From the NCBI GenBank assembly GCA_017538105.1, contig JAFYJN010000065.1:1-57436 (forward strand): a stretch of 57,436 bases of DNA. Direction: 5' to 3'. Source of the stretch: Prevotella sp. Its GTDB lineage: Bacteria > Bacteroidota > Bacteroidia > Bacteroidales > Bacteroidaceae. The translations under genes and the position numbers were made by a program. Shown here piece after piece: positions 1 through 57,436 of the stretch (position 1 is the stretch's first letter; each line of letters starts with the position of its first letter). The notes under the pieces were generated by a model. The model was not told the DNA's origin and made no database searches. It worked only from the letters and a program-made list of their open reading frames with translations.

Positions 1-28
1 ATGCGGGAGGAGCGCGCTCCTCCCGCAT
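1..28 (-). terminator. Perfect 28-bp palindrome, probable terminator of the pafA-like gene
   Basis: Bases 1-14 are the exact reverse complement of bases 15-28, with a GC-rich core. The palindrome starts three bases past the minus-strand stop codon (32-34), where an intrinsic terminator would lie. The expected T-run falls outside the window, so termination is inferred from position and symmetry. Confidence 0.6.
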
Positions 29-31
29 TGC

Positions 32-1507
32 TTATCTCATGTCGATGGGTGTGCCGATGCAACAGTTGGGGGCTTGTATGTATAGCATGGCACATATTGT
101 AGCCGCAATGTCGGTGATGAACGTCGGCTTGACGGTGCATCCAGGAGAGACGCCCCACCCCATGAACACCAGGGGAATATGTGCGTCGTAGTTGTTCCAC
201 GCACTGTGCGAGGTGCCCCGGTAATCATCGCCATAGCGCCACCCCAGATGTCCCGATTTCAGTATCACAAACAAATCGCCACCACGTTCTCGGTTGTAAC
301 CGTTAAGGATACGCTCTTTCAACACCGGCGGTATTGTGGCCTCACTGATGCGGTCACCGTCCACAGCAAACTGTATGGCGGAGTCTTGAATCAACACCTT
401 GAGCACATCGGCCTTGATGGCATCGATATCCAGTCCTTTCGTTTCTATCTGCGCACGGTCTAGATAAATGCGGCTGTCCATGATGGCCTTGACCAATTTC
501 GTGCCACCATATTTACTTTCCAATTGACTATTCAGTTCTTTGAAGGTCTTTCCACTGTCCCATCCGCCATCGGGCATCTTGTGCGAACGCAGGAAAAGAG
601 GATTGTGCATCCCCCCATGGTCAGCAGTGAGGAAGAGCAAGTAGTTGCCCCGGCCCACTTTCTCGTCGAGCATACTGAGGAATCGAGCCACATCTCGATC
701 CAGCTGCATGTAAACATCGTGGTTTTCCTTGCCACGTGTGCCGTATTCATGTCCGATGGCATCCGTTGACGAGATGCTCACCGCCAACAGGTCGGTGACA
801 TCATCCTGTCCCAGTCCTTCACCGTCGATGGCAGCCTCGGCAAGGGCCAACGTCATCGTCACCCCCTCAGTGGTGGGATTCAGGTTATGCTTGGCGGACA
901 AAGGATGTTGTTTATTGAACCGCTCCATCCATTGTGGCAACTGATCCATATAATAACTACTTGTCACGAAACAGCCATTAGTACGGTCGTACCAATATGC
1001 CGCGTCAGCACTGTGGCCGGCAGGCAATATAGCCGCTCTATCCTTGATGGCGACCCCCACCACCTTCGACTGAAAATTTGTGGCGATTTTCAGTTCGTCG
1101 CCTATGGTGGTGGCCAACAACAAGTGGGGCGACTGCTGTCCTCCCTTTCCGTTCGGTGCTCCCACGGTGGTCACCGTGGTGTCGCGTGTGCTCGTTGTCG
1201 ATTTACCGTCAACGTAGAAATCGTTGCCGCAGATACCCGTGAATGCCGGCACGCTGCCCGTGTAAACGCTGGAATGTCCGATGGCTGTCACAGTAGGAAC
1301 ATAGTTGATCAATGTGTTTTCGCATCTGTAACCCTCACGCATGATTCGTTTGAGTCCATTCTCACCGTATTCGTCGTGATAATAGTAAAGGTAGTCCCAC
1401 CGCATCTGGTCGACCACCAAGCCAACAACGAGTTTCGGGCGAGACACTTGGGAATGGGCGCTCAGCACTGAGAGAAGGATTGTTAACAGCAAAAATATTT
1501 TTTTCAT
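32..1507 (-). CDS. PafA-like alkaline phosphatase (type I phosphodiesterase / nucleotide pyrophosphatase superfamily), exported
   Basis: 491 residues with a typical signal peptide (MKKIFLLLTILLSVLSAHSQ), so the enzyme should act in the periplasm. It has the alkaline phosphatase superfamily metal-site pattern: VVDQMRWDYL near residue 31 (metal-binding Asp), PTVTAIGHSSVYTG near 71-84 with the nucleophilic Thr region of PafA enzymes, STDAIGHEYG in the middle and TADHGGMH near 295. PafA enzymes hydrolyse phosphate monoesters and are the main secreted phosphatases of many Bacteroidetes. No Pho box or clear promoter was seen upstream. A nucleotide pyrophosphatase of the same fold is the main alternative; the PTVT..GHS motif favours PafA. 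Confidence 0.85.
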   Translation of the reverse strand: MKKIFLLLTILLSVLSAHSQVSRPKLVVGLVVDQMRWDYLYYYHDEYGENGLKRIMREGYRCENTLINYVPTVTAIGHSSVYTGSVPAFTGICGNDFYVDGKSTTSTRDTTVTTVGAPNGKGGQQSPHLLLATTIGDELKIATNFQSKVVGVAIKDRAAILPAGHSADAAYWYDRTNGCFVTSSYYMDQLPQWMERFNKQHPLSAKHNLNPTTEGVTMTLALAEAAIDGEGLGQDDVTDLLAVSISSTDAIGHEYGTRGKENHDVYMQLDRDVARFLSMLDEKVGRGNYLLFLTADHGGMHNPLFLRSHKMPDGGWDSGKTFKELNSQLESKYGGTKLVKAIMDSRIYLDRAQIETKGLDIDAIKADVLKVLIQDSAIQFAVDGDRISEATIPPVLKERILNGYNRERGGDLFVILKSGHLGWRYGDDYRGTSHSAWNNYDAHIPLVFMGWGVSPGCTVKPTFITDIAATICAMLYIQAPNCCIGTPIDMR

Positions 1508-1541
1508 CTGTATAATATTATAAATAAGAATATACTTTTTT

Positions 1542-1568
1542 ACTACGAATTACGCGAATTAGACCGAT
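1542..1568. repeat. Short nonamer array (3 units)
   Basis: Three adjacent 9-base units (actacgaat, tacgcgaat, tagaccgat) lie between the phosphatase and the patatin gene. The unit tacgcgaat recurs in similar surroundings near 2731. I see no other function in this gap. Confidence 0.5.
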
Positions 1569-1601
1569 ACATCACCGTACGTGGTAATGAACATTCCATT
1601 T

Positions 1602-2591
1602 TTATTGTTTTAATTTCATCAGTTGAGGCTTAACTTGACGTGCAGCACGTTCACCCCGCGCAATCATGTCGCTGATGCTCTCCAGTGAGAAGCTCATCAC
1701 GTCGTAGCCCTCCAAGTTCGGCGTAATCAGCACGTCGGCATCGGCACGATTGTCGTTGTGTTTCTTCCAATCCGGGCGTGACACCGCCCAATCGAGTATG
1801 CCACCAATACCCACCAAATCTTTCAGCGAGAAATCGCGGCTCTCGTGTTGTTCATTGCTCAAGTCGATGGCTATCACGATGTCGGCCCCCATGGCACGTA
1901 CCACATCAACAGGCAGGTTATTCATCATGCCACCATCGACCAACGATTTATCGCCCCATTCCACGGCCTTGAAAGCACCGGGGATAGCCATGCTCGCCCG
2001 CATTGCCTTGGCCAACTCGCCCTCCTTGAGCACCACCTCCTCGGGTCCACTGATATCGACAGCCACACACCGGAAGGGGATGGGCAGCGTGTCGAACTGT
2101 ATATACCCCGAGCGGTGCATCATGCTGTCGAGCACCGTCACTATCTGGTCGCCATTGAGCATACCAATCATTGGTCGCTCTCCCTCCTTTCGTTTCTTGC
2201 GTGACACGGGAAACCCGAAGATATACGTCACCCCATCTTCCTCACTCAGCGGCACGTTTTTAAGATCACTCTTTCGGTCGGTGAGCAACGACAGCCACTC
2301 CTGCGAACGGAACAGATGGTCAAGGTCGGCACTGCGGTAACCCACGGCATAGAGACCTCCGACGATGCTTCCGATGCTCGTGCCGGCGATATAGTCGATG
2401 GGGATGCCACATTCCTCTATCACCTTCAGCACCCCTATCTCAGCGGCGCCCTTGGCCCCGCCTCCACCCAGGGCAAGACCTATTTTCGGTCGGTTGGTGG
2501 TCTGTGCTTCAGCGGTGGTAAAGGCCATGAGGGCTGTGAGTGTCAGCACCACGGTGGTTATTATTGTCTTCAGATAACGCTTAATTTCCAT
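1602..2591 (-). CDS. Patatin-like phospholipase, exported
   Basis: 329 residues. An N-terminal hydrophobic segment ending in AEAQ at about residue 30 reads as a signal peptide. The patatin hallmarks are present: glycine-rich oxyanion loop LGGGGAKG (about 41-48), nucleophile elbow GTSIG with Ser near 72, and the DGG motif (LVDGGMMNN) near 217 that supplies the catalytic Asp. Bacterial patatins of this size are Ser/Asp lipid acyl hydrolases. It lacks the C-terminal BamA-like barrel of longer PlpD/BamA-patatin fusions, so it should be a soluble periplasmic enzyme. The 170-base gap upstream separates it from the glycosyltransferase; I see no strong promoter of its own, only a weak TAnnTTTa-like match. 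Confidence 0.88.
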   Translation of the reverse strand: MEIKRYLKTIITTVVLTLTALMAFTTAEAQTTNRPKIGLALGGGGAKGAAEIGVLKVIEECGIPIDYIAGTSIGSIVGGLYAVGYRSADLDHLFRSQEWLSLLTDRKSDLKNVPLSEEDGVTYIFGFPVSRKKRKEGERPMIGMLNGDQIVTVLDSMMHRSGYIQFDTLPIPFRCVAVDISGPEEVVLKEGELAKAMRASMAIPGAFKAVEWGDKSLVDGGMMNNLPVDVVRAMGADIVIAIDLSNEQHESRDFSLKDLVGIGGILDWAVSRPDWKKHNDNRADADVLITPNLEGYDVMSFSLESISDMIARGERAARQVKPQLMKLKQ

Positions 2592-2680
2592 AGGAGAGCT
2601 ATTTTGGGTGCTAAATTACTATTTTTCCCTCAATTCTTTGTCGTTGGGATTGCGAAAAAGTCTAAAGAAAAATTGTTTTT

Positions 2681-2739
2681 TCTACGGATTACTCGGATTT
2701 CATGAATTATCAACTATAAATTACACGAATTACGCGAAA
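2681..2739. repeat. Nonamer array between glycosyltransferase and patatin genes
   Basis: Degenerate 9-base units with a common NACNCGAAT/GGAT core: tctacggat, tactcggat, ttcatgaat, then after a phase break tacacgaat and tacgcgaaa. The unit tacgcgaa(t) is shared with the array at 1542-1568. Confidence 0.5.
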
Positions 2740-2762
2740 AAAGGACATAGAAAACCATGTCC

Positions 2763-3770
2763 CTACACGGGGAGGTCGGAGAAATGCTTGCGGCCTCGGA
2801 TGTAAAACTGCCAAAGGAGGGAGAAGGAGGCAAGGGAGGAGGAGGGAACCTTGGAGGTTGAGGCTGTGCGGAATTCGTGGCGCCATTGTCGGAAAGCGCG
2901 ACGTGCTTGGAATACAGCCTTGCAGTCGGCCCAGTGTCCTTCAAGGAGCAACATTTTCATTGCCGCCACGCGGTCGAGGAACCATCGCCATCGCATGACA
3001 GCAGCGAGGTCATCGTCGGGCAGGTTCTTGTAGAGCATGGTAAGGTTGTTACGGAAATTGAGGAACGTCTTGCGTGAGTTATTTTTCGGCAGCGTGCCTC
3101 CCCCCACATGATAGACATGTGTGGAGGGCAAACAGAATATTTTCTTTCCAGCCAGGCGCATCCGCCAACAGAGGTCAATCTCCTCATTGTGAGCGAAAAA
3201 CCGTCCATCAAAGCCATCAACAGTCCAAAAATCACTGGCTCTCACCAACATACACGCCCCCGTGGCCCAATGAATCTCCAAGGGCGTATCGTATTGTCCC
3301 TGGTCTTTCTCCACCACTTCGAAGAGTCGTCCTCGACAGAAAGGGTATCCCAGTCGGTCGAGGAATCCGCCTGCCGCCCCAGCATATTCAAACGCCCCGT
3401 TGTCGGCCACGGCACGGATTTTGGGTTGCACCGCCGCCACATCGTCATGTTCATCAAGGAAAGCGATGAGTGGCTCCAGCCAATGCGCTGTGACCTCCAC
3501 ATCGGAGTTGAGGAGCATGAAATAGTCGGCATCAACCTGCCGGAGCGCTTTATTGTATCCATCGGCAAAACCATAATTCTGGTCAAGAACGATGGTGCGA
3601 ACCGATGGGAAGTGGTCGGAGAGCCATTGCAAGGAGTCGTCGGAGGAGGCATTGTCCGCCACGATTACCTGTGCCACGTCCTTGGAATGGGTGACTATCG
3701 AGGGTAGGAAACGTTCGAGCATCTTCCGCCCGTTCCAATTAAGTATTACTACCGCTGTATTTTTTTTCAT
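2763..3770 (-). CDS. Glycosyltransferase family 2 (rhamnosyltransferase-like)
   Basis: 335 residues with a GT-A fold signature: VVILNWNGRKMLERFL at the N-terminus, VIVADNASSDDS near 37-48, NYGFADGYN, and LLNSDVEV (DxD-type nucleotide-sugar/metal site) near residue 90. The order and spacing match GT2 enzymes of the WsaF/RfbN-like group that add sugars to surface polysaccharides at the inner membrane. It has no signal peptide and no clear transmembrane helix. The start codon is 21 bases past the mtaB stop, so it is probably the third gene of trmH-mtaB-GT. Acceptor and donor sugars cannot be read from the sequence. Confidence 0.85.
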   Translation of the reverse strand: MKKNTAVVILNWNGRKMLERFLPSIVTHSKDVAQVIVADNASSDDSLQWLSDHFPSVRTIVLDQNYGFADGYNKALRQVDADYFMLLNSDVEVTAHWLEPLIAFLDEHDDVAAVQPKIRAVADNGAFEYAGAAGGFLDRLGYPFCRGRLFEVVEKDQGQYDTPLEIHWATGACMLVRASDFWTVDGFDGRFFAHNEEIDLCWRMRLAGKKIFCLPSTHVYHVGGGTLPKNNSRKTFLNFRNNLTMLYKNLPDDDLAAVMRWRWFLDRVAAMKMLLLEGHWADCKAVFQARRAFRQWRHEFRTASTSKVPSSSLASFSLLWQFYIRGRKHFSDLPV

Positions 3771-3791
3771 TAGTTTATTATGACGGATGAG

Positions 3792-5135
3792 TTATGGTTC
3801 TTTGTCAAGGGTTGCCATGAGGGCTGAGCCATCACGGTTAAAGCGTTCGAGGGTAACCCATCGTATTTGGTTGTCAAGGAGGTTGTTGTCGGGGTTCGGC
3901 GGCAATTCCACCCTAACATAGTTTTTCGTGAATCCGTGCATCGCCCTACCTCGTGGAGCCTGTTCGAAGAGCACTTCCATCCGTTGTCCAATATGCTGTT
4001 GGTAGAAATGGTGAAGTTTCTCATCGGAGAGCGTGAGCAGCCGTTGGCTTCGTTCCCTTTTCTCCTGTTCAGAGACAACAAGTGGAATGCGTAGCGCCGC
4101 TGTCCCCGGCCTTTCCGAATAAGGAAACACATGTAGTTGGGAGATGTCGAGTTGTTTGAGGAAGGAGAATGTCTGTTCAAAAGCTTCAGGAGTCTCTCCA
4201 CGAGTGCCCACCATCACGTCGACACCGATAAAAGCATAGGGCATAGACCTTTTTATTCTTTCCACTTTATGGCGGAAAAGAGCTGTGTCGTAACGACGGT
4301 GCATGAGACACAGCACCTCATCGGAGCCGCTCTGCAATGGTATGTGAAAATGTGGCATGAAGGCTCTGCTCGTGGCACAATAGTCGATGATGTCGTCGGT
4401 GAGCAAGTCGGGTTCGAGCGAACTAATGCGGAAACGTTGTATGCCCCCTATCTCATCAAGTGCTTTTATCAACGCGAGGAACGATTCTCCCGTGCGTTTT
4501 CCAAAGTCGCCAATATTCACGCCCGTGAGGACAATCTCTTTCGCCCCTTCCGCCGCCACCTCTTCGACCTGTTTTACGAGCGATTCTATGGAAGGGCTTC
4601 GGCTGAATCCTCTGGCAAAAGGAATGGTACAATAAGTGCAGAAATAATCACATCCATCCTGGACCTTGAGGAAATAGCGTGTCCTGTTGCCACGTGAGCA
4701 ACTGGGTTGGAAGGACGTGATGTCTTTCGTTGGTACGGTATGCTGTCTATGCAGTGCCTGTGTCGGATTTTTCTCCGTCCACGCCTCGGTGAGGTATTGT
4801 ATGAGACGTGCTTTCTCGTTGGAGCCGAGGACGAGGTCGACACCCTCGATGGCGTTGACCTTCGCGGGCGATAGTTGGGCATAGCATCCCGTTACGACAA
4901 CGAAGGCACCAGGGTGTTGGCGCACCATGCGTCGAATGGCCTGCCTGCACTTATGGTCGGCAACGTCAGTCACCGAACAAGTGTTGATGAGACAGAGGTC
5001 GGCCCGTTCACCTTTGCCAGCTGTCATAACACCCATATCGCCAAGTAGCTTGGCGAAAGTGGATGTCTCGGAGAAATTGAGTTTGCATCCGAGGGTGAAA
5101 TATGCCGCTTTTTTACCTTGAAATATGGTTGACAC
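3792..5135 (-). CDS. mtaB: tRNA t6A37 methylthiotransferase MtaB
   Basis: 447 residues in MiaB/MtaB order: an N-terminal UPF0004 domain (FTLGCKLNFSET, CLINTCSVT, VVTGCYAQ) whose three Cys hold the second 4Fe-4S cluster, a radical SAM motif CDYFCTYC near residue 155, and a C-terminal TRAM-like region. GCKLN rather than the GCQMN of MiaB points to the MtaB subfamily, which converts t6A37 to ms2t6A37 in ANN-decoding tRNAs. It lies 12 bases downstream of the trmH-family gene, so two RNA-modification genes are probably co-transcribed. Confidence 0.92.
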   Translation of the reverse strand: MSTIFQGKKAAYFTLGCKLNFSETSTFAKLLGDMGVMTAGKGERADLCLINTCSVTDVADHKCRQAIRRMVRQHPGAFVVVTGCYAQLSPAKVNAIEGVDLVLGSNEKARLIQYLTEAWTEKNPTQALHRQHTVPTKDITSFQPSCSRGNRTRYFLKVQDGCDYFCTYCTIPFARGFSRSPSIESLVKQVEEVAAEGAKEIVLTGVNIGDFGKRTGESFLALIKALDEIGGIQRFRISSLEPDLLTDDIIDYCATSRAFMPHFHIPLQSGSDEVLCLMHRRYDTALFRHKVERIKRSMPYAFIGVDVMVGTRGETPEAFEQTFSFLKQLDISQLHVFPYSERPGTAALRIPLVVSEQEKRERSQRLLTLSDEKLHHFYQQHIGQRMEVLFEQAPRGRAMHGFTKNYVRVELPPNPDNNLLDNQIRWVTLERFNRDGSALMATLDKEP

Positions 5136-5147
5136 TGATGGGACTGT

Positions 5148-5933
5148 TTATTTGTTTTGACGTTGACGAACAGCTTCAAAGAGAAGGATGGCGGCACTGA
5201 CGGAAACATTGAGGGAGTCGAGTTTCCCAAGCATGGGAATGCGGATATGCGCATCTGCCGCCTCACGCCATTGTGGAGTGAGTCCCGTTGCTTCGGTTCC
5301 CATGATGATGGCCGTGGCAGATTGCATATCTGTATCATAATAAAGATGTGAATCCTGCAGTTGTGCGGTGAGTATGCGTATCCCCCGCTGCTTGAGAAAG
5401 GCTATGCACTCCCCTGAGGAGCAAGCGACACATGGCACGGTGAAGATGGCGCCCATGGAACTGCGTATGAGATTAGGATTGAAGAGGTCGGTAAGCGGGT
5501 CGCATACGATGACCGCATCAGCCTGTGCCGCGTCAGCCGTACGGAGGACAGCTCCGAGGTTACCCGGTTTCTCCACCCGTTCGAGCACGATGAGGAGAGG
5601 ATTCTCAGGAAGTTGAATCTGTTGCAATGAGCGTGATTGCGCCTTGACAACCGCCATAATTCCTTCGGTCCCTTCTCGGTAAGCCATGCGGGCATACACA
5701 TCGGGAGTCACTTCGAAAGCATGCAGGTCATCAGGCAATGTGGGCAAAGGTCTATCTGAAAGGATTTCCGGACAAACAAATAACGAATGTATCTGAAAAC
5801 CAGCCTCAACACAATGGGACAGTTCGCGCAATCCCTCCACGACGAATAGTCCTGTCTTGCGGCGCTCCACCGATTTCTGTTGGAGTGCCAGGAACTGCTT
5901 TATCTTGGGATTTTGAAGACTGGATATTTCCAT
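5148..5933 (-). CDS. TrmH/SpoU-family RNA 2'-O-methyltransferase
   Basis: 261 residues from the chosen start MEISSLQNPK. The SPOUT motifs are present: PGNLGAVLRTADA (motif 1), IIMGTEATGLT (motif 2) and LDSLNVSVSAAILLFEA (motif 3, the knotted SAM site). The short N-terminal domain (FVVEG) is the substrate-binding domain seen in RlmB/TsnR-like members. The frame is open for 75 codons further upstream, but a promoter -7 box (TACCTTTGC, 5958-5966) lies there, so translation must start downstream of it, at 5933. It probably heads the trmH-mtaB-GT operon. Whether the target is rRNA or tRNA cannot be decided. Confidence 0.88.
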   Translation of the reverse strand: MEISSLQNPKIKQFLALQQKSVERRKTGLFVVEGLRELSHCVEAGFQIHSLFVCPEILSDRPLPTLPDDLHAFEVTPDVYARMAYREGTEGIMAVVKAQSRSLQQIQLPENPLLIVLERVEKPGNLGAVLRTADAAQADAVIVCDPLTDLFNPNLIRSSMGAIFTVPCVACSSGECIAFLKQRGIRILTAQLQDSHLYYDTDMQSATAIIMGTEATGLTPQWREAADAHIRIPMLGKLDSLNVSVSAAILLFEAVRQRQNK

Positions 5934-5957
5934 GAGACCACATGCATTTTGATTGTT

Positions 5958-5966
5958 GCAAAGGTA
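5958..5966 (-). promoter_or_regulatory. Bacteroidetes -7 promoter element for trmH-mtaB
   Basis: Minus-strand TACCTTTGC matches the TAnnTTTGC consensus 25 bases upstream of the chosen trmH-family start. It rules out the longer open frame as the coding start. Confidence 0.6.
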
Positions 5967-6037
5967 ATGAAAAAAAAGGAGACAGAAACTTATTTCATCA
6001 TTAAACTTGCGATGTTTATACAAAAGAGGCGAGATTA

Positions 6038-6069
6038 TTTGACAAGAATGGTTATAGAGGTTATTTTTG
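6038..6069 (+). promoter_or_regulatory. Bacteroidetes promoter of the glycan-binding protein gene
   Basis: -33 TTTG (6038-6041) and -7 TATTTTTG (6062-6069) are separated by 20 bases, giving a 5' UTR of about 45 bases before the ATG at 6121. Confidence 0.65.
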
Positions 6070-6120
6070 TAGGTGAAAAAACAACAAGAACGCACCAACA
6101 CCAACAAAAAAGGAAAAGTT

Positions 6121-6822
6121 ATGAAAAGAGTGGTTATTATCGGTCTGTTGACCATCATCGGGATATGCCCAATATTGGGCCAGCCCCGTCATATTCAGCC
6201 TAACGGCATCGCCCAACTGCCCACGGCGAGCTATGCCGAGTATATCCGTCTGGCCGAACGAGACGCGCAAAGCAAGTCTTTAACCGCCCGCGAACGAAAG
6301 ATTGTCGAAGACTATACTGTCTATGATGACCTGTATGCCGGCTATTGCAGTTGGTACTGTGGCGGCGAGGTACTGAAGGTGACAGCAACGAGCTGTCTTC
6401 ACCCCATCGGTAAGTTTAGCTATGACGCGTCGCACGCCCACGATTTCGACCACGAGAGCGTATGGGCCGAGGGAGCGAAAGGCCAGGGCATCGGCGAGTC
6501 GTTGACCTACGAGTTTGCAGGCGGCTGTCCGCGTATCACCACGGTGAACATCCTCAACGGCCATGTGAAAAGCGAAAAAGCTTGGCGCGAGAACTCTCGC
6601 GTAAAAGAGTTGTTGGTGTATTACAATGGTATGCCCTACGCCATCCTGGATTTGCAAAACAGCCGCACATTGCAATCGTTCGACGTGGGAGTGCTTGGCT
6701 TCCATGACCCCGCCGCCAAAAACTGGACGCTGAAGTTCGAAATACTATCGGTATATCCCGGTACGAAATACGAAGATACCGTCATCTCGGAGTTGTATTT
6801 CGATGGGATAGATGTACATTGA
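6121..6822 (+). CDS. Exported protein with NADase-type glycan-binding (discoidin-like) domain
   Basis: 233 residues from MKRVVIIG, which directly starts a signal peptide ending near GQP; the in-frame ATG at 6073 would add a charged stretch in front of it and is rejected. After a short helical linker comes a domain with SVWAEGAKGQGIGESLTYEF, NILNGHVKSEKAWRENSRVK and a following beta-rich part. This pattern is typical of the discoidin-like domain found after NADases and in many Bacteroidetes exported proteins, thought to bind carbohydrate. It has no catalytic partner here. It ends five bases before the convergent acyl-CoA ligase stop, with no room for a dedicated terminator. Confidence 0.7.
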   Translation: MKRVVIIGLLTIIGICPILGQPRHIQPNGIAQLPTASYAEYIRLAERDAQSKSLTARERKIVEDYTVYDDLYAGYCSWYCGGEVLKVTATSCLHPIGKFSYDASHAHDFDHESVWAEGAKGQGIGESLTYEFAGGCPRITTVNILNGHVKSEKAWRENSRVKELLVYYNGMPYAILDLQNSRTLQSFDVGVLGFHDPAAKNWTLKFEILSVYPGTKYEDTVISELYFDGIDVH

Positions 6823-6827
6823 AAGGT

Positions 6828-8510
6828 TTAAATGACTTCTATGCCAAGTTGTTCACATAGTTTGAGGCTCATCTCCTTAAGTTTGAATTTTTGGATTTTT
6901 CCCGAGCCCGTCAGTGGGAACTCATCGATGAAGAAGACATATTTGGGAATTTTGTAACGCGCTATTTTTCCACGGCAGAACTCCTGCACATCCTCTGGGA
7001 GCATCTTCACCCCTTCCTGTAGGATGATGAAGGCCCCCACTGCTTCGCCATATTTTTTCGAAGGCACCGCCGCCACCTGCACATCTTTTATTCCCGGCAT
7101 GTGGTAGAGGAACTCCTCTATCTCGCGCGGGTAGACATTCTCGCCACCACGGATAATCATGTCCTTGATACGTCCCGTGATGCGATAATAGCCCTGTTCA
7201 TCCTTGATGCCCAAGTCGCCCGAGTGGAGGAACCCATTCTTGTCGATTACCTCCGCCGTGGCCTCAGGATTCTTGTAATAGCCCTTCATCACGTTGAATC
7301 CCCGACAGCACATTTCACCCTGTACACCCACGGGACATTCCTCGCCCGTTTCCGGGTCGAGCACTTTCACCTCCACAAAAGGATAGTCGCGTCCCACCGT
7401 TGTGCATCGCTGTTCGAAAGTATCCGTGAGACAAGTATGCGTCATTCCCGGCGAGCTCTCCGTCAGTCCGTAGACGCTGGTGATGGTCATGAACATTTTC
7501 TCGGAAACCCTTTTCATCAGTTCTATCGGACATAGCGACCCCGCCATGATGCCGGTGCGCAGACAACTCATGTCGAACATCGAGAACATGGGATGGTCGA
7601 GTTCGGCAATGTACATCGTGGGCACGCCGTACAGAGCGGTACACCGTTCCTTATGAATTGACGCGAGCACCACCAACGGGTCGAACTTCTCCACCATCAC
7701 CTGCGTACAACCATGGGTGAGACAGTTCATCGTGGCGAGCACCACACCAAAGCAATGGAAGAGCGGCACGCAGACACACAGTTTGTCCTGGTCGGTGAAC
7801 CCCATGGCCTCACCCGTGAAGTAGCCATCGTTGGCTATATTATAATGTGTGAGCATAACACCCTTGGGGAATCCCGTAGTGCCCGAAGTGTATTGCATGT
7901 TGACCACATCGTGGCATGAGACACTTTCCTTCGCCTTGTTGAGCGTGGAGTCGTCGATATTCTGTCCGAGCAGCAACAGTTCCGCCGTGTTGTACATACC
8001 CCGGTATTTCTCCATGCCTATGAAAACAACGTTTTTAAGGTACGGGAAACGTTCGCTGTTGAGATGTCCTCTTTCGCATTGGCGCAGTTCCGGCAACATC
8101 TTATAGGTCATGTCGACATAATCACATTCCCAAGTGCCGTCGGTGATGCACAACGTATGCATGTCGGAGTCCTTGCAGAGGTATTCCAATTCCGACTGCT
8201 TATAGTTTGTGTTGACGGTGACAAGCACCGCTCCGATTTTCGCTGTGGCATAAAGGAAAGTGAGCCAGTCAGGGACGTTGGTTGCCCAGATACCCACATT
8301 GCTGCCCCTTTTCACGCCGATGGCAAGCAGTCCTTTGGCCAAGTTGTCAACCCTTTGGTTGAACACGCTCCACGTGAAACGCAGGTTACGGTCAGAATAG
8401 ACAATGTATTCACGGTCGGGTGTTGTCTTTGCCCAATGTTCGAGCCATCCGCCGAGAGTTCGTTCAGAGAGCGTCTCACCCCCCACCATGTTGTTTGGTT
8501 CCTTGTTCAT
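6828..8510 (-). CDS. AMP-forming acyl-CoA synthetase (fatty acid-CoA ligase family)
   Basis: 560 residues, full-length for the ANL superfamily. Visible motifs: P-loop [13 protein letters not shown] near 210, A5 region [10 protein letters not shown]7 HSGDLGI, A8 hinge [16 protein letters not shown], and A10 TGSGKIQK near the C-terminus with the catalytic Lys. It should activate a carboxylic acid, probably medium- or long-chain fatty acid, to the acyl-CoA via acyl-AMP in the cytoplasm. It follows the XRE-cupin gene by 12 bases, an arrangement I know from other Bacteroidales, so the regulator probably senses the ligase substrate or product. Chain-length preference is not readable. Confidence 0.9.
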
Positions 8511-8522
8511 GATTTAGTGATG

Positions 8523-9107
8523 TTAGAAGGGGATATAAACTACAGCGAGGATTTTCGCCGACTGTCCTTCAGCACCGTGCACATGGTGCATGACGATGGA
8601 GTCGTAGAAGATGCTGTCGCCCTTTCGAAGCGTATATTTTTCCTTACCGTATGCTATCTCCACTTCGCCTTCCATGACGAAGATAAACTCCTCGCCTTCA
8701 TGAGCAGAAAGTTTGAAGTCGCGTTCTTCCGACGGTTGAATGTCAATGATGAATGGTTCCATGTGTCGTCCCGCCTTTTGTTTTGCCAAGGAATGGTATT
8801 CCATGTGCTTGCGTGCGTCAGTAGAATCGTTGGAGAAACTGATGCTGTCGTTCTGTTCTCTCTCCTCGGCTCTGCAAACTACAGGTCCCAATTCATCATT
8901 ATCATCGAGGAATGTGCCCAGGCGCACGCCTAAGGCCCTTGCAATCTTGATGAGTGGTCCGAGCGACGGCAGGTATTGGTCGTTTTCGATGGATGTGATT
9001 TGTTCTACGGAAAGTCCGCTACGCTCCGACATTTCCTGTAGCGAGATATCCTTTGTTTCCCTTAGTCCCTTGATTTTGGACCCTACGACAGAATGGTTGT
9101 TCGACAT
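8523..9107 (-). CDS. XRE-family regulator with C-terminal cupin sensor domain
   Basis: 194 residues. Residues 8-65 form an HTH_3/XRE DNA-binding domain (IKGLRETKDISLQEMSERSG, LSVEQITSIEND). Residues 115-190 form a single cupin barrel (EFIFVMEGEVEIAYG, GDSIFYDSIVMHHVHG) that typically binds a small ligand. Such proteins are one-component repressors or activators of neighbouring catabolic genes; here the neighbour 12 bases downstream is the acyl-CoA ligase. A -7 promoter box lies about 55 bases upstream. Confidence 0.88.
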   Translation of the reverse strand: MSNNHSVVGSKIKGLRETKDISLQEMSERSGLSVEQITSIENDQYLPSLGPLIKIARALGVRLGTFLDDNDELGPVVCRAEEREQNDSISFSNDSTDARKHMEYHSLAKQKAGRHMEPFIIDIQPSEERDFKLSAHEGEEFIFVMEGEVEIAYGKEKYTLRKGDSIFYDSIVMHHVHGAEGQSAKILAVVYIPF

Positions 9108-9158
9108 AATTTTTACTTAAAATATGGTCTAAAATGACAGATTGTTACAAATTTGGGT

Positions 9159-9167
9159 GCAAAAGTA
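9159..9167 (-). promoter_or_regulatory. -7 promoter element for the XRE-cupin / acyl-CoA ligase operon
   Basis: Minus-strand TACTTTTGC matches TAnnTTTGC about 50 bases upstream of the regulator start. Confidence 0.6.
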
Positions 9168-9235
9168 ATAAATTATTTTTGAAATGCGGACAATTTGAAT
9201 AGAAATTGTTTTAAAGGAGGTATGAAAAAAGCAGA

Positions 9236-9270
9236 ATGAAATAATGGCGGCCTCAAACAAGGGCCGCCAT
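9236..9270 (-). terminator. Intrinsic terminator of the 39-residue gene
   Basis: A perfect 9-bp stem (atggcggcc, 9244-9252, with ggccgccat, 9262-9270) lies 42 bases past the stop codon of the small gene. On the minus strand it is followed by a T-rich stretch (TATTTCATTCTGCTTTTTT). Confidence 0.65.
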
Positions 9271-9311
9271 ATAATAATAATAGACAAAAAAACTTGGATG
9301 TAGCCGTCGTC

Positions 9312-9431
9312 TTAATAGGCAAAATAACCATACCAGTGACGGGTGTACATCGAAGGCATGGGACTATTTCTCTGTATTTCCTTCATCGACTCTTCAAAGA
9401 GCTTGGCGAAACGCTTAATATACTTTTTCAT
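9312..9431 (-). CDS. Small basic/aromatic protein, 39 residues, unknown function
   Basis: A 39-residue frame begins MKKYIKRFAKLFEESMKEIQ and ends in HWYGYFAY. The first half is a basic amphipathic helix; the second half is short, proline-containing and rich in Tyr/Trp. It has a complete transcription unit of its own: -33 TTTG and -7 TACTTTTG 27 bases upstream of the ATG, and a strong hairpin with a T-run downstream. That makes a real gene much more likely than a chance frame. It could be a membrane-surface peptide or an effector of a nearby regulator; I do not recognise the family. Confidence 0.6.
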   Translation of the reverse strand: MKKYIKRFAKLFEESMKEIQRNSPMPSMYTRHWYGYFAY

Positions 9432-9457
9432 GACTATATGGTTTTGATTTGACACGA

Positions 9458-9488
9458 CAAAAGTACATTTTCAACAGGAGGAGCCAAA
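9458..9488 (-). promoter_or_regulatory. Promoter of the 39-residue gene
   Basis: Minus-strand -33 TTTG (9485-9488) and -7 TACTTTTG (9458-9465) are spaced 19 bases apart, the Bacteroidetes optimum. The start codon at 9431 follows 27 bases on. Confidence 0.65.
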
Positions 9489-9601
9489 GCATTTGAGCAG
9501 ATAATCTCAAAAAACGTTACGACGCATGGCGCAGAATGCGACAAAACAGGAAAGGCGTGTCCGATTTGTCGCAAAAGAAAGCTCCCTCCCCCCTCACAAG
9601 A

Positions 9602-10129
9602 TTATCGTACCAGTTCCTTGCGGGCGGTGCCATCGGAGAGGGTGACGATGTTGACGCCCTCAGTGGGTTGGTCGAGTTTAACACCGTCGATAGAATAACG
9701 AGACACTTCAGAAGTAGGGTTGGAGCTATCTACCGACGGAGTTGAGGGATGGGCAGAAGTGGTAGGCGACCCTGAGTATACACCGACTAGAACGTTGGGA
9801 CTGAGGCGGAAGGCCTTGGGCGATATATACACCACCGAGGAGGGTATATACACCCGCGTAGTGTTTTCGGGAATGGCATAGTCGGCGATGGCCAGTGTGC
9901 CTTCCCTGACATAGAAGCCGAAATCGGTGCCATTGGAAAATGCCTTGACCAGCGTGGAGCCATCCTCGGTATAGAGTCCATAAGAAGTGAAAGACACATT
10001 ATGGTAGACTGCCTGTTGCGACAGCACGTCGAAAGGTCCGTACACCCCTCCCCTGTCGTCGATGGGAGCCTGTGCCCATGTGTAAACACCCATGAAGGCA
10101 CCAACAAGGAACATCATTATTTTTTTCAT
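9602..10129 (-). CDS. Exported protein with partial BspA-like repeat and sorting-type C-terminus
   Basis: 175 residues with a clear signal peptide ending at YTWAQA. The middle carries one strand-turn repeat like those of BspA leucine-rich proteins (TTRVYIPSSVVYISPKAF). A Ser/Thr/Pro linker follows (about 122-142), and the last 35 residues (RYSIDGVKL, EGVNIVTLSDGTARKELVR) resemble the C-terminal beta-domain of Prevotella secreted proteins, related to the type IX secretion sorting domains of T9SS substrates. The family assignment is by pattern only. The product is probably surface-exposed or released; its partner is unknown. Confidence 0.6.
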   Translation of the reverse strand: MKKIMMFLVGAFMGVYTWAQAPIDDRGGVYGPFDVLSQQAVYHNVSFTSYGLYTEDGSTLVKAFSNGTDFGFYVREGTLAIADYAIPENTTRVYIPSSVVYISPKAFRLSPNVLVGVYSGSPTTSAHPSTPSVDSSNPTSEVSRYSIDGVKLDQPTEGVNIVTLSDGTARKELVR

Positions 10130-10164
10130 CGTTGTTATGGTTTTAGTCGATTGATTTCAATGGA

Positions 10165-10195
10165 CAAAAATAAAGAAAAGAATGGAGAAATGCAA
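10165..10195 (-). promoter_or_regulatory. Promoter of the BspA-like exported protein gene
   Basis: Minus-strand -33 TTG (10193-10195) and -7 TATTTTTG (10165-10172) are 20 bases apart, 36 bases upstream of the ATG at 10129. Confidence 0.6.
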
Positions 10196-10267
10196 GAAGA
10201 AGGGGAGAGAAATTCATTGACAGGCCAATTAACCACAGTAAAATTTCATTATGTTGATTATTTTGAT

Positions 10268-10276
10268 TATTTTTGC
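10268..10276 (+). promoter_or_regulatory. -7 promoter element for the gene at 10308
   Basis: TATTTTTGC matches TAnnTTTGC 31 bases upstream of the ATG at 10308. The -33 region has only a weak TTTC. Confidence 0.55.
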
Positions 10277-10307
10277 AATGACTATCAACTACTAATACTT
10301 CAACGGC

Positions 10308-11198
10308 ATGAAAACGATGTTTTTGACATTGACCATAGTTGTTTGCTCTTTTCTAACCACACAAGGGGCGACACGAGTATATGAAGGGAAGCGGACCATT
10401 GTTGGGTACAAATACACTGACGATGCCAACAAGAAATACGAAGTGGAGAAAATCGGCAGCAGTTACCTGTTGTCGATTGATGACTCAACGTTGCAAGTTC
10501 GCGGATACTGCATGTTGGACAGCGCTAAAATGGAACTGTTACGCGGGTTGCTGAATGCCGCTTCGTTGGACAAAAAGAAGCAGGACTTTCGAAGCAGGGA
10601 TGCCGCAAAAGAAGCCAAGAAGTGGACGGTACGCATCAGAACCTCTGACGGCAATGAAGACGATGACGAATGGACGTACCATCGCGGATATATCGACGAT
10701 ACTGTTGTGGCCGATGCCGTTGGCATGCGTAGTTGTATGGACCATATTGCCTCCATCAATGGACTGTTACTTGAACACCTGCAATGGCAACAAGCAAAAT
10801 ACGGTCATCAGGCGATAGCGTGCATGGAGCACTCCGAATACGGATATATGTATATGATGGTTGGGGAGAATGGTGAAAGAATCAGTCCCCGTGAGGACTT
10901 CTGGTATTTCAACTACGGCGACCATGCCGTTGTGGAGAAGAGACACGTGCGTGAGAAAACGACGCATGAGCTGCGGGTGATTGACCGTCCCGTTGGTGAC
11001 TTCATCGGGGAGACGGTGAAGGTGGAGCGTTACGTGAAGCCCGACGTGGACGTACGGGTGCTCGATGCACCGTCGTCAGTTTATACCTTCTATTTCTTCG
11101 ACGGGAGGTGCGTGAGCTTCAACCATAATTATATGGAGCGGTATGAAGGAGAATGGATTGTGACGAATCCCTGGCAGGTGGAAAGTGGACTTGAGTAA
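10308..11198 (+). CDS. Exported protein of unknown function
   Basis: 296 residues. The first 20 residues (MKTMFLTLTIVVCSFLTTQG) are a signal peptide. The rest is mixed alpha/beta with no cysteine-rich or catalytic pattern I recognise. Its N-terminal part pairs a beta stretch with a helix (MELLRGLLNAASLDKKKQDF), and its C-terminus is aromatic (YTFYFFDGRCVSF). It is transcribed divergently from the BspA-like gene, each with its own promoter. Three tandem pyrimidine-rich repeats follow the stop codon. Confidence 0.7.
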   Translation: MKTMFLTLTIVVCSFLTTQGATRVYEGKRTIVGYKYTDDANKKYEVEKIGSSYLLSIDDSTLQVRGYCMLDSAKMELLRGLLNAASLDKKKQDFRSRDAAKEAKKWTVRIRTSDGNEDDDEWTYHRGYIDDTVVADAVGMRSCMDHIASINGLLLEHLQWQQAKYGHQAIACMEHSEYGYMYMMVGENGERISPREDFWYFNYGDHAVVEKRHVREKTTHELRVIDRPVGDFIGETVKVERYVKPDVDVRVLDAPSSVYTFYFFDGRCVSFNHNYMERYEGEWIVTNPWQVESGLE

Positions 11199-11202
11199 AA
11201 AC

Positions 11203-11279
11203 CCACCCCGGCCCTCCCAAAAGAATACCCACCCCTGCCCTCCCGAAAGAATACCCACCCCTGCCCTCCCGAAGGGAGG
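11203..11279 (+). repeat. Three tandem CCCTCCC elements (REP-like)
   Basis: Acccacccc-NN-ccctccc occurs three times with gaaagaat or aaaagaat spacers, the last copy ending in gaagggaggg, which can pair with the preceding ccctccc. This is one of about ten related loci in the window. Confidence 0.75.
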
Positions 11280-11380
11280 GAGAGTTAATTCCTACTTGAA
11301 GATTTTGTACACTTAAGGACTATATCGCCTTTGGAAAGGAGGGGAAAAGATACTACTCCAAGGAAAAGGGAGAAAAAGCT

Positions 11381-11451
11381 TAACAACTAAGAAACTCACC
11401 AACTTATATATTTAACAACTTAGAAACTTAATAACTTAGAAACTTAAAAAT
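11381..11451 (+). repeat. Octamer array directly upstream of the GH3 start codon
   Basis: Eight consecutive 8-base units, all substitutions and no indels: taacaact, aagaaact, caccaact, tatatatt, taacaact, tagaaact, taataact, tagaaact (11381-11444), then taaaaat and the ATG at 11452. The whole 5' leader of the gene is therefore repeat. Confidence 0.8.
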
Positions 11452-14052
11452 ATGAGAACATTTGTGAAAGCGATGATGGTGGCAGCAATGTGTTGGTTGT
11501 CGCAAAGTGGCATTGCCCAGACCTATGCTTACCAGAACCATCAGCTGAGTGCGCATGAACGCGCAGTAGATTTGTGCAGCATGCTTAGTCTTGAAGAGAA
11601 AGCCATGCTGATGCTTGATGAGAGTCCCGCCATCCCCCACTTGGGCATCAAGAAATTCTTTTGGTGGAGCGAGGCGCTGCACGGTGCCGCTAACATGGGC
11701 AACGTGACCGTGTTCCCAGAGCCTATTGCCATGGCATCATCGTGGAACCCCGGTCTGTTGTACCGCGTGTTTGATGTCGCCAGCACCGAGTTTCGTGCCC
11801 AGTACAACGAACGTATGTTCCGTGGCAGTGGGGAGGACGAAAAATTCCACAGTCTGTCTGTATGGACCCCCAACGTAAACATCTTCCGTGACCCCCGTTG
11901 GGGCCGCGGCCAGGAAACCTACGGTGAAGACCCCTACCTCACCTCCGTCATGGGCACGCAGGTGGTGAGGGGCTTGCAGGGTCCCGAAGACGCCAAATAC
12001 CGCAAATTGTGGGCCTGTGCCAAGCACTATGCCGTACACAGCGGTCCCGAATATACCCGCCACAGTGCCAATCTGACCAACGTGTCGCCAAGGGACATGT
12101 GGGAGACTTATATGCCCGCTTTCAAGACATTGGTGCAGGATGCCAAGGTACGTGAGGTAATGTGCGCCTACCAACGTTTGGACGACGACCCCTGTTGTGG
12201 TTCTCAACGTCTGTTGCAGACCATTCTTCGCGACGAGTGGGGTTTCCAGTATCTCGTGGTCAGCGACTGCGGTGCCGTGAGCGATTTCTATGAGTCGCAC
12301 AAGTCATCGTCGGACGCCATCCATGCCAGTGCTAAGGCCGCGTTGGCGGGCACTGACGTGGAGTGCGGCTATGGCTATGCCTACCGCAGCATCCCCGAGG
12401 CTGTGAGACGCGGTTTCATCAGCGAGTCGGAGGTTGACAAACATGTCATCCGCCTTTTGGAAGGCCGTTTCGACCTTGGTGAGATGGACGACCCGTCGTT
12501 GGTGGAGTGGTCGAAGATTCCCTATTCCGTGATGGACTGTAAGGAGCACCGCCAGTTGGCCTTGGACATGGCCAGGCAAACTATTGTCCTGCTGCGCAAC
12601 GAAGGTGGTATTCTTCCTTTGCAAAAGAACAAGGAAAAGATAGCCGTCATCGGTCCCAACGCCGACAACACCCCGATGATGTGGGGCAACTATAACGGTA
12701 TGCCCAACAAGACTGTCAACATTCTTGAAGGCATCAAGTCCATGCAGAAGAAAGTGTTCTACCACCCCGGTTGCGACCTTACCTATGACAAGGTGATGGA
12801 CTGTCTGTTGGATTCCCAATGCAGTTTCGAGGGCAAGAAAGGTATGAAAGGAACCTTCTGGAACAACCGCAAGATGGAAGGCAAACCCGTGACCACGGAA
12901 TACTACACCACCCCCTTGGCCGTCACCACCGCCGGCATGCACAATTTCGCCCCCGGCGTACAATTGGAAGATTTCTCCGCCAAGTATGAAACCGTGTTCA
13001 CCCCGAAGGAGTCGGGCGAGTACGTGGTGAATGTTGACGGTTGCGGCCATTTCGAATTGTACATTGACGGTGAACGCAAGTTCCAGCACCATATCTGGCG
13101 CACCACCCCCAACCGCGTGGCCATTCAAGCCGAGGCCGGCAAGAGTTACAATATCGAGGTTCGTTTCTCGCATATCCATACATACAACGCCAATCTGAAG
13201 ATCAACGTAGCCAAAGAATTGCCCATCGATTACCAACAGGTCATCAGTCAGTTGGACGGCATTGACAAGGTTATCTTCGTTGGCGGTATCTCCCCCGCTT
13301 TGGAAGGTGAGGAGATGCCTGTTGATATTGACGGTTTTAAGGGCGGCGACAGGACGCATATTGAGTTGCCGAAAGTACAACGCGACTTCCTGAAAGCCTT
13401 AAAGGCCGCGGGCAAGCACGTCATCTTCGTGAACTGCTCCGGCTCCGCCATTGCCCTGCTGCCCGAGACCGAGAGTTGTGATGCCATCGTCCAGGCGTGG
13501 TATGCCGGTGAGGAAGGCGGCACAGCCATTGCCGAGGTACTCTTCGGCGATTATAATCCCGAGGGTAAGTTGCCCGTCACCTTCTACAAGAGCAGTAGCC
13601 AGTTGCCCGACTATGAAGACTATTCGATGAAAGGCAGGACGTACCGTTATTTCGATGACCCTCTGTACGCCTTCGGTTATGGTCTGAGTTATACCACCTT
13701 TGCCATCGGCGAGGGGCAGTTGAAGCCATCGCAGAAGAGTGGTGCTTTATATGATTTGGAAGTGCCCGTGACGAACACCGGTCAGCGAGAAGGCGCGGAA
13801 GTTGTCCAAGTCTACATCCGCGACACTTCCGACCAGAACGGTCCATTGAAGTCGCTGAGGGCTTTCCAGAAAGTACAATTGAAGCCCGGGCAGAAAACCA
13901 CGGTCACGCTGACGCTTGACAAGAAGAGTTTTGAGTTCTGGGACGAGGGCACGAACAGCATGCACAGCAAGACCAGCAAGTATGAGATATACTATGGTAC
14001 CAGTTCAAGTGCCAAGGATTTGAAGAGTATGACGGTGCAAGTAAACATTTGA
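11452..14052 (+). CDS. Secreted glycoside hydrolase family 3 with PA14 insertion (beta-xylosidase/beta-glucosidase type)
   Basis: 866 residues. Signal peptide about 1-22 (ends GIAQ). The GH3 N-domain contains the family pattern up to LVVSDCGAVSDF, with the nucleophile Asp at about residue 272. The GH3 C-domain is split by a PA14-like insertion (about 460-590: GTFWNNRKMEG, ESGEYVVNVDGCGHFELYID), and a fibronectin III-like domain ends the protein. This architecture is that of the Prevotella Xyl3-type enzymes, which release xylose from xylooligosaccharides, although glucosidases share it. It stands alone, without SusC/SusD partners. A hairpin terminator follows at 14074. Confidence 0.9.
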   Translation: MRTFVKAMMVAAMCWLSQSGIAQTYAYQNHQLSAHERAVDLCSMLSLEEKAMLMLDESPAIPHLGIKKFFWWSEALHGAANMGNVTVFPEPIAMASSWNPGLLYRVFDVASTEFRAQYNERMFRGSGEDEKFHSLSVWTPNVNIFRDPRWGRGQETYGEDPYLTSVMGTQVVRGLQGPEDAKYRKLWACAKHYAVHSGPEYTRHSANLTNVSPRDMWETYMPAFKTLVQDAKVREVMCAYQRLDDDPCCGSQRLLQTILRDEWGFQYLVVSDCGAVSDFYESHKSSSDAIHASAKAALAGTDVECGYGYAYRSIPEAVRRGFISESEVDKHVIRLLEGRFDLGEMDDPSLVEWSKIPYSVMDCKEHRQLALDMARQTIVLLRNEGGILPLQKNKEKIAVIGPNADNTPMMWGNYNGMPNKTVNILEGIKSMQKKVFYHPGCDLTYDKVMDCLLDSQCSFEGKKGMKGTFWNNRKMEGKPVTTEYYTTPLAVTTAGMHNFAPGVQLEDFSAKYETVFTPKESGEYVVNVDGCGHFELYIDGERKFQHHIWRTTPNRVAIQAEAGKSYNIEVRFSHIHTYNANLKINVAKELPIDYQQVISQLDGIDKVIFVGGISPALEGEEMPVDIDGFKGGDRTHIELPKVQRDFLKALKAAGKHVIFVNCSGSAIALLPETESCDAIVQAWYAGEEGGTAIAEVLFGDYNPEGKLPVTFYKSSSQLPDYEDYSMKGRTYRYFDDPLYAFGYGLSYTTFAIGEGQLKPSQKSGALYDLEVPVTNTGQREGAEVVQVYIRDTSDQNGPLKSLRAFQKVQLKPGQKTTVTLTLDKKSFEFWDEGTNSMHSKTSKYEIYYGTSSSAKDLKSMTVQVNI

Positions 14053-14073
14053 GAACAAGCGCCACCAGTCAGA

Positions 14074-14111
14074 AAAATGGGGGAGTAGACCGATGGTCAC
14101 TCCCCCATTTT
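14074..14111 (+). terminator. Intrinsic terminator of the GH3 gene
   Basis: A 13-bp stem (aaaatgggggagt, 14074-14086, with actcccccatttt, 14099-14111) has a 12-base loop and A/T flanks, so it can work in both directions between the convergent GH3 and HD genes. Confidence 0.75.
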
Positions 14112-14158
14112 CACGATATGTCTAAAGTCAATCATTATAGGAAAAGGATTCTCCGCTA

Positions 14159-14758
14159 TTATGTTGTCTCTTCGGATTCAAGTAGGAATGTGGCAAGGTT
14201 GTCGGCGGAATGGATGAGGGAGACCAGTGGGAAACGGTTGTTTGCCTCCGAATAGCTTTGCTTGATGTCGTAGCTTTGGAAAGGCATATCCCATGGTCCC
14301 ATGTGCCATCGTATAGCAAGTATTTCGTCGTTGTTGAGTTTTAGCCCCAACCGCAGCAAATTGATGACCGATTTTTCTCCGTGTCCTACCGGAAAGAGAC
14401 TATAGTCGGTATCGTATGTGTCGTATGTCTCCCAATGGTCATTCTCATCTTTTCTCCATTTTTTCACAATCTTATAGAGTGTTGCTTTGCACAGGTCGTG
14501 GAGCAAGGCACAGATGACGACACTGTCTTCGGGTAGTCGTTTTTCCAACTCGGGACGCAGTTCGATGGCTTTCTCACGCAGCGCAAGTGCCATGCGACAC
14601 ACGTTGAGAGAGTGTTCCATGAGTCCACCCGGTTGGGACAGGTGTCGTCTCACTGAAGCGGGAGCCTCGAAGAAATTCGCCTTTTCGAGGTAATCAATAA
14701 CATTTTCGATTCCTTCGCGGTTGGTGTCGCGGAGTTTTTGTATGAATTGTTGTTTCAT
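14159..14758 (-). CDS. HD-domain metal-dependent hydrolase
   Basis: 199 residues. His49 (GGLMEHSLNV) and the His87-Asp88 pair (ALLHDLCK) are the H...HD metal ligands of the HD superfamily, with later conserved His and Asp (IRWHMGPWD, IHSADNLATF) completing the site. It has no signal peptide. Stand-alone HD proteins of this size are usually (d)NTP/nucleotide phosphohydrolases or nucleic-acid phosphodiesterases; the phage/plasmid-type HD hydrolase group looks similar. The substrate cannot be called. The leader upstream is a decamer repeat (14779-14828). Confidence 0.8.
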   Translation of the reverse strand: MKQQFIQKLRDTNREGIENVIDYLEKANFFEAPASVRRHLSQPGGLMEHSLNVCRMALALREKAIELRPELEKRLPEDSVVICALLHDLCKATLYKIVKKWRKDENDHWETYDTYDTDYSLFPVGHGEKSVINLLRLGLKLNNDEILAIRWHMGPWDMPFQSYDIKQSYSEANNRFPLVSLIHSADNLATFLLESEETT

Positions 14759-14778
14759 TATTTTGTTAGGAAATTAGG

Positions 14779-14828
14779 ATAACCTAGGATTTTTTAGGAT
14801 GACCTAGGATAGTTTAGGAAAACCTATG
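14779..14828. repeat. Decamer array
   Basis: Five 10-base units in perfect register: ataacctagg, attttttagg, atgacctagg, atagtttagg, aaaacctatg. It occupies the gap between the start of the HD gene and the end of the next minus-strand gene. Confidence 0.75.
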
Positions 14829-14853
14829 TTGTTATAAGAGAGGTCGTTAGATT

Positions 14854-15519
14854 TCAATAGTAGCCGGAATAGTCGGACTTAAGGTATTGGAGGATATCCA
14901 TGTAACGGAGTTTAAATTCCGCGCCAGTTCGGTGGTATGCCGGTCCGATGACGATGACCCATCCATCGGTGAATCCAGCGTTAACAGGAAGGAGCCCTTC
15001 GGGCACATCCACATCGAGATGGAGGTCACCGCGGTATTGCCACATGAGTTGTTTTATTTGGTTCTCATCGCAGTTGAAAATCTCGTCGAGGGTGATGCGG
15101 TGCCCATCCTCTTTGTTGAACGACGCGCAGTCGGCTGAATGCCATGTCTCGTCGTCTTTGTCGGTTATCCATGCTTGAAAGGTAACGCATCGTTCGTCTT
15201 CGAAGGAGCGTTCTATTTTCACCTCCCGCTGTCCATGTCCATTGACAAGAAACGAGTCTGCCGCCATGCGCAGGAGCACATTGGCATCGGTGAAGTTGCG
15301 TTGCGGTAGGTCGAGGATATCGCACACCCATGCGCGTATGGTGTTGACGACATCTGTGGAGGGTCCTGAGATTGGGTATTCTATTTCCGCCGAGAACGTT
15401 TTTTGTTGCGATGCTGTTCGTTTGACGGAATACTCGCGTGTGTTGAGGAACGACTGCGCGAGGACGGTGTTCGCCACTATTATGAAAAGGGTCAATATGA
15501 AGTATTTGCTTTTTTGCAT
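14854..15519 (-). CDS. Exported protein with DUF3298/RsiV-like C-terminal domain
   Basis: 221 residues with signal peptide MQKSKYFILTLFIIVANTVLAQ. The C-terminal half (TWHSADCASFNKEDGHRITL then DEIFNC) has the pattern of the DUF3298/RsiV family, in which a helix-flanked beta domain is thought to bind extracellular ligands such as peptidoglycan or lysozyme. It is preceded by a beta-strand domain (EIEYPISGPS). The assignment is moderate because only short motifs were used. A -7 box (minus TAATTTTG, 15544-15551) lies 25 bases upstream, back-to-back with the promoter of the next gene. Confidence 0.6.
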   Translation of the reverse strand: MQKSKYFILTLFIIVANTVLAQSFLNTREYSVKRTASQQKTFSAEIEYPISGPSTDVVNTIRAWVCDILDLPQRNFTDANVLLRMAADSFLVNGHGQREVKIERSFEDERCVTFQAWITDKDDETWHSADCASFNKEDGHRITLDEIFNCDENQIKQLMWQYRGDLHLDVDVPEGLLPVNAGFTDGWVIVIGPAYHRTGAEFKLRYMDILQYLKSDYSGYY

Positions 15520-15543
15520 CCGTGTCTTTTTTTGTGTGGGCTA

Positions 15544-15551
15544 CAAAATTA
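15544..15551 (-). promoter_or_regulatory. -7 promoter element of the DUF3298-like gene
   Basis: Minus-strand TAATTTTG matches TAnnTTTG 25 bases before the start at 15519. Confidence 0.55.
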
Positions 15552-15591
15552 CGAAAAAAAGTGGGAAATATCGCTTTTTCTTTCACAAACC

Positions 15592-15621
15592 TTGAAAAAA
15601 TAGATTTTTTCTGTAACTTTG
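15592..15621 (+). promoter_or_regulatory. Promoter giving a near-leaderless mRNA
   Basis: -33 TTG (15592-15594) and -7 TAACTTTG (15614-15621) are 19 bases apart. The ATG at 15630 begins only 9 bases after the last G of the -7 box, so the transcript should have almost no 5' UTR. Confidence 0.65.
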
Positions 15622-15629
15622 TCGGCATA

Positions 15630-15953
15630 ATGAAAATTATCCGCAATAGATTCCTCCCGCTGAAGCGTTTTGATGCGATGAACCTGTTCGGCGTGCTTTT
15701 CTGCCACCGCGACACGCGTTTGACGCCCGAGCTGATCAATCACGAGCGCATCCACACCCATCAAATGCTGGAGATGCTGGTGGTGGGGTTCTACCTGTGG
15801 TATGTGACAGAATGGTTGATTCGTCTGTTCAAACGGGGCAATGCCTATTTCAACATCGGTTTTGAACGCGAGGCGTATCGGCACATGCACGATTTGGAAT
15901 ATTTGAAGAATCGTAAGCATTTTGCGTGGTGGAAGGAAATGATGAAACATTAA
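15630..15953 (+). CDS. Small membrane protein with HExxH motif, putative minimal metallopeptidase-like protein
   Basis: 107 residues starting MKIIRNRFLP. The motif NHERIHTHQ gives HExxH at 38-42. A hydrophobic helix follows at once (MLVVGFYLWYVTEWLIRLF, about 50-67), and an acidic helix comes later (FEREAYRH, 78-85) that could supply a third Glu ligand. The layout resembles the zinc site of M56/M48-like membrane peptidases, but the protein is far shorter than any such enzyme, so it may be a zinc-binding protein or an inactive relative. The open frame extends upstream to 15522, but the promoter lies inside that extension, which fixes the start at 15630. Confidence 0.75.
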   Translation: MKIIRNRFLPLKRFDAMNLFGVLFCHRDTRLTPELINHERIHTHQMLEMLVVGFYLWYVTEWLIRLFKRGNAYFNIGFEREAYRHMHDLEYLKNRKHFAWWKEMMKH

Positions 15954-16014
15954 AAGATTAAAAGATTTAAAAATTAAAAGATTAAAAAATTAGATAATTA
16001 AAAGACTTCAGAAC
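15951..16014 (+). repeat. Octamer array starting at the stop codon of the HExxH gene
   Basis: Eight 8-base units in register: taaaagat twice, ttaaaaat, taaaagat, taaaaaat, tagataat, taaaagac, ttcagaac. The TAA stop codon at 15951-15953 is the first three bases of unit 1. Confidence 0.8.
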
Positions 16015-16044
16015 CTACGAAAGTTGAGTTATAAAAATATTGAC

Positions 16045-18030
16045 ATGAAAGAAGAGAAAGAAATGATGCAGCTTCCCGAGAACGCGTTTCGGGAGTTGAA
16101 AGAGGGTGAGGAGTACCATCCAGTGATGTCGCCCGACAAGAACTATGCTGAAGCCAACGGCTGGTCGATTACGTGGGGTATTCTGATGGCCATTTTGTTC
16201 AGCGCCGCCGCAGCCTATTTGGGATTGAAGGTGGGTCAGGTGTTTGAGGCCGCTATCCCCATCGCCATCATCGCCGTAGGTGTGTCGACGCTCCGCAAGA
16301 CCCACAACCCTTTGGGTGAGAACGTCATCATCCAGAGTATCGGTGCCTGTTCTGGAGCCGTGGTGGCTGGCGCCATCTTTACGTTGCCTGCCATATACAT
16401 TTTGCAGGCTAAATATCCAGAAATGACCGCCTCGTTTGAGAAAGTGTTTCTCTCGTCGCTGTTAGGTGGCATCATCGGCATTCTGTTCCTCATTCCCTTC
16501 CGCAAATATTTCGTGAAGGACATGCACGGCAAGTATCCCTTCCCCGAAGCCACCGCCACCACGCAGGTGCTCATTTCCGGGGCGAAAGGCGGCAACCAAG
16601 CCAAGCCATTGTTGATTGCCGGACTGGTGGGTGGACTATATGACTTTATCGTGGCCACCTTTGGTTGGTGGAACGAGGTGGTGACCACCCGCATGATTGG
16701 ATTCGGTGAGACGATAGCCGAGAAAGCGAAGTTGGTTTTCAAGGTGAACACCGGAGCCGCCGTCCTCGGTCTGGGTTACATCATTGGTTTGAAATATGCC
16801 TTTATCATCTGTCTCGGTTCCTTGGCTGTATGGTGGCTGATTGTTCCCGTGATGGGTTGGGCTTTCCACGACCAGGTGCTAAATATGTGGGACCCCTCTA
16901 TCACCGATACCGTGGGGGCGATGAGTCCCGAAGCCATCTTCAAGAGTTACGGCAAGAGCATCGGCATCGGTGGCATCGCCATGTCGGGCATCATTGGCAT
17001 CATTAAGTCATGGGGCATCATCAAAGGGGCCGTCTCGTTGGCCTCAAAGGAGATGAAGGGCAAAGGAGCCAGCATGGAAGAAATTCAGCGCACACAGCGC
17101 GACCTGTCGTTCAAGATTATAGCCATTGGAGCCATCTTGACCATTTTGGTCACTTTCGTGTTCTTCTGGTTGGGTGTGATGGACGGTAACATACTGTTTG
17201 CTGTTGTCGGCATCCTGTTGGTGACCATCATCGCGTTCCTTTTCACCACCGTTGCCGCCAACGCCATTGCCATCGTAGGCAGCAACCCCGTGAGCGGCAT
17301 GACCCTGATGACATTGATTCTGGCCTCGGTAGTGATGGTGGCTGTCGGTCTGAAGGGCACCGCCGGCATGGTAGCCGCCTTGATTATGGGCGGTGTGGTA
17401 TGTACGGCCTTGTCGGTAGCCGGTTCGTTCATCACCGACCTGAAGATAGGTTACTGGTTGGGCACCACTCCGAAGGTTCAGGAGAAATACAAGTTCTTAG
17501 GCACTTTGGTAAGTGCCGCCACGGTAGGCGGTGTGATGATATTGCTCAACGCCACCTACGACTTTGCCGGTGGTGAAATAGCCGCCCCGCAAGCCAATGC
17601 CATGGCCGCCGTGATAGACCCCTTGATGAACGGTGTGGGCGCACCCTGGCTATTATACGGCATCGGTGCCGCCATCGCCATTATACTGACATTGTGCAAG
17701 GTTCCCGCCCTACCCTTTGCTCTTGGCATGTTCATCCCTTTGGAGTTGAACATTCCATTGTTGGTTGGCGGCGGTATCAATTGGTATGTGACCACCCGTT
17801 CAAAAGATGAAGAGGTAAACAAGGAACGCGGCGAGAAAGGCACATTGATCGCCAGCGGTTTCATTGCCGGTGGAGCCTTGATGGGTGTGGTAAGTGCCCT
17901 GTTACGCTTTGCCGGAGTGAACCTGGTGAGCCAAGAATGGCAGGCCAACAGTCTGTCGGAGTTGTGCGCCCTCGGTGCCTACATCCTTCTGATTGGCTAT
18001 TTCGTGTGGGCGACGAAAAAGAAAGAGTAG
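16045..18030 (+). CDS. OPT-family oligopeptide transporter
   Basis: 661 residues from MKEEKEMMQL. A soluble N-terminal stretch is followed by a long run of hydrophobic helices beginning WSITWGILMAILFSAAAAYL. Typical OPT signatures are ENVIIQSIG and YPFPEATATTQVLI. The bacterial members carry peptides, or metal-chelate conjugates in the YSL branch, driven by protons. It is about the usual length for the family (600-700). The frame can be opened to a TTG at 16024, but the ATG at 16045 is preferred; a start at 16063 (MMQLPEN) is also possible. A hairpin terminator follows at 18075. No partner gene is adjacent. Confidence 0.9.
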   Translation: MKEEKEMMQLPENAFRELKEGEEYHPVMSPDKNYAEANGWSITWGILMAILFSAAAAYLGLKVGQVFEAAIPIAIIAVGVSTLRKTHNPLGENVIIQSIGACSGAVVAGAIFTLPAIYILQAKYPEMTASFEKVFLSSLLGGIIGILFLIPFRKYFVKDMHGKYPFPEATATTQVLISGAKGGNQAKPLLIAGLVGGLYDFIVATFGWWNEVVTTRMIGFGETIAEKAKLVFKVNTGAAVLGLGYIIGLKYAFIICLGSLAVWWLIVPVMGWAFHDQVLNMWDPSITDTVGAMSPEAIFKSYGKSIGIGGIAMSGIIGIIKSWGIIKGAVSLASKEMKGKGASMEEIQRTQRDLSFKIIAIGAILTILVTFVFFWLGVMDGNILFAVVGILLVTIIAFLFTTVAANAIAIVGSNPVSGMTLMTLILASVVMVAVGLKGTAGMVAALIMGGVVCTALSVAGSFITDLKIGYWLGTTPKVQEKYKFLGTLVSAATVGGVMILLNATYDFAGGEIAAPQANAMAAVIDPLMNGVGAPWLLYGIGAAIAIILTLCKVPALPFALGMFIPLELNIPLLVGGGINWYVTTRSKDEEVNKERGEKGTLIASGFIAGGALMGVVSALLRFAGVNLVSQEWQANSLSELCALGAYILLIGYFVWATKKKE

Positions 18031-18050
18031 AAAATTAGAAAAAGAAATAA

Positions 18051-18074
18051 ATTAAAAGATTATAGGATTGTGAG
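18051..18074 (+). repeat. Short octamer array after the OPT gene
   Basis: Three units attaaaag, attatagg, attgtgag in register between the stop codon and the terminator hairpin. Confidence 0.45.
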
Positions 18075-18126
18075 CATTCTCATTTCCAGTTATTCGTAAG
18101 AAGCTGGGAATGAGGATGTTTCTTTA
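18075..18126 (+). terminator. Intrinsic terminator of the OPT transporter gene
   Basis: A 15-bp stem (cattctcatttccag, 18075-18089, with ctgggaatgaggatg, 18104-18118) with two G-U pairs is followed by tttcttt. Confidence 0.75.
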
Positions 18127-18141
18127 TGCATCAGCACTATC

Positions 18142-18822
18142 TTATTCGTTGATGGCCCTTCCCAACGCTTGCCATAGCGCATCGGCTGGCAACTGAGCCG
18201 CTATGGTTATGTTCTTTTTGCTGACGGGATGTGTGAATTGTATGTATCTGCTTAGCAAGGATATACTACCATCAGGGTTGCTTCTTGGCGCGCCATATTT
18301 CAAGTCACCCTTTATGGGACACCCCATATGCGCCAGTTGACAACGTATCTGATGATGTCGACCCGTGAAGAGACGTACCTCAATAAGGTGGTAGCGTTCC
18401 GAATGAGCGATAACCTTGTAATGGAGACGCGCCTCCTTGGATTGTGGCACCTCTCTATCGTAAGCGTAACTCTTATTCTGTCGTTCATTCCGCACGAGCC
18501 AATTCACCAAGTCGCCCTCTGGCTGTTCCGGGCAACACGACGTTATGGCCCAATATGTTTTCTCCACCTCTCCTTTGCGGAACATTTCGTTGAGTCGTGT
18601 CAACGCTTTCGATGTGCGAGCAAATACGACAAGGCCGGCCACAGGCCGGTCCAACCGATGTACAACGCCGAGGAATACATTCCCCGGCTTGTTGTACTTC
18701 GCTTTGATATAATCTTTCACCGTCTCTGCCAATGGCCTATCGCCCGTTTTGTCGCCTTGGACGATTTCGCCACTTTCTTTATGTACGATGATGATATGGT
18801 TGTCTTCGTAAACGACCTGCAT
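18142..18822 (-). CDS. RluA-family rRNA/tRNA pseudouridine synthase
   Basis: 226 residues from MQVVYEDNHI. It contains the RluA catalytic motif HRLDRPVAG with Asp near 58, GRHHQIR and the KYGA region. It lacks an S4 domain, like the short RluA/RluC-like and TruC-like members. Its start overlaps the fabG stop as TGATG, which implies translational coupling. The frame stays open 45 codons into fabG, but that stretch is out-of-frame fabG sequence and is not part of this protein. The exact uridine target is not readable. Confidence 0.88.
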   Translation of the reverse strand: MQVVYEDNHIIIVHKESGEIVQGDKTGDRPLAETVKDYIKAKYNKPGNVFLGVVHRLDRPVAGLVVFARTSKALTRLNEMFRKGEVEKTYWAITSCCPEQPEGDLVNWLVRNERQNKSYAYDREVPQSKEARLHYKVIAHSERYHLIEVRLFTGRHHQIRCQLAHMGCPIKGDLKYGAPRSNPDGSISLLSRYIQFTHPVSKKNITIAAQLPADALWQALGRAINE

Positions 18823-19568
18823 CACATGTTCATTCCACCATCGACCTGTATCACCTGTCCCGTGACATACGACGACATGTCGGAAGCAAGGAAAGTAGCC
18901 ACATTGGCGATATCTTCCACCGTTCCACCACGACGGAGAGGAATTTTCTGGATCCACTCCTGTCGCACATTATCAGGCAATGCCTGTGTCATGGCCGTAT
19001 CTATGAATCCCGGTGCTATGGCGTTGGCCCTGATGCCACGGCTGCCGATTTCCTGGCCGATGCTCTTGGCCAGGGCGATGAGTCCAGCTTTTGAAGCAGC
19101 ATAATTAGACTGTCCCGCATTTCCATGCACTCCTACCACGGAAGCCATGTTGATGATGGACCCTGAGCGTTGCCTCATCATGATAGGCGTCACGGCATGA
19201 ATGAAGTTGAATGCCGATTTCAGGTTCACCGCGATGACTGCATCCCATTGCGCTTCTGACATGCGCATCATCAATCCATCCTTGGTGATGCCCGCATTGT
19301 TGACGAGTATATCGATGGCTCCGAATTCCTCCTTCACCTGGCTTACCACCTGTTCTGTTTGCGCGAAGTCAGCCGCATTGCTGGCATATCCTTTCGCTTT
19401 TACCCCTTTGGCGGCAATCTCCTGTTCGGTAGCCTTTCCATTTTCATCAATCACCAAATCAGTGAAGGCCACATTGGCCCCCTCTTCTGCGAATTTCAGT
19501 GCTATCGCTTTTCCGATACCACGTGCAGCTCCTGTGATGAGAGCCGTTTTACCTTGAAGTAATCCCAT
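18822..19568 (-). CDS. fabG: 3-oxoacyl-[acyl-carrier-protein] reductase
   Basis: 248 residues, full-length short-chain dehydrogenase. Cofactor motif TGAARGIGKA (13-22), NNAG (90-93), and catalytic Ser143, Tyr156 and Lys160 (MASVVGVHGNAGQSNYAASK). Length and the NADPH-type Rossmann loop fit FabG, which reduces 3-oxoacyl-ACP in type II fatty acid elongation. It lies downstream of a tetR gene and is translationally coupled to the pseudouridine synthase. The 170-base gap to tetR is almost wholly tandem repeat. Confidence 0.92.
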   Translation of the reverse strand: MGLLQGKTALITGAARGIGKAIALKFAEEGANVAFTDLVIDENGKATEQEIAAKGVKAKGYASNAADFAQTEQVVSQVKEEFGAIDILVNNAGITKDGLMMRMSEAQWDAVIAVNLKSAFNFIHAVTPIMMRQRSGSIINMASVVGVHGNAGQSNYAASKAGLIALAKSIGQEIGSRGIRANAIAPGFIDTAMTQALPDNVRQEWIQKIPLRRGGTVEDIANVATFLASDMSSYVTGQVIQVDGGMNM

Positions 19569-19611
19569 GTTTGTGAGTTTGTGAGTTTATATGATTTTGT
19601 TTATTTGTTAT

Positions 19612-19737
19612 AGACGCTATAGGAGAGATAGAAGCTATAGTTGGAATAGACGCTATAGGAGAGATAGATGCTATAGTGGAGATAGTAATTATAGTGGTGA
19701 TAGGCACTATAGGATATATAGCAATAATAGTGGAGCT
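19612..19737. repeat. 14-unit nonamer array between tetR and fabG
   Basis: Fourteen 9-base units of the form AGnnnnnAT in unbroken register, for example agacgctat, aggagagat, agaagctat, agttggaat, agtggagat, aggatatat. The pair agacgctat-aggagagat occurs twice. The array begins next to the tetR stop codon. Because 9 is a multiple of 3 it stays open on the minus strand, but its product would be a simple Ile/Ser/Pro repeat with no start context. Confidence 0.85.
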
Positions 19738-19738
19738 A

Positions 19739-20332
19739 TCATTTGGGGAATCGTTTTCCGAGCGCGCCATAGACCACTTTTGCCACAAGAGGCTTGCTCG
19801 TTTCCTCTGTCAGTCCATGTCCCAGTCTACCATATATATAAGGTACTTCCAATCCTTTAATACAATAATGGGTGATGTCAGCCACCAGTTCGACATCGTC
19901 GATGTCGAACTCCCCTTCCGCCTTTGCGTCGGAATAAACCTTGCGGAAGAGTTGTATCTCGTCTTCATCGAATTTTTTGCGTACTTTCTCCACCATCCAG
20001 ATGTTACGGAAGAATTCGGCCCTTAGGTTGCCATTGCGGACCACCGTTTCCTTGATCATGAAGAGATGCGTATAAATCAATTCGATGATTTTATCCTGCG
20101 GACTGATCTTTTTGGCCGCCACTTCATCCATTTTATCGGAGAGACGTTCCAGTTCAGATTCGATGACGGCATAGTAGACATCGTCCTTGCTCTTGAAATA
20201 AGTGTACAAGGTGCGCCGTCCTCTCCCTGAGGCCACGGCGATATCGTTCATGGTAGTGCTTTCGATACCATTTTTGGCGAACAATTGCCGTGCCACATCC
20301 ACGAGTTTTTGTCTGGTTTTTGAAATTGACAT
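19739..20332 (-). CDS. TetR-family transcriptional regulator
   Basis: 197 residues. The N-terminal 60 residues form the TetR HTH: LVDVARQLFAKNGIESTTMN, DIAVASG..RRTLYTYFKSK. The rest is an all-helical ligand/dimer domain of unknown specificity. It heads the run tetR-fabG-rluA on the minus strand, which suggests control of fatty acid synthesis, although a FapR/FabR type function cannot be shown. A palindrome covers its own transcription start (20349-20374), which fits autorepression. Confidence 0.88.
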   Translation of the reverse strand: MSISKTRQKLVDVARQLFAKNGIESTTMNDIAVASGRGRRTLYTYFKSKDDVYYAVIESELERLSDKMDEVAAKKISPQDKIIELIYTHLFMIKETVVRNGNLRAEFFRNIWMVEKVRKKFDEDEIQLFRKVYSDAKAEGEFDIDDVELVADITHYCIKGLEVPYIYGRLGHGLTEETSKPLVAKVVYGALGKRFPK

Positions 20333-20348
20333 AATTCAGTTCTCCATT

Positions 20349-20374
20349 TTGCACATCGTTTATAACGTGTGCAA
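20349..20374. promoter_or_regulatory. Candidate TetR operator overlapping the tetR transcription start
   Basis: TTGCACA (20349-20355) and TGTGCAA (20368-20374) are exact inverted repeats, with an inner imperfect CGTT/AACG pair. The 26-bp site spans the start region of tetR and touches its -7 box, the usual place for autorepression. Confidence 0.55.
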
Positions 20375-20403
20375 AAATAGATGATTTCTTTCAATTATGC
20401 AAA
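20371..20403 (-). promoter_or_regulatory. Promoter of tetR
   Basis: Minus-strand -33 TTTG (20400-20403) and -7 TATTTTTGC (20371-20379) are 20 bases apart. Confidence 0.65.
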
Positions 20404-20463
20404 TAATTATGTAAAAATAGTGGAAAATACTCACATTTTATGAAATATATCAAGAATTATGAT

Positions 20464-20472
20464 TATTTTTGC
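20464..20472 (+). promoter_or_regulatory. -7 promoter element for the gene at 20516
   Basis: TATTTTTGC matches TAnnTTTGC, 43 bases upstream of the ATG at 20516. Confidence 0.55.
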
Positions 20473-20515
20473 AGGGAATGATGTTGTTTACTAATCCTTT
20501 ATCATTATATCTATT

Positions 20516-22294
20516 ATGAAACACCTATTACTACTCATATCGGTCGTTTTCGGCGTTGCCCTGACGGCAGACGCCCAGTTCAATATCCCCCCTGTTACGG
20601 GGGTGATGTGTGCCGACTGCGGTGCCGCCAATGGTGAGAACCACCGACCCAGTTGTAAGTGGTACGAGGGGAACAGTGACGACGATGACAACTCCACTTC
20701 CACCCCGAGCACGTCGCAGACACCCTCGGCACCGAAGCCCTCGACCCACCTGCGCGACTACACCCCTCAGAAGACCGAGGCGGAGTTGCGTGCGGAACGG
20801 GAGCGTCAGAGAGCTAGAGAAGAAGAAGAGCGTCGGCAAGAGGCTGCCCGTATTCATGAGGCGTATCTTAGGATACCTGCCGCAAGACGTGAGATGTATG
20901 AAAGCATTAAAGAGCAGGAACGTGGCGATTATCGCGTATGTAGCGTGTCGGGCAAGGGCATGGGTGTCTGGAAAACGTCCAGCGACGGCACAGCCTGGCA
21001 CTACCCCCCGCATTACGAACGCGTCTGGATGATGGACGGTTCCACTGCGACCATGCAGTTGAAGACCACCAAGAAGTGGGGTGTGGAAGATGTAGAAGAA
21101 CACGAGACCATCATTGACTATGAATACGACGAGGTGAAGTATTACCCTGAACTGTCATCGCTGTTTCTCAACAAACGCGATGAATATAGTCGCAACCACT
21201 GGGTGCTCTTCTCTGGCATCGGAATAATAACCAATTATGACGGATACGATTTCGATTTCCAGGATGTGGTACTCAAAGACTATCCCTACCGTGCCTACTG
21301 CCAATTGCAAGACGGCCGATGGCTCATCCTCAACAACATTGACAAATATCCAGAAGACCCGCTGGGCATAACCATCAGCCGTGTGGTGGACAGTGTGGAG
21401 GACCATAAAGTATATCTTGACGGTCATTATCAGGAGTGCTTGATTGTGTCGGAGCCAGACGATGACGGAAAGGTACAGTTCGGACTGATGACCACCGATG
21501 GCGAGTTGTTCAGCGACATCAGTTATGACAAGATAGAGAAAATGGGGCCTTTTTCCAATTATGTCAAGGTGTGGAAAGATGGCAAATGCGGAGTTTTGGA
21601 ATTAGTTTCAAACCACGATGCAAACGACGGAAAGACCTATTACGGCTTTATGGAGACCATCGCGCCCAAGTACGACATGTTTAAGACCCAACACGTGAGG
21701 GTAGCCAAAGACCCGAAGACCTACACCTATTGCATTGTAGGCAACGATGACAAATATGCGCTGACCCTTGCCGATGTGGAAAAACCTGTCACCCTACCAA
21801 CTATTTATACTGCCGCGGAGGTAGAAAGTTTCGCCACCCGGCTCTTCACCGAAGGTAAGAAAACCACACCGGTGAAAGAGCGCGCAGACAATGACTTCAA
21901 GTCTTTCTGTGAGAACAGGGCCATCAATGTGTATCAACGGCTCAATACGGCAACCGACCAGGAAGAGGCCATCTACCAGGCCCATCAAGAGATGAAAGAA
22001 GAGAAGTTGCAGAAAGATTACCTTACCATGCAACATGAGCTTCACCGCAAGGACTACAAACTCGGCAACTACGACGAGTCGCGGCAAGCCTTTGAGGTGA
22101 AGACGGCATGGGGCACGGTGATGCTTCCCGTGCCAAAAGCCGAAGCCGAGGGTGTGAAAAAAGCGTGGAAGAGCGTTGTGCAGGACATGACCATCCGTCC
22201 CGCATTGCAATTAAACCAAGACACCTACCGTCCCATGGTCAACGGCATCAGTGCCTTGGTCAACGGCAAAGTATATGGTGTGGAGCAGCCATGA
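20516..22294 (+). CDS. Large exported protein with WG-repeat-like beta segments
   Basis: 592 residues. Signal peptide about 1-21 (ends TADAQ). A short Cys cluster (CADCGAANGENHRPSC) could bind a metal. A Ser/Thr/Pro linker and an Arg/Glu-rich coiled coil (about 85-115) follow. The middle (about 140-420) is beta-rich with several units like YVKWKDGKCGVLEL..., which resemble WG repeats of bacterial surface or periplasmic proteins. The C-terminal third is helical. The family is not recognised with certainty. It has its own promoter. The divergent tetR lies only 183 bases away, so its promoter might also feel the operator at 20349. Confidence 0.65.
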   Translation: MKHLLLLISVVFGVALTADAQFNIPPVTGVMCADCGAANGENHRPSCKWYEGNSDDDDNSTSTPSTSQTPSAPKPSTHLRDYTPQKTEAELRAERERQRAREEEERRQEAARIHEAYLRIPAARREMYESIKEQERGDYRVCSVSGKGMGVWKTSSDGTAWHYPPHYERVWMMDGSTATMQLKTTKKWGVEDVEEHETIIDYEYDEVKYYPELSSLFLNKRDEYSRNHWVLFSGIGIITNYDGYDFDFQDVVLKDYPYRAYCQLQDGRWLILNNIDKYPEDPLGITISRVVDSVEDHKVYLDGHYQECLIVSEPDDDGKVQFGLMTTDGELFSDISYDKIEKMGPFSNYVKVWKDGKCGVLELVSNHDANDGKTYYGFMETIAPKYDMFKTQHVRVAKDPKTYTYCIVGNDDKYALTLADVEKPVTLPTIYTAAEVESFATRLFTEGKKTTPVKERADNDFKSFCENRAINVYQRLNTATDQEEAIYQAHQEMKEEKLQKDYLTMQHELHRKDYKLGNYDESRQAFEVKTAWGTVMLPVPKAEAEGVKKAWKSVVQDMTIRPALQLNQDTYRPMVNGISALVNGKVYGVEQP

Positions 22295-22385
22295 ATAAAA
22301 TGAGGGAAAAAGCCATTTTATTCCATACAAAAAACGGGAAAAAGACTTCGTATTTGTTAAAAGAGGAAAAAAAAGAGAGGAAAGA

Positions 22386-22418
22386 TTTGGATATACGATA
22401 GAAAAGTATTACTTTTGC
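22386..22418 (+). promoter_or_regulatory. Promoter of the initiator tRNA gene
   Basis: -33 TTTG (22386-22389) and -7 TACTTTTGC (22410-22418) are 20 bases apart, 20 bases upstream of the tRNA: a near-perfect consensus. Confidence 0.75.
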
Positions 22419-22438
22419 ACCCACTTAACGAGAAACAT

Positions 22439-22511
22439 CGCGGAGTGGAGCAGTTGGTAGCTCGCCAGGCTCATAACCTGGAGGTCGCACGTTCGAATCC
22501 TGCCTCCGCAA
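22439..22511 (+). tRNA. Initiator tRNA-fMet (CAT)
   Basis: A complete cloverleaf of 73 bases, without an encoded CCA. The anticodon loop is CTCATAA with stem CCAGG/CCTGG. The first pair is the C1-A72 mismatch typical of bacterial initiator tRNAs, the D-arm is GTGGAGCAGTTGGTAGCTC, and the T-arm has GTTCGAATC. The three G-C pairs usually found at 29-31/39-41 are here A-T, G-C, G-C, a variant of the standard initiator stem. It has its own promoter and a terminator at 22516. Confidence 0.93.
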
Positions 22512-22515
22512 CTCA

Positions 22516-22541
22516 GAAGCCCGATTTTTCGGGCTTCTTTT
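22516..22541 (+). terminator. Intrinsic terminator of the tRNA gene
   Basis: A 9-bp stem (gaagcccga, 22516-22524, with tcgggcttc, 22529-22537), a 4-base loop and a following ttttgttt. Confidence 0.85.
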
Positions 22542-22656
22542 GTTTATGGAAGGTTCTCACGTGCGACCTACGGTCGAGGTAAATACAGAAAAAAAGAAGG
22601 AAAGAGAGTCGTTCGTGTAAAAAAGCAAATATTTTATAACATTTTTTTGCCTTTTA

Positions 22657-22687
22657 TTTGGTATTTGTGAAAAAAATTGTATTTTTG
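22657..22687 (+). promoter_or_regulatory. Promoter of the DUF805 gene
   Basis: -33 TTTG (22657-22660) and -7 TATTTTTG (22680-22687) are 19 bases apart; the leader is about 75 bases. Confidence 0.6.
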
Positions 22688-22769
22688 TAGCGAAAACAAT
22701 GGAAACCTTTAACCACGAATTATAATTTTTTAATTCACATTATACAATTAACTAAAAAAAACTACTATT

Positions 22770-23282
22770 ATGGCACAACCTATTCCGCAGTTAGACTTCC
22801 CGACAGCAGTTCAGTTGTCACTCAACCGTCTGAAAGACATGGAAGGCCGCAGCCGCCGCAGTGAGTTCTGGTGGACGATGTTAGCAACCATGATTCCGTT
22901 CTTTATCATTTGGATATTGAACCGTGGCGCCATGTCCATCGTACCTTCTATCATTTTCTCATTATTAGGAGGTGCTATCTGGCTTTGCACTGTTCCCCTC
23001 CAGATTCGTCGTTTGCACGACACTGGTCGTAGTGGCACCTTGGCCAAGATTGCCGCTGGTGTTTACATTGTCCAGCTCATCCTGAGTATCATCATCGTGG
23101 CTATGGTTCAGAACGACCCATTAGCTTACTTCGGCTCAGCAGGTACGCTTGCTACGTTCTTGGGTTTGGTAGCATTGGTTTATTTCGTGTTGGTCATCAT
23201 CCTGATCATTTTCTGGTGCCAAGACAGCCAACCCGGTACGAACCAATATGGACCGTCACCGAAATATCCCGACTTCCAGTAA
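22770..23282 (+). CDS. DUF805 family inner-membrane protein
   Basis: 170 residues. It carries the DUF805 (YhaH/YhaI-like) pattern: GRSRRSEFWWTMLA near the N-terminus, then the helices IPFFIIWIL and IIFSLLGGAIWL, the loop PLQIRRLHDTGRSG, and two further helices. Four transmembrane segments are expected. The function of the family is unknown. The C-terminal tail (QDSQPGTNQYGPSPKY) matches the conserved G-x-N-x-Y/F-G-P end of the family, so it is complete. The terminator at 23350 serves it. Confidence 0.88.
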   Translation: MAQPIPQLDFPTAVQLSLNRLKDMEGRSRRSEFWWTMLATMIPFFIIWILNRGAMSIVPSIIFSLLGGAIWLCTVPLQIRRLHDTGRSGTLAKIAAGVYIVQLILSIIIVAMVQNDPLAYFGSAGTLATFLGLVALVYFVLVIILIIFWCQDSQPGTNQYGPSPKYPDFQ

Positions 23283-23283
23283 A

Positions 23284-23309
23284 GCCCCTACCCCTTCCCT
23301 CCCAGGGGG
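23284..23309 (+). repeat. CCCTCCC element with self-complementary end
   Basis: cccctaccccttccctcccaggggggaggg lies just past the DUF805 stop codon. The ccctccc and ggggaggg ends can pair. Confidence 0.6.
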
Positions 23310-23349
23310 GAGGGCGTAGATGCCCAACAAAGATATTTGGGAAAATAAC

Positions 23350-23377
23350 AAAAGCCGCTCTCGAGAGCGGCTTTTTT
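23350..23377. terminator. Bidirectional terminator between DUF805 and the TPR-CHAT gene
   Basis: aaaagccgctct and agagcggctttt form a perfect stem centred on ctcgag, with A-runs on one side and T-runs on the other. It serves both convergent genes. Confidence 0.8.
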
Positions 23378-23381
23378 CGCA

Positions 23382-23415
23382 CCCTTTCCAACCCTCTCCG
23401 ATGGGAAGGAGTAGA
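23382..23415 (+). repeat. Degenerate CCCTCCC element
   Basis: accctttccaaccctctccgatgggaaggag is a weaker copy of the pyrimidine-rich family, next to the end of the CHAT gene. Confidence 0.45.
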
Positions 23416-23424
23416 TAGGGGGCC

Positions 23425-26400
23425 TTATTCCAATGCGTCGAGGAGGATGAAGGCTGCCCAATAGACGGGGTCGATGAAACGGCCGTTTTCGATATGGCGG
23501 AGATGTTGCTGTGCAGCGAGGAATGCGCTGCGTGGCGATTGTCCTTCGGCCAGATGGCGGTAGAACGCCGTCATGAGAATCTGTGTGGCCTGGTCGTCCA
23601 CTTTCCACAGGCTCATCACCATCGTCTTTGCCCCTGCTTTCTTGAATCCCCGTTGCAGTCCGAAGACCCCGTCGCCAGTGATGGTACCGAGTGCCGTCTG
23701 ACACGCCGAGAGCACCACGAGCGAAGTGTTTCTAAGGTCCATCTGCGACAACTCACGCGCCGTAAGGATACCATCCTCCATATTGTCGGGAACCTGTTTG
23801 TGTGTGAGTGTAACGTTGGCACCTGCGAAGAGCAGCCCAGAACGTGACAGCGCCTTATCCTCTTCTGAAGAAGCATTCTCGTTCGTCGCCGAGAGGAACG
23901 CCAGGTTCCCCATACGATTTGCCTGTTCTTCCGTCCAGAAGAATCCATGCGTAGCCACATGCAAGATGTCAGTTTGTTTTCCCGAAAGGTTTTTGAAAGC
24001 CTCCTCCGTGCCATGAATGCCTGAGAAGACTTTTACATCTTTCATATTTCCCTTCAGCTGTTCTTCGATGTCGTCCACTTCCTTCTGGGTATAAGCCAAA
24101 TATCCTGCCCCACCCCTGAGCATGAGCGAATCGACGGGAGCACGGCTTGCCATAAGCGGCACGTCAGACAGCAGTCCTGCCTCACGGTTAGCCAAGTCCA
24201 CATCCTCCATCTTGGCATTATATTGCAGTCCCCCAAACAGTCGTGCATTCTCCATTTTCTTTGTTGACGAGGCCGTCACCACCTCACGTGTAGATGACAG
24301 ACGGTAGACATCGTAGTGTTCTGCGAAAGTACTAAAATCCTCCATCAGTGCATATTCGATGGCGATGTTATTCAGACAACCCACCGGCGAGAAGAACACC
24401 CGCCGTGCTCCTTTCAGATAAGGCAAGAGCGGTTTCCAGATATAGTTTGTCAGCGAGTGTGTGGAATAACATACATCCGCTGAGATACTTTGTATTTGCC
24501 CCTCGGTACACAAGAAAAACATTTCGGGATGCGGTGACTCCTTTTTGAGAACCAACGCCCCCACTCCAAGCTGTTGTACGCCATCTTCGCTTTGTGGGTA
24601 GAAATTGACAAATTCGATGGCCACATCATCATCATTGAGTTGGCGTTGCACCTCTTGCCACGTGGTACGAAGCGGTTTGGTATAGTCGCCGTAAGCAGCA
24701 GACATTGAAGTAAGTTGTCGTTCCAACCGTGTTATTTCCCTTCTTAGCGAGTCGGTATCCACAGACCGCTGTTCCTTAGGAAGTGCCGTCTGCTGGTCGA
24801 GTAACGTATGTTTCTGTTTTAAGACATTGAATGTCTCGATAGCCTGTTGGTCACCACTTTCCAGAAGTAGCCTATTCATTTCCATCTCAGTGGTGAGCAG
24901 CAGTCCCTTTCCTAACAATTGTCCGTCGTAGGCACAATCCGCCAAACGACCCGCCACAGAAGTGTCATCTTTATATTTCTCCGCCAGAAAAGGTAGCACC
25001 AATTGGTAAAACGCCGCATTCTGGTTCCATGTACCCAAGCGTTCCTGCGGCGACATGGTGGTGAATTTGGAAAGGATGTATTCGCGTAGGAAAGCAGACA
25101 GTTTTTCGGCATATTCTGTCGCCACCTCTTTGTTATTGTCTAGTATCGCCGCATTGCACACCTGCCATCCCGCCTGCAGGTAGGCCATGTTGTCGGTAGA
25201 GACGTAGCGTGCGATAGCCTGTTCCACCTCAAGGAGTTGGTCGAACGACTCTTTTGTCTTTCCAAGGACCTGAAGCAGTTGTCCCCGTAGCGAATACAAC
25301 ATCGCGCTGTTAGCTATCGCCTTCTCATGTCCAAAGATACCCTCCACGATGTCTATACCCTGACAAGCATAGTCGTAAGCCGGTTGCCAGTGCCCCATAG
25401 CACTTTCCGCCTGTGATAGTCCCAAGAGAGCTGTGGCGTAATTTACCGTCCGCTGCAAGCTATCTTTATCCATCAGTTCCAATGCCTGCAGGAAAATGAT
25501 TACCGCCGTATTGGCATCACCGCGAGCGAGGAACTCGTTCCCCAATTGTATTCGCTCAAGCGCATTGTAATTTTCCGCATTGGCATGATAATCGTTGAAC
25601 ACCGCTTGCGCCTGTTCCATGGTCTGTCCGGCCCCTTGCACATCTCCCAATGCCATTTGGTATTTAGCGAGCGACTGCGCCGCATCGCCATATTCCATTG
25701 AATTATCCCCGAACGAGCGTTTGGTATAATTCACCACCTTCGTTTGCTGTTCCACCGCATTGACATAATCGTTTTTTGCCGCGTATGCAAGCGCCATCAT
25801 CGCCACGCTCGAGTACATATACTGTTCGGTATGATACTCTTCGAACAGCGCGGTCGCCTTTTTCAAATAATCAATGCTTTGGTCTACCTGTGCCGTATTG
25901 AGTGTAATTTGCGCCGCCAAGTAGTACACATATCCCATGAGAAGTGTCCCTGGTATTTTTTTCTCCGCAAAGTCCACCGCCCTTGTTGTCATCGCCTTTG
26001 CCGAATCCAGTTCAGTATAGGCCAGGAACGACTGCGCCAGGTTGAGCATACTTGACACGATGGTTGTATCCTCCACGTTAGGCATGGACATATAAGTATC
26101 CAGCAGCATTCGCGAATATTCAATATCCTTCTGATGATTGTTGACGGAACGGTAATAGGAAGACATGGCATTCAATCCATCAATGAGCAGATGATCCACC
26201 TGTCCGTTCTTTCTATATCCCTCAATGGCCTGGTCCACCCACATAACTCCCCTATATTTATCGTTGAGGCCTATGGCCGCCGCTCCTTTCACCATGAGCA
26301 GTTGGTTATAGATGGGGCCGCCCACCATCGTGCCTCTGCAAAGGTCGAGTCCTTTCTCGGCACTTACTTTCGCCTCGGAGGCATTTCCCTCCGACGCTTG

Positions 26401-27387
26401 CATTTGCGCCAACAGAGAAAGATAGTGAGGGTGAAGTGCGGGGTCTTCATTTTCACATTCCGTGAACGCCACATCTGCTTGTCTTAACAATTCTATGGCC
26501 TTTAGCCTGTCACCCTTGATAGTCGCCGTCTCACCCATCATTCCCAAGGCCGTTGCATACATGTAATTATTGGTCAGATGTGCCTTCTCGCATCCCTGGT
26601 GAAGTTTTAAAGCCGTCGTTTCCAGTTCATCAACCCCACCTAACCAATAGAGCGCATACATCTTCACGAAGAGAAAACTCAAGTAATTCTTCGACTTATC
26701 ATCGCCATATTTTTCAAACACCGGTTCCAATCCTCTTATGATGTCCAGTGCCTCCTCATAGCGCTGCATCCCTACAAGTGTCTCAACAAGCGTATAATGA
26801 TACGTGGCGTATGTATAGCTATTCTTTTTCAGGTGGTGAGACAACACCTTCAGACATTCTCTGCTTGTTACTTCCGCTTGTTCAGAGTAGCCACCAGAGC
26901 TAAGAACATACGACAAGAAATTTAAGGCACCCGCGTAGGTGGTTGCTTTTTCGCCACTCCAATCACGCTCCATCCTGACCACCTCGCGCAAATAGAATAA
27001 AGCATCTTCAAGATTACCCGCCTCAAAATGTTGCATCGCCAGATACGACAACGAGTCGATAACCTCCCTACCCCATCTTTCCACCGGTGGCAGTTCAAAA
27101 TCGTTAGACAGTTCTATCGCCTCTGCCGTCCGTCCCATCTTTCCATAACAGGAAGCCAGCCAGTCGCTGGCATAGAAATGCCGTTGGTCGAGCGAGTCGT
27201 AGAGCTGTTCGTCAATGGGCCGGAGCTGTTCGAATGTCTTTGCCGCCTTATCATATTTTTTGTCATGGTAGAAGCCCACCCCCTCGGAATAGAGTTTGTC
27301 GGAGAGGGCGATGCTGTCTGAGCGGGATTGCTGGGCGACGCAGGGCAGCGAAAGGAGGACGAAAAGAGAGAAGAGAAGGTTTTTCAT
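23425..27387 (-). CDS. Exported giant TPR protein with C-terminal CHAT (caspase-like) protease domain
   Basis: 1320 residues. Signal peptide 1-18 (LLSLPCVAQQ). About 30-800 is a TPR solenoid (repeated A-x-x-Y-x-x-A-L helices). A coiled helical region follows (about 800-990), then a CHAT domain (about 1000-1320). The caspase-type dyad is intact: His1147 in HVATHGFFW and Cys1229 in LSACQTALG, followed by GVFGLQRGFKKAGAKT and SLWKVDDQAT. CHAT domains are peptidases; the best known form is the cytoplasmic type III-E TPR-CHAT (Craspase). Here the signal peptide places the protein outside the cytoplasm. It lies 6 bases after a DUF2752 gene and downstream of two GYF-CD225 genes. Confidence 0.9.
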   Translation of the reverse strand: MKNLLFSLFVLLSLPCVAQQSRSDSIALSDKLYSEGVGFYHDKKYDKAAKTFEQLRPIDEQLYDSLDQRHFYASDWLASCYGKMGRTAEAIELSNDFELPPVERWGREVIDSLSYLAMQHFEAGNLEDALFYLREVVRMERDWSGEKATTYAGALNFLSYVLSSGGYSEQAEVTSRECLKVLSHHLKKNSYTYATYHYTLVETLVGMQRYEEALDIIRGLEPVFEKYGDDKSKNYLSFLFVKMYALYWLGGVDELETTALKLHQGCEKAHLTNNYMYATALGMMGETATIKGDRLKAIELLRQADVAFTECENEDPALHPHYLSLLAQMQASEGNASEAKVSAEKGLDLCRGTMVGGPIYNQLLMVKGAAAIGLNDKYRGVMWVDQAIEGYRKNGQVDHLLIDGLNAMSSYYRSVNNHQKDIEYSRMLLDTYMSMPNVEDTTIVSSMLNLAQSFLAYTELDSAKAMTTRAVDFAEKKIPGTLLMGYVYYLAAQITLNTAQVDQSIDYLKKATALFEEYHTEQYMYSSVAMMALAYAAKNDYVNAVEQQTKVVNYTKRSFGDNSMEYGDAAQSLAKYQMALGDVQGAGQTMEQAQAVFNDYHANAENYNALERIQLGNEFLARGDANTAVIIFLQALELMDKDSLQRTVNYATALLGLSQAESAMGHWQPAYDYACQGIDIVEGIFGHEKAIANSAMLYSLRGQLLQVLGKTKESFDQLLEVEQAIARYVSTDNMAYLQAGWQVCNAAILDNNKEVATEYAEKLSAFLREYILSKFTTMSPQERLGTWNQNAAFYQLVLPFLAEKYKDDTSVAGRLADCAYDGQLLGKGLLLTTEMEMNRLLLESGDQQAIETFNVLKQKHTLLDQQTALPKEQRSVDTDSLRREITRLERQLTSMSAAYGDYTKPLRTTWQEVQRQLNDDDVAIEFVNFYPQSEDGVQQLGVGALVLKKESPHPEMFFLCTEGQIQSISADVCYSTHSLTNYIWKPLLPYLKGARRVFFSPVGCLNNIAIEYALMEDFSTFAEHYDVYRLSSTREVVTASSTKKMENARLFGGLQYNAKMEDVDLANREAGLLSDVPLMASRAPVDSLMLRGGAGYLAYTQKEVDDIEEQLKGNMKDVKVFSGIHGTEEAFKNLSGKQTDILHVATHGFFWTEEQANRMGNLAFLSATNENASSEEDKALSRSGLLFAGANVTLTHKQVPDNMEDGILTARELSQMDLRNTSLVVLSACQTALGTITGDGVFGLQRGFKKAGAKTMVMSLWKVDDQATQILMTAFYRHLAEGQSPRSAFLAAQQHLRHIENGRFIDPVYWAAFILLDALE

Positions 27388-27393
27388 GGAAGA

Positions 27394-27771
27394 TTACCAG
27401 TTCCAGATGTTTCTTCCGACGGCCCATGCGAAAAAGATGATGGCTACGGCTATGGGCATCCATGGGTTATGGACACGGCTATATAGCTGCGGTTTTAGCT
27501 TTCGCATACACTCCACGTAGATGAGGAAGGCTACCAAGGGAAGCGATATAACCAACATGGCGTTGTAGGCGAACGCACCGCCCACATCGCCATGAAGAAG
27601 ACTATGCACTGCCCGTTGCGACCCACACCCTGGACATTTCAGGCCGGTGAGCACAAGGAACGGACACTTTGGGAACCAAGTGCTTGCCGACGGGTCGAAT
27701 GCCGAATAGACATACACCGCCGCCAACAAGAGGAGAATCCCAAGGATGTAATGTCGTGTATGATGGCGCAT
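27394..27771 (-). CDS. DUF2752 small membrane protein
   Basis: 125 residues with three hydrophobic helices. It contains the DUF2752 pattern CPFLVLTGLKCPGCGSQRA followed by HSLLHGD and AFAYNAML: a conserved cysteine motif (CPGCG) in a membrane context. The family function is unknown; it commonly sits beside GYF/CD225 or TM2 genes. The stop is 6 bases before the CHAT start, and the gene lies 68 bases after the second GYF gene, so the four genes look like one operon. Confidence 0.85.
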   Translation of the reverse strand: MRHHTRHYILGILLLLAAVYVYSAFDPSASTWFPKCPFLVLTGLKCPGCGSQRAVHSLLHGDVGGAFAYNAMLVISLPLVAFLIYVECMRKLKPQLYSRVHNPWMPIAVAIIFFAWAVGRNIWNW

Positions 27772-27839
27772 TAGAAATGCTTATAGTTTATTCCGCCGGA
27801 TTTCAAATCCGACGGAACAGTGGCGGGACGGGATGCGAG

Positions 27840-28442
27840 TTATCGGTAGAGACCGTATAGGGAAGCCGTGCCGATGACACCAGCTGCAATCAAGATGACA
27901 TAGAGCACGACACCCACCAGTCCGATGAAGAAGCCCAGCTTGGTCCATTTACCTGCATCGCGGCTTGCCTGTTCTGCCTCGGCATAACGTCCCGCAGCAT
28001 ACAGTCCGCTTACCTTGGAAGCATAGACCACGCCGACGATACCGAAGGGCAGACAGCAGAAGATGAGCACGAGAATCGACTCCACCATCCACGACTTCGG
28101 AGGAAAACCGCCATTAGCCGGCTGCTGCTGGTAAGGCTGCTGATAGCCTGGTTGCTGATAAGCCTGTTGTTGGAAACCTTGCGGGTTGTAACCCTGCGGG
28201 CCATAGCCTTGTTGCTGTCCGTAGGCGGTATTGCCTTGGTAGCCTGGAGGCGTCTGGCCCATGCCAGCCGTTGCGCCCATACGAGCGAAGAGCGGTGCCA
28301 GCGAAGGGATGGTCTTGGCCTTGGCCCAGTTGGTCATACCTTCACACCACATGTCCGTTTCAGGAGTGATGTTATACGCTTTCAGTTGTTCGATAGTGAA
28401 CGGGCCCATCTGCTGGCCGTTCTGAATAAAATAGTATTGCAT
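27840..28442 (-). CDS. GYF_2 / CD225 (dispanin-like) membrane protein, copy 2
   Basis: 200 residues. A GYF_2 domain at 1-50 (YYFIQNGQQMGPFTIEQLKA, DMWCEGMTNWAKA) can bind proline-rich peptides. A Gln/Pro/Tyr/Gly linker (about 60-112) is built of imperfect repeats such as QQAYQQPGYQQPYQQQ. The C-terminal CD225 domain (about 113-200) has two hydrophobic helices (WMVESILVLIFCCLPFGIVGVVYA). The linker resembles a ligand for the GYF domain. It is a paralogue of the gene at 28624, separated from it by a 23-unit heptamer array. Confidence 0.88.
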   Translation of the reverse strand: MQYYFIQNGQQMGPFTIEQLKAYNITPETDMWCEGMTNWAKAKTIPSLAPLFARMGATAGMGQTPPGYQGNTAYGQQQGYGPQGYNPQGFQQQAYQQPGYQQPYQQQPANGGFPPKSWMVESILVLIFCCLPFGIVGVVYASKVSGLYAAGRYAEAEQASRDAGKWTKLGFFIGLVGVVLYVILIAAGVIGTASLYGLYR

Positions 28443-28450
28443 TGTATAAT

Positions 28451-28618
28451 GTTTAGTGTACAGTGTTTAGGGTTGAGTGTACAGTGTTTAGGGTTGAGTG
28501 TACAGTGTTTAATGTTTAGTGTACAGTGTTTAATGTTTAGTGTACAGTGTTTAGGGTTGAGTGTACAGTGTTTAATGTTTAGTGTATAGTGTTTAAGGTT
28601 GAGTGTACGTTGGGGTTG
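28451..28618. repeat. Heptamer array, 23 or more units
   Basis: Unbroken 7-base register of variants gtttagt, gtacagt, gtttagg, gttgagt, gtttaat, often as the ordered trio gttgagt-gtacagt-gtttagg. Only substitutions separate the units. The array fills the space between the two GYF-CD225 paralogues. Because 7 is not a multiple of 3, the stop codon TAG/TAA in the units occurs in every reading frame. Confidence 0.9.
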
Positions 28619-28623
28619 GAGTA

Positions 28624-29175
28624 TCAGTATCCGAACATGCCTCGGCGGTAGGCATTATTCAGGGAAACGCCCATTACGAGGATAAGGATGACATAAAGGA
28701 TGATGACAACCAGTCCGATGATGAACGCAATCTTCACCCATTTACCAGCCGTTCTGCTTGCCTGTTCAGCAGCCTCAAACTCACCACGGTTATAATAAAG
28801 ACTCACCATGGTGGCATGCACGAGACCAACGATGCCGAATGGCATACAGCAGAAAAGCGTTACTAGAATAGCTTCCGCCACCCATGTCTTTGGAGGATAG
28901 CCCCCATAAGAGGCAGGCTGTGCCTGCTGATATTGGTTGTTGCCGGAAGGTTGCTGATATTGGCCGCTATTCGGTGCTGCCTGAGGTTGAGCACCCATTG
29001 CAGCAGCTCCCATTCCCGCGAAGAGAGAAGCCAATGCGGGAACGTCTTTGGCTTTCGCCCAATTGGCCATGCCTTCCGTCCACACGTCTGTTTCGGGTGT
29101 CACATGGTAGATTTTGAGCTGCTCGATGGTATAGGGACCCATCTGTTGTCCGTTTTGAATAATGTAGTATTTCAT
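28624..29175 (-). CDS. GYF_2 / CD225 (dispanin-like) membrane protein, copy 1
   Basis: 183 residues. GYF_2 domain (YYIIQNGQQMGPYTIEQLKI), a shorter Q/P/Y linker with one QYQQ repeat, then a CD225 domain (VAEAILVTLFCCMPFGIVGL) with two helices. Clearly paralogous to the gene at 27840, with the linker the most diverged part. It is first in the operon GYF-GYF-DUF2752-CHAT; a -7 box lies about 100 bases upstream. Cellular role unknown; dispanins act at membranes. Confidence 0.88.
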   Translation of the reverse strand: MKYYIIQNGQQMGPYTIEQLKIYHVTPETDVWTEGMANWAKAKDVPALASLFAGMGAAAMGAQPQAAPNSGQYQQPSGNNQYQQAQPASYGGYPPKTWVAEAILVTLFCCMPFGIVGLVHATMVSLYYNRGEFEAAEQASRTAGKWVKIAFIIGLVVIILYVILILVMGVSLNNAYRRGMFGY

Positions 29176-29184
29176 GATTATAAT

Positions 29185-29241
29185 GTTGAGTGTTTATGGT
29201 TGAGTGTTGAGGAGGCAAAGGGTTGGGGTTAAGGGTTGAGA
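29185..29241. repeat. Heptamer array in the GYF operon leader
   Basis: Units gttgagt, gtttatg, gttgagt, gttgagg, then after an 8-base interruption ggttggg, gttaagg, gttgaga. They belong to the same family as the array at 28451. Confidence 0.65.
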
Positions 29242-29271
29242 GAAGGTTTTTGTTGATTTACAATTTTTAAT

Positions 29272-29312
29272 GCAAAGATAATATCTTTTTCGTATAAAAA
29301 AGCTATCTTTGC
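29272..29312. promoter_or_regulatory. Compact divergent promoter pair (GYF operon / M24 peptidase)
   Basis: Minus-strand -7 TATCTTTGC (29272-29280) and plus-strand -7 TATCTTTGC (29304-29312) form an exact inverted repeat. Only 23 bases lie between them, so the two -33 regions must overlap. Confidence 0.7.
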
Positions 29313-29349
29313 AAAAAATTGATAGAAATCATCAGAAAAAACACACATC

Positions 29350-30735
29350 ATGTTCAACAAAGAGACTTACATACAGCGTCGCCGCCGTCTGAATGAATTG
29401 ATGGGCAGCGGTCTGCTTGTGTTTTTCGGCAACAACGAGTCGCCTTGCAACTATCCCAACAACGCCTACTACCCTTTCCGTCAAGACTCCTCCTTTTTGT
29501 ATTATTTCGGTCAGAAACGAGATGGTTTAGTAGGTATTATCGACGTGGACAATGGCAAGGAGATACTTGTCGGCGACGACATCGATATTGAAGACATCGT
29601 TTGGTACGGCAGCGTGGACAGCGTGAGCGACATGGCCAAACAAGCAGGAGTGAAGAACAGTTGCGCCATGAGTGAGTTGTCGGCAATTCTAACCAAGGCT
29701 CAGAGCCAGGGTCAGGAAATACACTTCCTGCCTCCCTACCGTCATGACACGATGATACAGATACACGACTTGCTGGGCATCCACCCCTCCAAGCAGAAAG
29801 AAGCAGCCTCGCTACCGCTCATCAAGGCTGTTGTGAAAATGCGTTCCACGAAAGAGCCGTTAGAGATAGAAGAACTGGAGCGTGCTTCTGAGATTGGCTA
29901 CCAGATGCACACCACGGCGATGAAGACAGCCCGTGCCGGACTGACCGAGAAATACGTGGGTGGCATCATCGACGGCACCGCCAATGCATGGGGAGCGAAG
30001 GTCAGTTTCGCCACCATCTTCACACAGCATGGCGAAATAATGCATGGTATTCCCACCATGGACCCGTTGGAAGACGGCCGTCTGGCGTTATGCGACTGTG
30101 GTGGCGAGACATTGGAGCATTACTGCTCCGACCACACACGCACCTTCCCTGTGAGCGGCCGTTTCACGCAGCGTCAGCGCGAGATATACAGCATTGTAGA
30201 AGCCTGCCACGACTATGTGCTCGATGTGGCCAAGCCCGGCGTGAAATATATGGATGTTCACTTTGCCGTATGCCGTCTAATGACCGAGCGCCTGAAGGAA
30301 CTTGGACTGATGAAAGGCGATGTAGATGAGGCTGTGGCCGCCGGTGCCCATGCCCTATTCCTGCCCCACGGTCTGGGTCACATGATGGGTATGGACGTTC
30401 ATGACATGGAGGGTCTGGGACAGATATACGTCGGTTTCGACGAGGAGACCCGTCCTAACCTCGAGCAGTTCGGCACCAACGCCCTGCGCATGGGCCGCCG
30501 GTTGGAAGAGGGTTTCGTGGTGACCGACGAGCCGGGCATCTATTTCATCCCCGACCTGATAGACGATTGGCGTTCAAAGGGCCATTGTGCCGAGTGGCTG
30601 AACTTCGACAAGATAGAGACCTACAAGGACTTCGGCGGCATCCGCATCGAGGACGACGTACTTATCACTGCCGATGGCTGTCGTTTCTTGGGTGACAAGC
30701 GAATTCCATATCATGTGGAAGAGATTGAAAGGTAA
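29350..30735 (+). CDS. M24-family Xaa-Pro aminopeptidase (PepP-like)
   Basis: 461 residues. The N-terminal AMP_N domain (YIQRRRRLNELMGSGLLVFF) is followed by the pita-bread domain. The metal ligands are visible as SDHTRTFPVSG, LPHGLGHMMGMDVHD, TDEPGIYF and GGIRIEDD. It removes N-terminal residues before proline, probably in the cytoplasm, since no signal peptide is present. It is transcribed divergently from the GYF operon from an overlapping promoter pair. The usual length for the family is about 440-460. Confidence 0.92.
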   Translation: MFNKETYIQRRRRLNELMGSGLLVFFGNNESPCNYPNNAYYPFRQDSSFLYYFGQKRDGLVGIIDVDNGKEILVGDDIDIEDIVWYGSVDSVSDMAKQAGVKNSCAMSELSAILTKAQSQGQEIHFLPPYRHDTMIQIHDLLGIHPSKQKEAASLPLIKAVVKMRSTKEPLEIEELERASEIGYQMHTTAMKTARAGLTEKYVGGIIDGTANAWGAKVSFATIFTQHGEIMHGIPTMDPLEDGRLALCDCGGETLEHYCSDHTRTFPVSGRFTQRQREIYSIVEACHDYVLDVAKPGVKYMDVHFAVCRLMTERLKELGLMKGDVDEAVAAGAHALFLPHGLGHMMGMDVHDMEGLGQIYVGFDEETRPNLEQFGTNALRMGRRLEEGFVVTDEPGIYFIPDLIDDWRSKGHCAEWLNFDKIETYKDFGGIRIEDDVLITADGCRFLGDKRIPYHVEEIER

Positions 30736-30740
30736 AAAAA

Positions 30741-30773
30741 TACCCACCCATAACCCCTCCCCAAGGGAGGGGA
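30741..30773 (+). repeat. CCCTCCC element after the M24 gene
   Basis: atacccacccataacccctccccaagggagggg; the cctcccc and ggggagg-type halves are self-complementary. Confidence 0.6.
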
Positions 30774-30795
30774 GATGAATAGAAGGGAAGGGAAG

Positions 30796-30843
30796 AGTAA
30801 AAAGGTAAAAAGGTAAAAAAGTAAAAAAGTAAAAGGGTAAAAA
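30796..30843. repeat. Octamer array, 6 units
   Basis: agtaaaaa, ggtaaaaa, ggtaaaaa, agtaaaaa, agtaaaag, ggtaaaaa in register. The same unit family reappears at 32146 and 32252. Confidence 0.8.
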
Positions 30844-30959
30844 TTGAAGGCGGAGTAATGTCCACTTTAACTTCCATGAGCGAAGCGAATTAACTTCCAA
30901 TTTAACTCCCGATTAACTCCGATAAAAAAACTCATAAACTAAAAAAACATAAAAAGAAG

Positions 30960-32141
30960 ATGAAAAGAATCATGACCATGGCAATGGGCCTTGTGCTCGC
31001 CATTGGCGCTTTTGCGCAAGACAACAAACCTGTGTTTACCACTGTGAAAGAGATGCCCATCACGAGTATCAAGGACCAGAACCGTTCCGGCACCTGCTGG
31101 GCCTACTCCACCCTGTCGTTCTTTGAAAGTGAAATATTGAAGAAGACCGGCAAGACCTATGACCTGTGCGAGATGTTCATCGCCAACAAAGACTATATGG
31201 AGCGTGCCATCCTCACCGTACGCATGCACGGCGACAGCCAGTTCTCGCAAGGCGGTAGCGCCGAGGATGTTCTCGACATCATCAAAGCTTACGGTATCTG
31301 CCCCGAAAACGCCATGCCGCTTCCCGGCACACCACAAGGTGACTCCCTGGCCAACTTCAACGAGTTCTTCAGCGTGATGGAGCCGTATGTTGACGCCGTG
31401 GCTAAGAACAAGGCGAAGAAGATATCCAACCAATGGCGTGAGGGCCTTCAGGGCATTCTCGATGCCTATCTGGGCAAGTGTCCCGAGACCTTCACCTATG
31501 AGGGCAAGACCTACACCCCGCAGTCGTTTGCCGCCAGCCTCGGTCTGGACTGGAACGACTATGTGAGCATCACCAGCTATACCCACCATCCTTTCTACAC
31601 CCAGTTTGCCGTGGAGGTACAGGACAACTGGCGTTGGGGTTTGAGCTACAATGTCCCCATGGACGAGATGATGCGCATCATCGACTATGCCCTTGAAAAC
31701 GGCTACACCGTGGCTTGGGGTGGCGATGTCAGTGAAGAAGGTTTCACCCGCAAGGGTCTGGGTATCGCCTATGATACGAAGGCCGTACAGAGCCTCACCG
31801 GCAGCGACGCCGCCAAGTGGCTGCGCCTGAGCTCGTCGCAGAAGACCGAGAAGTTCGACTCCCTGGGCGTCAATGCCCCCGAGATCGTTCCCACACAGGA
31901 GAAGCGTCAGGAGCGTTTCGACAACTGGGAGCTGACCGACGACCACGGCATGCATATCTATGGCATTGCCAAGGACCAGAACGGCAAGGAATATTACATG
32001 GTGAAGAACTCATGGGGTGAGTATGGCGACTACAAAGGCACATGGTACATGACCAAAGCTTTCGTGGCCCATAACACCATGGACTTCTTGATTAACAAGA
32101 ACGCCATTCCCAAGGATATCCGTAAGAAGCTGGGAATCTGA
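30960..32141 (+). CDS. Exported C1B cysteine peptidase (bleomycin hydrolase / aminopeptidase C-like)
   Basis: 393 residues. Signal peptide about 1-20 (ends AFAQ), unusual because C1B enzymes are mostly cytoplasmic, but common in Bacteroidetes. The papain-fold active site is complete: Gln near 40 and Cys46 (KDQNRSGTCWAYS), a His in DDHGMHIYG near 335 and Asn in VKNSWG near 354. Prolyl-rich or N-terminal peptide processing in the periplasm is likely. It is flanked on both sides by the same CCCTCCC and GTAAAAA repeats. Confidence 0.9.
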   Translation: MKRIMTMAMGLVLAIGAFAQDNKPVFTTVKEMPITSIKDQNRSGTCWAYSTLSFFESEILKKTGKTYDLCEMFIANKDYMERAILTVRMHGDSQFSQGGSAEDVLDIIKAYGICPENAMPLPGTPQGDSLANFNEFFSVMEPYVDAVAKNKAKKISNQWREGLQGILDAYLGKCPETFTYEGKTYTPQSFAASLGLDWNDYVSITSYTHHPFYTQFAVEVQDNWRWGLSYNVPMDEMMRIIDYALENGYTVAWGGDVSEEGFTRKGLGIAYDTKAVQSLTGSDAAKWLRLSSSQKTEKFDSLGVNAPEIVPTQEKRQERFDNWELTDDHGMHIYGIAKDQNGKEYYMVKNSWGEYGDYKGTWYMTKAFVAHNTMDFLINKNAIPKDIRKKLGI

Positions 32142-32145
32142 GAAA

Positions 32146-32177
32146 GGTAAAAAAGTAAGAGGGTAAAAAAGTAAAAA
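32146..32177. repeat. Octamer array after the C1B peptidase gene
   Basis: ggtaaaaa, agtaagag, ggtaaaaa, agtaaaaa in register, directly followed by a CCCTCCC element. Confidence 0.75.
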
Positions 32178-32234
32178 AATACCCACCCTTGGCCCTCCCA
32201 AAATACCCACCCTGACCCTCCCCAAGGGAGGGGA
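32178..32234 (+). repeat. Two CCCTCCC elements in tandem
   Basis: atacccacccttggccctccc, then atacccaccctgaccctccccaagggagggg. The second has a self-complementary end. Confidence 0.7.
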
Positions 32235-32251
32235 AATGAATGGATGAAGAG

Positions 32252-32291
32252 GGTAAAAAGGTAAAAGGGTAAAAAAGTAAAATGGTGAAAA
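32252..32291. repeat. Octamer array after the CCCTCCC pair
   Basis: ggtaaaaa, ggtaaaag, ggtaaaaa, agtaaaat, ggtgaaaa in register; same family as 30796 and 32146. A CCCTCCC pair is thus sandwiched between two blocks of one octamer family. Confidence 0.75.
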
Positions 32292-32365
32292 GTGAAGAAT
32301 TTTGGGTGAAAGATTTTTCACTTTTCACTATTTACAATTTTCACCATTAACACTAAAAAAGCTAT

Positions 32366-33199
32366 ATGAAAATGAAGAACAAAATGCGTTGGCTGGCAAG
32401 CATCATGAGTATGATGCTACTGGCAATGATGATGCCGTTGTGCCTCACCTCTTGTGGTGACGACGATGATGACAATTCCGGCAGTTCCCCCATGAGTGAT
32501 GCCGAGATGCTCAAAAAGATGAAGAATGAGTTGAAGGGTTACTACTACGTTGCTATTGTAGACGATGCTTTCAATCGCAATTTCAACGTCGATCTTACTT
32601 CTCCAGGCAAAATAAAAATCGCCCACCAATACACCAAGGCTTACTGTGATGAGATGGAAATAGACATGAACCACATCTACAATGGAGTAAGTGGCACATT
32701 AGGTATTAAATTCCTGTCAATTGACAGTAAAGGCTACTGGCGCTATCAGGTCTTCTGCGACCAATATCGGATTGACCGACTGAACGCGGTGTATAACGAG
32801 AAAGATGGCGAGATGTGGTTGGACTACGGAACCACGACAATGACCAAATGTAAGGAATACAACACCACCGACCTGCCCTTCGTCAGTAGCATCAAACAAA
32901 TCATTGGCCAGTGGGAAGATGGTGGACCCGAACACCTTGACCTGACACCAGTGAACGGTGATTATCTTTGGCTAAGCAATGTCTCATTCATTGAAAGCGG
33001 AGGTCACTATCATTCTGTAGCCGCAGGAAGCAGCATTCACGTAATTGATGTGAGCATGGGAGCCGTAACAGCCCGTGATGCAAACAAAAAATTCTACTAC
33101 ACCATCGTACCCATCGGTGACAACAAGATACAATTCACCATTAACGACCAGACTCCGACTGTTTATAACCGAATGAGTAATTATGTGACGATAGAATAA
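32366..33199 (+). CDS. Lipoprotein of unknown function
   Basis: 277 residues. A lipobox ends at Cys30 (LCLTSCGDDDDD). The run of Asp after the Cys fits the lipoprotein export pattern of Bacteroidetes, where acidic residues after Cys direct surface display. The mature part is mostly beta with no motif I recognise (ELKGYYYVAIVDDAF, GKIKIAHQYTKAYCDEMEID). It may be a beta-sandwich like other Bacteroides surface lipoproteins. No SusC/D partner is nearby. Confidence 0.75.
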   Translation: MKMKNKMRWLASIMSMMLLAMMMPLCLTSCGDDDDDNSGSSPMSDAEMLKKMKNELKGYYYVAIVDDAFNRNFNVDLTSPGKIKIAHQYTKAYCDEMEIDMNHIYNGVSGTLGIKFLSIDSKGYWRYQVFCDQYRIDRLNAVYNEKDGEMWLDYGTTTMTKCKEYNTTDLPFVSSIKQIIGQWEDGGPEHLDLTPVNGDYLWLSNVSFIESGGHYHSVAAGSSIHVIDVSMGAVTARDANKKFYYTIVPIGDNKIQFTINDQTPTVYNRMSNYVTIE

Positions 33200-33305
33200 G
33201 CAACGGGATATTTGCGTTAATAATGTTTAACAACGCAGATATATCATTTTTTTTTCTTAACTTTACACGCCATTTTATGCACCATGCGAAAATGGCGTGC
33301 TTTAT

Positions 33306-33353
33306 ATACCCACCCCGACCCTATACCCACCCCGACCCACCCAAAGGGAGGGA
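33306..33353 (+). repeat. CCCTCCC-type element, degenerate tandem
   Basis: atacccaccccgaccctatacccaccccgacccacccaaagggaggg. A purine run follows (33344-33422). Confidence 0.6.
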
Positions 33354-33422
33354 GAAGGAAACGAGGAAGAGAAGAAGGAAGAAGTGGAAGGAGGAGGAAA
33401 GAGAGAGGAGAAAGGAGAGGGA
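33344..33422 (+). repeat. Polypurine tract of about 80 bases
   Basis: Almost only A and G (one c and two single t's between gggagggag and gagaggg). It lies in the leader of recJ. Mirror-like G/A runs could form H-DNA, but this is not shown. Confidence 0.6.
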
Positions 33423-33458
33423 ACTTTGCGACCTGAAAGAATAAAAATAATAACATAA

Positions 33459-35186
33459 ATGCATTTTAAATGGAATTACGAACCCCCTACACCCGAGCAG
33501 AAGAGAGCAGCTAAGGAACTGGCTGAGAAGATTGGCATGAGTCCTTTGCTTGCCCAATTGCTTATCCGGCGCGGCATTACTACCGAATCGGCAGCCAAAC
33601 GGTTTTTCCGTCCTCAGTTGGCTGACCTGATTAACCCCTTCCTGATGAAGGACATGGATGTGGCGGTAGACCGTTTGAACGACGCGATGGGCCGCAAGGA
33701 GCGCATTTTGGTGTATGGCGACTACGACGTGGATGGTTGCACCGCCGTAGCGTTGGTCTATAAATTTCTGCAACAGTTTTATTCAAACATCGACTACTAC
33801 ATCCCCGACCGTTACGACGAGGGATACGGTGTCAGTCGCAAAGGCATTGAGTACGCCAAGGAAACCGGTGTCAAATTGGTCATCATCCTTGACTGTGGCA
33901 TCAAGGCCATAGAAGAGATTGCGTATGCCAAGGAAGAAGGCATCGACTTCATTATCTGCGACCACCATGTGCCCGACGAGGAGATGCCTCCTGCCGTTGC
34001 CATCCTCAACCCCAAGCGCGAGGACGACAGTTACCCCTTCAAGCAGTTGTGCGGTTGCGGTGTGGGGTTCAAATTTATGCAAGCCTTTGCCAAGAACAAC
34101 AGCATCCCCTTTTCCCGTCTCATCCCACTGTTGGACTTCTGTGCTGTGAGTATCGCCGCCGACCTGGTTCCCGTGACCGACGAGAACCGCATCTTGGCCT
34201 ACCATGGTCTGAAGCAGCTGAACCAAAATCCCAACATTGGTCTGAAAGCCATCATCGACATCTGCGGACTGAACGGCCGTGAGATAGCGATGAGCGATAT
34301 CATCTTCAAGATTGGTCCGCGCATCAACGCTTCCGGGCGTATGGAGAATGGCAAGGAGAGTGTGGATTTGCTGATAGAGCGCGACTTCGCCGTTGCGTTG
34401 AGCAAGGCGAGTCACATCAACCAATACAACGAGCAGCGCAAGGACATCGACAAGCAGATGACCGAAGAGGCCAACCAAATCGTGTCGAAGTTGGAGAGTC
34501 AGAAACATCGTTCAAGTATCGTGCTTTATGATGAGAACTGGAAGAAAGGCGTCATCGGCATCGTAGCCTCCCGTCTCACTGAGATCTATTTCCGTCCTAC
34601 CGTTGTATTGACGCGTGACGCCGAATTTGCCACGGGCAGTGCCCGCAGTGTGGCCGGTTTCGATGTCTATGCCGCCATCAAGAGCTGTCGCGACCTGTTG
34701 TTGAACTTCGGCGGCCACACCTACGCTGCCGGTCTGACGTTGCGTTGGGACGACATCAAGGAGTTCCGCCAGCGTTTCCAACGTTATGTCGATGAGCATA
34801 TCCTCCCCGACCAGAAGGAAGCGATACTCGACATCGACGCCGTTGTTGATTTCAAGGACATCAATTCGAAACGTCTGCATAATGACCTGAAGCGTTTCGC
34901 CCCCTTTGGTCCCGGCAACGAGAAACCCCGTTTCTGCACCGTCGGCGTATACGATTTCGGCACCAGCAAGGTGGTGGGACGCGACCAGGAACACATCAAA
35001 CTGGAGTTGGTTGATTCGAAGTCGAACAACGTCATGAACGGCATCGCTTTCGGTCAGAGTGCCGCAGCCCGCTACATCAAGTCACACCGCAGTTTTGACA
35101 TCGTCTACACCATGGAAGACAATATATTCAAGCACGGCAACATCCAGTTACAGATAGAAGACATCCGTCCGACGGATGAGGGATGA
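33459..35186 (+). CDS. recJ: Single-stranded-DNA-specific exonuclease RecJ
   Basis: 575 residues, usual length. DHH phosphoesterase motifs: VYGDYDVDGCTA (motif I), LDCGIKA (II), CDHHVPDEEMP (III). DHHA1 and OB-fold parts follow, with the GGHTYAAGLTL motif near 420. It digests single-stranded DNA 5'-3' in recombination and repair. It lies just before recQ, its partner in RecFOR-type recombination, separated by a heptamer-rich gap. The last codons (GATGAGGGATGA) are also the first units of that repeat. Confidence 0.95.
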   Translation: MHFKWNYEPPTPEQKRAAKELAEKIGMSPLLAQLLIRRGITTESAAKRFFRPQLADLINPFLMKDMDVAVDRLNDAMGRKERILVYGDYDVDGCTAVALVYKFLQQFYSNIDYYIPDRYDEGYGVSRKGIEYAKETGVKLVIILDCGIKAIEEIAYAKEEGIDFIICDHHVPDEEMPPAVAILNPKREDDSYPFKQLCGCGVGFKFMQAFAKNNSIPFSRLIPLLDFCAVSIAADLVPVTDENRILAYHGLKQLNQNPNIGLKAIIDICGLNGREIAMSDIIFKIGPRINASGRMENGKESVDLLIERDFAVALSKASHINQYNEQRKDIDKQMTEEANQIVSKLESQKHRSSIVLYDENWKKGVIGIVASRLTEIYFRPTVVLTRDAEFATGSARSVAGFDVYAAIKSCRDLLLNFGGHTYAAGLTLRWDDIKEFRQRFQRYVDEHILPDQKEAILDIDAVVDFKDINSKRLHNDLKRFAPFGPGNEKPRFCTVGVYDFGTSKVVGRDQEHIKLELVDSKSNNVMNGIAFGQSAAARYIKSHRSFDIVYTMEDNIFKHGNIQLQIEDIRPTDEG

Positions 35187-35228
35187 GGGAGAATTGAAGG
35201 TTGAGGGTTTAGGGTTTAGGGATTAGTG
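35174..35228 (+). repeat. Heptamer array between recJ and recQ
   Basis: ggatgag, ggatgag, ggagaat, then ttgaggg, tttaggg, tttaggg, attag. The first two units overlap the last recJ codons and the stop. Confidence 0.65.
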
Positions 35229-35281
35229 TCCTGGTGTCGTCTGAACTCCCAAGTTCCCTAACTACTAAGCTTACTAATAGA

Positions 35282-37165
35282 TTGGACCGTTACGAACAAG
35301 TGCTGAAGCGTTACTGGGGTCACGACCGTTTCCGTGGCATCCAGCGTGAGATCATCGAGAGCATCGACACAGGTCACGACACCTTAGGTCTGATGCCCAC
35401 GGGTGGTGGTAAGAGCATTTGTTTTCAGGTCCCCGCCCTGCTCCACGATGGTGTATGTATCGTCATCACCCCGTTAATCGCCTTGATGAAAGACCAGGTG
35501 GCCCATCTTCGCAAGCGTGGCATCCTCGCCTCCGCCATCTATTCCGGCATGAGCCGCCAAGAGATTATCACCGTGTTGGAAAACGCCATCTTCGGCGGTG
35601 TCAAACTCTTGTACGTCTCCCCCGAACGTTTGGGCTCCGACATTTTCCAGGTGAAACTACGTCACATGAAAGTCAGTTTCATCACCGTCGATGAGGCTCA
35701 CTGCATCAGCCAGTGGGGATATGATTTCCGTCCTTCCTATCTGGAAATCGCCCATATCCGCACCCTTGTTCCCGATGCCCCCATCTTGGCATTGACCGCC
35801 ACCGCCACCCCTGTGGTCGCCGCCGACATACAGCGTCAGCTGGCCTTCACCGACGGCAGGGAATACCGCATGAGTTTCGCCCGTGAGAACCTCAGTTATG
35901 TCGTCCGCACAGCCCCCGACAAAGAAGCCGAGCTATTACATATCCTCCGTTCCATGGGTGGCAGCGCCATCGTCTATGTACGCAGCCGTCGCAAGACCCG
36001 TGAGATTGCCCAGTTGTTGGAGCATGAGGGCATCAGCGCCACCTTTTACCATGCTGGTTTGGAGCCCGCCGTTAAGGACGAACGCCAGCAGTCGTGGCAC
36101 GACGACAAGGTGCGCGTGATGGTAGCCACCAACGCCTTTGGCATGGGCATAGACAAGCCCGATGTCCGTTTGGTCATCCACACCGACTGTCCCGACTCCC
36201 CCGAAGCCTATTTCCAGGAGGCTGGTCGTGCCGGACGCGACGGCAAGCGTTCCTGGGCTGTCCTGCTTTACAACGGCAGCGACCAGCGTAAGTTACGCAA
36301 GCGTGTGGGCGACACCTTCCCCCCGAAAGAGTTTATCCGTGAGATTTACGACCATCTCGCCTATTTCTTCGAGATTGGTCTCGGCAGTGGTCGTGGAGCC
36401 ACCTTCGCCTTCGACATCGAGAAGTTTTGCCATACCTTCAAACATTTCCCCGTGCAGACCGATGCCGCCCTGCATATCCTCGAACGCAGCGGCTATATCG
36501 CCTACGACACCGACCCGGACAACCGTTCCCGTCTTTTCTTTTTACTCAACCGTCATGAATTGAACTATTTAGAGCGTTTAGTGGGTCATGAGGAGCGTAT
36601 CATTACCGCTCTGTTGCGCTTATATGGCGGATTGTTCACCGAGTATTGCTATATTGAAGAGAGTTATGTGGCTGCCCAGGCCGGTCTCAACCGTCAGGAG
36701 GTGTATATGACCTTGAAGGAACTGAAGCGGCGAAATATCCTCGACTACATCCCCCAAAGCAGCACCCCTTTGATTACCTATACCCAACGTCGTGAAGATG
36801 GTTGCGACATCGTCATTCCCCCGTCGGTATATGAAGAGCGCCGCCAGCAATATGAGGCCCGCATCAACGAGATGTTGCGTTACGCTACCGATGACAGCGT
36901 ATGCCGTAGCCGTCAGTTATTAGCGTATTTTGGCGAGACCGACAGCAAGGACTGTGGCCATTGTGATGTTTGCCAGCGGAAGCGGGGTACGTCTATGGGT
37001 GACGCCCGCCAACAGATACTCCAGTTCTTGTCCGATGGTGCGCCCCACCCCATCAGCGAGCTGCATGCATTACAATTGCCCAAGGCCAAGATGGACCAGG
37101 CCTTGGAGCAGTTAGTGCAAGAAGAAGATGTGAAGATTGACGGGGGAGAGATAATGAGGGGATAA
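35282..37165 (+). CDS. recQ: ATP-dependent DNA helicase RecQ (short form)
   Basis: About 627 residues when started at the TTG of 35282 (MDRYEQVLKRYWGH). No ATG lies early; a GTG at 35234 would add 16 residues of repeat-derived sequence. Helicase motifs: MPTGGGKSICFQVP (Walker A), VDEAHCISQWGYDF (DEAH), YFQEAGRAGRD. The RQC zinc-binding cysteines (CRSRQLL..KDCGHCDVC) are present, but the C-terminal HRDC domain is missing, as in other short Bacteroidetes RecQ copies. It unwinds 3'-5' in recombination. Confidence 0.92.
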   Translation: MDRYEQVLKRYWGHDRFRGIQREIIESIDTGHDTLGLMPTGGGKSICFQVPALLHDGVCIVITPLIALMKDQVAHLRKRGILASAIYSGMSRQEIITVLENAIFGGVKLLYVSPERLGSDIFQVKLRHMKVSFITVDEAHCISQWGYDFRPSYLEIAHIRTLVPDAPILALTATATPVVAADIQRQLAFTDGREYRMSFARENLSYVVRTAPDKEAELLHILRSMGGSAIVYVRSRRKTREIAQLLEHEGISATFYHAGLEPAVKDERQQSWHDDKVRVMVATNAFGMGIDKPDVRLVIHTDCPDSPEAYFQEAGRAGRDGKRSWAVLLYNGSDQRKLRKRVGDTFPPKEFIREIYDHLAYFFEIGLGSGRGATFAFDIEKFCHTFKHFPVQTDAALHILERSGYIAYDTDPDNRSRLFFLLNRHELNYLERLVGHEERIITALLRLYGGLFTEYCYIEESYVAAQAGLNRQEVYMTLKELKRRNILDYIPQSSTPLITYTQRREDGCDIVIPPSVYEERRQQYEARINEMLRYATDDSVCRSRQLLAYFGETDSKDCGHCDVCQRKRGTSMGDARQQILQFLSDGAPHPISELHALQLPKAKMDQALEQLVQEEDVKIDGGEIMRG

Positions 37166-37259
37166 ATGAAATCCATCGATTTCATGCCGATTACACGCGA
37201 TAGTCTATTGTGAAAACAAAGCCACAGTCGATGCAGACGCATGTACCCTAAGATTGCCA

Positions 37260-38294
37260 CTAAAAATATTCTTTTACAGCAAAATCAAACTGTTCTATAA
37301 AAATCTGTTTGAATGCGTACAGGTTGTTCTGCTCATAAAAAATGAGCATTGCTTTCTTATAGTCAACAGAATCGACAGAGCGGAAACTCAGTGGGCAATA
37401 TCCATTGGCTAACAAGATGGCATTGCTTGTGATACGAGCCGTGCGTTTATTTCCATCGGAGAATGCCTGAATATAAGAAAGGAGAAGAAGTGCAAGAATG
37501 GCCTTCTCGAAAACATTCTCATTGTTATTTATCAACTGACAAGTGTCACATAGAGCCTCACGTATTTGAAATTCATTATCCAATGGATGGTAATTAGTTC
37601 CAGTTATACCTACACGACGATGACGAATGCCCCTGTCTACTGAGAGTTCCTTTGTAAGCAACTGATGAATATCTTCTATATGGCTTACAGTAAGTTCTCG
37701 TAAGTAATCTGGATTGTCTATAATAAAGCGCAAAGCATCCTTATGATTCAGCAGCATTATTGCTTCTTCCTTGGTCTTGCCATCTGCTGTTTTACTCTCA
37801 CGAAGTAGACGCTCCGTTTCCAGTAATGAATAGGTATTACCCTCTATCTGTGACGATTTCCAACTGAGGTCTATTCCGAGACGTTCCATTTCCTTACGAT
37901 ATTCATTCTCCGTCATTTCACTGACATGTTGACGAAACTCCACCTGCAATTCATTAAGATGAGCAATCTCTTCATCTGTGAAAAGTGTTACATTAGGCAG
38001 CTGCTCCCTTATCAATTTGAAATTGAAGGAAGTTTGAACCTGTCGTTCGTCCACATCCAAGGAGAAATATGTGTCCAAGTTGAGAGGCATAAGCAGGTGT
38101 GCCTGATCAGAAAGACGATAACGAGTAGCACGAGCTCGTCCCTCTGCCACAACATCACCACTCTGAATGCCTGCAGCTATAAGACGTTTCATGGTAGCCC
38201 CACTACCCTCGAAGGCAGTTCCCTGTGCTATTTCATCCCGTGAAGACAGTGGATGATAATGCAGATACTGTAAGATTTGTCTTGAAATATCCAT
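37260..38294 (-). CDS. Fic-fold protein with winged-helix N-terminus and substituted catalytic His
   Basis: 344 residues from MDISRQILQY; the ATG upstream at 38318 is inside the -7 box. Residues 1-65 look like a winged helix (SSRDEIAQGTAFEGSGATMK). The Fic N-domain has a complete inhibitory motif (SSQIEGN), and the Fic loop reads IQAFSDGNKRT. Canonical Fic is HPFxxGN[GK]R; here His is Gln276. Known Fic enzymes transfer AMP with this His, so AMPylation as usually described is unlikely. Possible roles are target binding, an alternative chemistry or transcriptional control. It is at the edge of the A+T-rich island and downstream of the restriction operon. Confidence 0.85.
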   Translation of the reverse strand: MDISRQILQYLHYHPLSSRDEIAQGTAFEGSGATMKRLIAAGIQSGDVVAEGRARATRYRLSDQAHLLMPLNLDTYFSLDVDERQVQTSFNFKLIREQLPNVTLFTDEEIAHLNELQVEFRQHVSEMTENEYRKEMERLGIDLSWKSSQIEGNTYSLLETERLLRESKTADGKTKEEAIMLLNHKDALRFIIDNPDYLRELTVSHIEDIHQLLTKELSVDRGIRHRRVGITGTNYHPLDNEFQIREALCDTCQLINNNENVFEKAILALLLLSYIQAFSDGNKRTARITSNAILLANGYCPLSFRSVDSVDYKKAMLIFYEQNNLYAFKQIFIEQFDFAVKEYF

Positions 38295-38314
38295 CGTTAT
38301 AATCACCAATCGGT

Positions 38315-38323
38315 GCAAAATTA
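38315..38323 (-). promoter_or_regulatory. -7 promoter element of the Fic gene
   Basis: Minus-strand TAATTTTGC, 21 bases before the start codon at 38294; the tighter start choice depends on it. Confidence 0.6.
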
Positions 38324-38340
38324 GTTATTTTCCCCCAATT

Positions 38341-38394
38341 ATCGGCTCATGCAGTGCCTTAAAAAGTACAAAATCCGACTATTTTTGAGCCGAT
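38341..38394. promoter_or_regulatory. Inverted repeat upstream of the Fic gene
   Basis: ATCGGCTCA (38341-38349) and TGAGCCGAT (38386-38394) are exact inverted repeats 36 bases apart, just upstream of the Fic promoter. They could be operator half-sites bound by the protein's own winged helix, or a loop after the methyltransferase gene. Confidence 0.45.
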
Positions 38395-38470
38395 TACGTA
38401 GATAATGCGGGGGTGAAGGATGAGAAACATCACACGCAAAGGGTCCATGGGGCACACAAAGCATAAAGCA

Positions 38471-39346
38471 TCAGAAAGGTAGATAGCCTAATGGGGGGTC
38501 TTCGGAAGCAAAGAGAGTTGGCTCCAAACTTTCTGCTATCACTATATCTTTTATCTTACTACGATATTCACCGAAGTTTTTTAGATTATCAATCTCCTGT
38601 CGACGTTGGCGACTCATCTCGGCAAACTCATGTTCCTTTTCAATACCGAGGTAGCGTCGTCCTATGAGATTGGCTGCAATACCTGTAGTTGATGAACCTG
38701 CAAATGGGTCGAGCACCCATGCGTCTGGTTTTGTTGATGCTAAAATGATTCGGCACAGCAAACCTAATGGTTTCTGAGTGGGATGTTTGCCACATGTCTT
38801 TTCCCAAGGAGCGATTGCTGGCAATCGCCAGACATCGGTCATCTGTTTATCACCATTGATGGCTTTCATCAATTTGTAATTGTAATAGTGAGGAACTTTA
38901 ACCATCTTGCGAGCCCAGATAATAAACTCAGTAGAATACGTAAAGTATCGGCAAGAGATATTGGGCGGAGGGTTCGTCTTGGCCCAAGTAATCACATTGA
39001 GAATTTTAAAGCCAAGCAGCGTTAAAGCATTGGCCACAGAGAATATATTATGGTATGTCCCAGATATCCATATTGTTCCATTATCCTTCAACTTATCACG
39101 ACAAAGTGAAATCCATTTAAGGTTAAAGTCATTAATCTCTTCTTGAGACATTCCCTTATCCCAGTCACCCTTATTCACGCAAACGACCTTTCCGCTCTGA
39201 ATGCTAATTCCTCCATTTGACAGGAAATATGGTGGGTCAGCAAACACCATATCGAACTTAAAGTTGAACTGCGGAAGCAATTCAAATGTATCACCAAGCA
39301 AAAGAGTAAAAGCTCTGTTAATAGAACGGTAATAGGGTACTATCAT
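38471..39346 (-). CDS. Second DNA adenine methyltransferase of the GATC system (DpnA/MboC-type, beta class)
   Basis: 291 residues. Beta-class order: catalytic motif IV ADPPYFLSNGG near residue 35, target-recognition part in the middle, and SAM-binding motif I DPFAGSSTTGIAA near the C-terminus. This is the pattern of M.DpnA/M.MboC, which methylate GATC and in the DpnII system also single-stranded DNA. The start overlaps the endonuclease stop by four bases. Note the gene order M1-R-M2, like MboI rather than DpnII. Confidence 0.88.
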   Translation of the reverse strand: MIVPYYRSINRAFTLLLGDTFELLPQFNFKFDMVFADPPYFLSNGGISIQSGKVVCVNKGDWDKGMSQEEINDFNLKWISLCRDKLKDNGTIWISGTYHNIFSVANALTLLGFKILNVITWAKTNPPPNISCRYFTYSTEFIIWARKMVKVPHYYNYKLMKAINGDKQMTDVWRLPAIAPWEKTCGKHPTQKPLGLLCRIILASTKPDAWVLDPFAGSSTTGIAANLIGRRYLGIEKEHEFAEMSRQRRQEIDNLKNFGEYRSKIKDIVIAESLEPTLFASEDPPLGYLPF

Positions 39347-40164
39347 CCTTTTACTATATCAATAAAGGAATCTATGTTTGTTAAGTTATATATTTTTGGA
39401 ATCGAATGGTAGGCTTCTTCTAATTTGTTTCTGGCAGATTTCCATCCAATACCGTCAGTTATCCATACGAATTCATATCCTTTTACAGAATTCACTTTTG
39501 GAGCCAATTCGGTGTATGCCCTTGCCACTTCATTTAATTTTGAGCCTCCTCCACTATAGAAATTAACTTCTATCAGATATTTTGTAGATATTGTCTCTAC
39601 TAAGAAATCGAATCGTTTTTCGTCTGTTCCTAACACGGATAGTTCTGGAAATTCAGATGAATAGACTTCCTGACGAAATAGAATTCCTCTTGAACTAAAC
39701 TGTTTAGCTACCATATTCTCCATAATATGGCCACTTCTGTTTTTACGTGCATTTGTGTCAAGCCCAGTCTCTATCCCAAATACATAATCAACCAGATTTT
39801 TCACACGTTTTGTCTGAAAGATATCAGCCAGTCCTGTTTCTTCTAGGAACTCAACAACTTTTTCTTCTGATTGAAAATAGCTTTTCAGCAAAACAATACT
39901 ACCCATATTGTCAACGACAAGTTTCTTTCCATCATCTCTAACCGCTATCAATATTCCAAGTACATCAAAAGCGGATGAGTCTCTTTTCCATACATCTGAT
40001 ACACTTTCTTTTAAATTATCTTTGCCAATTAAATAGTTAAGAGTGTTCAGGCTTAATTCAATTTCTGACACATTCGTTGCTATTTTTTGAAAGTCACAGA
40101 AGAAATCCAACGTTTGGTTTGTCTCTTGTAACTGAGACATAAACAAATTGAAATCCTTATTCAT
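39343..40164 (-). CDS. DpnII/MboI-family type II restriction endonuclease (GATC)
   Basis: 273 residues. C-terminal region NRSGHIMENMVAKQF, RFDFLVETISTKYLIEVNFYSGGGSKLNEVAR is typical of the DpnII family, with a PD-(D/E)xK-like active site in FDFLVE..LIEVN. The context (flanked and overlapped by both methyltransferases) supports cleavage at GATC. The start overlaps the Dam-like gene by eight bases. The codon use is clearly A+T-richer than in the ilv or rec genes, which suggests transfer. Confidence 0.9.
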   Translation of the reverse strand: MNKDFNLFMSQLQETNQTLDFFCDFQKIATNVSEIELSLNTLNYLIGKDNLKESVSDVWKRDSSAFDVLGILIAVRDDGKKLVVDNMGSIVLLKSYFQSEEKVVEFLEETGLADIFQTKRVKNLVDYVFGIETGLDTNARKNRSGHIMENMVAKQFSSRGILFRQEVYSSEFPELSVLGTDEKRFDFLVETISTKYLIEVNFYSGGGSKLNEVARAYTELAPKVNSVKGYEFVWITDGIGWKSARNKLEEAYHSIPKIYNLTNIDSFIDIVKG

Positions 40165-41056
40165 AGTTTTTGATTAATAGTTCCGTTAATTTGCCACGTT
40201 TCGCTGGGTTGGCATTAATAGCACGAGAAGCTACGACGCGGCGAATGTTAAAGTCTGCATAAATATTCTCAAGAAAAGTATCATCTGGATTCTTAGCAGA
40301 ACAATCAGCATTACTAAGCATCCACTTCACATGAGAAAAACGATTGAGGTTCTTGCAGAAATTAGCTAGTCGTATTTGTTCTTTGTCATTGAAAGACCCT
40401 TTCGCATAAGTGTTGAAACTTGATGTTGCATTAAGTGGTCGATATGGAGGATCAAAATAGAAAAAGTTCAAGCCTTTTCCCATATAATCTACCGTCTGTT
40501 CATAATCTCCATTTAATATAACTACATTTGTTCGGTTCAACAATTCACTGTCGATAATGATTGTTTCTCTATTACATATTGTTGGCTTCACATACCTTCC
40601 GTATGGGACATTGAATTTCCCTTCGGCATTTACTCTATATAAGCCATTGAAACATGTATGGTTCAGAAATAGCAAATACTTTGTTCGTTCTATTTCATCC
40701 AACGAAGTTTCATTATAAAAGTTTCTGATATTGAGGTAATAGTTTTTCCTCTCACCTTCACCTAACGAATAATATTCTTTTTCCAAAGATGCCAGCCATT
40801 TTATTAATTCAAAAGGTTGCTCCTTGATAACACGATAAGCTGTAATAAGATGGGGATTTATGTCGTTAATCACGACTTTCTTCATATTAGGAAAAACACG
40901 AAGCATGTGAAACAACATGGCTCCTCCCCCCACGAAAGGCTCTATATACGTGAACTCCTGTTGAAAAAGTTCAACAGAAAGGTGTTCATGTAGTTGGGAT
41001 AATAGCTGTCCTTTGCCGCCAGCCCATTTTAGAAAGGGCTTCGCTTCTGCATTCAT
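40157..41056 (-). CDS. DNA adenine methyltransferase, Dam/DpnM-like (alpha class, GATC)
   Basis: 299 residues. Alpha-class order: FLKWAGGKGQLL at the N-terminus, FVGGGAMLF (motif I, SAM binding) near 42-50, target-recognition middle, FYFDPPYRPL (motif IV) near 195. These are the Dam/DpnM motifs for N6-adenine methylation of GATC. It protects host DNA from the endonuclease next to it. First gene of the R-M operon; its leader contains a long fold-back (41115-41242). Confidence 0.92.
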   Translation of the reverse strand: MNAEAKPFLKWAGGKGQLLSQLHEHLSVELFQQEFTYIEPFVGGGAMLFHMLRVFPNMKKVVINDINPHLITAYRVIKEQPFELIKWLASLEKEYYSLGEGERKNYYLNIRNFYNETSLDEIERTKYLLFLNHTCFNGLYRVNAEGKFNVPYGRYVKPTICNRETIIIDSELLNRTNVVILNGDYEQTVDYMGKGLNFFYFDPPYRPLNATSSFNTYAKGSFNDKEQIRLANFCKNLNRFSHVKWMLSNADCSAKNPDDTFLENIYADFNIRRVVASRAINANPAKRGKLTELLIKNYE

Positions 41057-41114
41057 CTTCTGTAGCCACGTTTTTCATGGATACAAAGAAAGCGTACCAC
41101 CTTTCGACTTTTAA

Positions 41115-41242
41115 CTCAGACAAAGGCAGTCCACCACAGAAGCCCATACAGAGATTAAAAGGAAAGGGGTACGCCTATAAAAGGCGTATCCGCATTCCCC
41201 GAGACTCTCTGTATAAATGTTTGGTGGACTTTTATGTCTGAG
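41115..41242. repeat. Long nested fold-back element in the restriction locus
   Basis: Three outer arms pair in order: CTCAGACA (41115-41122) with TGTCTGAG (41235-41242), AGTCCACCA (41128-41136) with TGGTGGACT (41222-41230), ATACAGAGA (41146-41154) with TCTCTGTAT (41206-41214). Inside, GGTACGCC (41168-41175) pairs with GGCGTATCC (41183-41191) with one bulge. It lies between dpnD and the Dam-like gene. It may be a structured RNA, a MITE-like insertion or an attenuator. Confidence 0.75.
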
Positions 41243-41337
41243 GTCTCTTCGAATTTAGATACTACTATCTAATTTCCATAAAGTTAGTGCGTTTTAGATA
41301 AATGTAAAAACGCGAGTGCAAATATAACAATTAATTG

Positions 41338-41532
41338 CTAAATTTCCAAGCACCCGGTTTGTTTTTCATCCTTCACGCAGAATTCCGTTCGTTCATAATC
41401 GGATGCATCCAGCACAATAGTACAATCTCGATACATTTTTCTGACTTGATTGAGGGCTTCTGCCTCATGGGAGGCAAGCACTTTTACATGCCGACATAAT
41501 ATCTCTTTTACTTCAATGCTGTAGCTCGTCAT
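41338..41532 (-). CDS. DpnD/PcfM-like small protein
   Basis: 64 residues from MTSYSIEVKEIL. The pattern SIEVKEIL..HVKVLASHEAEALNQV, then IVLDASDYERTEF fits the DpnD-PcfM family, which occurs beside Dpn restriction genes and on conjugative elements. The longer frame adds 20 hydrophobic residues from a region that looks non-coding. Its role in the restriction systems is unknown. It is first in line on the minus strand, about 280 bases before the Dam-like gene. Confidence 0.72.
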   Translation of the reverse strand: MTSYSIEVKEILCRHVKVLASHEAEALNQVRKMYRDCTIVLDASDYERTEFCVKDEKQTGCLEI

Positions 41533-41576
41533 ATCAGATGCAAAGTAACACAAAATCATCAAGAATAAGCACATTG

Positions 41577-41614
41577 GATCAAAACTTAACAAAAAAGATC
41601 AAAAATGATCAAAA
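41577..41614. other. Cluster of three GATCAAAA sites upstream of dpnD
   Basis: gatcaaaa occurs at 41577, 41597 and 41607, three copies in 38 bases, with GATC the likely target of the neighbouring restriction-modification system. Methylation-dependent control of the locus is possible. Confidence 0.55.
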
Positions 41615-41817
41615 TAATTTGGTAATTAGAAGATGAACTTAGTTATTTGCAAGAGGAAAGTCATGAATTCCCGAATAACTATATGTAAATAACATAAAAA
41701 GGCAAACATTGCATTTATGGATTCAACTTCATAGAAGACAAAGAGTAACTGATGGAAGCAAGTACGATTTACAGGCGTACTTGCTTCCTATGTCTTTCTA
41801 AATTATAATCGATCGGT

Positions 41818-42273
41818 ATGAAACACAAGAAATTGGCAGAAATGGTTACGGAAAGATGTTACGACGAAATCATAAAGAAACTCAAAGAGCATGTCGGCGA
41901 AAAGGCTTTCCTTTACATCTTTCCTGCCTTAAGAAAAGCATTAGAAAAAGGTTCTGACATAGTCCGTGAAGAAATCCTTATCAACTGGCTAAACATCGAG
42001 TCATGCCGTGTATGTGACGTATGTGGCGCAATTATGCAGAAAGGCTGGTACAACATGGGAAAGTACGCATGCAGTGAAGAATGTGTCATACAACAGGAAG
42101 GCATCACCCGTGAAGAATATGAACGCTACCAGATCTACAAGGCCACCATTCAGGATTATCTCGACAATGAGAAAGATGGAAGGAAGACCGAAGACCTCAC
42201 CCACGAAGAAATCACCTTTTTGATGGATAATTTACTCCCTGACTGCGATGCCTACTACACCGAATGGGGTTAA
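41818..42273 (+). CDS. Zinc-binding (CxxC...C) protein of mobile-element type, unknown function
   Basis: 151 residues. A likely treble-clef-like metal site CRVCDVCGAIM...YACSEECVIQ lies in the middle, between a helical N-terminal part and an acidic C-terminus (DLTHEEITFLMDNLL). Similar short proteins with CDVCG..MxxGW are common on Bacteroides conjugative elements and on islands, but I cannot name the family with confidence. It is transcribed away from the restriction operon, and no promoter with good consensus was found. Confidence 0.65.
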   Translation: MKHKKLAEMVTERCYDEIIKKLKEHVGEKAFLYIFPALRKALEKGSDIVREEILINWLNIESCRVCDVCGAIMQKGWYNMGKYACSEECVIQQEGITREEYERYQIYKATIQDYLDNEKDGRKTEDLTHEEITFLMDNLLPDCDAYYTEWG

Positions 42274-42341
42274 ACCATCTATCAATAACTAAACGATTAC
42301 AATTATAAAAACTAGCCGTTTTTCTTGAAATAGACAAAAGA

Positions 42342-42371
42342 AGCCCCTACAGCAGGAGGGCTGTAGGGGCT
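42342..42371 (-). terminator. Intrinsic terminator of ilvC
   Basis: An 11-bp stem agcccctacag/ctgtaggggct with an 8-base loop. Minus-strand sequence after it reads TCTTTTGTCTATTTC, T-rich. It closes the ilvC transcription unit. Confidence 0.7.
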
Positions 42372-42421
42372 ATGGTAGTTAATGGTTTATAGCTAAGCCA
42401 TTAGATAAATTTTCTAAAGAA

Positions 42422-43465
42422 TTAGTTGTTTTCGGGACGAAGCTTACGCACTGTTTCTGCGGCACGCCACATCTCTTTGTTGCGCATGGCCTCCAGTTCC
42501 TTATTGAGGTTTTCGCGATAGTCGGGTTTTGAGTTGCTGTCGATGGAGATTTGCGCCTCGGTACCATTCTGCACGGAGAGGTAAAGCCATTCCATGACCG
42601 GTTTGATGGCTTCACGGAATCGCGGTGCCCAGTCGAGGGCGCCACGCTGTGCCGTGGTGGAGCAGTTGGCATACATCCAGTCCATTCCCTTCTCTGCGAA
42701 GAGCGGGCCAAGACTCTGTGTCAGTTCCTCCACTGTCTCGTTGAACGCTTCTGAGGGTGAGTGGCCGTGTTCGCGGAGCACCTCATACTGTGCTTCGAGC
42801 AGTCCCTCGATGGCTCCCATGAGTGAGCCACGCTCGCCGGTGAGGTCAGATGTAGCCTCACGCTCGAAGGTGGTCTTGAAGAGATAGCCAGCACCGATGC
42901 CGATACCAAAGGCGATGGTTTTCTCCTCTGCCTTGCCTGTAGCATCTTGGTAGACTGCATAGGAGCAGTTCAGTCCACGTCCTTCGAGGAACATCGTGCG
43001 GAGCGATGTGCCCGAACCTTTTGGAGCAACGAGGATGACGTCGATATCCTCTGGCGGCACCACGCCCGTGCGGTCGTTCCAGTTGATGGCGAAGCCATGC
43101 GAGTAATATAATGTCTTACCTTTGGTGAGGTGCGGTTTAATTTTCGGCCATGCCTGAATCTGTCCCGCATCGGAGAGCAGCATACATACGATGGTACCTT
43201 TCTCTGCAGCCTCTTCGATGGAGAAGAGCGTCTTTCCGGGCACCCATCCGTCGGCCACGGCCTTCTCGTAGGTCTTTCCTTCACGCTGTCCAACGATGAC
43301 GTTGAAGCCGTTGTCGCGCAGGTTGCATGCCTGTCCAGGGCCTTGGATACCGTATCCGATGACCGCTATTGTTTCGTTTTTGAGCACTTCACGTGCTTTC
43401 TCCAAAGAGAACTCTTTACTGGTGACCACCGTTTCGATGACACCGCCGAAATTCATTTCTGCCAT
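42422..43465 (-). CDS. ilvC: Ketol-acid reductoisomerase (NADP+)
   Basis: 347 residues. N-terminal Rossmann domain with VIGYGIQGPGQACNLRD (the GxGxxGxxxG site), then CMLLSDAGQIQAWPK and SHGFAINW, and a knotted C-domain with FERE and GLLEAQYE, all typical of class I IlvC. It converts acetolactate to 2,3-dihydroxy-isovalerate in valine/leucine synthesis (and the isoleucine analogue). It has its own promoter at 43593 and a leader of about 120 bases, so it need not follow the operon upstream. Confidence 0.95.
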   Translation of the reverse strand: MAEMNFGGVIETVVTSKEFSLEKAREVLKNETIAVIGYGIQGPGQACNLRDNGFNVIVGQREGKTYEKAVADGWVPGKTLFSIEEAAEKGTIVCMLLSDAGQIQAWPKIKPHLTKGKTLYYSHGFAINWNDRTGVVPPEDIDVILVAPKGSGTSLRTMFLEGRGLNCSYAVYQDATGKAEEKTIAFGIGIGAGYLFKTTFEREATSDLTGERGSLMGAIEGLLEAQYEVLREHGHSPSEAFNETVEELTQSLGPLFAEKGMDWMYANCSTTAQRGALDWAPRFREAIKPVMEWLYLSVQNGTEAQISIDSNSKPDYRENLNKELEAMRNKEMWRAAETVRKLRPENN

Positions 43466-43592
43466 TTTTTAATATTTTTGGGAGTTAAAGGGGGAGTTAA
43501 AATAACTCTTTAAACCTATGTTAATACTATTGTTAGACGCTACCATTATATAACGGCAAGCTATTTGTTTGATTTTGTTTGAAAAATCGGGT

Positions 43593-43624
43593 GCAAAGTT
43601 ACAAATTATTACCGAAACGGCAAA
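43593..43624 (-). promoter_or_regulatory. Promoter of ilvC
   Basis: Minus-strand -33 TTTG (43621-43624) and -7 TAACTTTGC (43593-43601) are 19 bases apart: a good consensus. Confidence 0.7.
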
Positions 43625-43642
43625 AATAATTATGGATTTTTC

Positions 43643-43666
43643 AGGAGTTTGGGAGTTTAGGAGTTT
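43643..43666. repeat. Short octamer array between the thioesterase and ilvC
   Basis: aggagttt, gggagttt, aggagttt in register, followed by ggacaatacc. Confidence 0.5.
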
Positions 43667-43723
43667 GGACAATACCTATGGGGAGGTTAGCACATCACTA
43701 TAGAGTGAGACAAATATGAATAA

Positions 43724-44500
43724 CTACTTAAATTGCGTAAACAGCATCCTGCTTCTTGCCACCTCTACTTCGGGTTGTTCTGCCGATGCTTGTGCCGTGA
43801 TGCGTATGGAGAAGTCGTCAGGTTCGTTTTCACATCGATAGAACCGGAGTATCTCTCCCTCGTGCGCCTCTGCTACGTAAGCAATCTCGAACCGCTGGAG
43901 AAAATGTTGACGGTACCAGTCGAGGTTGAAGAGGTCGAGCACATGTTCGATGTATTTGATACTGTTGACATGGCAGTTGATGTCGATGTCATCGTAGGAT
44001 GCCTTCACCTCTGCTACAAGCGTGGCTGTGTCGGTAATCCTAACCCTGGAGCTTTTGTCTATGGGACAATCCAACTCCTTGGTGACATAGTTAGCGATGT
44101 CGCCGTCGTGAATCTCCATGAGGTTGACGGGCTGTCGCGTCTCCGTGTCAATCATCGCCCATACCGAGCGGCCGTAACCATATACCTTCCCCGTAGATTG
44201 TTCTTCGACTTTGAAATTACGGTTGGTGAAATAGCGCATGGCATTTTCCACCCACGTATAGACGAAGAAACGGTCGTAAGCCTTGGGCATCTCCACCATT
44301 TCGACAGCAAGGCGTGAGAGCACCCACGTCTTGTTGATGGTGTTGAGGTAGTTCATGCCGAATCCCCGGTCGTTGGAATGGAAATCGGCCGCATTGAGCA
44401 GGTGATTTCCCAGATGTCCCATAAACAGATGTTTTTGGAAATCGCAGTGGAACGGCTCCGCCATGAACGGGTATTTCCCTATCTTACTCAATTGTTCCAT
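43724..44500 (-). CDS. Acyl-ACP thioesterase
   Basis: 258 residues: a double-hotdog thioesterase as in the plant FatA/FatB and bacterial TE families. Motifs seen: FHCDFQKHLF at the start, NYLNTINKTWVLSRLAVE, DINCHVNSIKYIEHVLD (catalytic Asn/His region). It releases fatty acids from ACP in the cytoplasm. Its start overlaps ilvN by 17 bases, so it is translationally coupled to the branched-chain amino acid genes, which fits a role with branched fatty acids, though this link is inferred. Confidence 0.87.
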   Translation of the reverse strand: MEQLSKIGKYPFMAEPFHCDFQKHLFMGHLGNHLLNAADFHSNDRGFGMNYLNTINKTWVLSRLAVEMVEMPKAYDRFFVYTWVENAMRYFTNRNFKVEEQSTGKVYGYGRSVWAMIDTETRQPVNLMEIHDGDIANYVTKELDCPIDKSSRVRITDTATLVAEVKASYDDIDINCHVNSIKYIEHVLDLFNLDWYRQHFLQRFEIAYVAEAHEGEILRFYRCENEPDDFSIRITAQASAEQPEVEVARSRMLFTQFK

Positions 44501-45035
44501 TTGTGTTCTTCTCCTGTTCGTCCAAGAATTCGCTTACCGACTCGACAAAACTTCGGGTGATGGCTATGCGTCCGCTGCGCGTGTACTGCAACAGGCATCC
44601 AAAAGCATCGAGTTTATAATATAAGTTGGTGATATCCTCCGTCATGCCACCCAGCATGACCGCCGTATAGGTTGGGTTCACTTCGAGCACGCGGGCATCG
44701 TTGCGGCGTATGGTGCGTGATATCTCCGGGTTTTCCAATACCTTGTCGGTAGATAGTTTATAGAGCGCCACCTCCTGAATGAAAAGTTGATCGTCGGTGT
44801 AGTAATTCGCTTTCACCACATCGATTTTCTTCTCTATCTGTTTGGTGATTTTCTGTATCTGGTCTTCGTCGCTCCATGCCGTGATGGTATATTTGTGAAT
44901 GCCCTTGATGGACGACGCTGACACGTTGAGGCTTTCAATGTTCACCTGTCGTCGGGTGAACACCGCCGTGATTTGGTTGAGTATGCCCGCCACATTCTCA
45001 GAGAAGACGAGCAGGGTGTATAGTTTTTTTTCCAT
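44484..45035 (-). CDS. ilvN: Acetolactate synthase small (regulatory) subunit
   Basis: 183 residues with an N-terminal ACT domain (LYTLLVFSENVAGILNQITAV then VNIESLNVSAS) and a C-terminal ALS_ss_C part. The small subunit gives valine feedback and activates the large subunit, whose gene ends 194 bases upstream. The gap contains octamers of the AAGTTAAG type. The gene overlaps the thioesterase by 17 bases. Confidence 0.92.
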   Translation of the reverse strand: MEKKLYTLLVFSENVAGILNQITAVFTRRQVNIESLNVSASSIKGIHKYTITAWSDEDQIQKITKQIEKKIDVVKANYYTDDQLFIQEVALYKLSTDKVLENPEISRTIRRNDARVLEVNPTYTAVMLGGMTEDITNLYYKLDAFGCLLQYTRSGRIAITRSFVESVSEFLDEQEKNTNGTIE

Positions 45036-45055
45036 TTCTTATATCTTCACGTTTA

Positions 45056-45079
45056 TGAAGTTAAGAAGTTAAGAAGTTA
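45056..45079. repeat. Octamer array between ilvB and ilvN
   Basis: gaagttaa, gaagttaa, gaagttat in register; gaagttaaaagccaatacc follows at 45098. The motif gaagttaagccaatacc also ends the array at 53440. Confidence 0.6.
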
Positions 45080-45229
45080 TTGCGGCTTTGGCCGCTCTGA
45101 AGTTAAAAGCCAATACCCCAGTCCGATGGTAATTGTTAGACAGTAGCCATCAAAGTCCGGGTGAAAACATATGGCTTAACTCCTTTAACTTCTTTTAATT
45201 CAATAACTTCAGAAATCACGAAAAGTGAG

Positions 45230-46930
45230 TTATATCTCAAGCATCATGTCATCGACGTTGAGTCCCGGCGGGGTCATGGGCAGCACATCGTCGTCTTCGC
45301 GTATGGCACATTCGAGGATATAGGGACCTTTCGTATCCAGCATCTTCTCCACGGCCTCATCAAGATTTGCCCGGTCAATGACCACCTCGTAAGGAATGCC
45401 ATATCCCTGCGCGATATGTTGATACGACGGGTTCATCATCCGGGTGAAAGACTTCCTTTTGTTCCAGAACATATCCTGCCACTGACGGACATTTCCGAGA
45501 TAGTTGTTGTTGAGCAGAATCATTTTTATCGGGGCCTGCTGTTCCATGATGGTACCCAACTCCTGGATGCACATCTGGAAGCCACCGTCGCCCATAAAGC
45601 AACATATCGTACGTTCAGGCGCTCCGAAAGAGGCACCGATGGCCGCTGGCATGCCATATCCCATGGTGCCCAGTCCACCGCTCGTGCAGATACTTCTATT
45701 ACGCAGGAATTTGAAATAGCGTGTGGCGAAGAGTTGGTTCTGTCCCACATCGGTGACGAGCACCGCCTCTCCGTTTGTAGCCTCCGCCACCACGTTCACC
45801 ACCTCGCCCATGAGCAGCGGTCCTTCCTTGGGATGTATGGCCGGTTCGATGACCTTCACCCGTTCTTTTTCCATCAGCGGTTTGAACGAGTCGCGCCACG
45901 GCTGGTGATTGGCCACCCTGATCAATCGAGTGATGGCTGGCAGTGACACCTTACAATCGGCAATGACAGCCACGTCGGTTTTCACGTTCTTGTCAATCTC
46001 ACTCTCATCGATGTCAAGATGGATGACTTTCGCCTGTTTAGCATAAGTATTGAGGTTGCCCGTCACCCGGTCGCTGAACCTCATGCCGATAGCGATGAGC
46101 ACGTCGCACTCCTGTTCCTTGATGTTTGGCGCATAGTTGCCGTGCATGCCCAGCATGCCCATGTTGAGCGGATGGTTCGACGGCATGGCACTCAGTCCGA
46201 GCATCGTGCGTGCCGCCGGTATGTCACCTTTTTCGAGGAAAGCCATCAGTTCTTGCTGCGCATGTCCCAGTTCCACCCCCTGCCCCACGAGAGCCAACGG
46301 TCGCTGAGCGTTATTGATGAGTTCCGCTGCCTGCTCCACCGCCGTTTCATTGAGTTTGGGGTATGCCACATAGGAACGCACCATATCGACATTACATGGA
46401 ACAAAATCAACCATTTCCGTCTGTGCATTTTTCGGGAAGTCGAGCACCACGGGTCCCGGTCGTCCGCTGCGCGCGATGTAGAACGCCCGGCTCACCGCCC
46501 ATGCGATGTCGTCGGCATGGCGTATCTGATAACTCCATTTTGATATCGGCTGGGCCACACCCACAAGGTCAACCTCCTGGAAGGCATCCGTACCCAATGC
46601 GTTCACACCCACCTGTCCGGCGATGACCACGATGGGGGTGGAGTCCATCATGGCATCAGCCACTCCCGTGAGCGTGTTCGTTGCCCCGGGGCCGCTGGTG
46701 ACGAGGCATACGCCCACTTCACCGGAGACCCTTGCGAATCCTTCGGCGGCATGTGCTGCCCCTTGTTCATGTCGTACTAGGATATGGTCAAACGCCTTTT
46801 TCGCTCCTCGCGTGTAGTCGAAGAGTGCGTCATAGACTGGCATGATGGCACCACCAGGGTATCCGAAGATGGTTTTCACCCCTTCATGTTTGAGAGCCAT
46901 CATCATTGCTTCAGAACCTTTTACTTTCAT
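45230..46930 (-). CDS. ilvB: Acetolactate synthase large subunit
   Basis: 566 residues from MKVKGSEAMM. ThDP-enzyme domains: N-terminal PYR part with the catalytic Glu near residue 50, GYPGGAIMPVYD, FAD/central part, and C-terminal PP part with GDGGFQMC and NNNYLGNVRQWQ (ThDP motif). It condenses pyruvate to acetolactate. The frame stays open 12 codons further up, but that extension is the translated CCCTCCC repeat and is not part of the protein. Part of ilvD-B-N. Confidence 0.95.
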   Translation of the reverse strand: MKVKGSEAMMMALKHEGVKTIFGYPGGAIMPVYDALFDYTRGAKKAFDHILVRHEQGAAHAAEGFARVSGEVGVCLVTSGPGATNTLTGVADAMMDSTPIVVIAGQVGVNALGTDAFQEVDLVGVAQPISKWSYQIRHADDIAWAVSRAFYIARSGRPGPVVLDFPKNAQTEMVDFVPCNVDMVRSYVAYPKLNETAVEQAAELINNAQRPLALVGQGVELGHAQQELMAFLEKGDIPAARTMLGLSAMPSNHPLNMGMLGMHGNYAPNIKEQECDVLIAIGMRFSDRVTGNLNTYAKQAKVIHLDIDESEIDKNVKTDVAVIADCKVSLPAITRLIRVANHQPWRDSFKPLMEKERVKVIEPAIHPKEGPLLMGEVVNVVAEATNGEAVLVTDVGQNQLFATRYFKFLRNRSICTSGGLGTMGYGMPAAIGASFGAPERTICCFMGDGGFQMCIQELGTIMEQQAPIKMILLNNNYLGNVRQWQDMFWNKRKSFTRMMNPSYQHIAQGYGIPYEVVIDRANLDEAVEKMLDTKGPYILECAIREDDDVLPMTPPGLNVDDMMLEI

Positions 46931-46943
46931 AGAGAATAATGGA

Positions 46944-46978
46944 AAGCCTCCCCCTGCCCCCTCCAAAGGAGGGGGAAA
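46944..46978 (+). repeat. CCCTCCC-type element (CCTCCCCC variant) in the ilvD-ilvB gap
   Basis: gcctccccctgccccctccaaaggaggggg; its cctcc and ggagg ends can pair. It has the same plus-strand orientation as the other copies although the operon runs on the minus strand. Confidence 0.7.
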
Positions 46979-46989
46979 GGATGGAAGGG

Positions 46990-48792
46990 TTAATCGTTGA
47001 GGATGCGGACACCGCCTTTGTCGGCCGAGCTGACGCTCTGGGCATAGGCACGGAGGGCCTTTGAGACCGTACGGTTACGTTTCAGCGGCTGTAGCGGACG
47101 TGCTTTGAGTTCTTCGTCGGAGAGTTTGACATTGATGGAACGTGAGGGGATGTCGATGACGATGACGTCGCCATCAACGATTTTACCAATGTTTCCGCCG
47201 TTGGCCGCCTCGGGAGAGATATGTCCGATGGACAGGCCGCTGGTGCCTCCGGAGAATCGTCCGTCGGTGATGAGCGCACATTCCTTGCCCAGATGCATCG
47301 ACTTGATGTAGGATGTGGGATATAGCATCTCCTGCATGCCCGGCCCACCCTTCGGTCCTTCGTGAGTGATGACCACGCAGTCGCCACTCTTCACTTTTCC
47401 GCCAAGGATACCCTCGCAAGCGTCTTCTTGTGAGTCGAAGACCACTGCCGGTCCTTCAAAGTGCCACAGACTCTCGTCGACACCTGCCGTCTTCACCACA
47501 CAGCCGTCCTGTGCGATGTTGCCAAAGAGGACAGCCAGTCCACCGTCTTTGGTGTAGGCATGTTCCAAATCGCGTATGCAGCCGTTTTCCCTGTCCTTGT
47601 CGAGCGACCAAGTCTTTTTCTGGCTGCCCATCTGGGTGGAGAATTTTCCTCCCGGAGCACTGGTATAGATGCGCTTGGCCTCATCGTCAACCTTGGTGTC
47701 GGTGATGTCGTATTTCTCTATCGCCTGTTTGAGTGTCAGGCCATCGACACGTGCCACATCGCCATGAATCAGTCCGCCCTTGTCGAGCTCGTTGATGATA
47801 CCCAGGATGCCACCCGCACGGTTACACTCCTGCACGCTGTAACGCTGGGTGTTCGGAGCCAATTTGCAGAGGCATGGCACGCGACGGGAGAGTTGGTCGA
47901 TGTCGGCCATCTTGAAGTCAACACCCGCTTCCTGTGCCACAGCCAGCAGGTGGAGCACCGTATTGGTGCTACCGCCCATAGCGATGTCGAGCGTCATGGC
48001 ATTGAGGAACGCCTTGCGTGTGGCGATGGAACGTGGCAGCACACTCTCGTCGCCCTCTTCGTAATAGGCGAGCGCATTATTGACAATCTGACGTGCCGCG
48101 TCGCGGAAAAGCGTGATTCTGTTCTCGTGTGTGGCGAGGATGGTGCCGTTTCCCGGCAGTGCCAGTCCGATGGCCTCAGTGAGCGAGTTCATCGAGTTGG
48201 CGGTGAACATTCCCGAGCAGCTGCCGCATCCGGGGCAGGCACACTGTTCGAGTTGCTTCAGGTCATCGTCGGACACCGTCGTGTCCGCTCCTTTTATCAT
48301 CGCTGTCACGAGGTCGGCGTTTTCTCCGTGCCAATGCCCAGCCTCCATGGGTCCACCACTGCAAAAGACGGCAGGGATGTTCAGTCGCATGGCCGCCATG
48401 AGCATGCCCGGCGTCACCTTGTCGCAGTTGGAGATGCATATCATGGCATCCGCCTTGTGGGCATTGACCATGTATTCGACAGAGTCGGCGATGATGTCAC
48501 GTGAAGGCAGCGAATAGAGCATGCCGTCGTGTCCCATAGCGATGCCGTCGTCGATGGCGATGGTGTTAAACTCCGCAGCATAACAACCCATGCTTTCTAT
48601 TTCGGCCTTTACTATTTGTCCTATCTCATGAAGGTGTGTATGCCCAGGCACGAATTGCGTGAACGAATTGACCACCGCGATGATGGGTTTTCCGAACTGC
48701 TCATGTTTCATGCCTGCCGCCACCCACAGGGCGCGTGCTCCGGCCATTTTCCTACCTTCGGTACATACGGCGCTTCTAAGTTGATGTTTCAT
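46990..48792 (-). CDS. ilvD: Dihydroxy-acid dehydratase
   Basis: 600 residues, full-length. Fe-S cluster and active-site cysteines: [15 protein letters not shown] near 120 and [17 protein letters not shown] near 190. The C-terminal swivel domain has [16 protein letters not shown] and [14 protein letters not shown]. It dehydrates the 2,3-dihydroxy acids to 2-keto acids in the Ile/Val/Leu pathways. It heads the minus-strand operon from the promoter at 48888, with a leader of about 90 bases. Confidence 0.95.
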
Positions 48793-48887
48793 GATGAGGG
48801 CTTGTTATAGTTACTATAGAAAGGATAGATGCCATAGTCCTTGCATGGACTGCACCATGGCTCTTCTATTGGGGTGTTATTGAATTG

Positions 48888-48919
48888 GCAAAGGTACGCA
48901 GTTTTTGTCTAATAGCCAA
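48888..48919 (-). promoter_or_regulatory. Promoter of ilvD-ilvB-ilvN
   Basis: Minus-strand -33 TTG (48917-48919) and -7 TACCTTTGC (48888-48896) are 20 bases apart. Confidence 0.65.
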
Positions 48920-49031
48920 CAATTTGCTCGTTTTTTTGGGAAATGGCTGTCGATTAGGAAAGCGACTGTGACATCGTTTGGCTTTTATGAGCATACGAAA
49001 AAGGACGAAAGGAAAGGGTTGGGGAAGGTAA

Positions 49032-49068
49032 GAAAAAAAACAGGGTAGCTCTTTTGAGCCACCCTGTT
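49032..49068 (-). terminator. Intrinsic terminator of the ompA-like gene
   Basis: A 13-bp stem with one mismatch (aacagggtagctc, 49039-49051, with gagccaccctgtt, 49056-49068). On the minus strand it is followed by a run of T's (49032-49038). Confidence 0.8.
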
Positions 49069-49093
49069 GATGAGTTATTTGAATCCGTTAGGA

Positions 49094-50284
49094 TTATTTC
49101 TTGGTGTTGTCGTTGAACGTGGCGACGCGGTTGAACTCAACCTGCTCGAAGAGCTTGTCGGTAGCACCCATACCCACAGCGGTGAGGCGGTCGGCAGAGA
49201 TCTTGTACTTCTTGATGAGAGCCTGGCGAACCACTTCGGCGCGCTCGTTGGAGAGACGCTGGTTGATCTCGGCGCTGCCTTCTGGTGAAGCGTAGCCGCG
49301 GATTTCCACCTTAGCCTCAGGATGGTTCTTCATGTAAGAAGCGATGAGCTCGATGGGAGCGTACTGAGCCGGGTCGATGACCGACTTGCCCTGACGGAAG
49401 AGCACGGTGGGCTGGAGGTTGGTGGCTGTCTCGTTCTTTATGATAACCGGTTCGCGGTTGAGGCAGTCGTTGAGCTGCTGCTGGAGGTCGCGGATCTTGC
49501 GGTCTTTGTCAGCAATCTGGCCATCCTTGCCATTGAGGGCGTTGCGCAGGTCGTTGATGGTAGCGTTGAGCGCATCGATCTCAGCCTGGTCGCGTCCCGG
49601 GCAGATGGTGAAGTTATGAGTACCATTGGAGTTGCCGAATTTGTAAACGAGACCGATGTTCAGCTGTACAAACGAGTTGTTGATGTTGTACTTCGGCTGG
49701 TCTTGGTCGATGTAACCACCCTCATAGAAAGGTTCGTCACTAAATTTATCTGCTTTGTAGCCGTTGAGGAACAGCCAAGTGATGGACGGTTCGAGATAGA
49801 ACTGGAACTGTTTTTTCGAGCCGAAGTTGAGTGTGAAGTCGATACCCGCCTTTGAACTCATGCGGTTGTCCGGATCATATCCATAAGCGTTGAAGGTATG
49901 GTACCATCCCAGTCCATAGAGAGCGCTCACTTCGAAGGTGCGCGGTTCGCCGGGATATCCTCCGAACCAGTTGCTCAGATTCACCGTACCGAGCAGCGAG
50001 GTGTTGAGGGAACGGAAGAAAGTACCGCGAGACTCACCCGGTTTGTTGGACAGATAAGCGTTGCTTTCCACTGCGAGACCAAATACCGGAGTGAAGTAAC
50101 GACCGATGCGCAGTCCGATGTTCGGGTTGAGGTTCTTCATCCATGAGTAGTGCGTGGTCTTCGTTGCGAGACCTCCATTGATACCAATGTAGAAGTTGTC
50201 GAATGTCTTGCTTTCCGTAACGGTCTGGGCCGAAACAGACACTGCCATGGTGGCGGCAGCGAACAAAAGAACTAGTTTTTTCAT
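49094..50284 (-). CDS. OmpA-family outer-membrane porin/peptidoglycan-binding protein
   Basis: 396 residues. Signal peptide about 1-19 (ends VSAQT). N-terminal part (about 20-230) is an eight-stranded beta-barrel, followed by a coiled coil (about 235-280: AEIDALNATINDLRNALNG, DRKIRDLQQQLNDC). A C-terminal OmpA domain (about 290-385: IELIASYMKNHPEAKVEIRG, ASPEGSAEINQRLSNERAE) binds peptidoglycan with its Asp/Arg. This is the usual Bacteroidetes OmpA type, here a well expressed gene: good terminator and long leader. Confidence 0.93.
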   Translation of the reverse strand: MKKLVLLFAAATMAVSVSAQTVTESKTFDNFYIGINGGLATKTTHYSWMKNLNPNIGLRIGRYFTPVFGLAVESNAYLSNKPGESRGTFFRSLNTSLLGTVNLSNWFGGYPGEPRTFEVSALYGLGWYHTFNAYGYDPDNRMSSKAGIDFTLNFGSKKQFQFYLEPSITWLFLNGYKADKFSDEPFYEGGYIDQDQPKYNINNSFVQLNIGLVYKFGNSNGTHNFTICPGRDQAEIDALNATINDLRNALNGKDGQIADKDRKIRDLQQQLNDCLNREPVIIKNETATNLQPTVLFRQGKSVIDPAQYAPIELIASYMKNHPEAKVEIRGYASPEGSAEINQRLSNERAEVVRQALIKKYKISADRLTAVGMGATDKLFEQVEFNRVATFNDNTKK

Positions 50285-50335
50285 GTCTTTCAGAATAAAT
50301 ATTAAAAGATGTTATAAAATATCGCATTCACGTTT

Positions 50336-50344
50336 GCAAAATAA
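50336..50344 (-). promoter_or_regulatory. -7 promoter element of the ompA-like gene
   Basis: Minus-strand TTATTTTGC, one base off TAnnTTTGC, gives a leader of about 45 bases. Confidence 0.45.
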
Positions 50345-50470
50345 AGTAAAAAGATTGAAACGTCCAAATTATTTTTATTTTTTTTTACGTTTTAATACAT
50401 TTTCTTGCTTTTAAGTAAACACTTTTCGGGGTTTTACTTTTAAAAATGCGTCTATTTCCTTTTTTTTTCC

Positions 50471-50479
50471 TACTTTTGC
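50471..50479 (+). promoter_or_regulatory. -7 promoter element of cobU
   Basis: TACTTTTGC matches TAnnTTTGC; the heptamer array 50491-50539 forms the following leader. No cobalamin riboswitch was recognised. Confidence 0.55.
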
Positions 50480-50490
50480 AGCAATAAGGG

Positions 50491-50539
50491 GCATGAAGGA
50501 GCAAGGGGCAAGAAGCAAGGAGCAAGGGATTAGAGGAAT
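50491..50539. repeat. Heptamer array, 7 units, in the cobU leader
   Basis: gcatgaa, ggagcaa, ggggcaa, gaagcaa, ggagcaa, gggatta, gaggaat in register. They run from just after the promoter to 16 bases before the ATG. Confidence 0.75.
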
Positions 50540-50555
50540 ATAAAAGGCTTCAACT

Positions 50556-51140
50556 ATGCGTAGGATTATCATGATAACAGGAGGCCAGCGTTCTGGCAAG
50601 AGCCGTTATGCCGAGCAGATGGCCGAGCAATTGAGCGACTGTCCCATCTATATGGCCACCGCCCGCATCTGGGATGACGAGTTTGCCCAACGAGTACATC
50701 GCCATCAGGAGCGTCGTGGTGACCGTTGGACAACCATTGAAGAAGAGAAATGGTTGAGTCAGCATGACGTTACCGGGAAGGTGGTCCTCATTGACTGCCT
50801 CACCCTGTGGTGTACCAATTTCTTCTTCGACAGACAGGGAGACAGTGAAGAATACGATGTTGACGCGTTATTGAAAACGATGGAAGACGAGTTTGAACGT
50901 TTTACCCGACAAGACGCCACTTTTATATTCGTGACCAACGAAGTGGGCAGTGGTGGAGTGAGCGAGAACGCACTGCAACGGCGATTCACCGACTTGCAGG
51001 GCTGGCTGAACCAATATGTGGCGGGTAAAGCCGATGAAGTGATTTTGATGGTGAGTGGAATTGCGGTAAAGATAAAATACCTCCCCCTAGCCCCCTCCCA
51101 AGGAAGGGGAATCGTGGATGAAAAGAGAGATGAGGGATGA
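50556..51140 (+). CDS. cobU: Adenosylcobinamide kinase / adenosylcobinamide-phosphate guanylyltransferase, with repeat-derived C-terminus
   Basis: 194 residues. P-loop ITGGQRSGKSRYAE at residues 5-18, the guanylyl-accepting His region VHRHQERRGDRW near 47, and TNEVGSGGVSEN near 128. It phosphorylates adenosylcobinamide and adds GMP in the nucleotide-loop branch of cobalamin synthesis. The normal protein should end soon after VSGIAVKIK. The last 22 residues (YLPLAPSQGRGIVDEKRDEG and flanks) are encoded by a CCCTCCC element, so the reading frame has acquired a repeat-derived tail. The first of cobU-cobT-cobS. Confidence 0.92.
   Translation: MRRIIMITGGQRSGKSRYAEQMAEQLSDCPIYMATARIWDDEFAQRVHRHQERRGDRWTTIEEEKWLSQHDVTGKVVLIDCLTLWCTNFFFDRQGDSEEYDVDALLKTMEDEFERFTRQDATFIFVTNEVGSGGVSENALQRRFTDLQGWLNQYVAGKADEVILMVSGIAVKIKYLPLAPSQGRGIVDEKRDEG
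51078..51110 (+). repeat. CCCTCCC-type element inside the 3' end of cobU
   Basis: atacctccccctagccccctcccaaggaagggg overlaps the last codons of cobU; the frame passes through it. Confidence 0.75.
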
Positions 51141-51156
51141 GAAATAGTGTATAAGT

Positions 51157-51226
51157 GAACACTAAACACTCAACACTAAACACTAAACACTAAACACTCA
51201 ACACTAAACGCTCAACACTAAACAAT
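51157..51226 (+). repeat. Heptamer array upstream of cobT
   Basis: Ten units in register: gaacact, aaacact, caacact, aaacact three times, caacact, aaacgct, caacact, aaacaat. The family is the reverse complement of the gtgttta/gtgttga family at 28451. The ATG of cobT follows after 6 bases. Confidence 0.85.
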
Positions 51227-51232
51227 CAAGAA

Positions 51233-52300
51233 ATGAGGGAATACGATATAAGAAGGGTGGACCGCAGTATGGAGGCTGCGATACGCGACAAGATCAACAA
51301 CCTGAACAAGCCAAAAGGCTCATTGGGTATGTTGGAGACGTTGGCGCTACAGGTGTGCTTGGTACAGCAGACTCTGGAGCCACGATTGTCGCATCCCTGC
51401 CATTTGCTTTTGGGTGGCGACCATGGCATCGAACGGGAGGGCGTGAGCGTGTCGCCGCGCGAAGTGACGTGGCAACAGATGGTAAATTTCACCTGTGGCG
51501 GCGGCGGCGTGAACATGTTCTGCCGCCAGCACGGTTTCGACCTGCAGATCATTGATGTAGGCGTGGACCATGACCTGAGCGGTGTGGAAGGCATCGTGGA
51601 CAAGAAGATTGCCCGTGGTACCCATAATTTCCTCTATGAAGCCGCGATGAGCGAAGAGGAGCTGGAGCGTTCGCTGTCCATCGGTACCGAGTTGGTTGAC
51701 GGCTGCATCGACAAAGGCTGCAACATTCTCTGTTTGGGAGAGATGGGCATCGCGAACACCTCGCCCTCAAGTATCTGGATGTCGGAGATGGGCAGACTTC
51801 CCTTGGACGACTGTATCGGTGCCGGTGCCGGTCTCGACAATGCGGGTATCATTAGGAAACGTGATGTCTTACGCCGTGCCGTGGAGCGTTACCATGACGA
51901 GTTGTCTGCTGCGAGGATCACCGAAGAGCGAGAACGACTATGGTTTTGCGTTCGTCAGTTTGGCGGTTATGAGATGACCACCGCCATTGGTACCATGTTG
52001 CGTGCCGCTGAACGGGAAATACTCATTATGGTGGACGGTTTCATCATGACCGCATCGATGTTGGCCGCCTCGCGTCTCTACCCCGCCGTGCTCGACTACG
52101 CCATCTTCTGCCATTGCGGCGATGAAAGCGGGCATGCCAGGATGCTCGCACTGATGGACGCCCATCCCCTGTTGCGTTTGGGATTACGTCTGGGCGAGGG
52201 TACGGGAGCCCTGTGTGCTTACCCCCTTATTGACAGTTCTGTTAGGATGATGAACGAGATGAACAATTTTGACCATGCGCATATCACTAAATACTTCTAA
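51233..52300 (+). CDS. cobT: Nicotinate-nucleotide--dimethylbenzimidazole phosphoribosyltransferase
   Basis: 355 residues. CobT motifs: LNKPKGSLGMLE at the N-terminus, LGGDHGIEREGVSVSPREVT, and LGEGTGA near the C-terminus with the catalytic Glu. It makes alpha-ribazole phosphate for the lower ligand. No signal peptide. Length matches the family. The next gene starts inside it. Confidence 0.93.
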   Translation: MREYDIRRVDRSMEAAIRDKINNLNKPKGSLGMLETLALQVCLVQQTLEPRLSHPCHLLLGGDHGIEREGVSVSPREVTWQQMVNFTCGGGGVNMFCRQHGFDLQIIDVGVDHDLSGVEGIVDKKIARGTHNFLYEAAMSEEELERSLSIGTELVDGCIDKGCNILCLGEMGIANTSPSSIWMSEMGRLPLDDCIGAGAGLDNAGIIRKRDVLRRAVERYHDELSAARITEERERLWFCVRQFGGYEMTTAIGTMLRAAEREILIMVDGFIMTASMLAASRLYPAVLDYAIFCHCGDESGHARMLALMDAHPLLRLGLRLGEGTGALCAYPLIDSSVRMMNEMNNFDHAHITKYF

Positions 52301-53069
52301 ATGGTACCAGAACATCTGGGCCGCCATGATTTTCTTCACGCGCCTACCTTTCTGGCGCCTGTACCAACCGCCCCACGACAGTTACAGAGCCGTGGTGGAG
52401 TTCTGGCCCTTGACGGGGTGGCTCACTTCCGCCATCATGGCCGCCACCCTCTATTTCGGAGCAATGGTGTTCCCGCTACCCCTGGCCATCGTGCTGGCCA
52501 TTATCATGCGCACGTTGGTTACCGGTGCGCTGCATGAAGACGGACTGGCCGACTTCATCGACGGTTTTGGCGGAGGCGGTGGTAGCCGCGAACGCATTTT
52601 AGAAATCATGAAAGACTCGCACATCGGCACCTATGGCGTGTTGGGACTCATCGGTTACGAGGCATTGTTATTTTGGGCCTTGTATTCATTGGGCAGTGCC
52701 GAGTTGGCCGCCCTGGCCATCATCGCCGCCGACCCCTACAGCAAGATGCTCTCCGGACAGTTGATACAGATGATGCCTTACGCCCGACGTGCCGAAGATG
52801 CCAAGAACAAGGTGGTGTACCGCAAAGTGAGCATCGTTTCCGGCATCTTTCTTGCCATTCAAGGGCTATTGCCTGGATTGGTGGTGTTGCTATTTACCCC
52901 GTTGGGGGCGATGGGCCATTGGGAACTGCTCATATTCGTACCCTGTCTGGTGATGTATTTTCTGTATTTGCTCATCTGGCGCAAACTGCATGGATACACA
53001 GGTGATTGTTGTGGAGCCGTGTGTTTGTTGGTGGAGTTGAGCGTGTACGTTTGTTTGACCTCCCCCTAA
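52275..53069 (+). CDS. cobS: Adenosylcobinamide-GDP ribazoletransferase (cobalamin synthase)
   Basis: 264 residues from MRISLNTSKW, overlapping cobT by 26 bases. A membrane protein with several hydrophobic segments and the CobS motif ALHEDGLADFIDGFGGGG near 85. It joins adenosylcobinamide-GDP and alpha-ribazole (phosphate). Its last residues (LTSP) and stop codon lie inside a CCCTCCC element. No cobC phosphatase follows; the place where it is commonly found holds a 256-base octamer array. Confidence 0.88.
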   Translation: MRISLNTSKWYQNIWAAMIFFTRLPFWRLYQPPHDSYRAVVEFWPLTGWLTSAIMAATLYFGAMVFPLPLAIVLAIIMRTLVTGALHEDGLADFIDGFGGGGGSRERILEIMKDSHIGTYGVLGLIGYEALLFWALYSLGSAELAALAIIAADPYSKMLSGQLIQMMPYARRAEDAKNKVVYRKVSIVSGIFLAIQGLLPGLVVLLFTPLGAMGHWELLIFVPCLVMYFLYLLIWRKLHGYTGDCCGAVCLLVELSVYVCLTSP

Positions 53070-53076
53070 CCCCTTA
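53059..53076 (+). repeat. Truncated CCCTCCC element at the cobS stop
   Basis: acctccccctaacccctt supplies the last codons and stop of cobS, and its right half is replaced by the octamer array that starts at 53077. Confidence 0.6.
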
Positions 53077-53332
53077 GTTGTTTGGTCGTTTGGTCGTTTA
53101 GTTGTTTGGTCGTTTGGTCGTTTGGGCGTTTAGTCGTTTAGTTGTTTGGTCGTTTAGTTGTTTGGTCGTTTGGGCGTTTGGGCGTTTAGTCGTTTAGTTG
53201 TTTGGTCGTTTAGTTGTTTGGTCGTTTGGTCGTTTGGTCGTTTGGTTGTTTGGTTGTTTAGTTGTTTGGTCGTTTAGTTGTTTGGCTGTTTGGTTGTTAA
53301 GTTGATTAGCTGTTTGGCTGTTTGGTTGTTAA
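53077..53332 (+). repeat. 32-unit octamer array
   Basis: 256 bases in perfect 8-base register: gttgtttg, gtcgtttg, gtcgttta, ggcgttta, gctgtttg, gttgttaa and similar. All 32 units keep the length and differ by single substitutions at positions 2-3 and 8. It fills most of the gap between cobS and blaI. The rest of that gap (53333-53551) holds the blaI promoter and a second octamer array. Confidence 0.95.
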
Positions 53333-53363
53333 ATTCATTAAAAACTACTTAATTTTATTTAAT

Positions 53364-53403
53364 AACTAATCTTTTTAGTTGATTACATAAATACTTTTAG
53401 TTA
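53364..53403. promoter_or_regulatory. Candidate BlaI-type operator region
   Basis: AACTAA (53364-53369) and TTAGTT (53375-53380) form an inverted repeat; cttttagtta recurs at 53394-53403, about two helical turns on and overlapping the promoter. Suggestive only. Confidence 0.35.
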
Positions 53404-53410
53404 TATTTGC
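53402..53410 (+). promoter_or_regulatory. -7 promoter element of blaI
   Basis: TATATTTGC matches TAnnTTTGC; the leader of about 135 bases contains the octamer array at 53440. Confidence 0.6.
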
Positions 53411-53439
53411 ACTCGATAAGACGCGCAATGATTGAATAA

Positions 53440-53479
53440 GTAGTTAAGGAGTTAAGAAGTTAAGGAGTTAAGAAGTTAA
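53440..53479 (+). repeat. Octamer array in the blaI leader
   Basis: gtagttaa, ggagttaa, gaagttaa, ggagttaa, gaagttaa in register, then gccaatacc. The same ending follows the gaagttaa units at 45098. Confidence 0.8.
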
Positions 53480-53551
53480 GCCAATACCTTGCTATTAACG
53501 ATGCTTTTAACTTGTCAACTCGTCAACTAATAAAATGAAAGATTAAGCCAA

Positions 53552-53920
53552 ATGAAGAAACTGACAAATAAGGAAAAAGAGATCATGGACCTGTACTGGA
53601 AACATGGAGCCATGTTCGTTCGGGAGTTGCTCGACCATTACGAGGAGCCGAAGCCCCATTTCAACACTCTCTCCACGATGGTGAGACTGTTGGAGAAGAA
53701 CGGCTTTCTGGGTCACCGTCAATACGGCAACACCTACCAATATTTCCCCCTCGTGAGCGAGAAGGAATACGGCGAGCGCAGCATCGCCCATGTCATCTCC
53801 AGCTACTTCAACAATTCCTACATGAATGCCGTCTCGGCTTTTGTGAAGGAAGAGAAGATTTCGGTAGAAGAGCTACGCCAACTCATCGACGAGATAGAGA
53901 AGGCGAATGCCCGTAATTAA
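53552..53920 (+). CDS. blaI: BlaI/MecI/CopY-family transcriptional repressor
   Basis: 122 residues. Winged-helix domain (about 5-75: NKEKEIMDLYWKHGAMFVRE, NTLSTMVRLLEKNGFLGH) and C-terminal dimer helices. Such repressors are removed by proteolysis after a signal from a BlaR1-type receptor, and here that receptor gene follows 20 bases downstream. Control of its own operon is likely. The target beyond it is unknown; no beta-lactamase is nearby. Confidence 0.9.
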   Translation: MKKLTNKEKEIMDLYWKHGAMFVRELLDHYEEPKPHFNTLSTMVRLLEKNGFLGHRQYGNTYQYFPLVSEKEYGERSIAHVISSYFNNSYMNAVSAFVKEEKISVEELRQLIDEIEKANARN

Positions 53921-53940
53921 CCATTCTTTTTCTTTTACCT

Positions 53941-55686
53941 ATGCTTGAATTTCTCATCTACGACCTCAAGGCAGCCTGTCTGATAGCCATATTCTACATG
54001 TTCTATCGGCTTTTGTTGGCAAAAGAGACGCTGCACCGGCTGAACCGCATCGTTCTGTTGGTCACCGCCCAGCTGTCGTTCGTGTTGCCGCTGTGTGTGT
54101 TCACCATCCATCGCGAGGTGGCCGTGCAACCCGTGGCCGACATCCAGATTGGTGGTTTGCAGATGGAGGTCTTAGATGAAGGTGCAGGTTCGCATTGGTG
54201 GTTAACCGCATTGGCGGCGTTGTTCATCGCCGGTGCCGCAATAACCCTTTTGCGTTCACTGTATGCCGTCATTCAAGTTGTCAGACTCATCAAGAAGAGC
54301 GAGAAGCATCCCCAGAACGACGGTACTGTCATCGTGGTCAGCGACCGCGTGGACTCACCATTCAGTTGGATGCGTTACATAGTTATGAGCCGTAGTGACT
54401 ACGCCTCGCACGATGCCGCTATCCTCGCTCATGAGCGTGGCCACATCCGCCGTCATCACTCGTGGGATGTGGTGTTCACCGACCTCGTCACGCCCCTGCA
54501 GTGGTTCAACCCCGCGATATGGATGCTCAGGTCCGACCTGCGTTCCATTCACGAGTACGAAGCCGACCAGGAGGCACTCTCTCAAGGCATCAACGCGCGT
54601 CAATATCAATTATTGTTAGTAACCAAGTCGTTGTCCACGGTCAGGTACTGCGTGGCCAACGGTATCAGTCACAGTACCCTCAAAAAACGAATCACCATGA
54701 TGTTGAAAAATCAATCAAATGCGATGCGTGGCATGAAAGTGCTGTTCGTATTGCCCATCATAGCCATTTCCTTAGCCCTGAATGCCAAAACCGAGACCAC
54801 CTATCTGATGGCGGACAACTCTGACGGGGCTGTAACATCCACTGCCCTACCCGACGGTACCTCTCCTGTAACACAAGAAGCCATATCGGTGGATGACGGT
54901 GACTATCTCTACATTGTCGATGGCAAGCAGATGACCGACATCAGCGGCATACCATCGAGTGACATCCAGAGCATGACAGTATTGAAAGGCGAGAAGGCCC
55001 GTCTTTTGGGTTACTCGCGCAATGTGGTCATCGTGAAACTGAAGAAGAGTAACCAAGCGACAGGGGAATTTTCTTCCTCCGAGGATGCTCTACCGATTTT
55101 CGATGTTTGCGAACAGATGCCCGAATATCCCGGCGGCATGTCGGAGATGATGAGATACATGATTGAAAACGTCCGCTATCCGAAGGAAGCCTTTGAGGCC
55201 AATGTGCAAGGACGTGTGTTGGTGCAGTTCATCGTGAACGAGACAGGTGAGGTGAGCGACGCCTGCGTTGTGCAGGGCGTGGAGGAGCATCTGGACAAGG
55301 AGGCGTTGCGTGTCATCAGTTCGATGCCCAACTGGACTCCTGGCAAGCAAGGGGGCAAGGCTGTGAAGGTGAAATACACCATCCCCGTGTCATTCATGTT
55401 GGCGGGTGATGACACCCCGAAGCAGCAAGATAAAGGTGCTGATGTTCAGACCATGGAAACGACGGTGAAGATTGACAATGGCGACACCAGCGGAAAGACT
55501 ATTCGCGCCATCATGATCGACACCAGCGACAAAGACATGAAGACCGAAGTCTATATTGACGATGTGGAGACGAGCATGGAAGCATTGACAGCCACGCCGC
55601 CAACATCCATTGACCATATTTCGGTGGACTCGAAGTCGGAAGGTGGCGAGAAGGCCCGCGTGATTAGGGTGTATACGAAGAAGTAG
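53941..55686 (+). CDS. M56 (BlaR1-like) membrane peptidase fused to a TonB C-terminal domain
   Basis: 581 residues. Three or four N-terminal transmembrane helices, with the zinc site HERGH in AILAHERGHIRRHH near 160-172. A fourth hydrophobic stretch (FVLPIIAISLAL) is followed by an extracytoplasmic part with a plug-like segment (TDISGIPSSDIQSMTVLKG) and a TonB_C domain (about 400-480: YPGGMSEMMRYMIENVRYP). It lacks the penicillin-binding domain of BlaR1. This M56-TonB form is frequent in Bacteroidetes with BlaI. It should sense an envelope signal and cleave or release BlaI. Confidence 0.9.
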   Translation: MLEFLIYDLKAACLIAIFYMFYRLLLAKETLHRLNRIVLLVTAQLSFVLPLCVFTIHREVAVQPVADIQIGGLQMEVLDEGAGSHWWLTALAALFIAGAAITLLRSLYAVIQVVRLIKKSEKHPQNDGTVIVVSDRVDSPFSWMRYIVMSRSDYASHDAAILAHERGHIRRHHSWDVVFTDLVTPLQWFNPAIWMLRSDLRSIHEYEADQEALSQGINARQYQLLLVTKSLSTVRYCVANGISHSTLKKRITMMLKNQSNAMRGMKVLFVLPIIAISLALNAKTETTYLMADNSDGAVTSTALPDGTSPVTQEAISVDDGDYLYIVDGKQMTDISGIPSSDIQSMTVLKGEKARLLGYSRNVVIVKLKKSNQATGEFSSSEDALPIFDVCEQMPEYPGGMSEMMRYMIENVRYPKEAFEANVQGRVLVQFIVNETGEVSDACVVQGVEEHLDKEALRVISSMPNWTPGKQGGKAVKVKYTIPVSFMLAGDDTPKQQDKGADVQTMETTVKIDNGDTSGKTIRAIMIDTSDKDMKTEVYIDDVETSMEALTATPPTSIDHISVDSKSEGGEKARVIRVYTKK

Positions 55687-55760
55687 GCCTCCCCCTGGCC
55701 CCCTCCAGTAGAGGGGGGGGGGGGAAAGCCTCCCCCTGACCCCCTCCAAAAGAGGGAGAA
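55687..55760 (+). repeat. Two CCTCCCCC elements with a 12-G run
   Basis: gcctccccctggccccctcc...gagg, then 12 consecutive G (55713-55724), then gcctccccctgaccccctccaaaagaggg. They follow the M56-TonB stop at once. Confidence 0.7.
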
Positions 55761-55768
55761 TAGGCCTC

Positions 55769-55806
55769 CCGCAGCCCACTCCAAAAATAGTGGGCTGCGG
55801 TGTTTA
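55769..55806 (+). terminator. Intrinsic terminator of blaI-M56
   Basis: A perfect 12-bp stem ccgcagcccact/agtgggctgcgg with an 8-base loop and following tgttta. The rest of the gap to 56122 contains a weaker hairpin (55916-55943) and two promoters. Confidence 0.75.
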
Positions 55807-56003
55807 TAACAATAATGTAAGGAATACTATGAAGAGCAAATAGATAATGCCAAACCACCAAAGAAAATGACGCAAAAATTGCGACGTTATCAATGACAAA
55901 TCATCGAATCCCCACTAAAAACCGACAAAAAAGCTGGTTTTTCTTTTAACCGAGACCTTTTATTCCTGCAAAGCACCTCATGGATTATAATCGGAATTTA
56001 TTG

Positions 56004-56012
56004 TAATTTTGC
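56004..56012 (+). promoter_or_regulatory. Upstream -7 element of the mntA-hepT pair
   Basis: TAATTTTGC, 111 bases before the mntA ATG; a second possible start for transcription. Confidence 0.4.
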
Positions 56013-56075
56013 AGAAAATTCCGGAAAAACAATTCAAAAAAAGAGAATTAAATGTCTTTTATAACAAAAAAAATG

Positions 56076-56084
56076 TATATTTGC
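56076..56084 (+). promoter_or_regulatory. -7 promoter element of mntA-hepT
   Basis: TATATTTGC, 39 bases before the ATG at 56123. Confidence 0.55.
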
Positions 56085-56122
56085 ACGGATATGACAAATA
56101 ATGACAAAATCATTGACTGATC

Positions 56123-56419
56123 ATGACAAACCTAGAAATCAAACAAACCATTGCTGATTACTTCAAATCACAACCTGTGAGCAAGGCATGGCTTTTCGGA
56201 TCATTTGCTCGTGGCGACCAACGATCTGACAGTGATGTGGACATTCTCATCAGTTTCATTCCTGGCACTAAATTGGGATTGAAATTTTTTGGAATGATCA
56301 TCGACTTGGAAGATAGATTGCAACGTCCGGTTGACCTCGTTGTAGAAGGAGACTTGTTGCCATTTGCGAAAAAGACAGCTGACATTGATAAAATTCTGAT
56401 TTATGAGAGAGGCAACTAG
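56123..56419 (+). CDS. mntA: MntA-type nucleotidyltransferase antitoxin
   Basis: 98 residues, minimal nucleotidyltransferase: LFGSFARGDQRSDSDVDILI (GSx10DxD) near 25-44 and RPVDLVVEGD with the third Asp near 72. In MntA/HepT pairs this protein AMPylates the HepT toxin and so inactivates it. It overlaps hepT by 17 bases, typical of such pairs. Codon usage is A+T-rich, fitting transfer. Confidence 0.9.
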   Translation: MTNLEIKQTIADYFKSQPVSKAWLFGSFARGDQRSDSDVDILISFIPGTKLGLKFFGMIIDLEDRLQRPVDLVVEGDLLPFAKKTADIDKILIYERGN

Positions 56420-56738
56420 AGACAAGGACAGGTTGGAGCATATGCTTGAAGCTATAGAGAACGTGAATTCTTATACTGAAGGTATAAGCAAGGAAATGCT
56501 CGCCTCTGATAAGCTACGCCTTCATGCTTGTGTATATAATGTACAAATTATTGGCGAAGCTGTATACAAGCTCACACAGGATTTCAAAGACAACCATCCC
56601 GAGACACCATGGCGAATGATTGAAAAGATGCGCCACATTCTTGTACATGATTATTATCAAATCAACTTTAATATTCTCTGGCAAGTCATTGAGGATGATT
56701 TGCCTAATCTAAAAGAACAGATTTCGGCATATATTTAG
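56403..56738 (+). CDS. hepT: HepT-type RNase toxin (DUF86)
   Basis: 111 residues, all-helical. The Rx4HxY catalytic motif is present as RHILVHDYY near 80-88. HepT is a HEPN ribonuclease toxin, held off by MntA. The pair appears intact. Its stop is followed in the same frame by a fragment of another antitoxin. Confidence 0.9.
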   Translation: MREATRDKDRLEHMLEAIENVNSYTEGISKEMLASDKLRLHACVYNVQIIGEAVYKLTQDFKDNHPETPWRMIEKMRHILVHDYYQINFNILWQVIEDDLPNLKEQISAYI

Positions 56739-56849
56739 GAAGAACACTCATTCACTAATAAGCCTATCGCAAAGCCCACCGTAGCGCAGTTAATACAGTT
56801 GTCGCTCGAAAAGAAAAAGATGACCCAGACGCAGTTGGCTTGTTTCTGA
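56739..56849 (+). pseudogene. HigA-like antitoxin remnant, 36 codons
   Basis: In frame right after the hepT stop, 36 codons read EEHSFTNKPIAKPTV, then AQLIQLSLEKKKMTQTQLACF before a TGA. This is the linker and first helix of HigA-type XRE antitoxins. No start codon and no second half of the HTH are present. The break lies at GTTGGC (56834-56839), which is shared with the SUMF1 remnant on the other strand. Confidence 0.7.
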
Positions 56850-57100
56850 CCCACGGGGTGGGTCTTGCCGCTGTTGCCATCATACCAAGCCACGGAGCCG
56901 AGGTCGTTGCTGCCCGCATATTTGTAGCCACGGCTCTTGCTGCCCCCGCGCGAGGCATATTCCCTTTCCGCCTCCGTGGGAAGGCGGAAAGGGCGGCCGG
57001 TGAGTTGGTTCAACTTCGTGATGAACTGCTGGCAGTCATTCCATGACACTTCTTCCACGGGAAGGTTTGAACCCTTGAAGAACGAAGGGTTAGTGCCCAT
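56834..57100 (-). pseudogene. SUMF1 / formylglycine-generating-enzyme-like remnant
   Basis: The minus frame reads MGTNPSFFKG, EVSWNDCQQFITKLNQLTG, RPFRLPTEAEREYASRGG and GSVAWYDGNSGKTHPVGQKQAN, typical of the SUMF1 middle. The usual EAEWEYA reads EAEREYA. The sequence breaks after QKQAN where ELGLYDMSGNVWEW should follow, and there is no N-terminal half. The upstream border runs into the 3' end of the ATPase gene. Confidence 0.75.
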
Positions 57101-57436
57101 TAAATAGTTCCTCCATCGTAATAGGTATCGGTGATATTTCTGAATACATATTCTCATTGAGTCCGTATGTGGTGACGAGGCTTACTTGGATACCACCTTT
57201 GTGACCAGTTTCTTTTTGGAAGGTTTCCATACGCCGAACGATATTTCTATACTCTTTCTCATCAAGGGTATAGTCATCTTTTGAATATTTCATCTCACAG
57301 ATAGTAACGATACCGTCAGCGCGGTCTATAACCAAGTCAATTTGAACGGCAGGTTGGCTATTCTGACTGCGCCATGCATAGTATTCATGCCTGATGGCGT
57401 CAAGTCGCAAGCCATGTACAATCTGCCTTACATGCC
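57090..57436 (-). CDS. DUF234-type AAA ATPase, C-terminal part (runs off the window)
   Basis: Partial; the frame stays open to the window edge (HVRQIVHGLRLDAIRHEYYAW). The visible part has the PD-(D/E)xK-like core of archaeal-type ATPases with a DUF234 C-domain: VQIDLVIDRADGIVTICEMK and ITMEELF at the end. The three last residues (NGH) and the stop are read from the SUMF1 remnant, so the end of the gene marks a recombination joint. The ATPase domain must lie outside the window. Confidence 0.8.
   Translation of the reverse strand, partial: HVRQIVHGLRLDAIRHEYYAWRSQNSQPAVQIDLVIDRADGIVTICEMKYSKDDYTLDEKEYRNIVRRMETFQKETGHKGGIQVSLVTTYGLNENMYSEISPIPITMEELFNGH

Follow-up and report, generated by a model that had tools for sequence, protein, structure and literature searches.

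Dense tandem arrays of 7- and 8-nucleotide units between and within genes of rumen Prevotella and relatives

Long simple sequence repeats with units of 5-11 nt are known from prokaryotes (Mrazek et al., 2007, as retold in the available parts of PMC4679880, PMC4060949 and PMC4692102). Heptamers are the most abundant of these in the same excerpts, where polymerase-contact and mismatch-repair explanations have already been proposed, and the bacterial heptamer excess itself is already published. Arrays of GGGAATC and GGGGA(C/T)T in Xanthomonas and Nostoc have up to 26 units and quadruplex potential (PMC4692102), and TAACTGA direct repeats occur in Beggiatoaceae and five Bacteroidetes (PMC4679880). 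The window analysed here is a whole stretch of 57,436 nt from a Prevotella genome (the host genome), and its arrays were compared with these systems as far as the available parts of the cited sources describe them.

Like the repeats of Mrazek et al., the Prevotella units are longer than 4 nt and rich in heptamers, but within one array they vary by substitution, single genomes have amplified particular families, the family found at one locus changes from species to species, and open frames of genes contain 7-nt arrays. Intergenic heptamer arrays dispersed in one genome are shared with Xanthomonas and Nostoc, where one G-rich unit type was studied (PMC4692102), whereas Prevotella has many units, 8-mers and genic arrays. 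No single heptamer dominated the host genome: 22 distinct 7-nt units were found among 42 arrays, and the commonest accounted for 7 of the 42 (20% of the genome sampled). TAACTGA likewise forms lineage-specific heptamer arrays, often close upstream of start codons, but it is one unit placed mostly just upstream of starts (PMC4679880), while Prevotella has many units and no orientation preference. The tandem repeats of Borgs are also fast-evolving, genome-specific arrays in gaps and genes that encode repeated peptides (PMC9879509). Their genic units are perfect and divisible by three, whereas those of Prevotella have 7 nt, are read in three phases with a 7-residue period and contain variants; genes of the relatives held 107 arrays of period 7 versus 32 of period 6, 9 or 12. 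BrickBuilt of Porphyromonas gingivalis is a dispersed tandem repeat in the same order, Bacteroidales, but has a 23-nt unit, a leader, a tail and inverted ends (PMC4596501), while no common ends were seen in the one Prevotella family tested. In the portions of the open-licence literature available, no description was found of such arrays in Prevotella or of translated 7-nt arrays swapping units between species. Prevotella offers a natural, dense case of the old unexplained bacterial preference for 7-nt repeats, in which the lower edge at 7 nt is clearly visible, one unit family occupies many sites of a single genome without shared flanks, and non-triplet arrays are present in open frames of core enzymes.

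Of the 38 gaps of the window, 14 contained arrays of period 7-10, 16 in total, according to a strict ungapped detector that dropped gaps of >1500 nt or <20 nt. Dinucleotide-shuffled window gaps gave a mean of 0.17 and a maximum of 2 such arrays (100 shuffles). The enrichment proposed by an earlier sequence-only reading was thereby borne out, and its arrays are real, although its figure of about twenty gaps came down to 14. Tandem Repeats Finder (TRF) recovered the arrays it had placed at 28451, 50491 and 51157 (7 nt), 11381, 15951, 30796, 53077 and 53440 (8 nt), 19612 (9 nt) and 14779 (10 nt); a 9-nt array claimed at 2681 was weak, with only 2.2 copies at 2719-2738. The TRF limits of four of these arrays, slightly narrower than those given below, were 28450-28606, 51158-51224, 19609-19685 (also at periods 18 and 36) and 14775-14826. 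Counting overlapping rows, the TRF output had 37 with periods of 7-10, 34 of them with 0% indels. The argument that units differ by substitutions and rarely by indels, unlike slippage products, carries little weight, as both detectors are biased towards arrays free of indels, TRF penalising indels more than mismatches.

All arrays described in this paragraph were delineated by TRF; they are on the forward strand where marked +, and the others carry no strand assignment. An 8-nt array (AACTTAGA/AACTTAAC; 11374..11450, +) is closely followed by the ATG (11452) that starts a glycoside hydrolase family 3 gene. A degenerate 10/20-nt array (TAGGATAACC; 14774..14826) and a 9/18/36-nt array (ATAGAAGCT; 19610..19735) were seen by TRF only. 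The 8-nt array at 15945..16005 (ATTAAAAG, +) has a stop codon, 15951-15953, inside it. Three 8-nt arrays belong to the GGTAAAAA family (30797..30843, 32143..32178 and 32250..32292, all +); as had been proposed, AAAAAGGT is common to those at 30797, 32146 and 32250, and the canonical unit AAACACT to those at 28451 and 51158. At 53437..53488 (+) an 8/16-nt array of TAAGAAGT/TAAGGAGT, reaching to 53480, is followed by CCAATACC. The remaining arrays were delineated by TRF together with comparison to a sister species, as was that at 30797..30843. They comprise a 7-nt array of ∼22 units with a higher order of 21/42/63 nt (28443..28608), 7-nt arrays of GGATGAG and GGTTTAG overlapping the recJ end (35174..35226, +), (GGAGTTTR)3 followed by GGACAATACC (8 nt; 43644..43676), an 8-nt array of TTAAGAAG (45053..45079), AAGGAGC upstream of cobU (7 nt; 50496..50527, +), AACACTA/AACACTC between cobU and cobT (7/14 nt; 51158..51229, +) and the longest array of the window, ∼31 units of GTTTGGTC (8 nt; 53077..53330, +).

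In the host genome (704 kb sampled, 80 kb intergenic) 104 arrays of period 7-10 were counted versus only 8 of periods 1-6 together. The over-representation against shuffled sequence known for prokaryotic 5-11-nt repeats was found for periods 7-10. The same spectrum and density were seen in 80 named relatives (150 arrays of period 7-10 versus 4 of period 1-6 in 125 kb intergenic), and after a single shuffle per set 1 array of period 7-10 was counted. Periods 7 and 8 dominated and periods 1-6 were nearly absent in the host and the 80 relatives, in line with the suggested single generating process and its preferred unit length. Arrays of periods 7-8 were concentrated between genes, with 78 in 80 kb of gaps versus 10 in 617 kb of genic sequence in the host, and 130 in 125 kb versus 111 in 1339 kb in the relatives. 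Genes were called by a custom hexamer-based script, a non-standard caller. The overlapping stretches L038 and L118-L122 are one genome; L038 was excluded from the unit-sharing, leader-word, window/coding-period, inverted-neighbour and border-motif counts and included in the gap-orientation, stop-content, G/C-skew/open-frame and period-spectrum counts. The same array scan found no arrays in an E. coli sample. In other families the spectrum count skipped stretches of <15 kb (4 of 20 phylum genomes and 3 of 10 order genomes); one skipped order genome with 1.3 kb of gaps (G033) had 3 arrays in a separate count.

Arrays were frequent in co-directional gaps, whose two genes share a strand (20.6 per 10 kb in the host and the sister species, G019; 18.1 in the relatives) and rarer in divergent ones (5.5 and 3.7). 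That they sit at gene borders, as read from the window, was seen in the relatives as well, where, among 122 arrays of co-directional gaps, 28 follow the upstream stop codon at a distance of 0 nt. In the window, the stop codon occupies 15951-15953, the last codons of recJ contain the start of the array at 35174, and the arrays near 11447 and 51224 stop a few bases short of the start codon. The G-rich strand of the array was the sense strand in 75 cases, antisense in 71 and intermediate in 31 in co-directional gaps, and a fixed orientation towards the downstream start, as for TAACTGA, was not observed. A larger fraction of 7-nt units than of letter-shuffled ones contained a stop codon on one strand or the other (0.91 versus 0.69 in the host and G019; 0.93 versus 0.83 in the relatives), while 8-nt units had no such excess (0.73 versus 0.76; 0.83 versus 0.78); the stop-bearing strand would be the G-rich one. 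The absence of a strand preference relative to transcription is evidence against the suggested stop-codon screens, and stop-codon content was rejected as an organising principle. General roles as insulating leaders or recombination sites were not supported either, since arrays sit upstream, downstream and within genes.

The statement that all arrays lie outside coding regions held for the window, where none of period 5-14 was detected within called genes (TRF at a lower threshold listed a few weak rows of 6 and 9 nt there), but it failed elsewhere. Eight period-7 and two period-8 arrays were present in the coding sequence of the host (617 kb). Since the relatives were selected by CobT similarity and share orthologous genes, their 107 period-7 arrays within called genes are not independent. 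CobT was aligned for 57 of the 80 relatives and the window. A period-7 array was detected in CobT of 21 of the 80, at nt 635-720 of the gene, and its unit differs between species. A separate alignment of 39 sequences had no invariant column from L213 to F251 (first-sequence numbering), and alignment with Thermus CobT showed a 10-residue gap at the array stretch. A structure model has the stretch span the last part of one helix and the first part of the following one (pLDDT 72-78); as several other blocks are equally low, this neither proves nor excludes a floppy loop. Among 126 coding arrays of period 7, 8, 10 or 11, in-frame stop sites expected from perfect arrays were altered in 26 of 26 cases versus 10 of 82 out of frame; the 26 of 26 is partly definitional because only open frames get called as genes.

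The window and G019 aligned in 12 long blocks, 10 of them at 89.8-96.3% identity, and comparison of their gaps confirmed that copy number, family and presence of arrays vary between close species. The sister species has an array of 57 nt in the gap matching 28443..28608, and 17 nt between the aligned blocks at the recJ end where the window has 113 nt. The gap of 45053..45079 holds a GGAGTTTR-type array with GGACATTACC in the sister species, which also kept cobC in the gap of the window's array at 53077..53330. Near relatives differ in copy number and farther ones in the unit, a fast turnover. Orthologous stretches across species form a comparative record for measuring array birth, spread and decay. 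They also caution against relying on gap lengths, gene ends or variable protein stretches in bins of rumen Prevotella, all of which are unstable and prone to misannotation.

The exact TTCCACA pattern was found in 7 of 200 congener genomes, and in one of these, G014, at at least 15 places among the matches listed (the places used for G006, G014, G018 and G041 are the first among the matches listed, not totals). Mean flank identity of the G014 places was 0.25-0.29, the same beside the array as in the next 14 nt outwards, which served as comparator, and 1 of 105 left flank pairs exceeded 0.7. Of 20 array places in the flank comparison, 11 were in genes. Another genome, G009, had 23 matches to one heptamer pattern. 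A reversed AACTCTC pattern is the same family read backwards and not valid as a control. With neighbours thinned, arrays within a genome shared units in 66 pairs versus 41.7 expected for period 7 (reached in 152 of 2000 label shuffles) and in 39 versus 22.0 for period 8 (20 of 2000), a modest excess that had looked stronger unthinned. Between genomes 3.8% of period-7 pairs shared a unit versus 0.35% from composition, a ∼10-fold ratio that shared orthologous arrays inflate. Mean absolute G/C skew was 0.73-0.88 versus 0.28-0.31. TATTG adjoins 13 of 128 intergenic arrays of the host and G019 and CTATT 11 of 106 coding arrays of the relatives (1.8 expected for each); a TATT leader on the C-rich strand was rejected, because 136 intergenic arrays of relatives showed no enrichment of such a word. 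Telomere-like units were noticed by eye alone, and the idea was dropped.

Purely local replication slippage, with each array born in place and 7 nt favoured by polymerase contact, would agree with the heptamer excess reported for many bacteria (available parts of PMC4679880 and PMC4692102), with same-site arrays of sister species that resemble copy-number variants, and with the G019 gap matching 43465-43724, in which array and flank were locally duplicated. It is unlikely as the whole explanation, since one unit at at least 15 listed G014 places with unrelated flanks, and with no exact match in 193 of the 200 congeners, makes local slippage alone insufficient; unit sharing above composition also speaks against it. 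In a rival reading, the arrays would belong to small mobile elements of MITE or REP type carrying minisatellites, similar to BrickBuilt. The border motif GACA[AT]TAC was present in 9 of 90 array gaps versus 5 of 335 others in the host (p 0.0005). The contrast was weaker in 79 relatives, at 5 of 119 versus 7 of 597 (p 0.03), and not significant in G019, at 3 of 15 versus 2 of 36. By eye, longer upstream flanks are common to two or more pairs of G006 places. A hairpin-like CCCTCCCAAAGGGAGGG piece makes most of the links in a connected group of 68 gaps, of which 30 contain arrays, and 5 of 18 close pairs of neighbours in the relatives had the same unit inverted. Inverted-array hairpins were rejected as a rule, with 0 of 5 pairs in the host. 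Conserved flanking ends were absent from the one family examined in one genome, the 15 listed G014 places, and the border motif occurred on a minority of another family. An inverted 10-nt unit piece within 80 nt was found at 0 of 88 host arrays and 8 of 229 in the relatives, the 212 arrays of period 6-12 had 138 different units, and no match to the REP-associated Y1 transposase was found in the host genome while 5 of 14 control genomes were positive. Mobile elements are therefore an improbable source.

Selection for functional spacers, that is unstructured, stop-rich leaders or insulators, would fit the concentration in co-directional gaps, the contact with stop and start codons, the strong G/C asymmetry, which would keep RNA unstructured, and some excess of stop-bearing 7-nt units. 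We regard it as very improbable, given the lack of strand preference, orthologous gaps without arrays or with swapped ones, and the arrays within genes. Most genomes used are bins, and the host genome is listed with 5.5% contamination, but an assembly artefact is scarcely conceivable: reading frames stay open across many arrays, and a genome in 3 contigs (G010) gave 19 exact hits for one heptamer pattern, though no array of period 7-10 was found in its 60-kb sample. Prevotella sp. ne3005 (L078), presumably an isolate and with a record that carries no bin mark, has three genes with arrays, CobT among them.

We consider a mostly neutral, lineage-enriched array-generating process in rumen Prevotella and relatives moderately probable, and the arrays look like runaway sequence copying and not like a regulatory system. 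Arrays would start and lengthen by tandem duplication or slippage in steps of at least ∼7 nt; hardly any would remain from shorter steps, possibly because short loops are removed by mismatch repair. In some genomes a single unit family stands at many unrelated sites and, as its flanks were not carried along, the spread exceeds whole-segment duplication. Arrays are found under low constraint. Co-directional gaps and the ends of genes are such places, as are the site of a lost gene and a variable stretch of a protein; in divergent gaps arrays are rarer. Within genes they lie in open frames, and the unit seems to be altered exactly where an in-frame stop would arise. It is conceivable, although doubtful, that an active writing process (repair copying or a telomerase-like RNA template) in some Prevotella inserts genome-specific 7-nt arrays at unrelated sites, also in-frame within conserved enzymes, each lineage overwriting the same stretch with its own word.

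Several observations count against the neutral process. Sharing between genomes above composition indicates that unit sequence is not neutral to it, and the within-genome excess is modest. Intergenic units with only one of G and C made up 0.66-0.76 versus 0.38-0.41 of random pieces, an avoidance for which plain slippage gives no explanation. The ratio of period 7 to period 8 in 79 relatives was 107:4 within genes versus 80:38 between genes. Beyond the genus arrays were sporadic, and single genomes of other families also had dense ones. The borders GACA[AT]TAC and TATT shared by some arrays hint at a defined element. A strong-scoring MutS domain in the host, G006 and G014 counts in favour, and only a weak-scoring one in G009 against. 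The host had one match and 20 of 24 genomes at least two. No MutS rule emerged, because array-rich G006 and G014 have two matches and G009 only the weak one, and mismatch-repair loss was rejected as a cause, MutS domains being present in 24 of 24 genomes. One heptamer pattern was also contained in 16 IMG/VR stretches (viral contigs).

The window corresponds to contig C86 in an assembly of 3.6 Mb and 102 contigs, and its nearest named relatives were rumen Prevotella bins; the CobT of RGIG7570 (water buffalo omasum) shared 90% identity with that of the window. The tandem arrays that the sequence-only reading had described in the window's gaps (intergenic stretches between called genes) are real and were recovered by TRF. 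Using a strict ungapped detector, 16 arrays of period 7-10 were found in 14 of the 38 gaps, whereas 100 dinucleotide shuffles yielded 0.17 on average and never more than 2, which confirmed the proposed enrichment. The proposed preference in unit length was also borne out over 704 kb of this genome, with 37 arrays of period 7, 41 of period 8 and 26 of period 9-10 versus 8 of period 1-6. The corresponding counts over the 1466 kb examined from 80 named relatives were 86, 44, 20 and 4, and the period spectrum had a sharp lower edge at 7. A second, smaller peak of intergenic arrays was observed at 20-24 nt (15 arrays in this genome, 36 in the relatives).

The placement of the arrays was analyzed by gap orientation. 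Their density in co-directional, divergent and convergent gaps was 20.6, 5.5 and 13.4 per 10 kb, respectively, in this genome plus its sister species G019, and 18.1, 3.7 and 7.1 per 10 kb in the relatives. Arrays sat at gene borders, as had been suggested: in co-directional gaps of the relatives 28 of 122 started 0 nt past the stop codon and 45 of 122 within 3 nt, distances obtained with the detector applied to gaps, so that an array extending into a gene was truncated at the gene edge.

The further claim that arrays lie outside coding regions, made for the window, did not extend beyond it, as period-7 arrays were, unexpectedly, found in open frames of this genome and of relatives. The called genes of 79 relatives (L039-L117) contained 107 arrays of period 7 and 4 of period 8, compared to 80 and 38 in their gaps (Fisher p 9e-9), and this contrast persisted among units readable without a stop. 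Most of the coding period-7 arrays (93 of 107) were located more than 60 nt from both gene ends. Coding arrays were present in this genome too, 8 with a 7-nt and 2 with an 8-nt period, and one of them precedes a VQFHPEV motif, which is typical of glutamine amidotransferases. For 126 arrays inside genes of the relatives, this genome and G019 (period 7, 8, 10 or 11), perfect repeats would contain 26 in-frame stop sites; all 26 were altered, partly as a consequence of the gene-calling procedure, versus 10 of 82 out-of-frame stop sites. This contrast indicates that units are altered where the reading frame requires it. The coding arrays are probably translated through.

The clearest coding case was CobT, in which an array was detected between HKYEVLSKAV and RYFGGFEM in 21 of the 80 relatives, including Prevotella sp. 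ne3005 (L078). The peptide words encoded by the array varied by species (LSPLTSHLSPL, STLNSQLSTL, LKSQTSNLK, HSTFHTPHSTL), and no invariant column was present in this stretch among 39 sequences. CobT length was 346-357 in 43 of 58 aligned sequences, with a full range of 341-387, and in the alignment the array stretch lay opposite a 10-residue gap in Thermus CobT. The AlphaFold model of CobT from the relative L074 had a mean pLDDT of 87 and a fold matching solved CobT structures. Its array stretch (pLDDT 72-78, with other blocks equally low) was modelled as helix ends and not as a free loop.

Turnover of the arrays between species was apparent from the comparison with G019, which was 89.8-96.3% identical to the window in 10 of 12 long aligned blocks, the remaining two having 83.7% (around cobU) and 85.9% (around cobT-cobS). 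In gap 28442-28624 the array measured 157 nt in the window versus 57 nt in G019, and at the recJ end, where array presence differed, 113 nt versus 17 nt lay between aligned blocks. The array family differed in gap 45035-45230, and in the gap matching 43465-43724 one array was duplicated together with its flank in G019. The window's longest array (53077-53330) sits where G019 carries a gene of 175 aa (L121 3287-3814) that scores as cobC (176 bits against a cut-off of 162.9), the gene for alpha-ribazole phosphatase. A search run without a positive control gave no match to this protein across the window's whole genome, and together these data suggest that array 53077-53330 occupies the place of a lost gene. 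In G019, the gap after cobS also repeats a large part of the sequence between cobU and cobT, together with its arrays (L038 9785-10036 and 11837-12136).

Some units are widespread, and in some genomes a unit has been multiplied, as unit-sharing statistics and pattern counts show. Between genomes, unit sharing was about ten times the composition expectation; within genomes, same-unit pairs were modestly above label shuffles (matched by 152 of 2000 for period 7 and 20 of 2000 for period 8). Among 200 genomes of the genus, 68 contained the exact 18-nt CTCTCAC pattern, with up to 41 overlapping matches per genome; of 197 other Bacteroidota, 4 contained it. The TTCCACA pattern occurred in 7 of 200 genomes and in none of the other 193, and was amplified to at least 15 places (28 matches) in G014 and 5 places in G041, both compared genomes; 11 of these 20 places were in called genes, sense or antisense. 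For CTCTCAC, 8 of 20 listed places were in genes (15 places from G006, 5 from G018). The flanks of the 15 places in G014 resembled one another no more beside the array (identity 0.27-0.29) than 14 nt farther out (0.25-0.27), and 1 of 105 pairs of left flanks exceeded 0.7.

Arrays with common borders were a minority. The motif GACA[AT]TAC, which adjoins AGTT- and AAGATAAAG-type sequence, was present in 9 of 90 array gaps versus 5 of 335 other gaps, and on the C-rich strand some arrays carried TATT or TAAT as a leader. GACA[AT]TAC or CCAATACC was also seen to follow AGTTT and AGTTAA arrays, at 43667 and 53481 in the window and in other gaps, and this border was present in some other species as well. 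Separately, 68 of the 425 gaps of this genome formed a connected group linked mainly by a dispersed hairpin-like piece, ACCCACCCCGACCCTCCCAAAGGGAGGG; 30 of the 68 carry arrays, and members of the group in the window include 11201-11285, 30737-30775 and 33305-33350, among others.

No strand bias relative to transcription was found (75 arrays G-rich in the sense strand, 71 C-rich and 31 intermediate). The G-versus-C asymmetry of the strands was strong: the arrays of this genome had a mean absolute skew of 0.88 and those of the relatives 0.73, compared to 0.31 and 0.28 in other intergenic pieces. Such asymmetry would keep the RNA unstructured, and selection on RNA structure may therefore play a part. 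The arrays are most likely the product of a mutational process whose step is 7 nt or longer, combined with spread of families and restrained by selection where the sequence matters. The arrays would arise by slippage or duplication, presumably escape mismatch repair and be neutral; families would arrive at new sites without their flanks. Heptamers were the commonest long repeats in most genomes of a 2007 survey, a 7-nt polymerase contact was suggested for their abundance, repeats of 1-3-nt units were suppressed, with mismatch repair put forward, and dispersed heptamer families were described in Xanthomonas, Nostoc and Beggiatoaceae (PMC4679880, PMC4692102, PMC4060949). Borg repeats within genes are divisible by three (PMC9879509), and a 2025 survey of 1-9-nt units placed Bacteroidota among the high-density bacterial phyla (PMC12699852). 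The portions of the literature searched contained no published account of these Prevotella arrays.

Array density in small samples within the genus spanned 0 to over 30 per 10 kb, the highest two values resting on 1.1 kb of gaps each. A MutS_V domain gave one match in this genome, two or more in 20 of 24 genomes, and in G009, another compared genome, nothing beyond the weak-scoring match; this genome may be without a MutS2-like gene. Beyond the genus, arrays were sporadic in the sampled genomes of other families and E. coli: E. coli K-12 had 0 arrays in 13 kb, and of ten genomes that belong to the same order but to other families, nine had none and G033 had three in 1.3 kb of gaps. In 16 sampled genomes from other families of the phylum, 16 arrays, mostly 7-mers, were found in 46 kb of gaps, unevenly distributed, with 10 of the 16 from one genome and 12 genomes without any. 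Ten arrays of period 7-10 were observed in 4.5 kb of gaps of L235, a stretch of G268 from another family of the same class, making G268 a further array-rich lineage beyond the genus.
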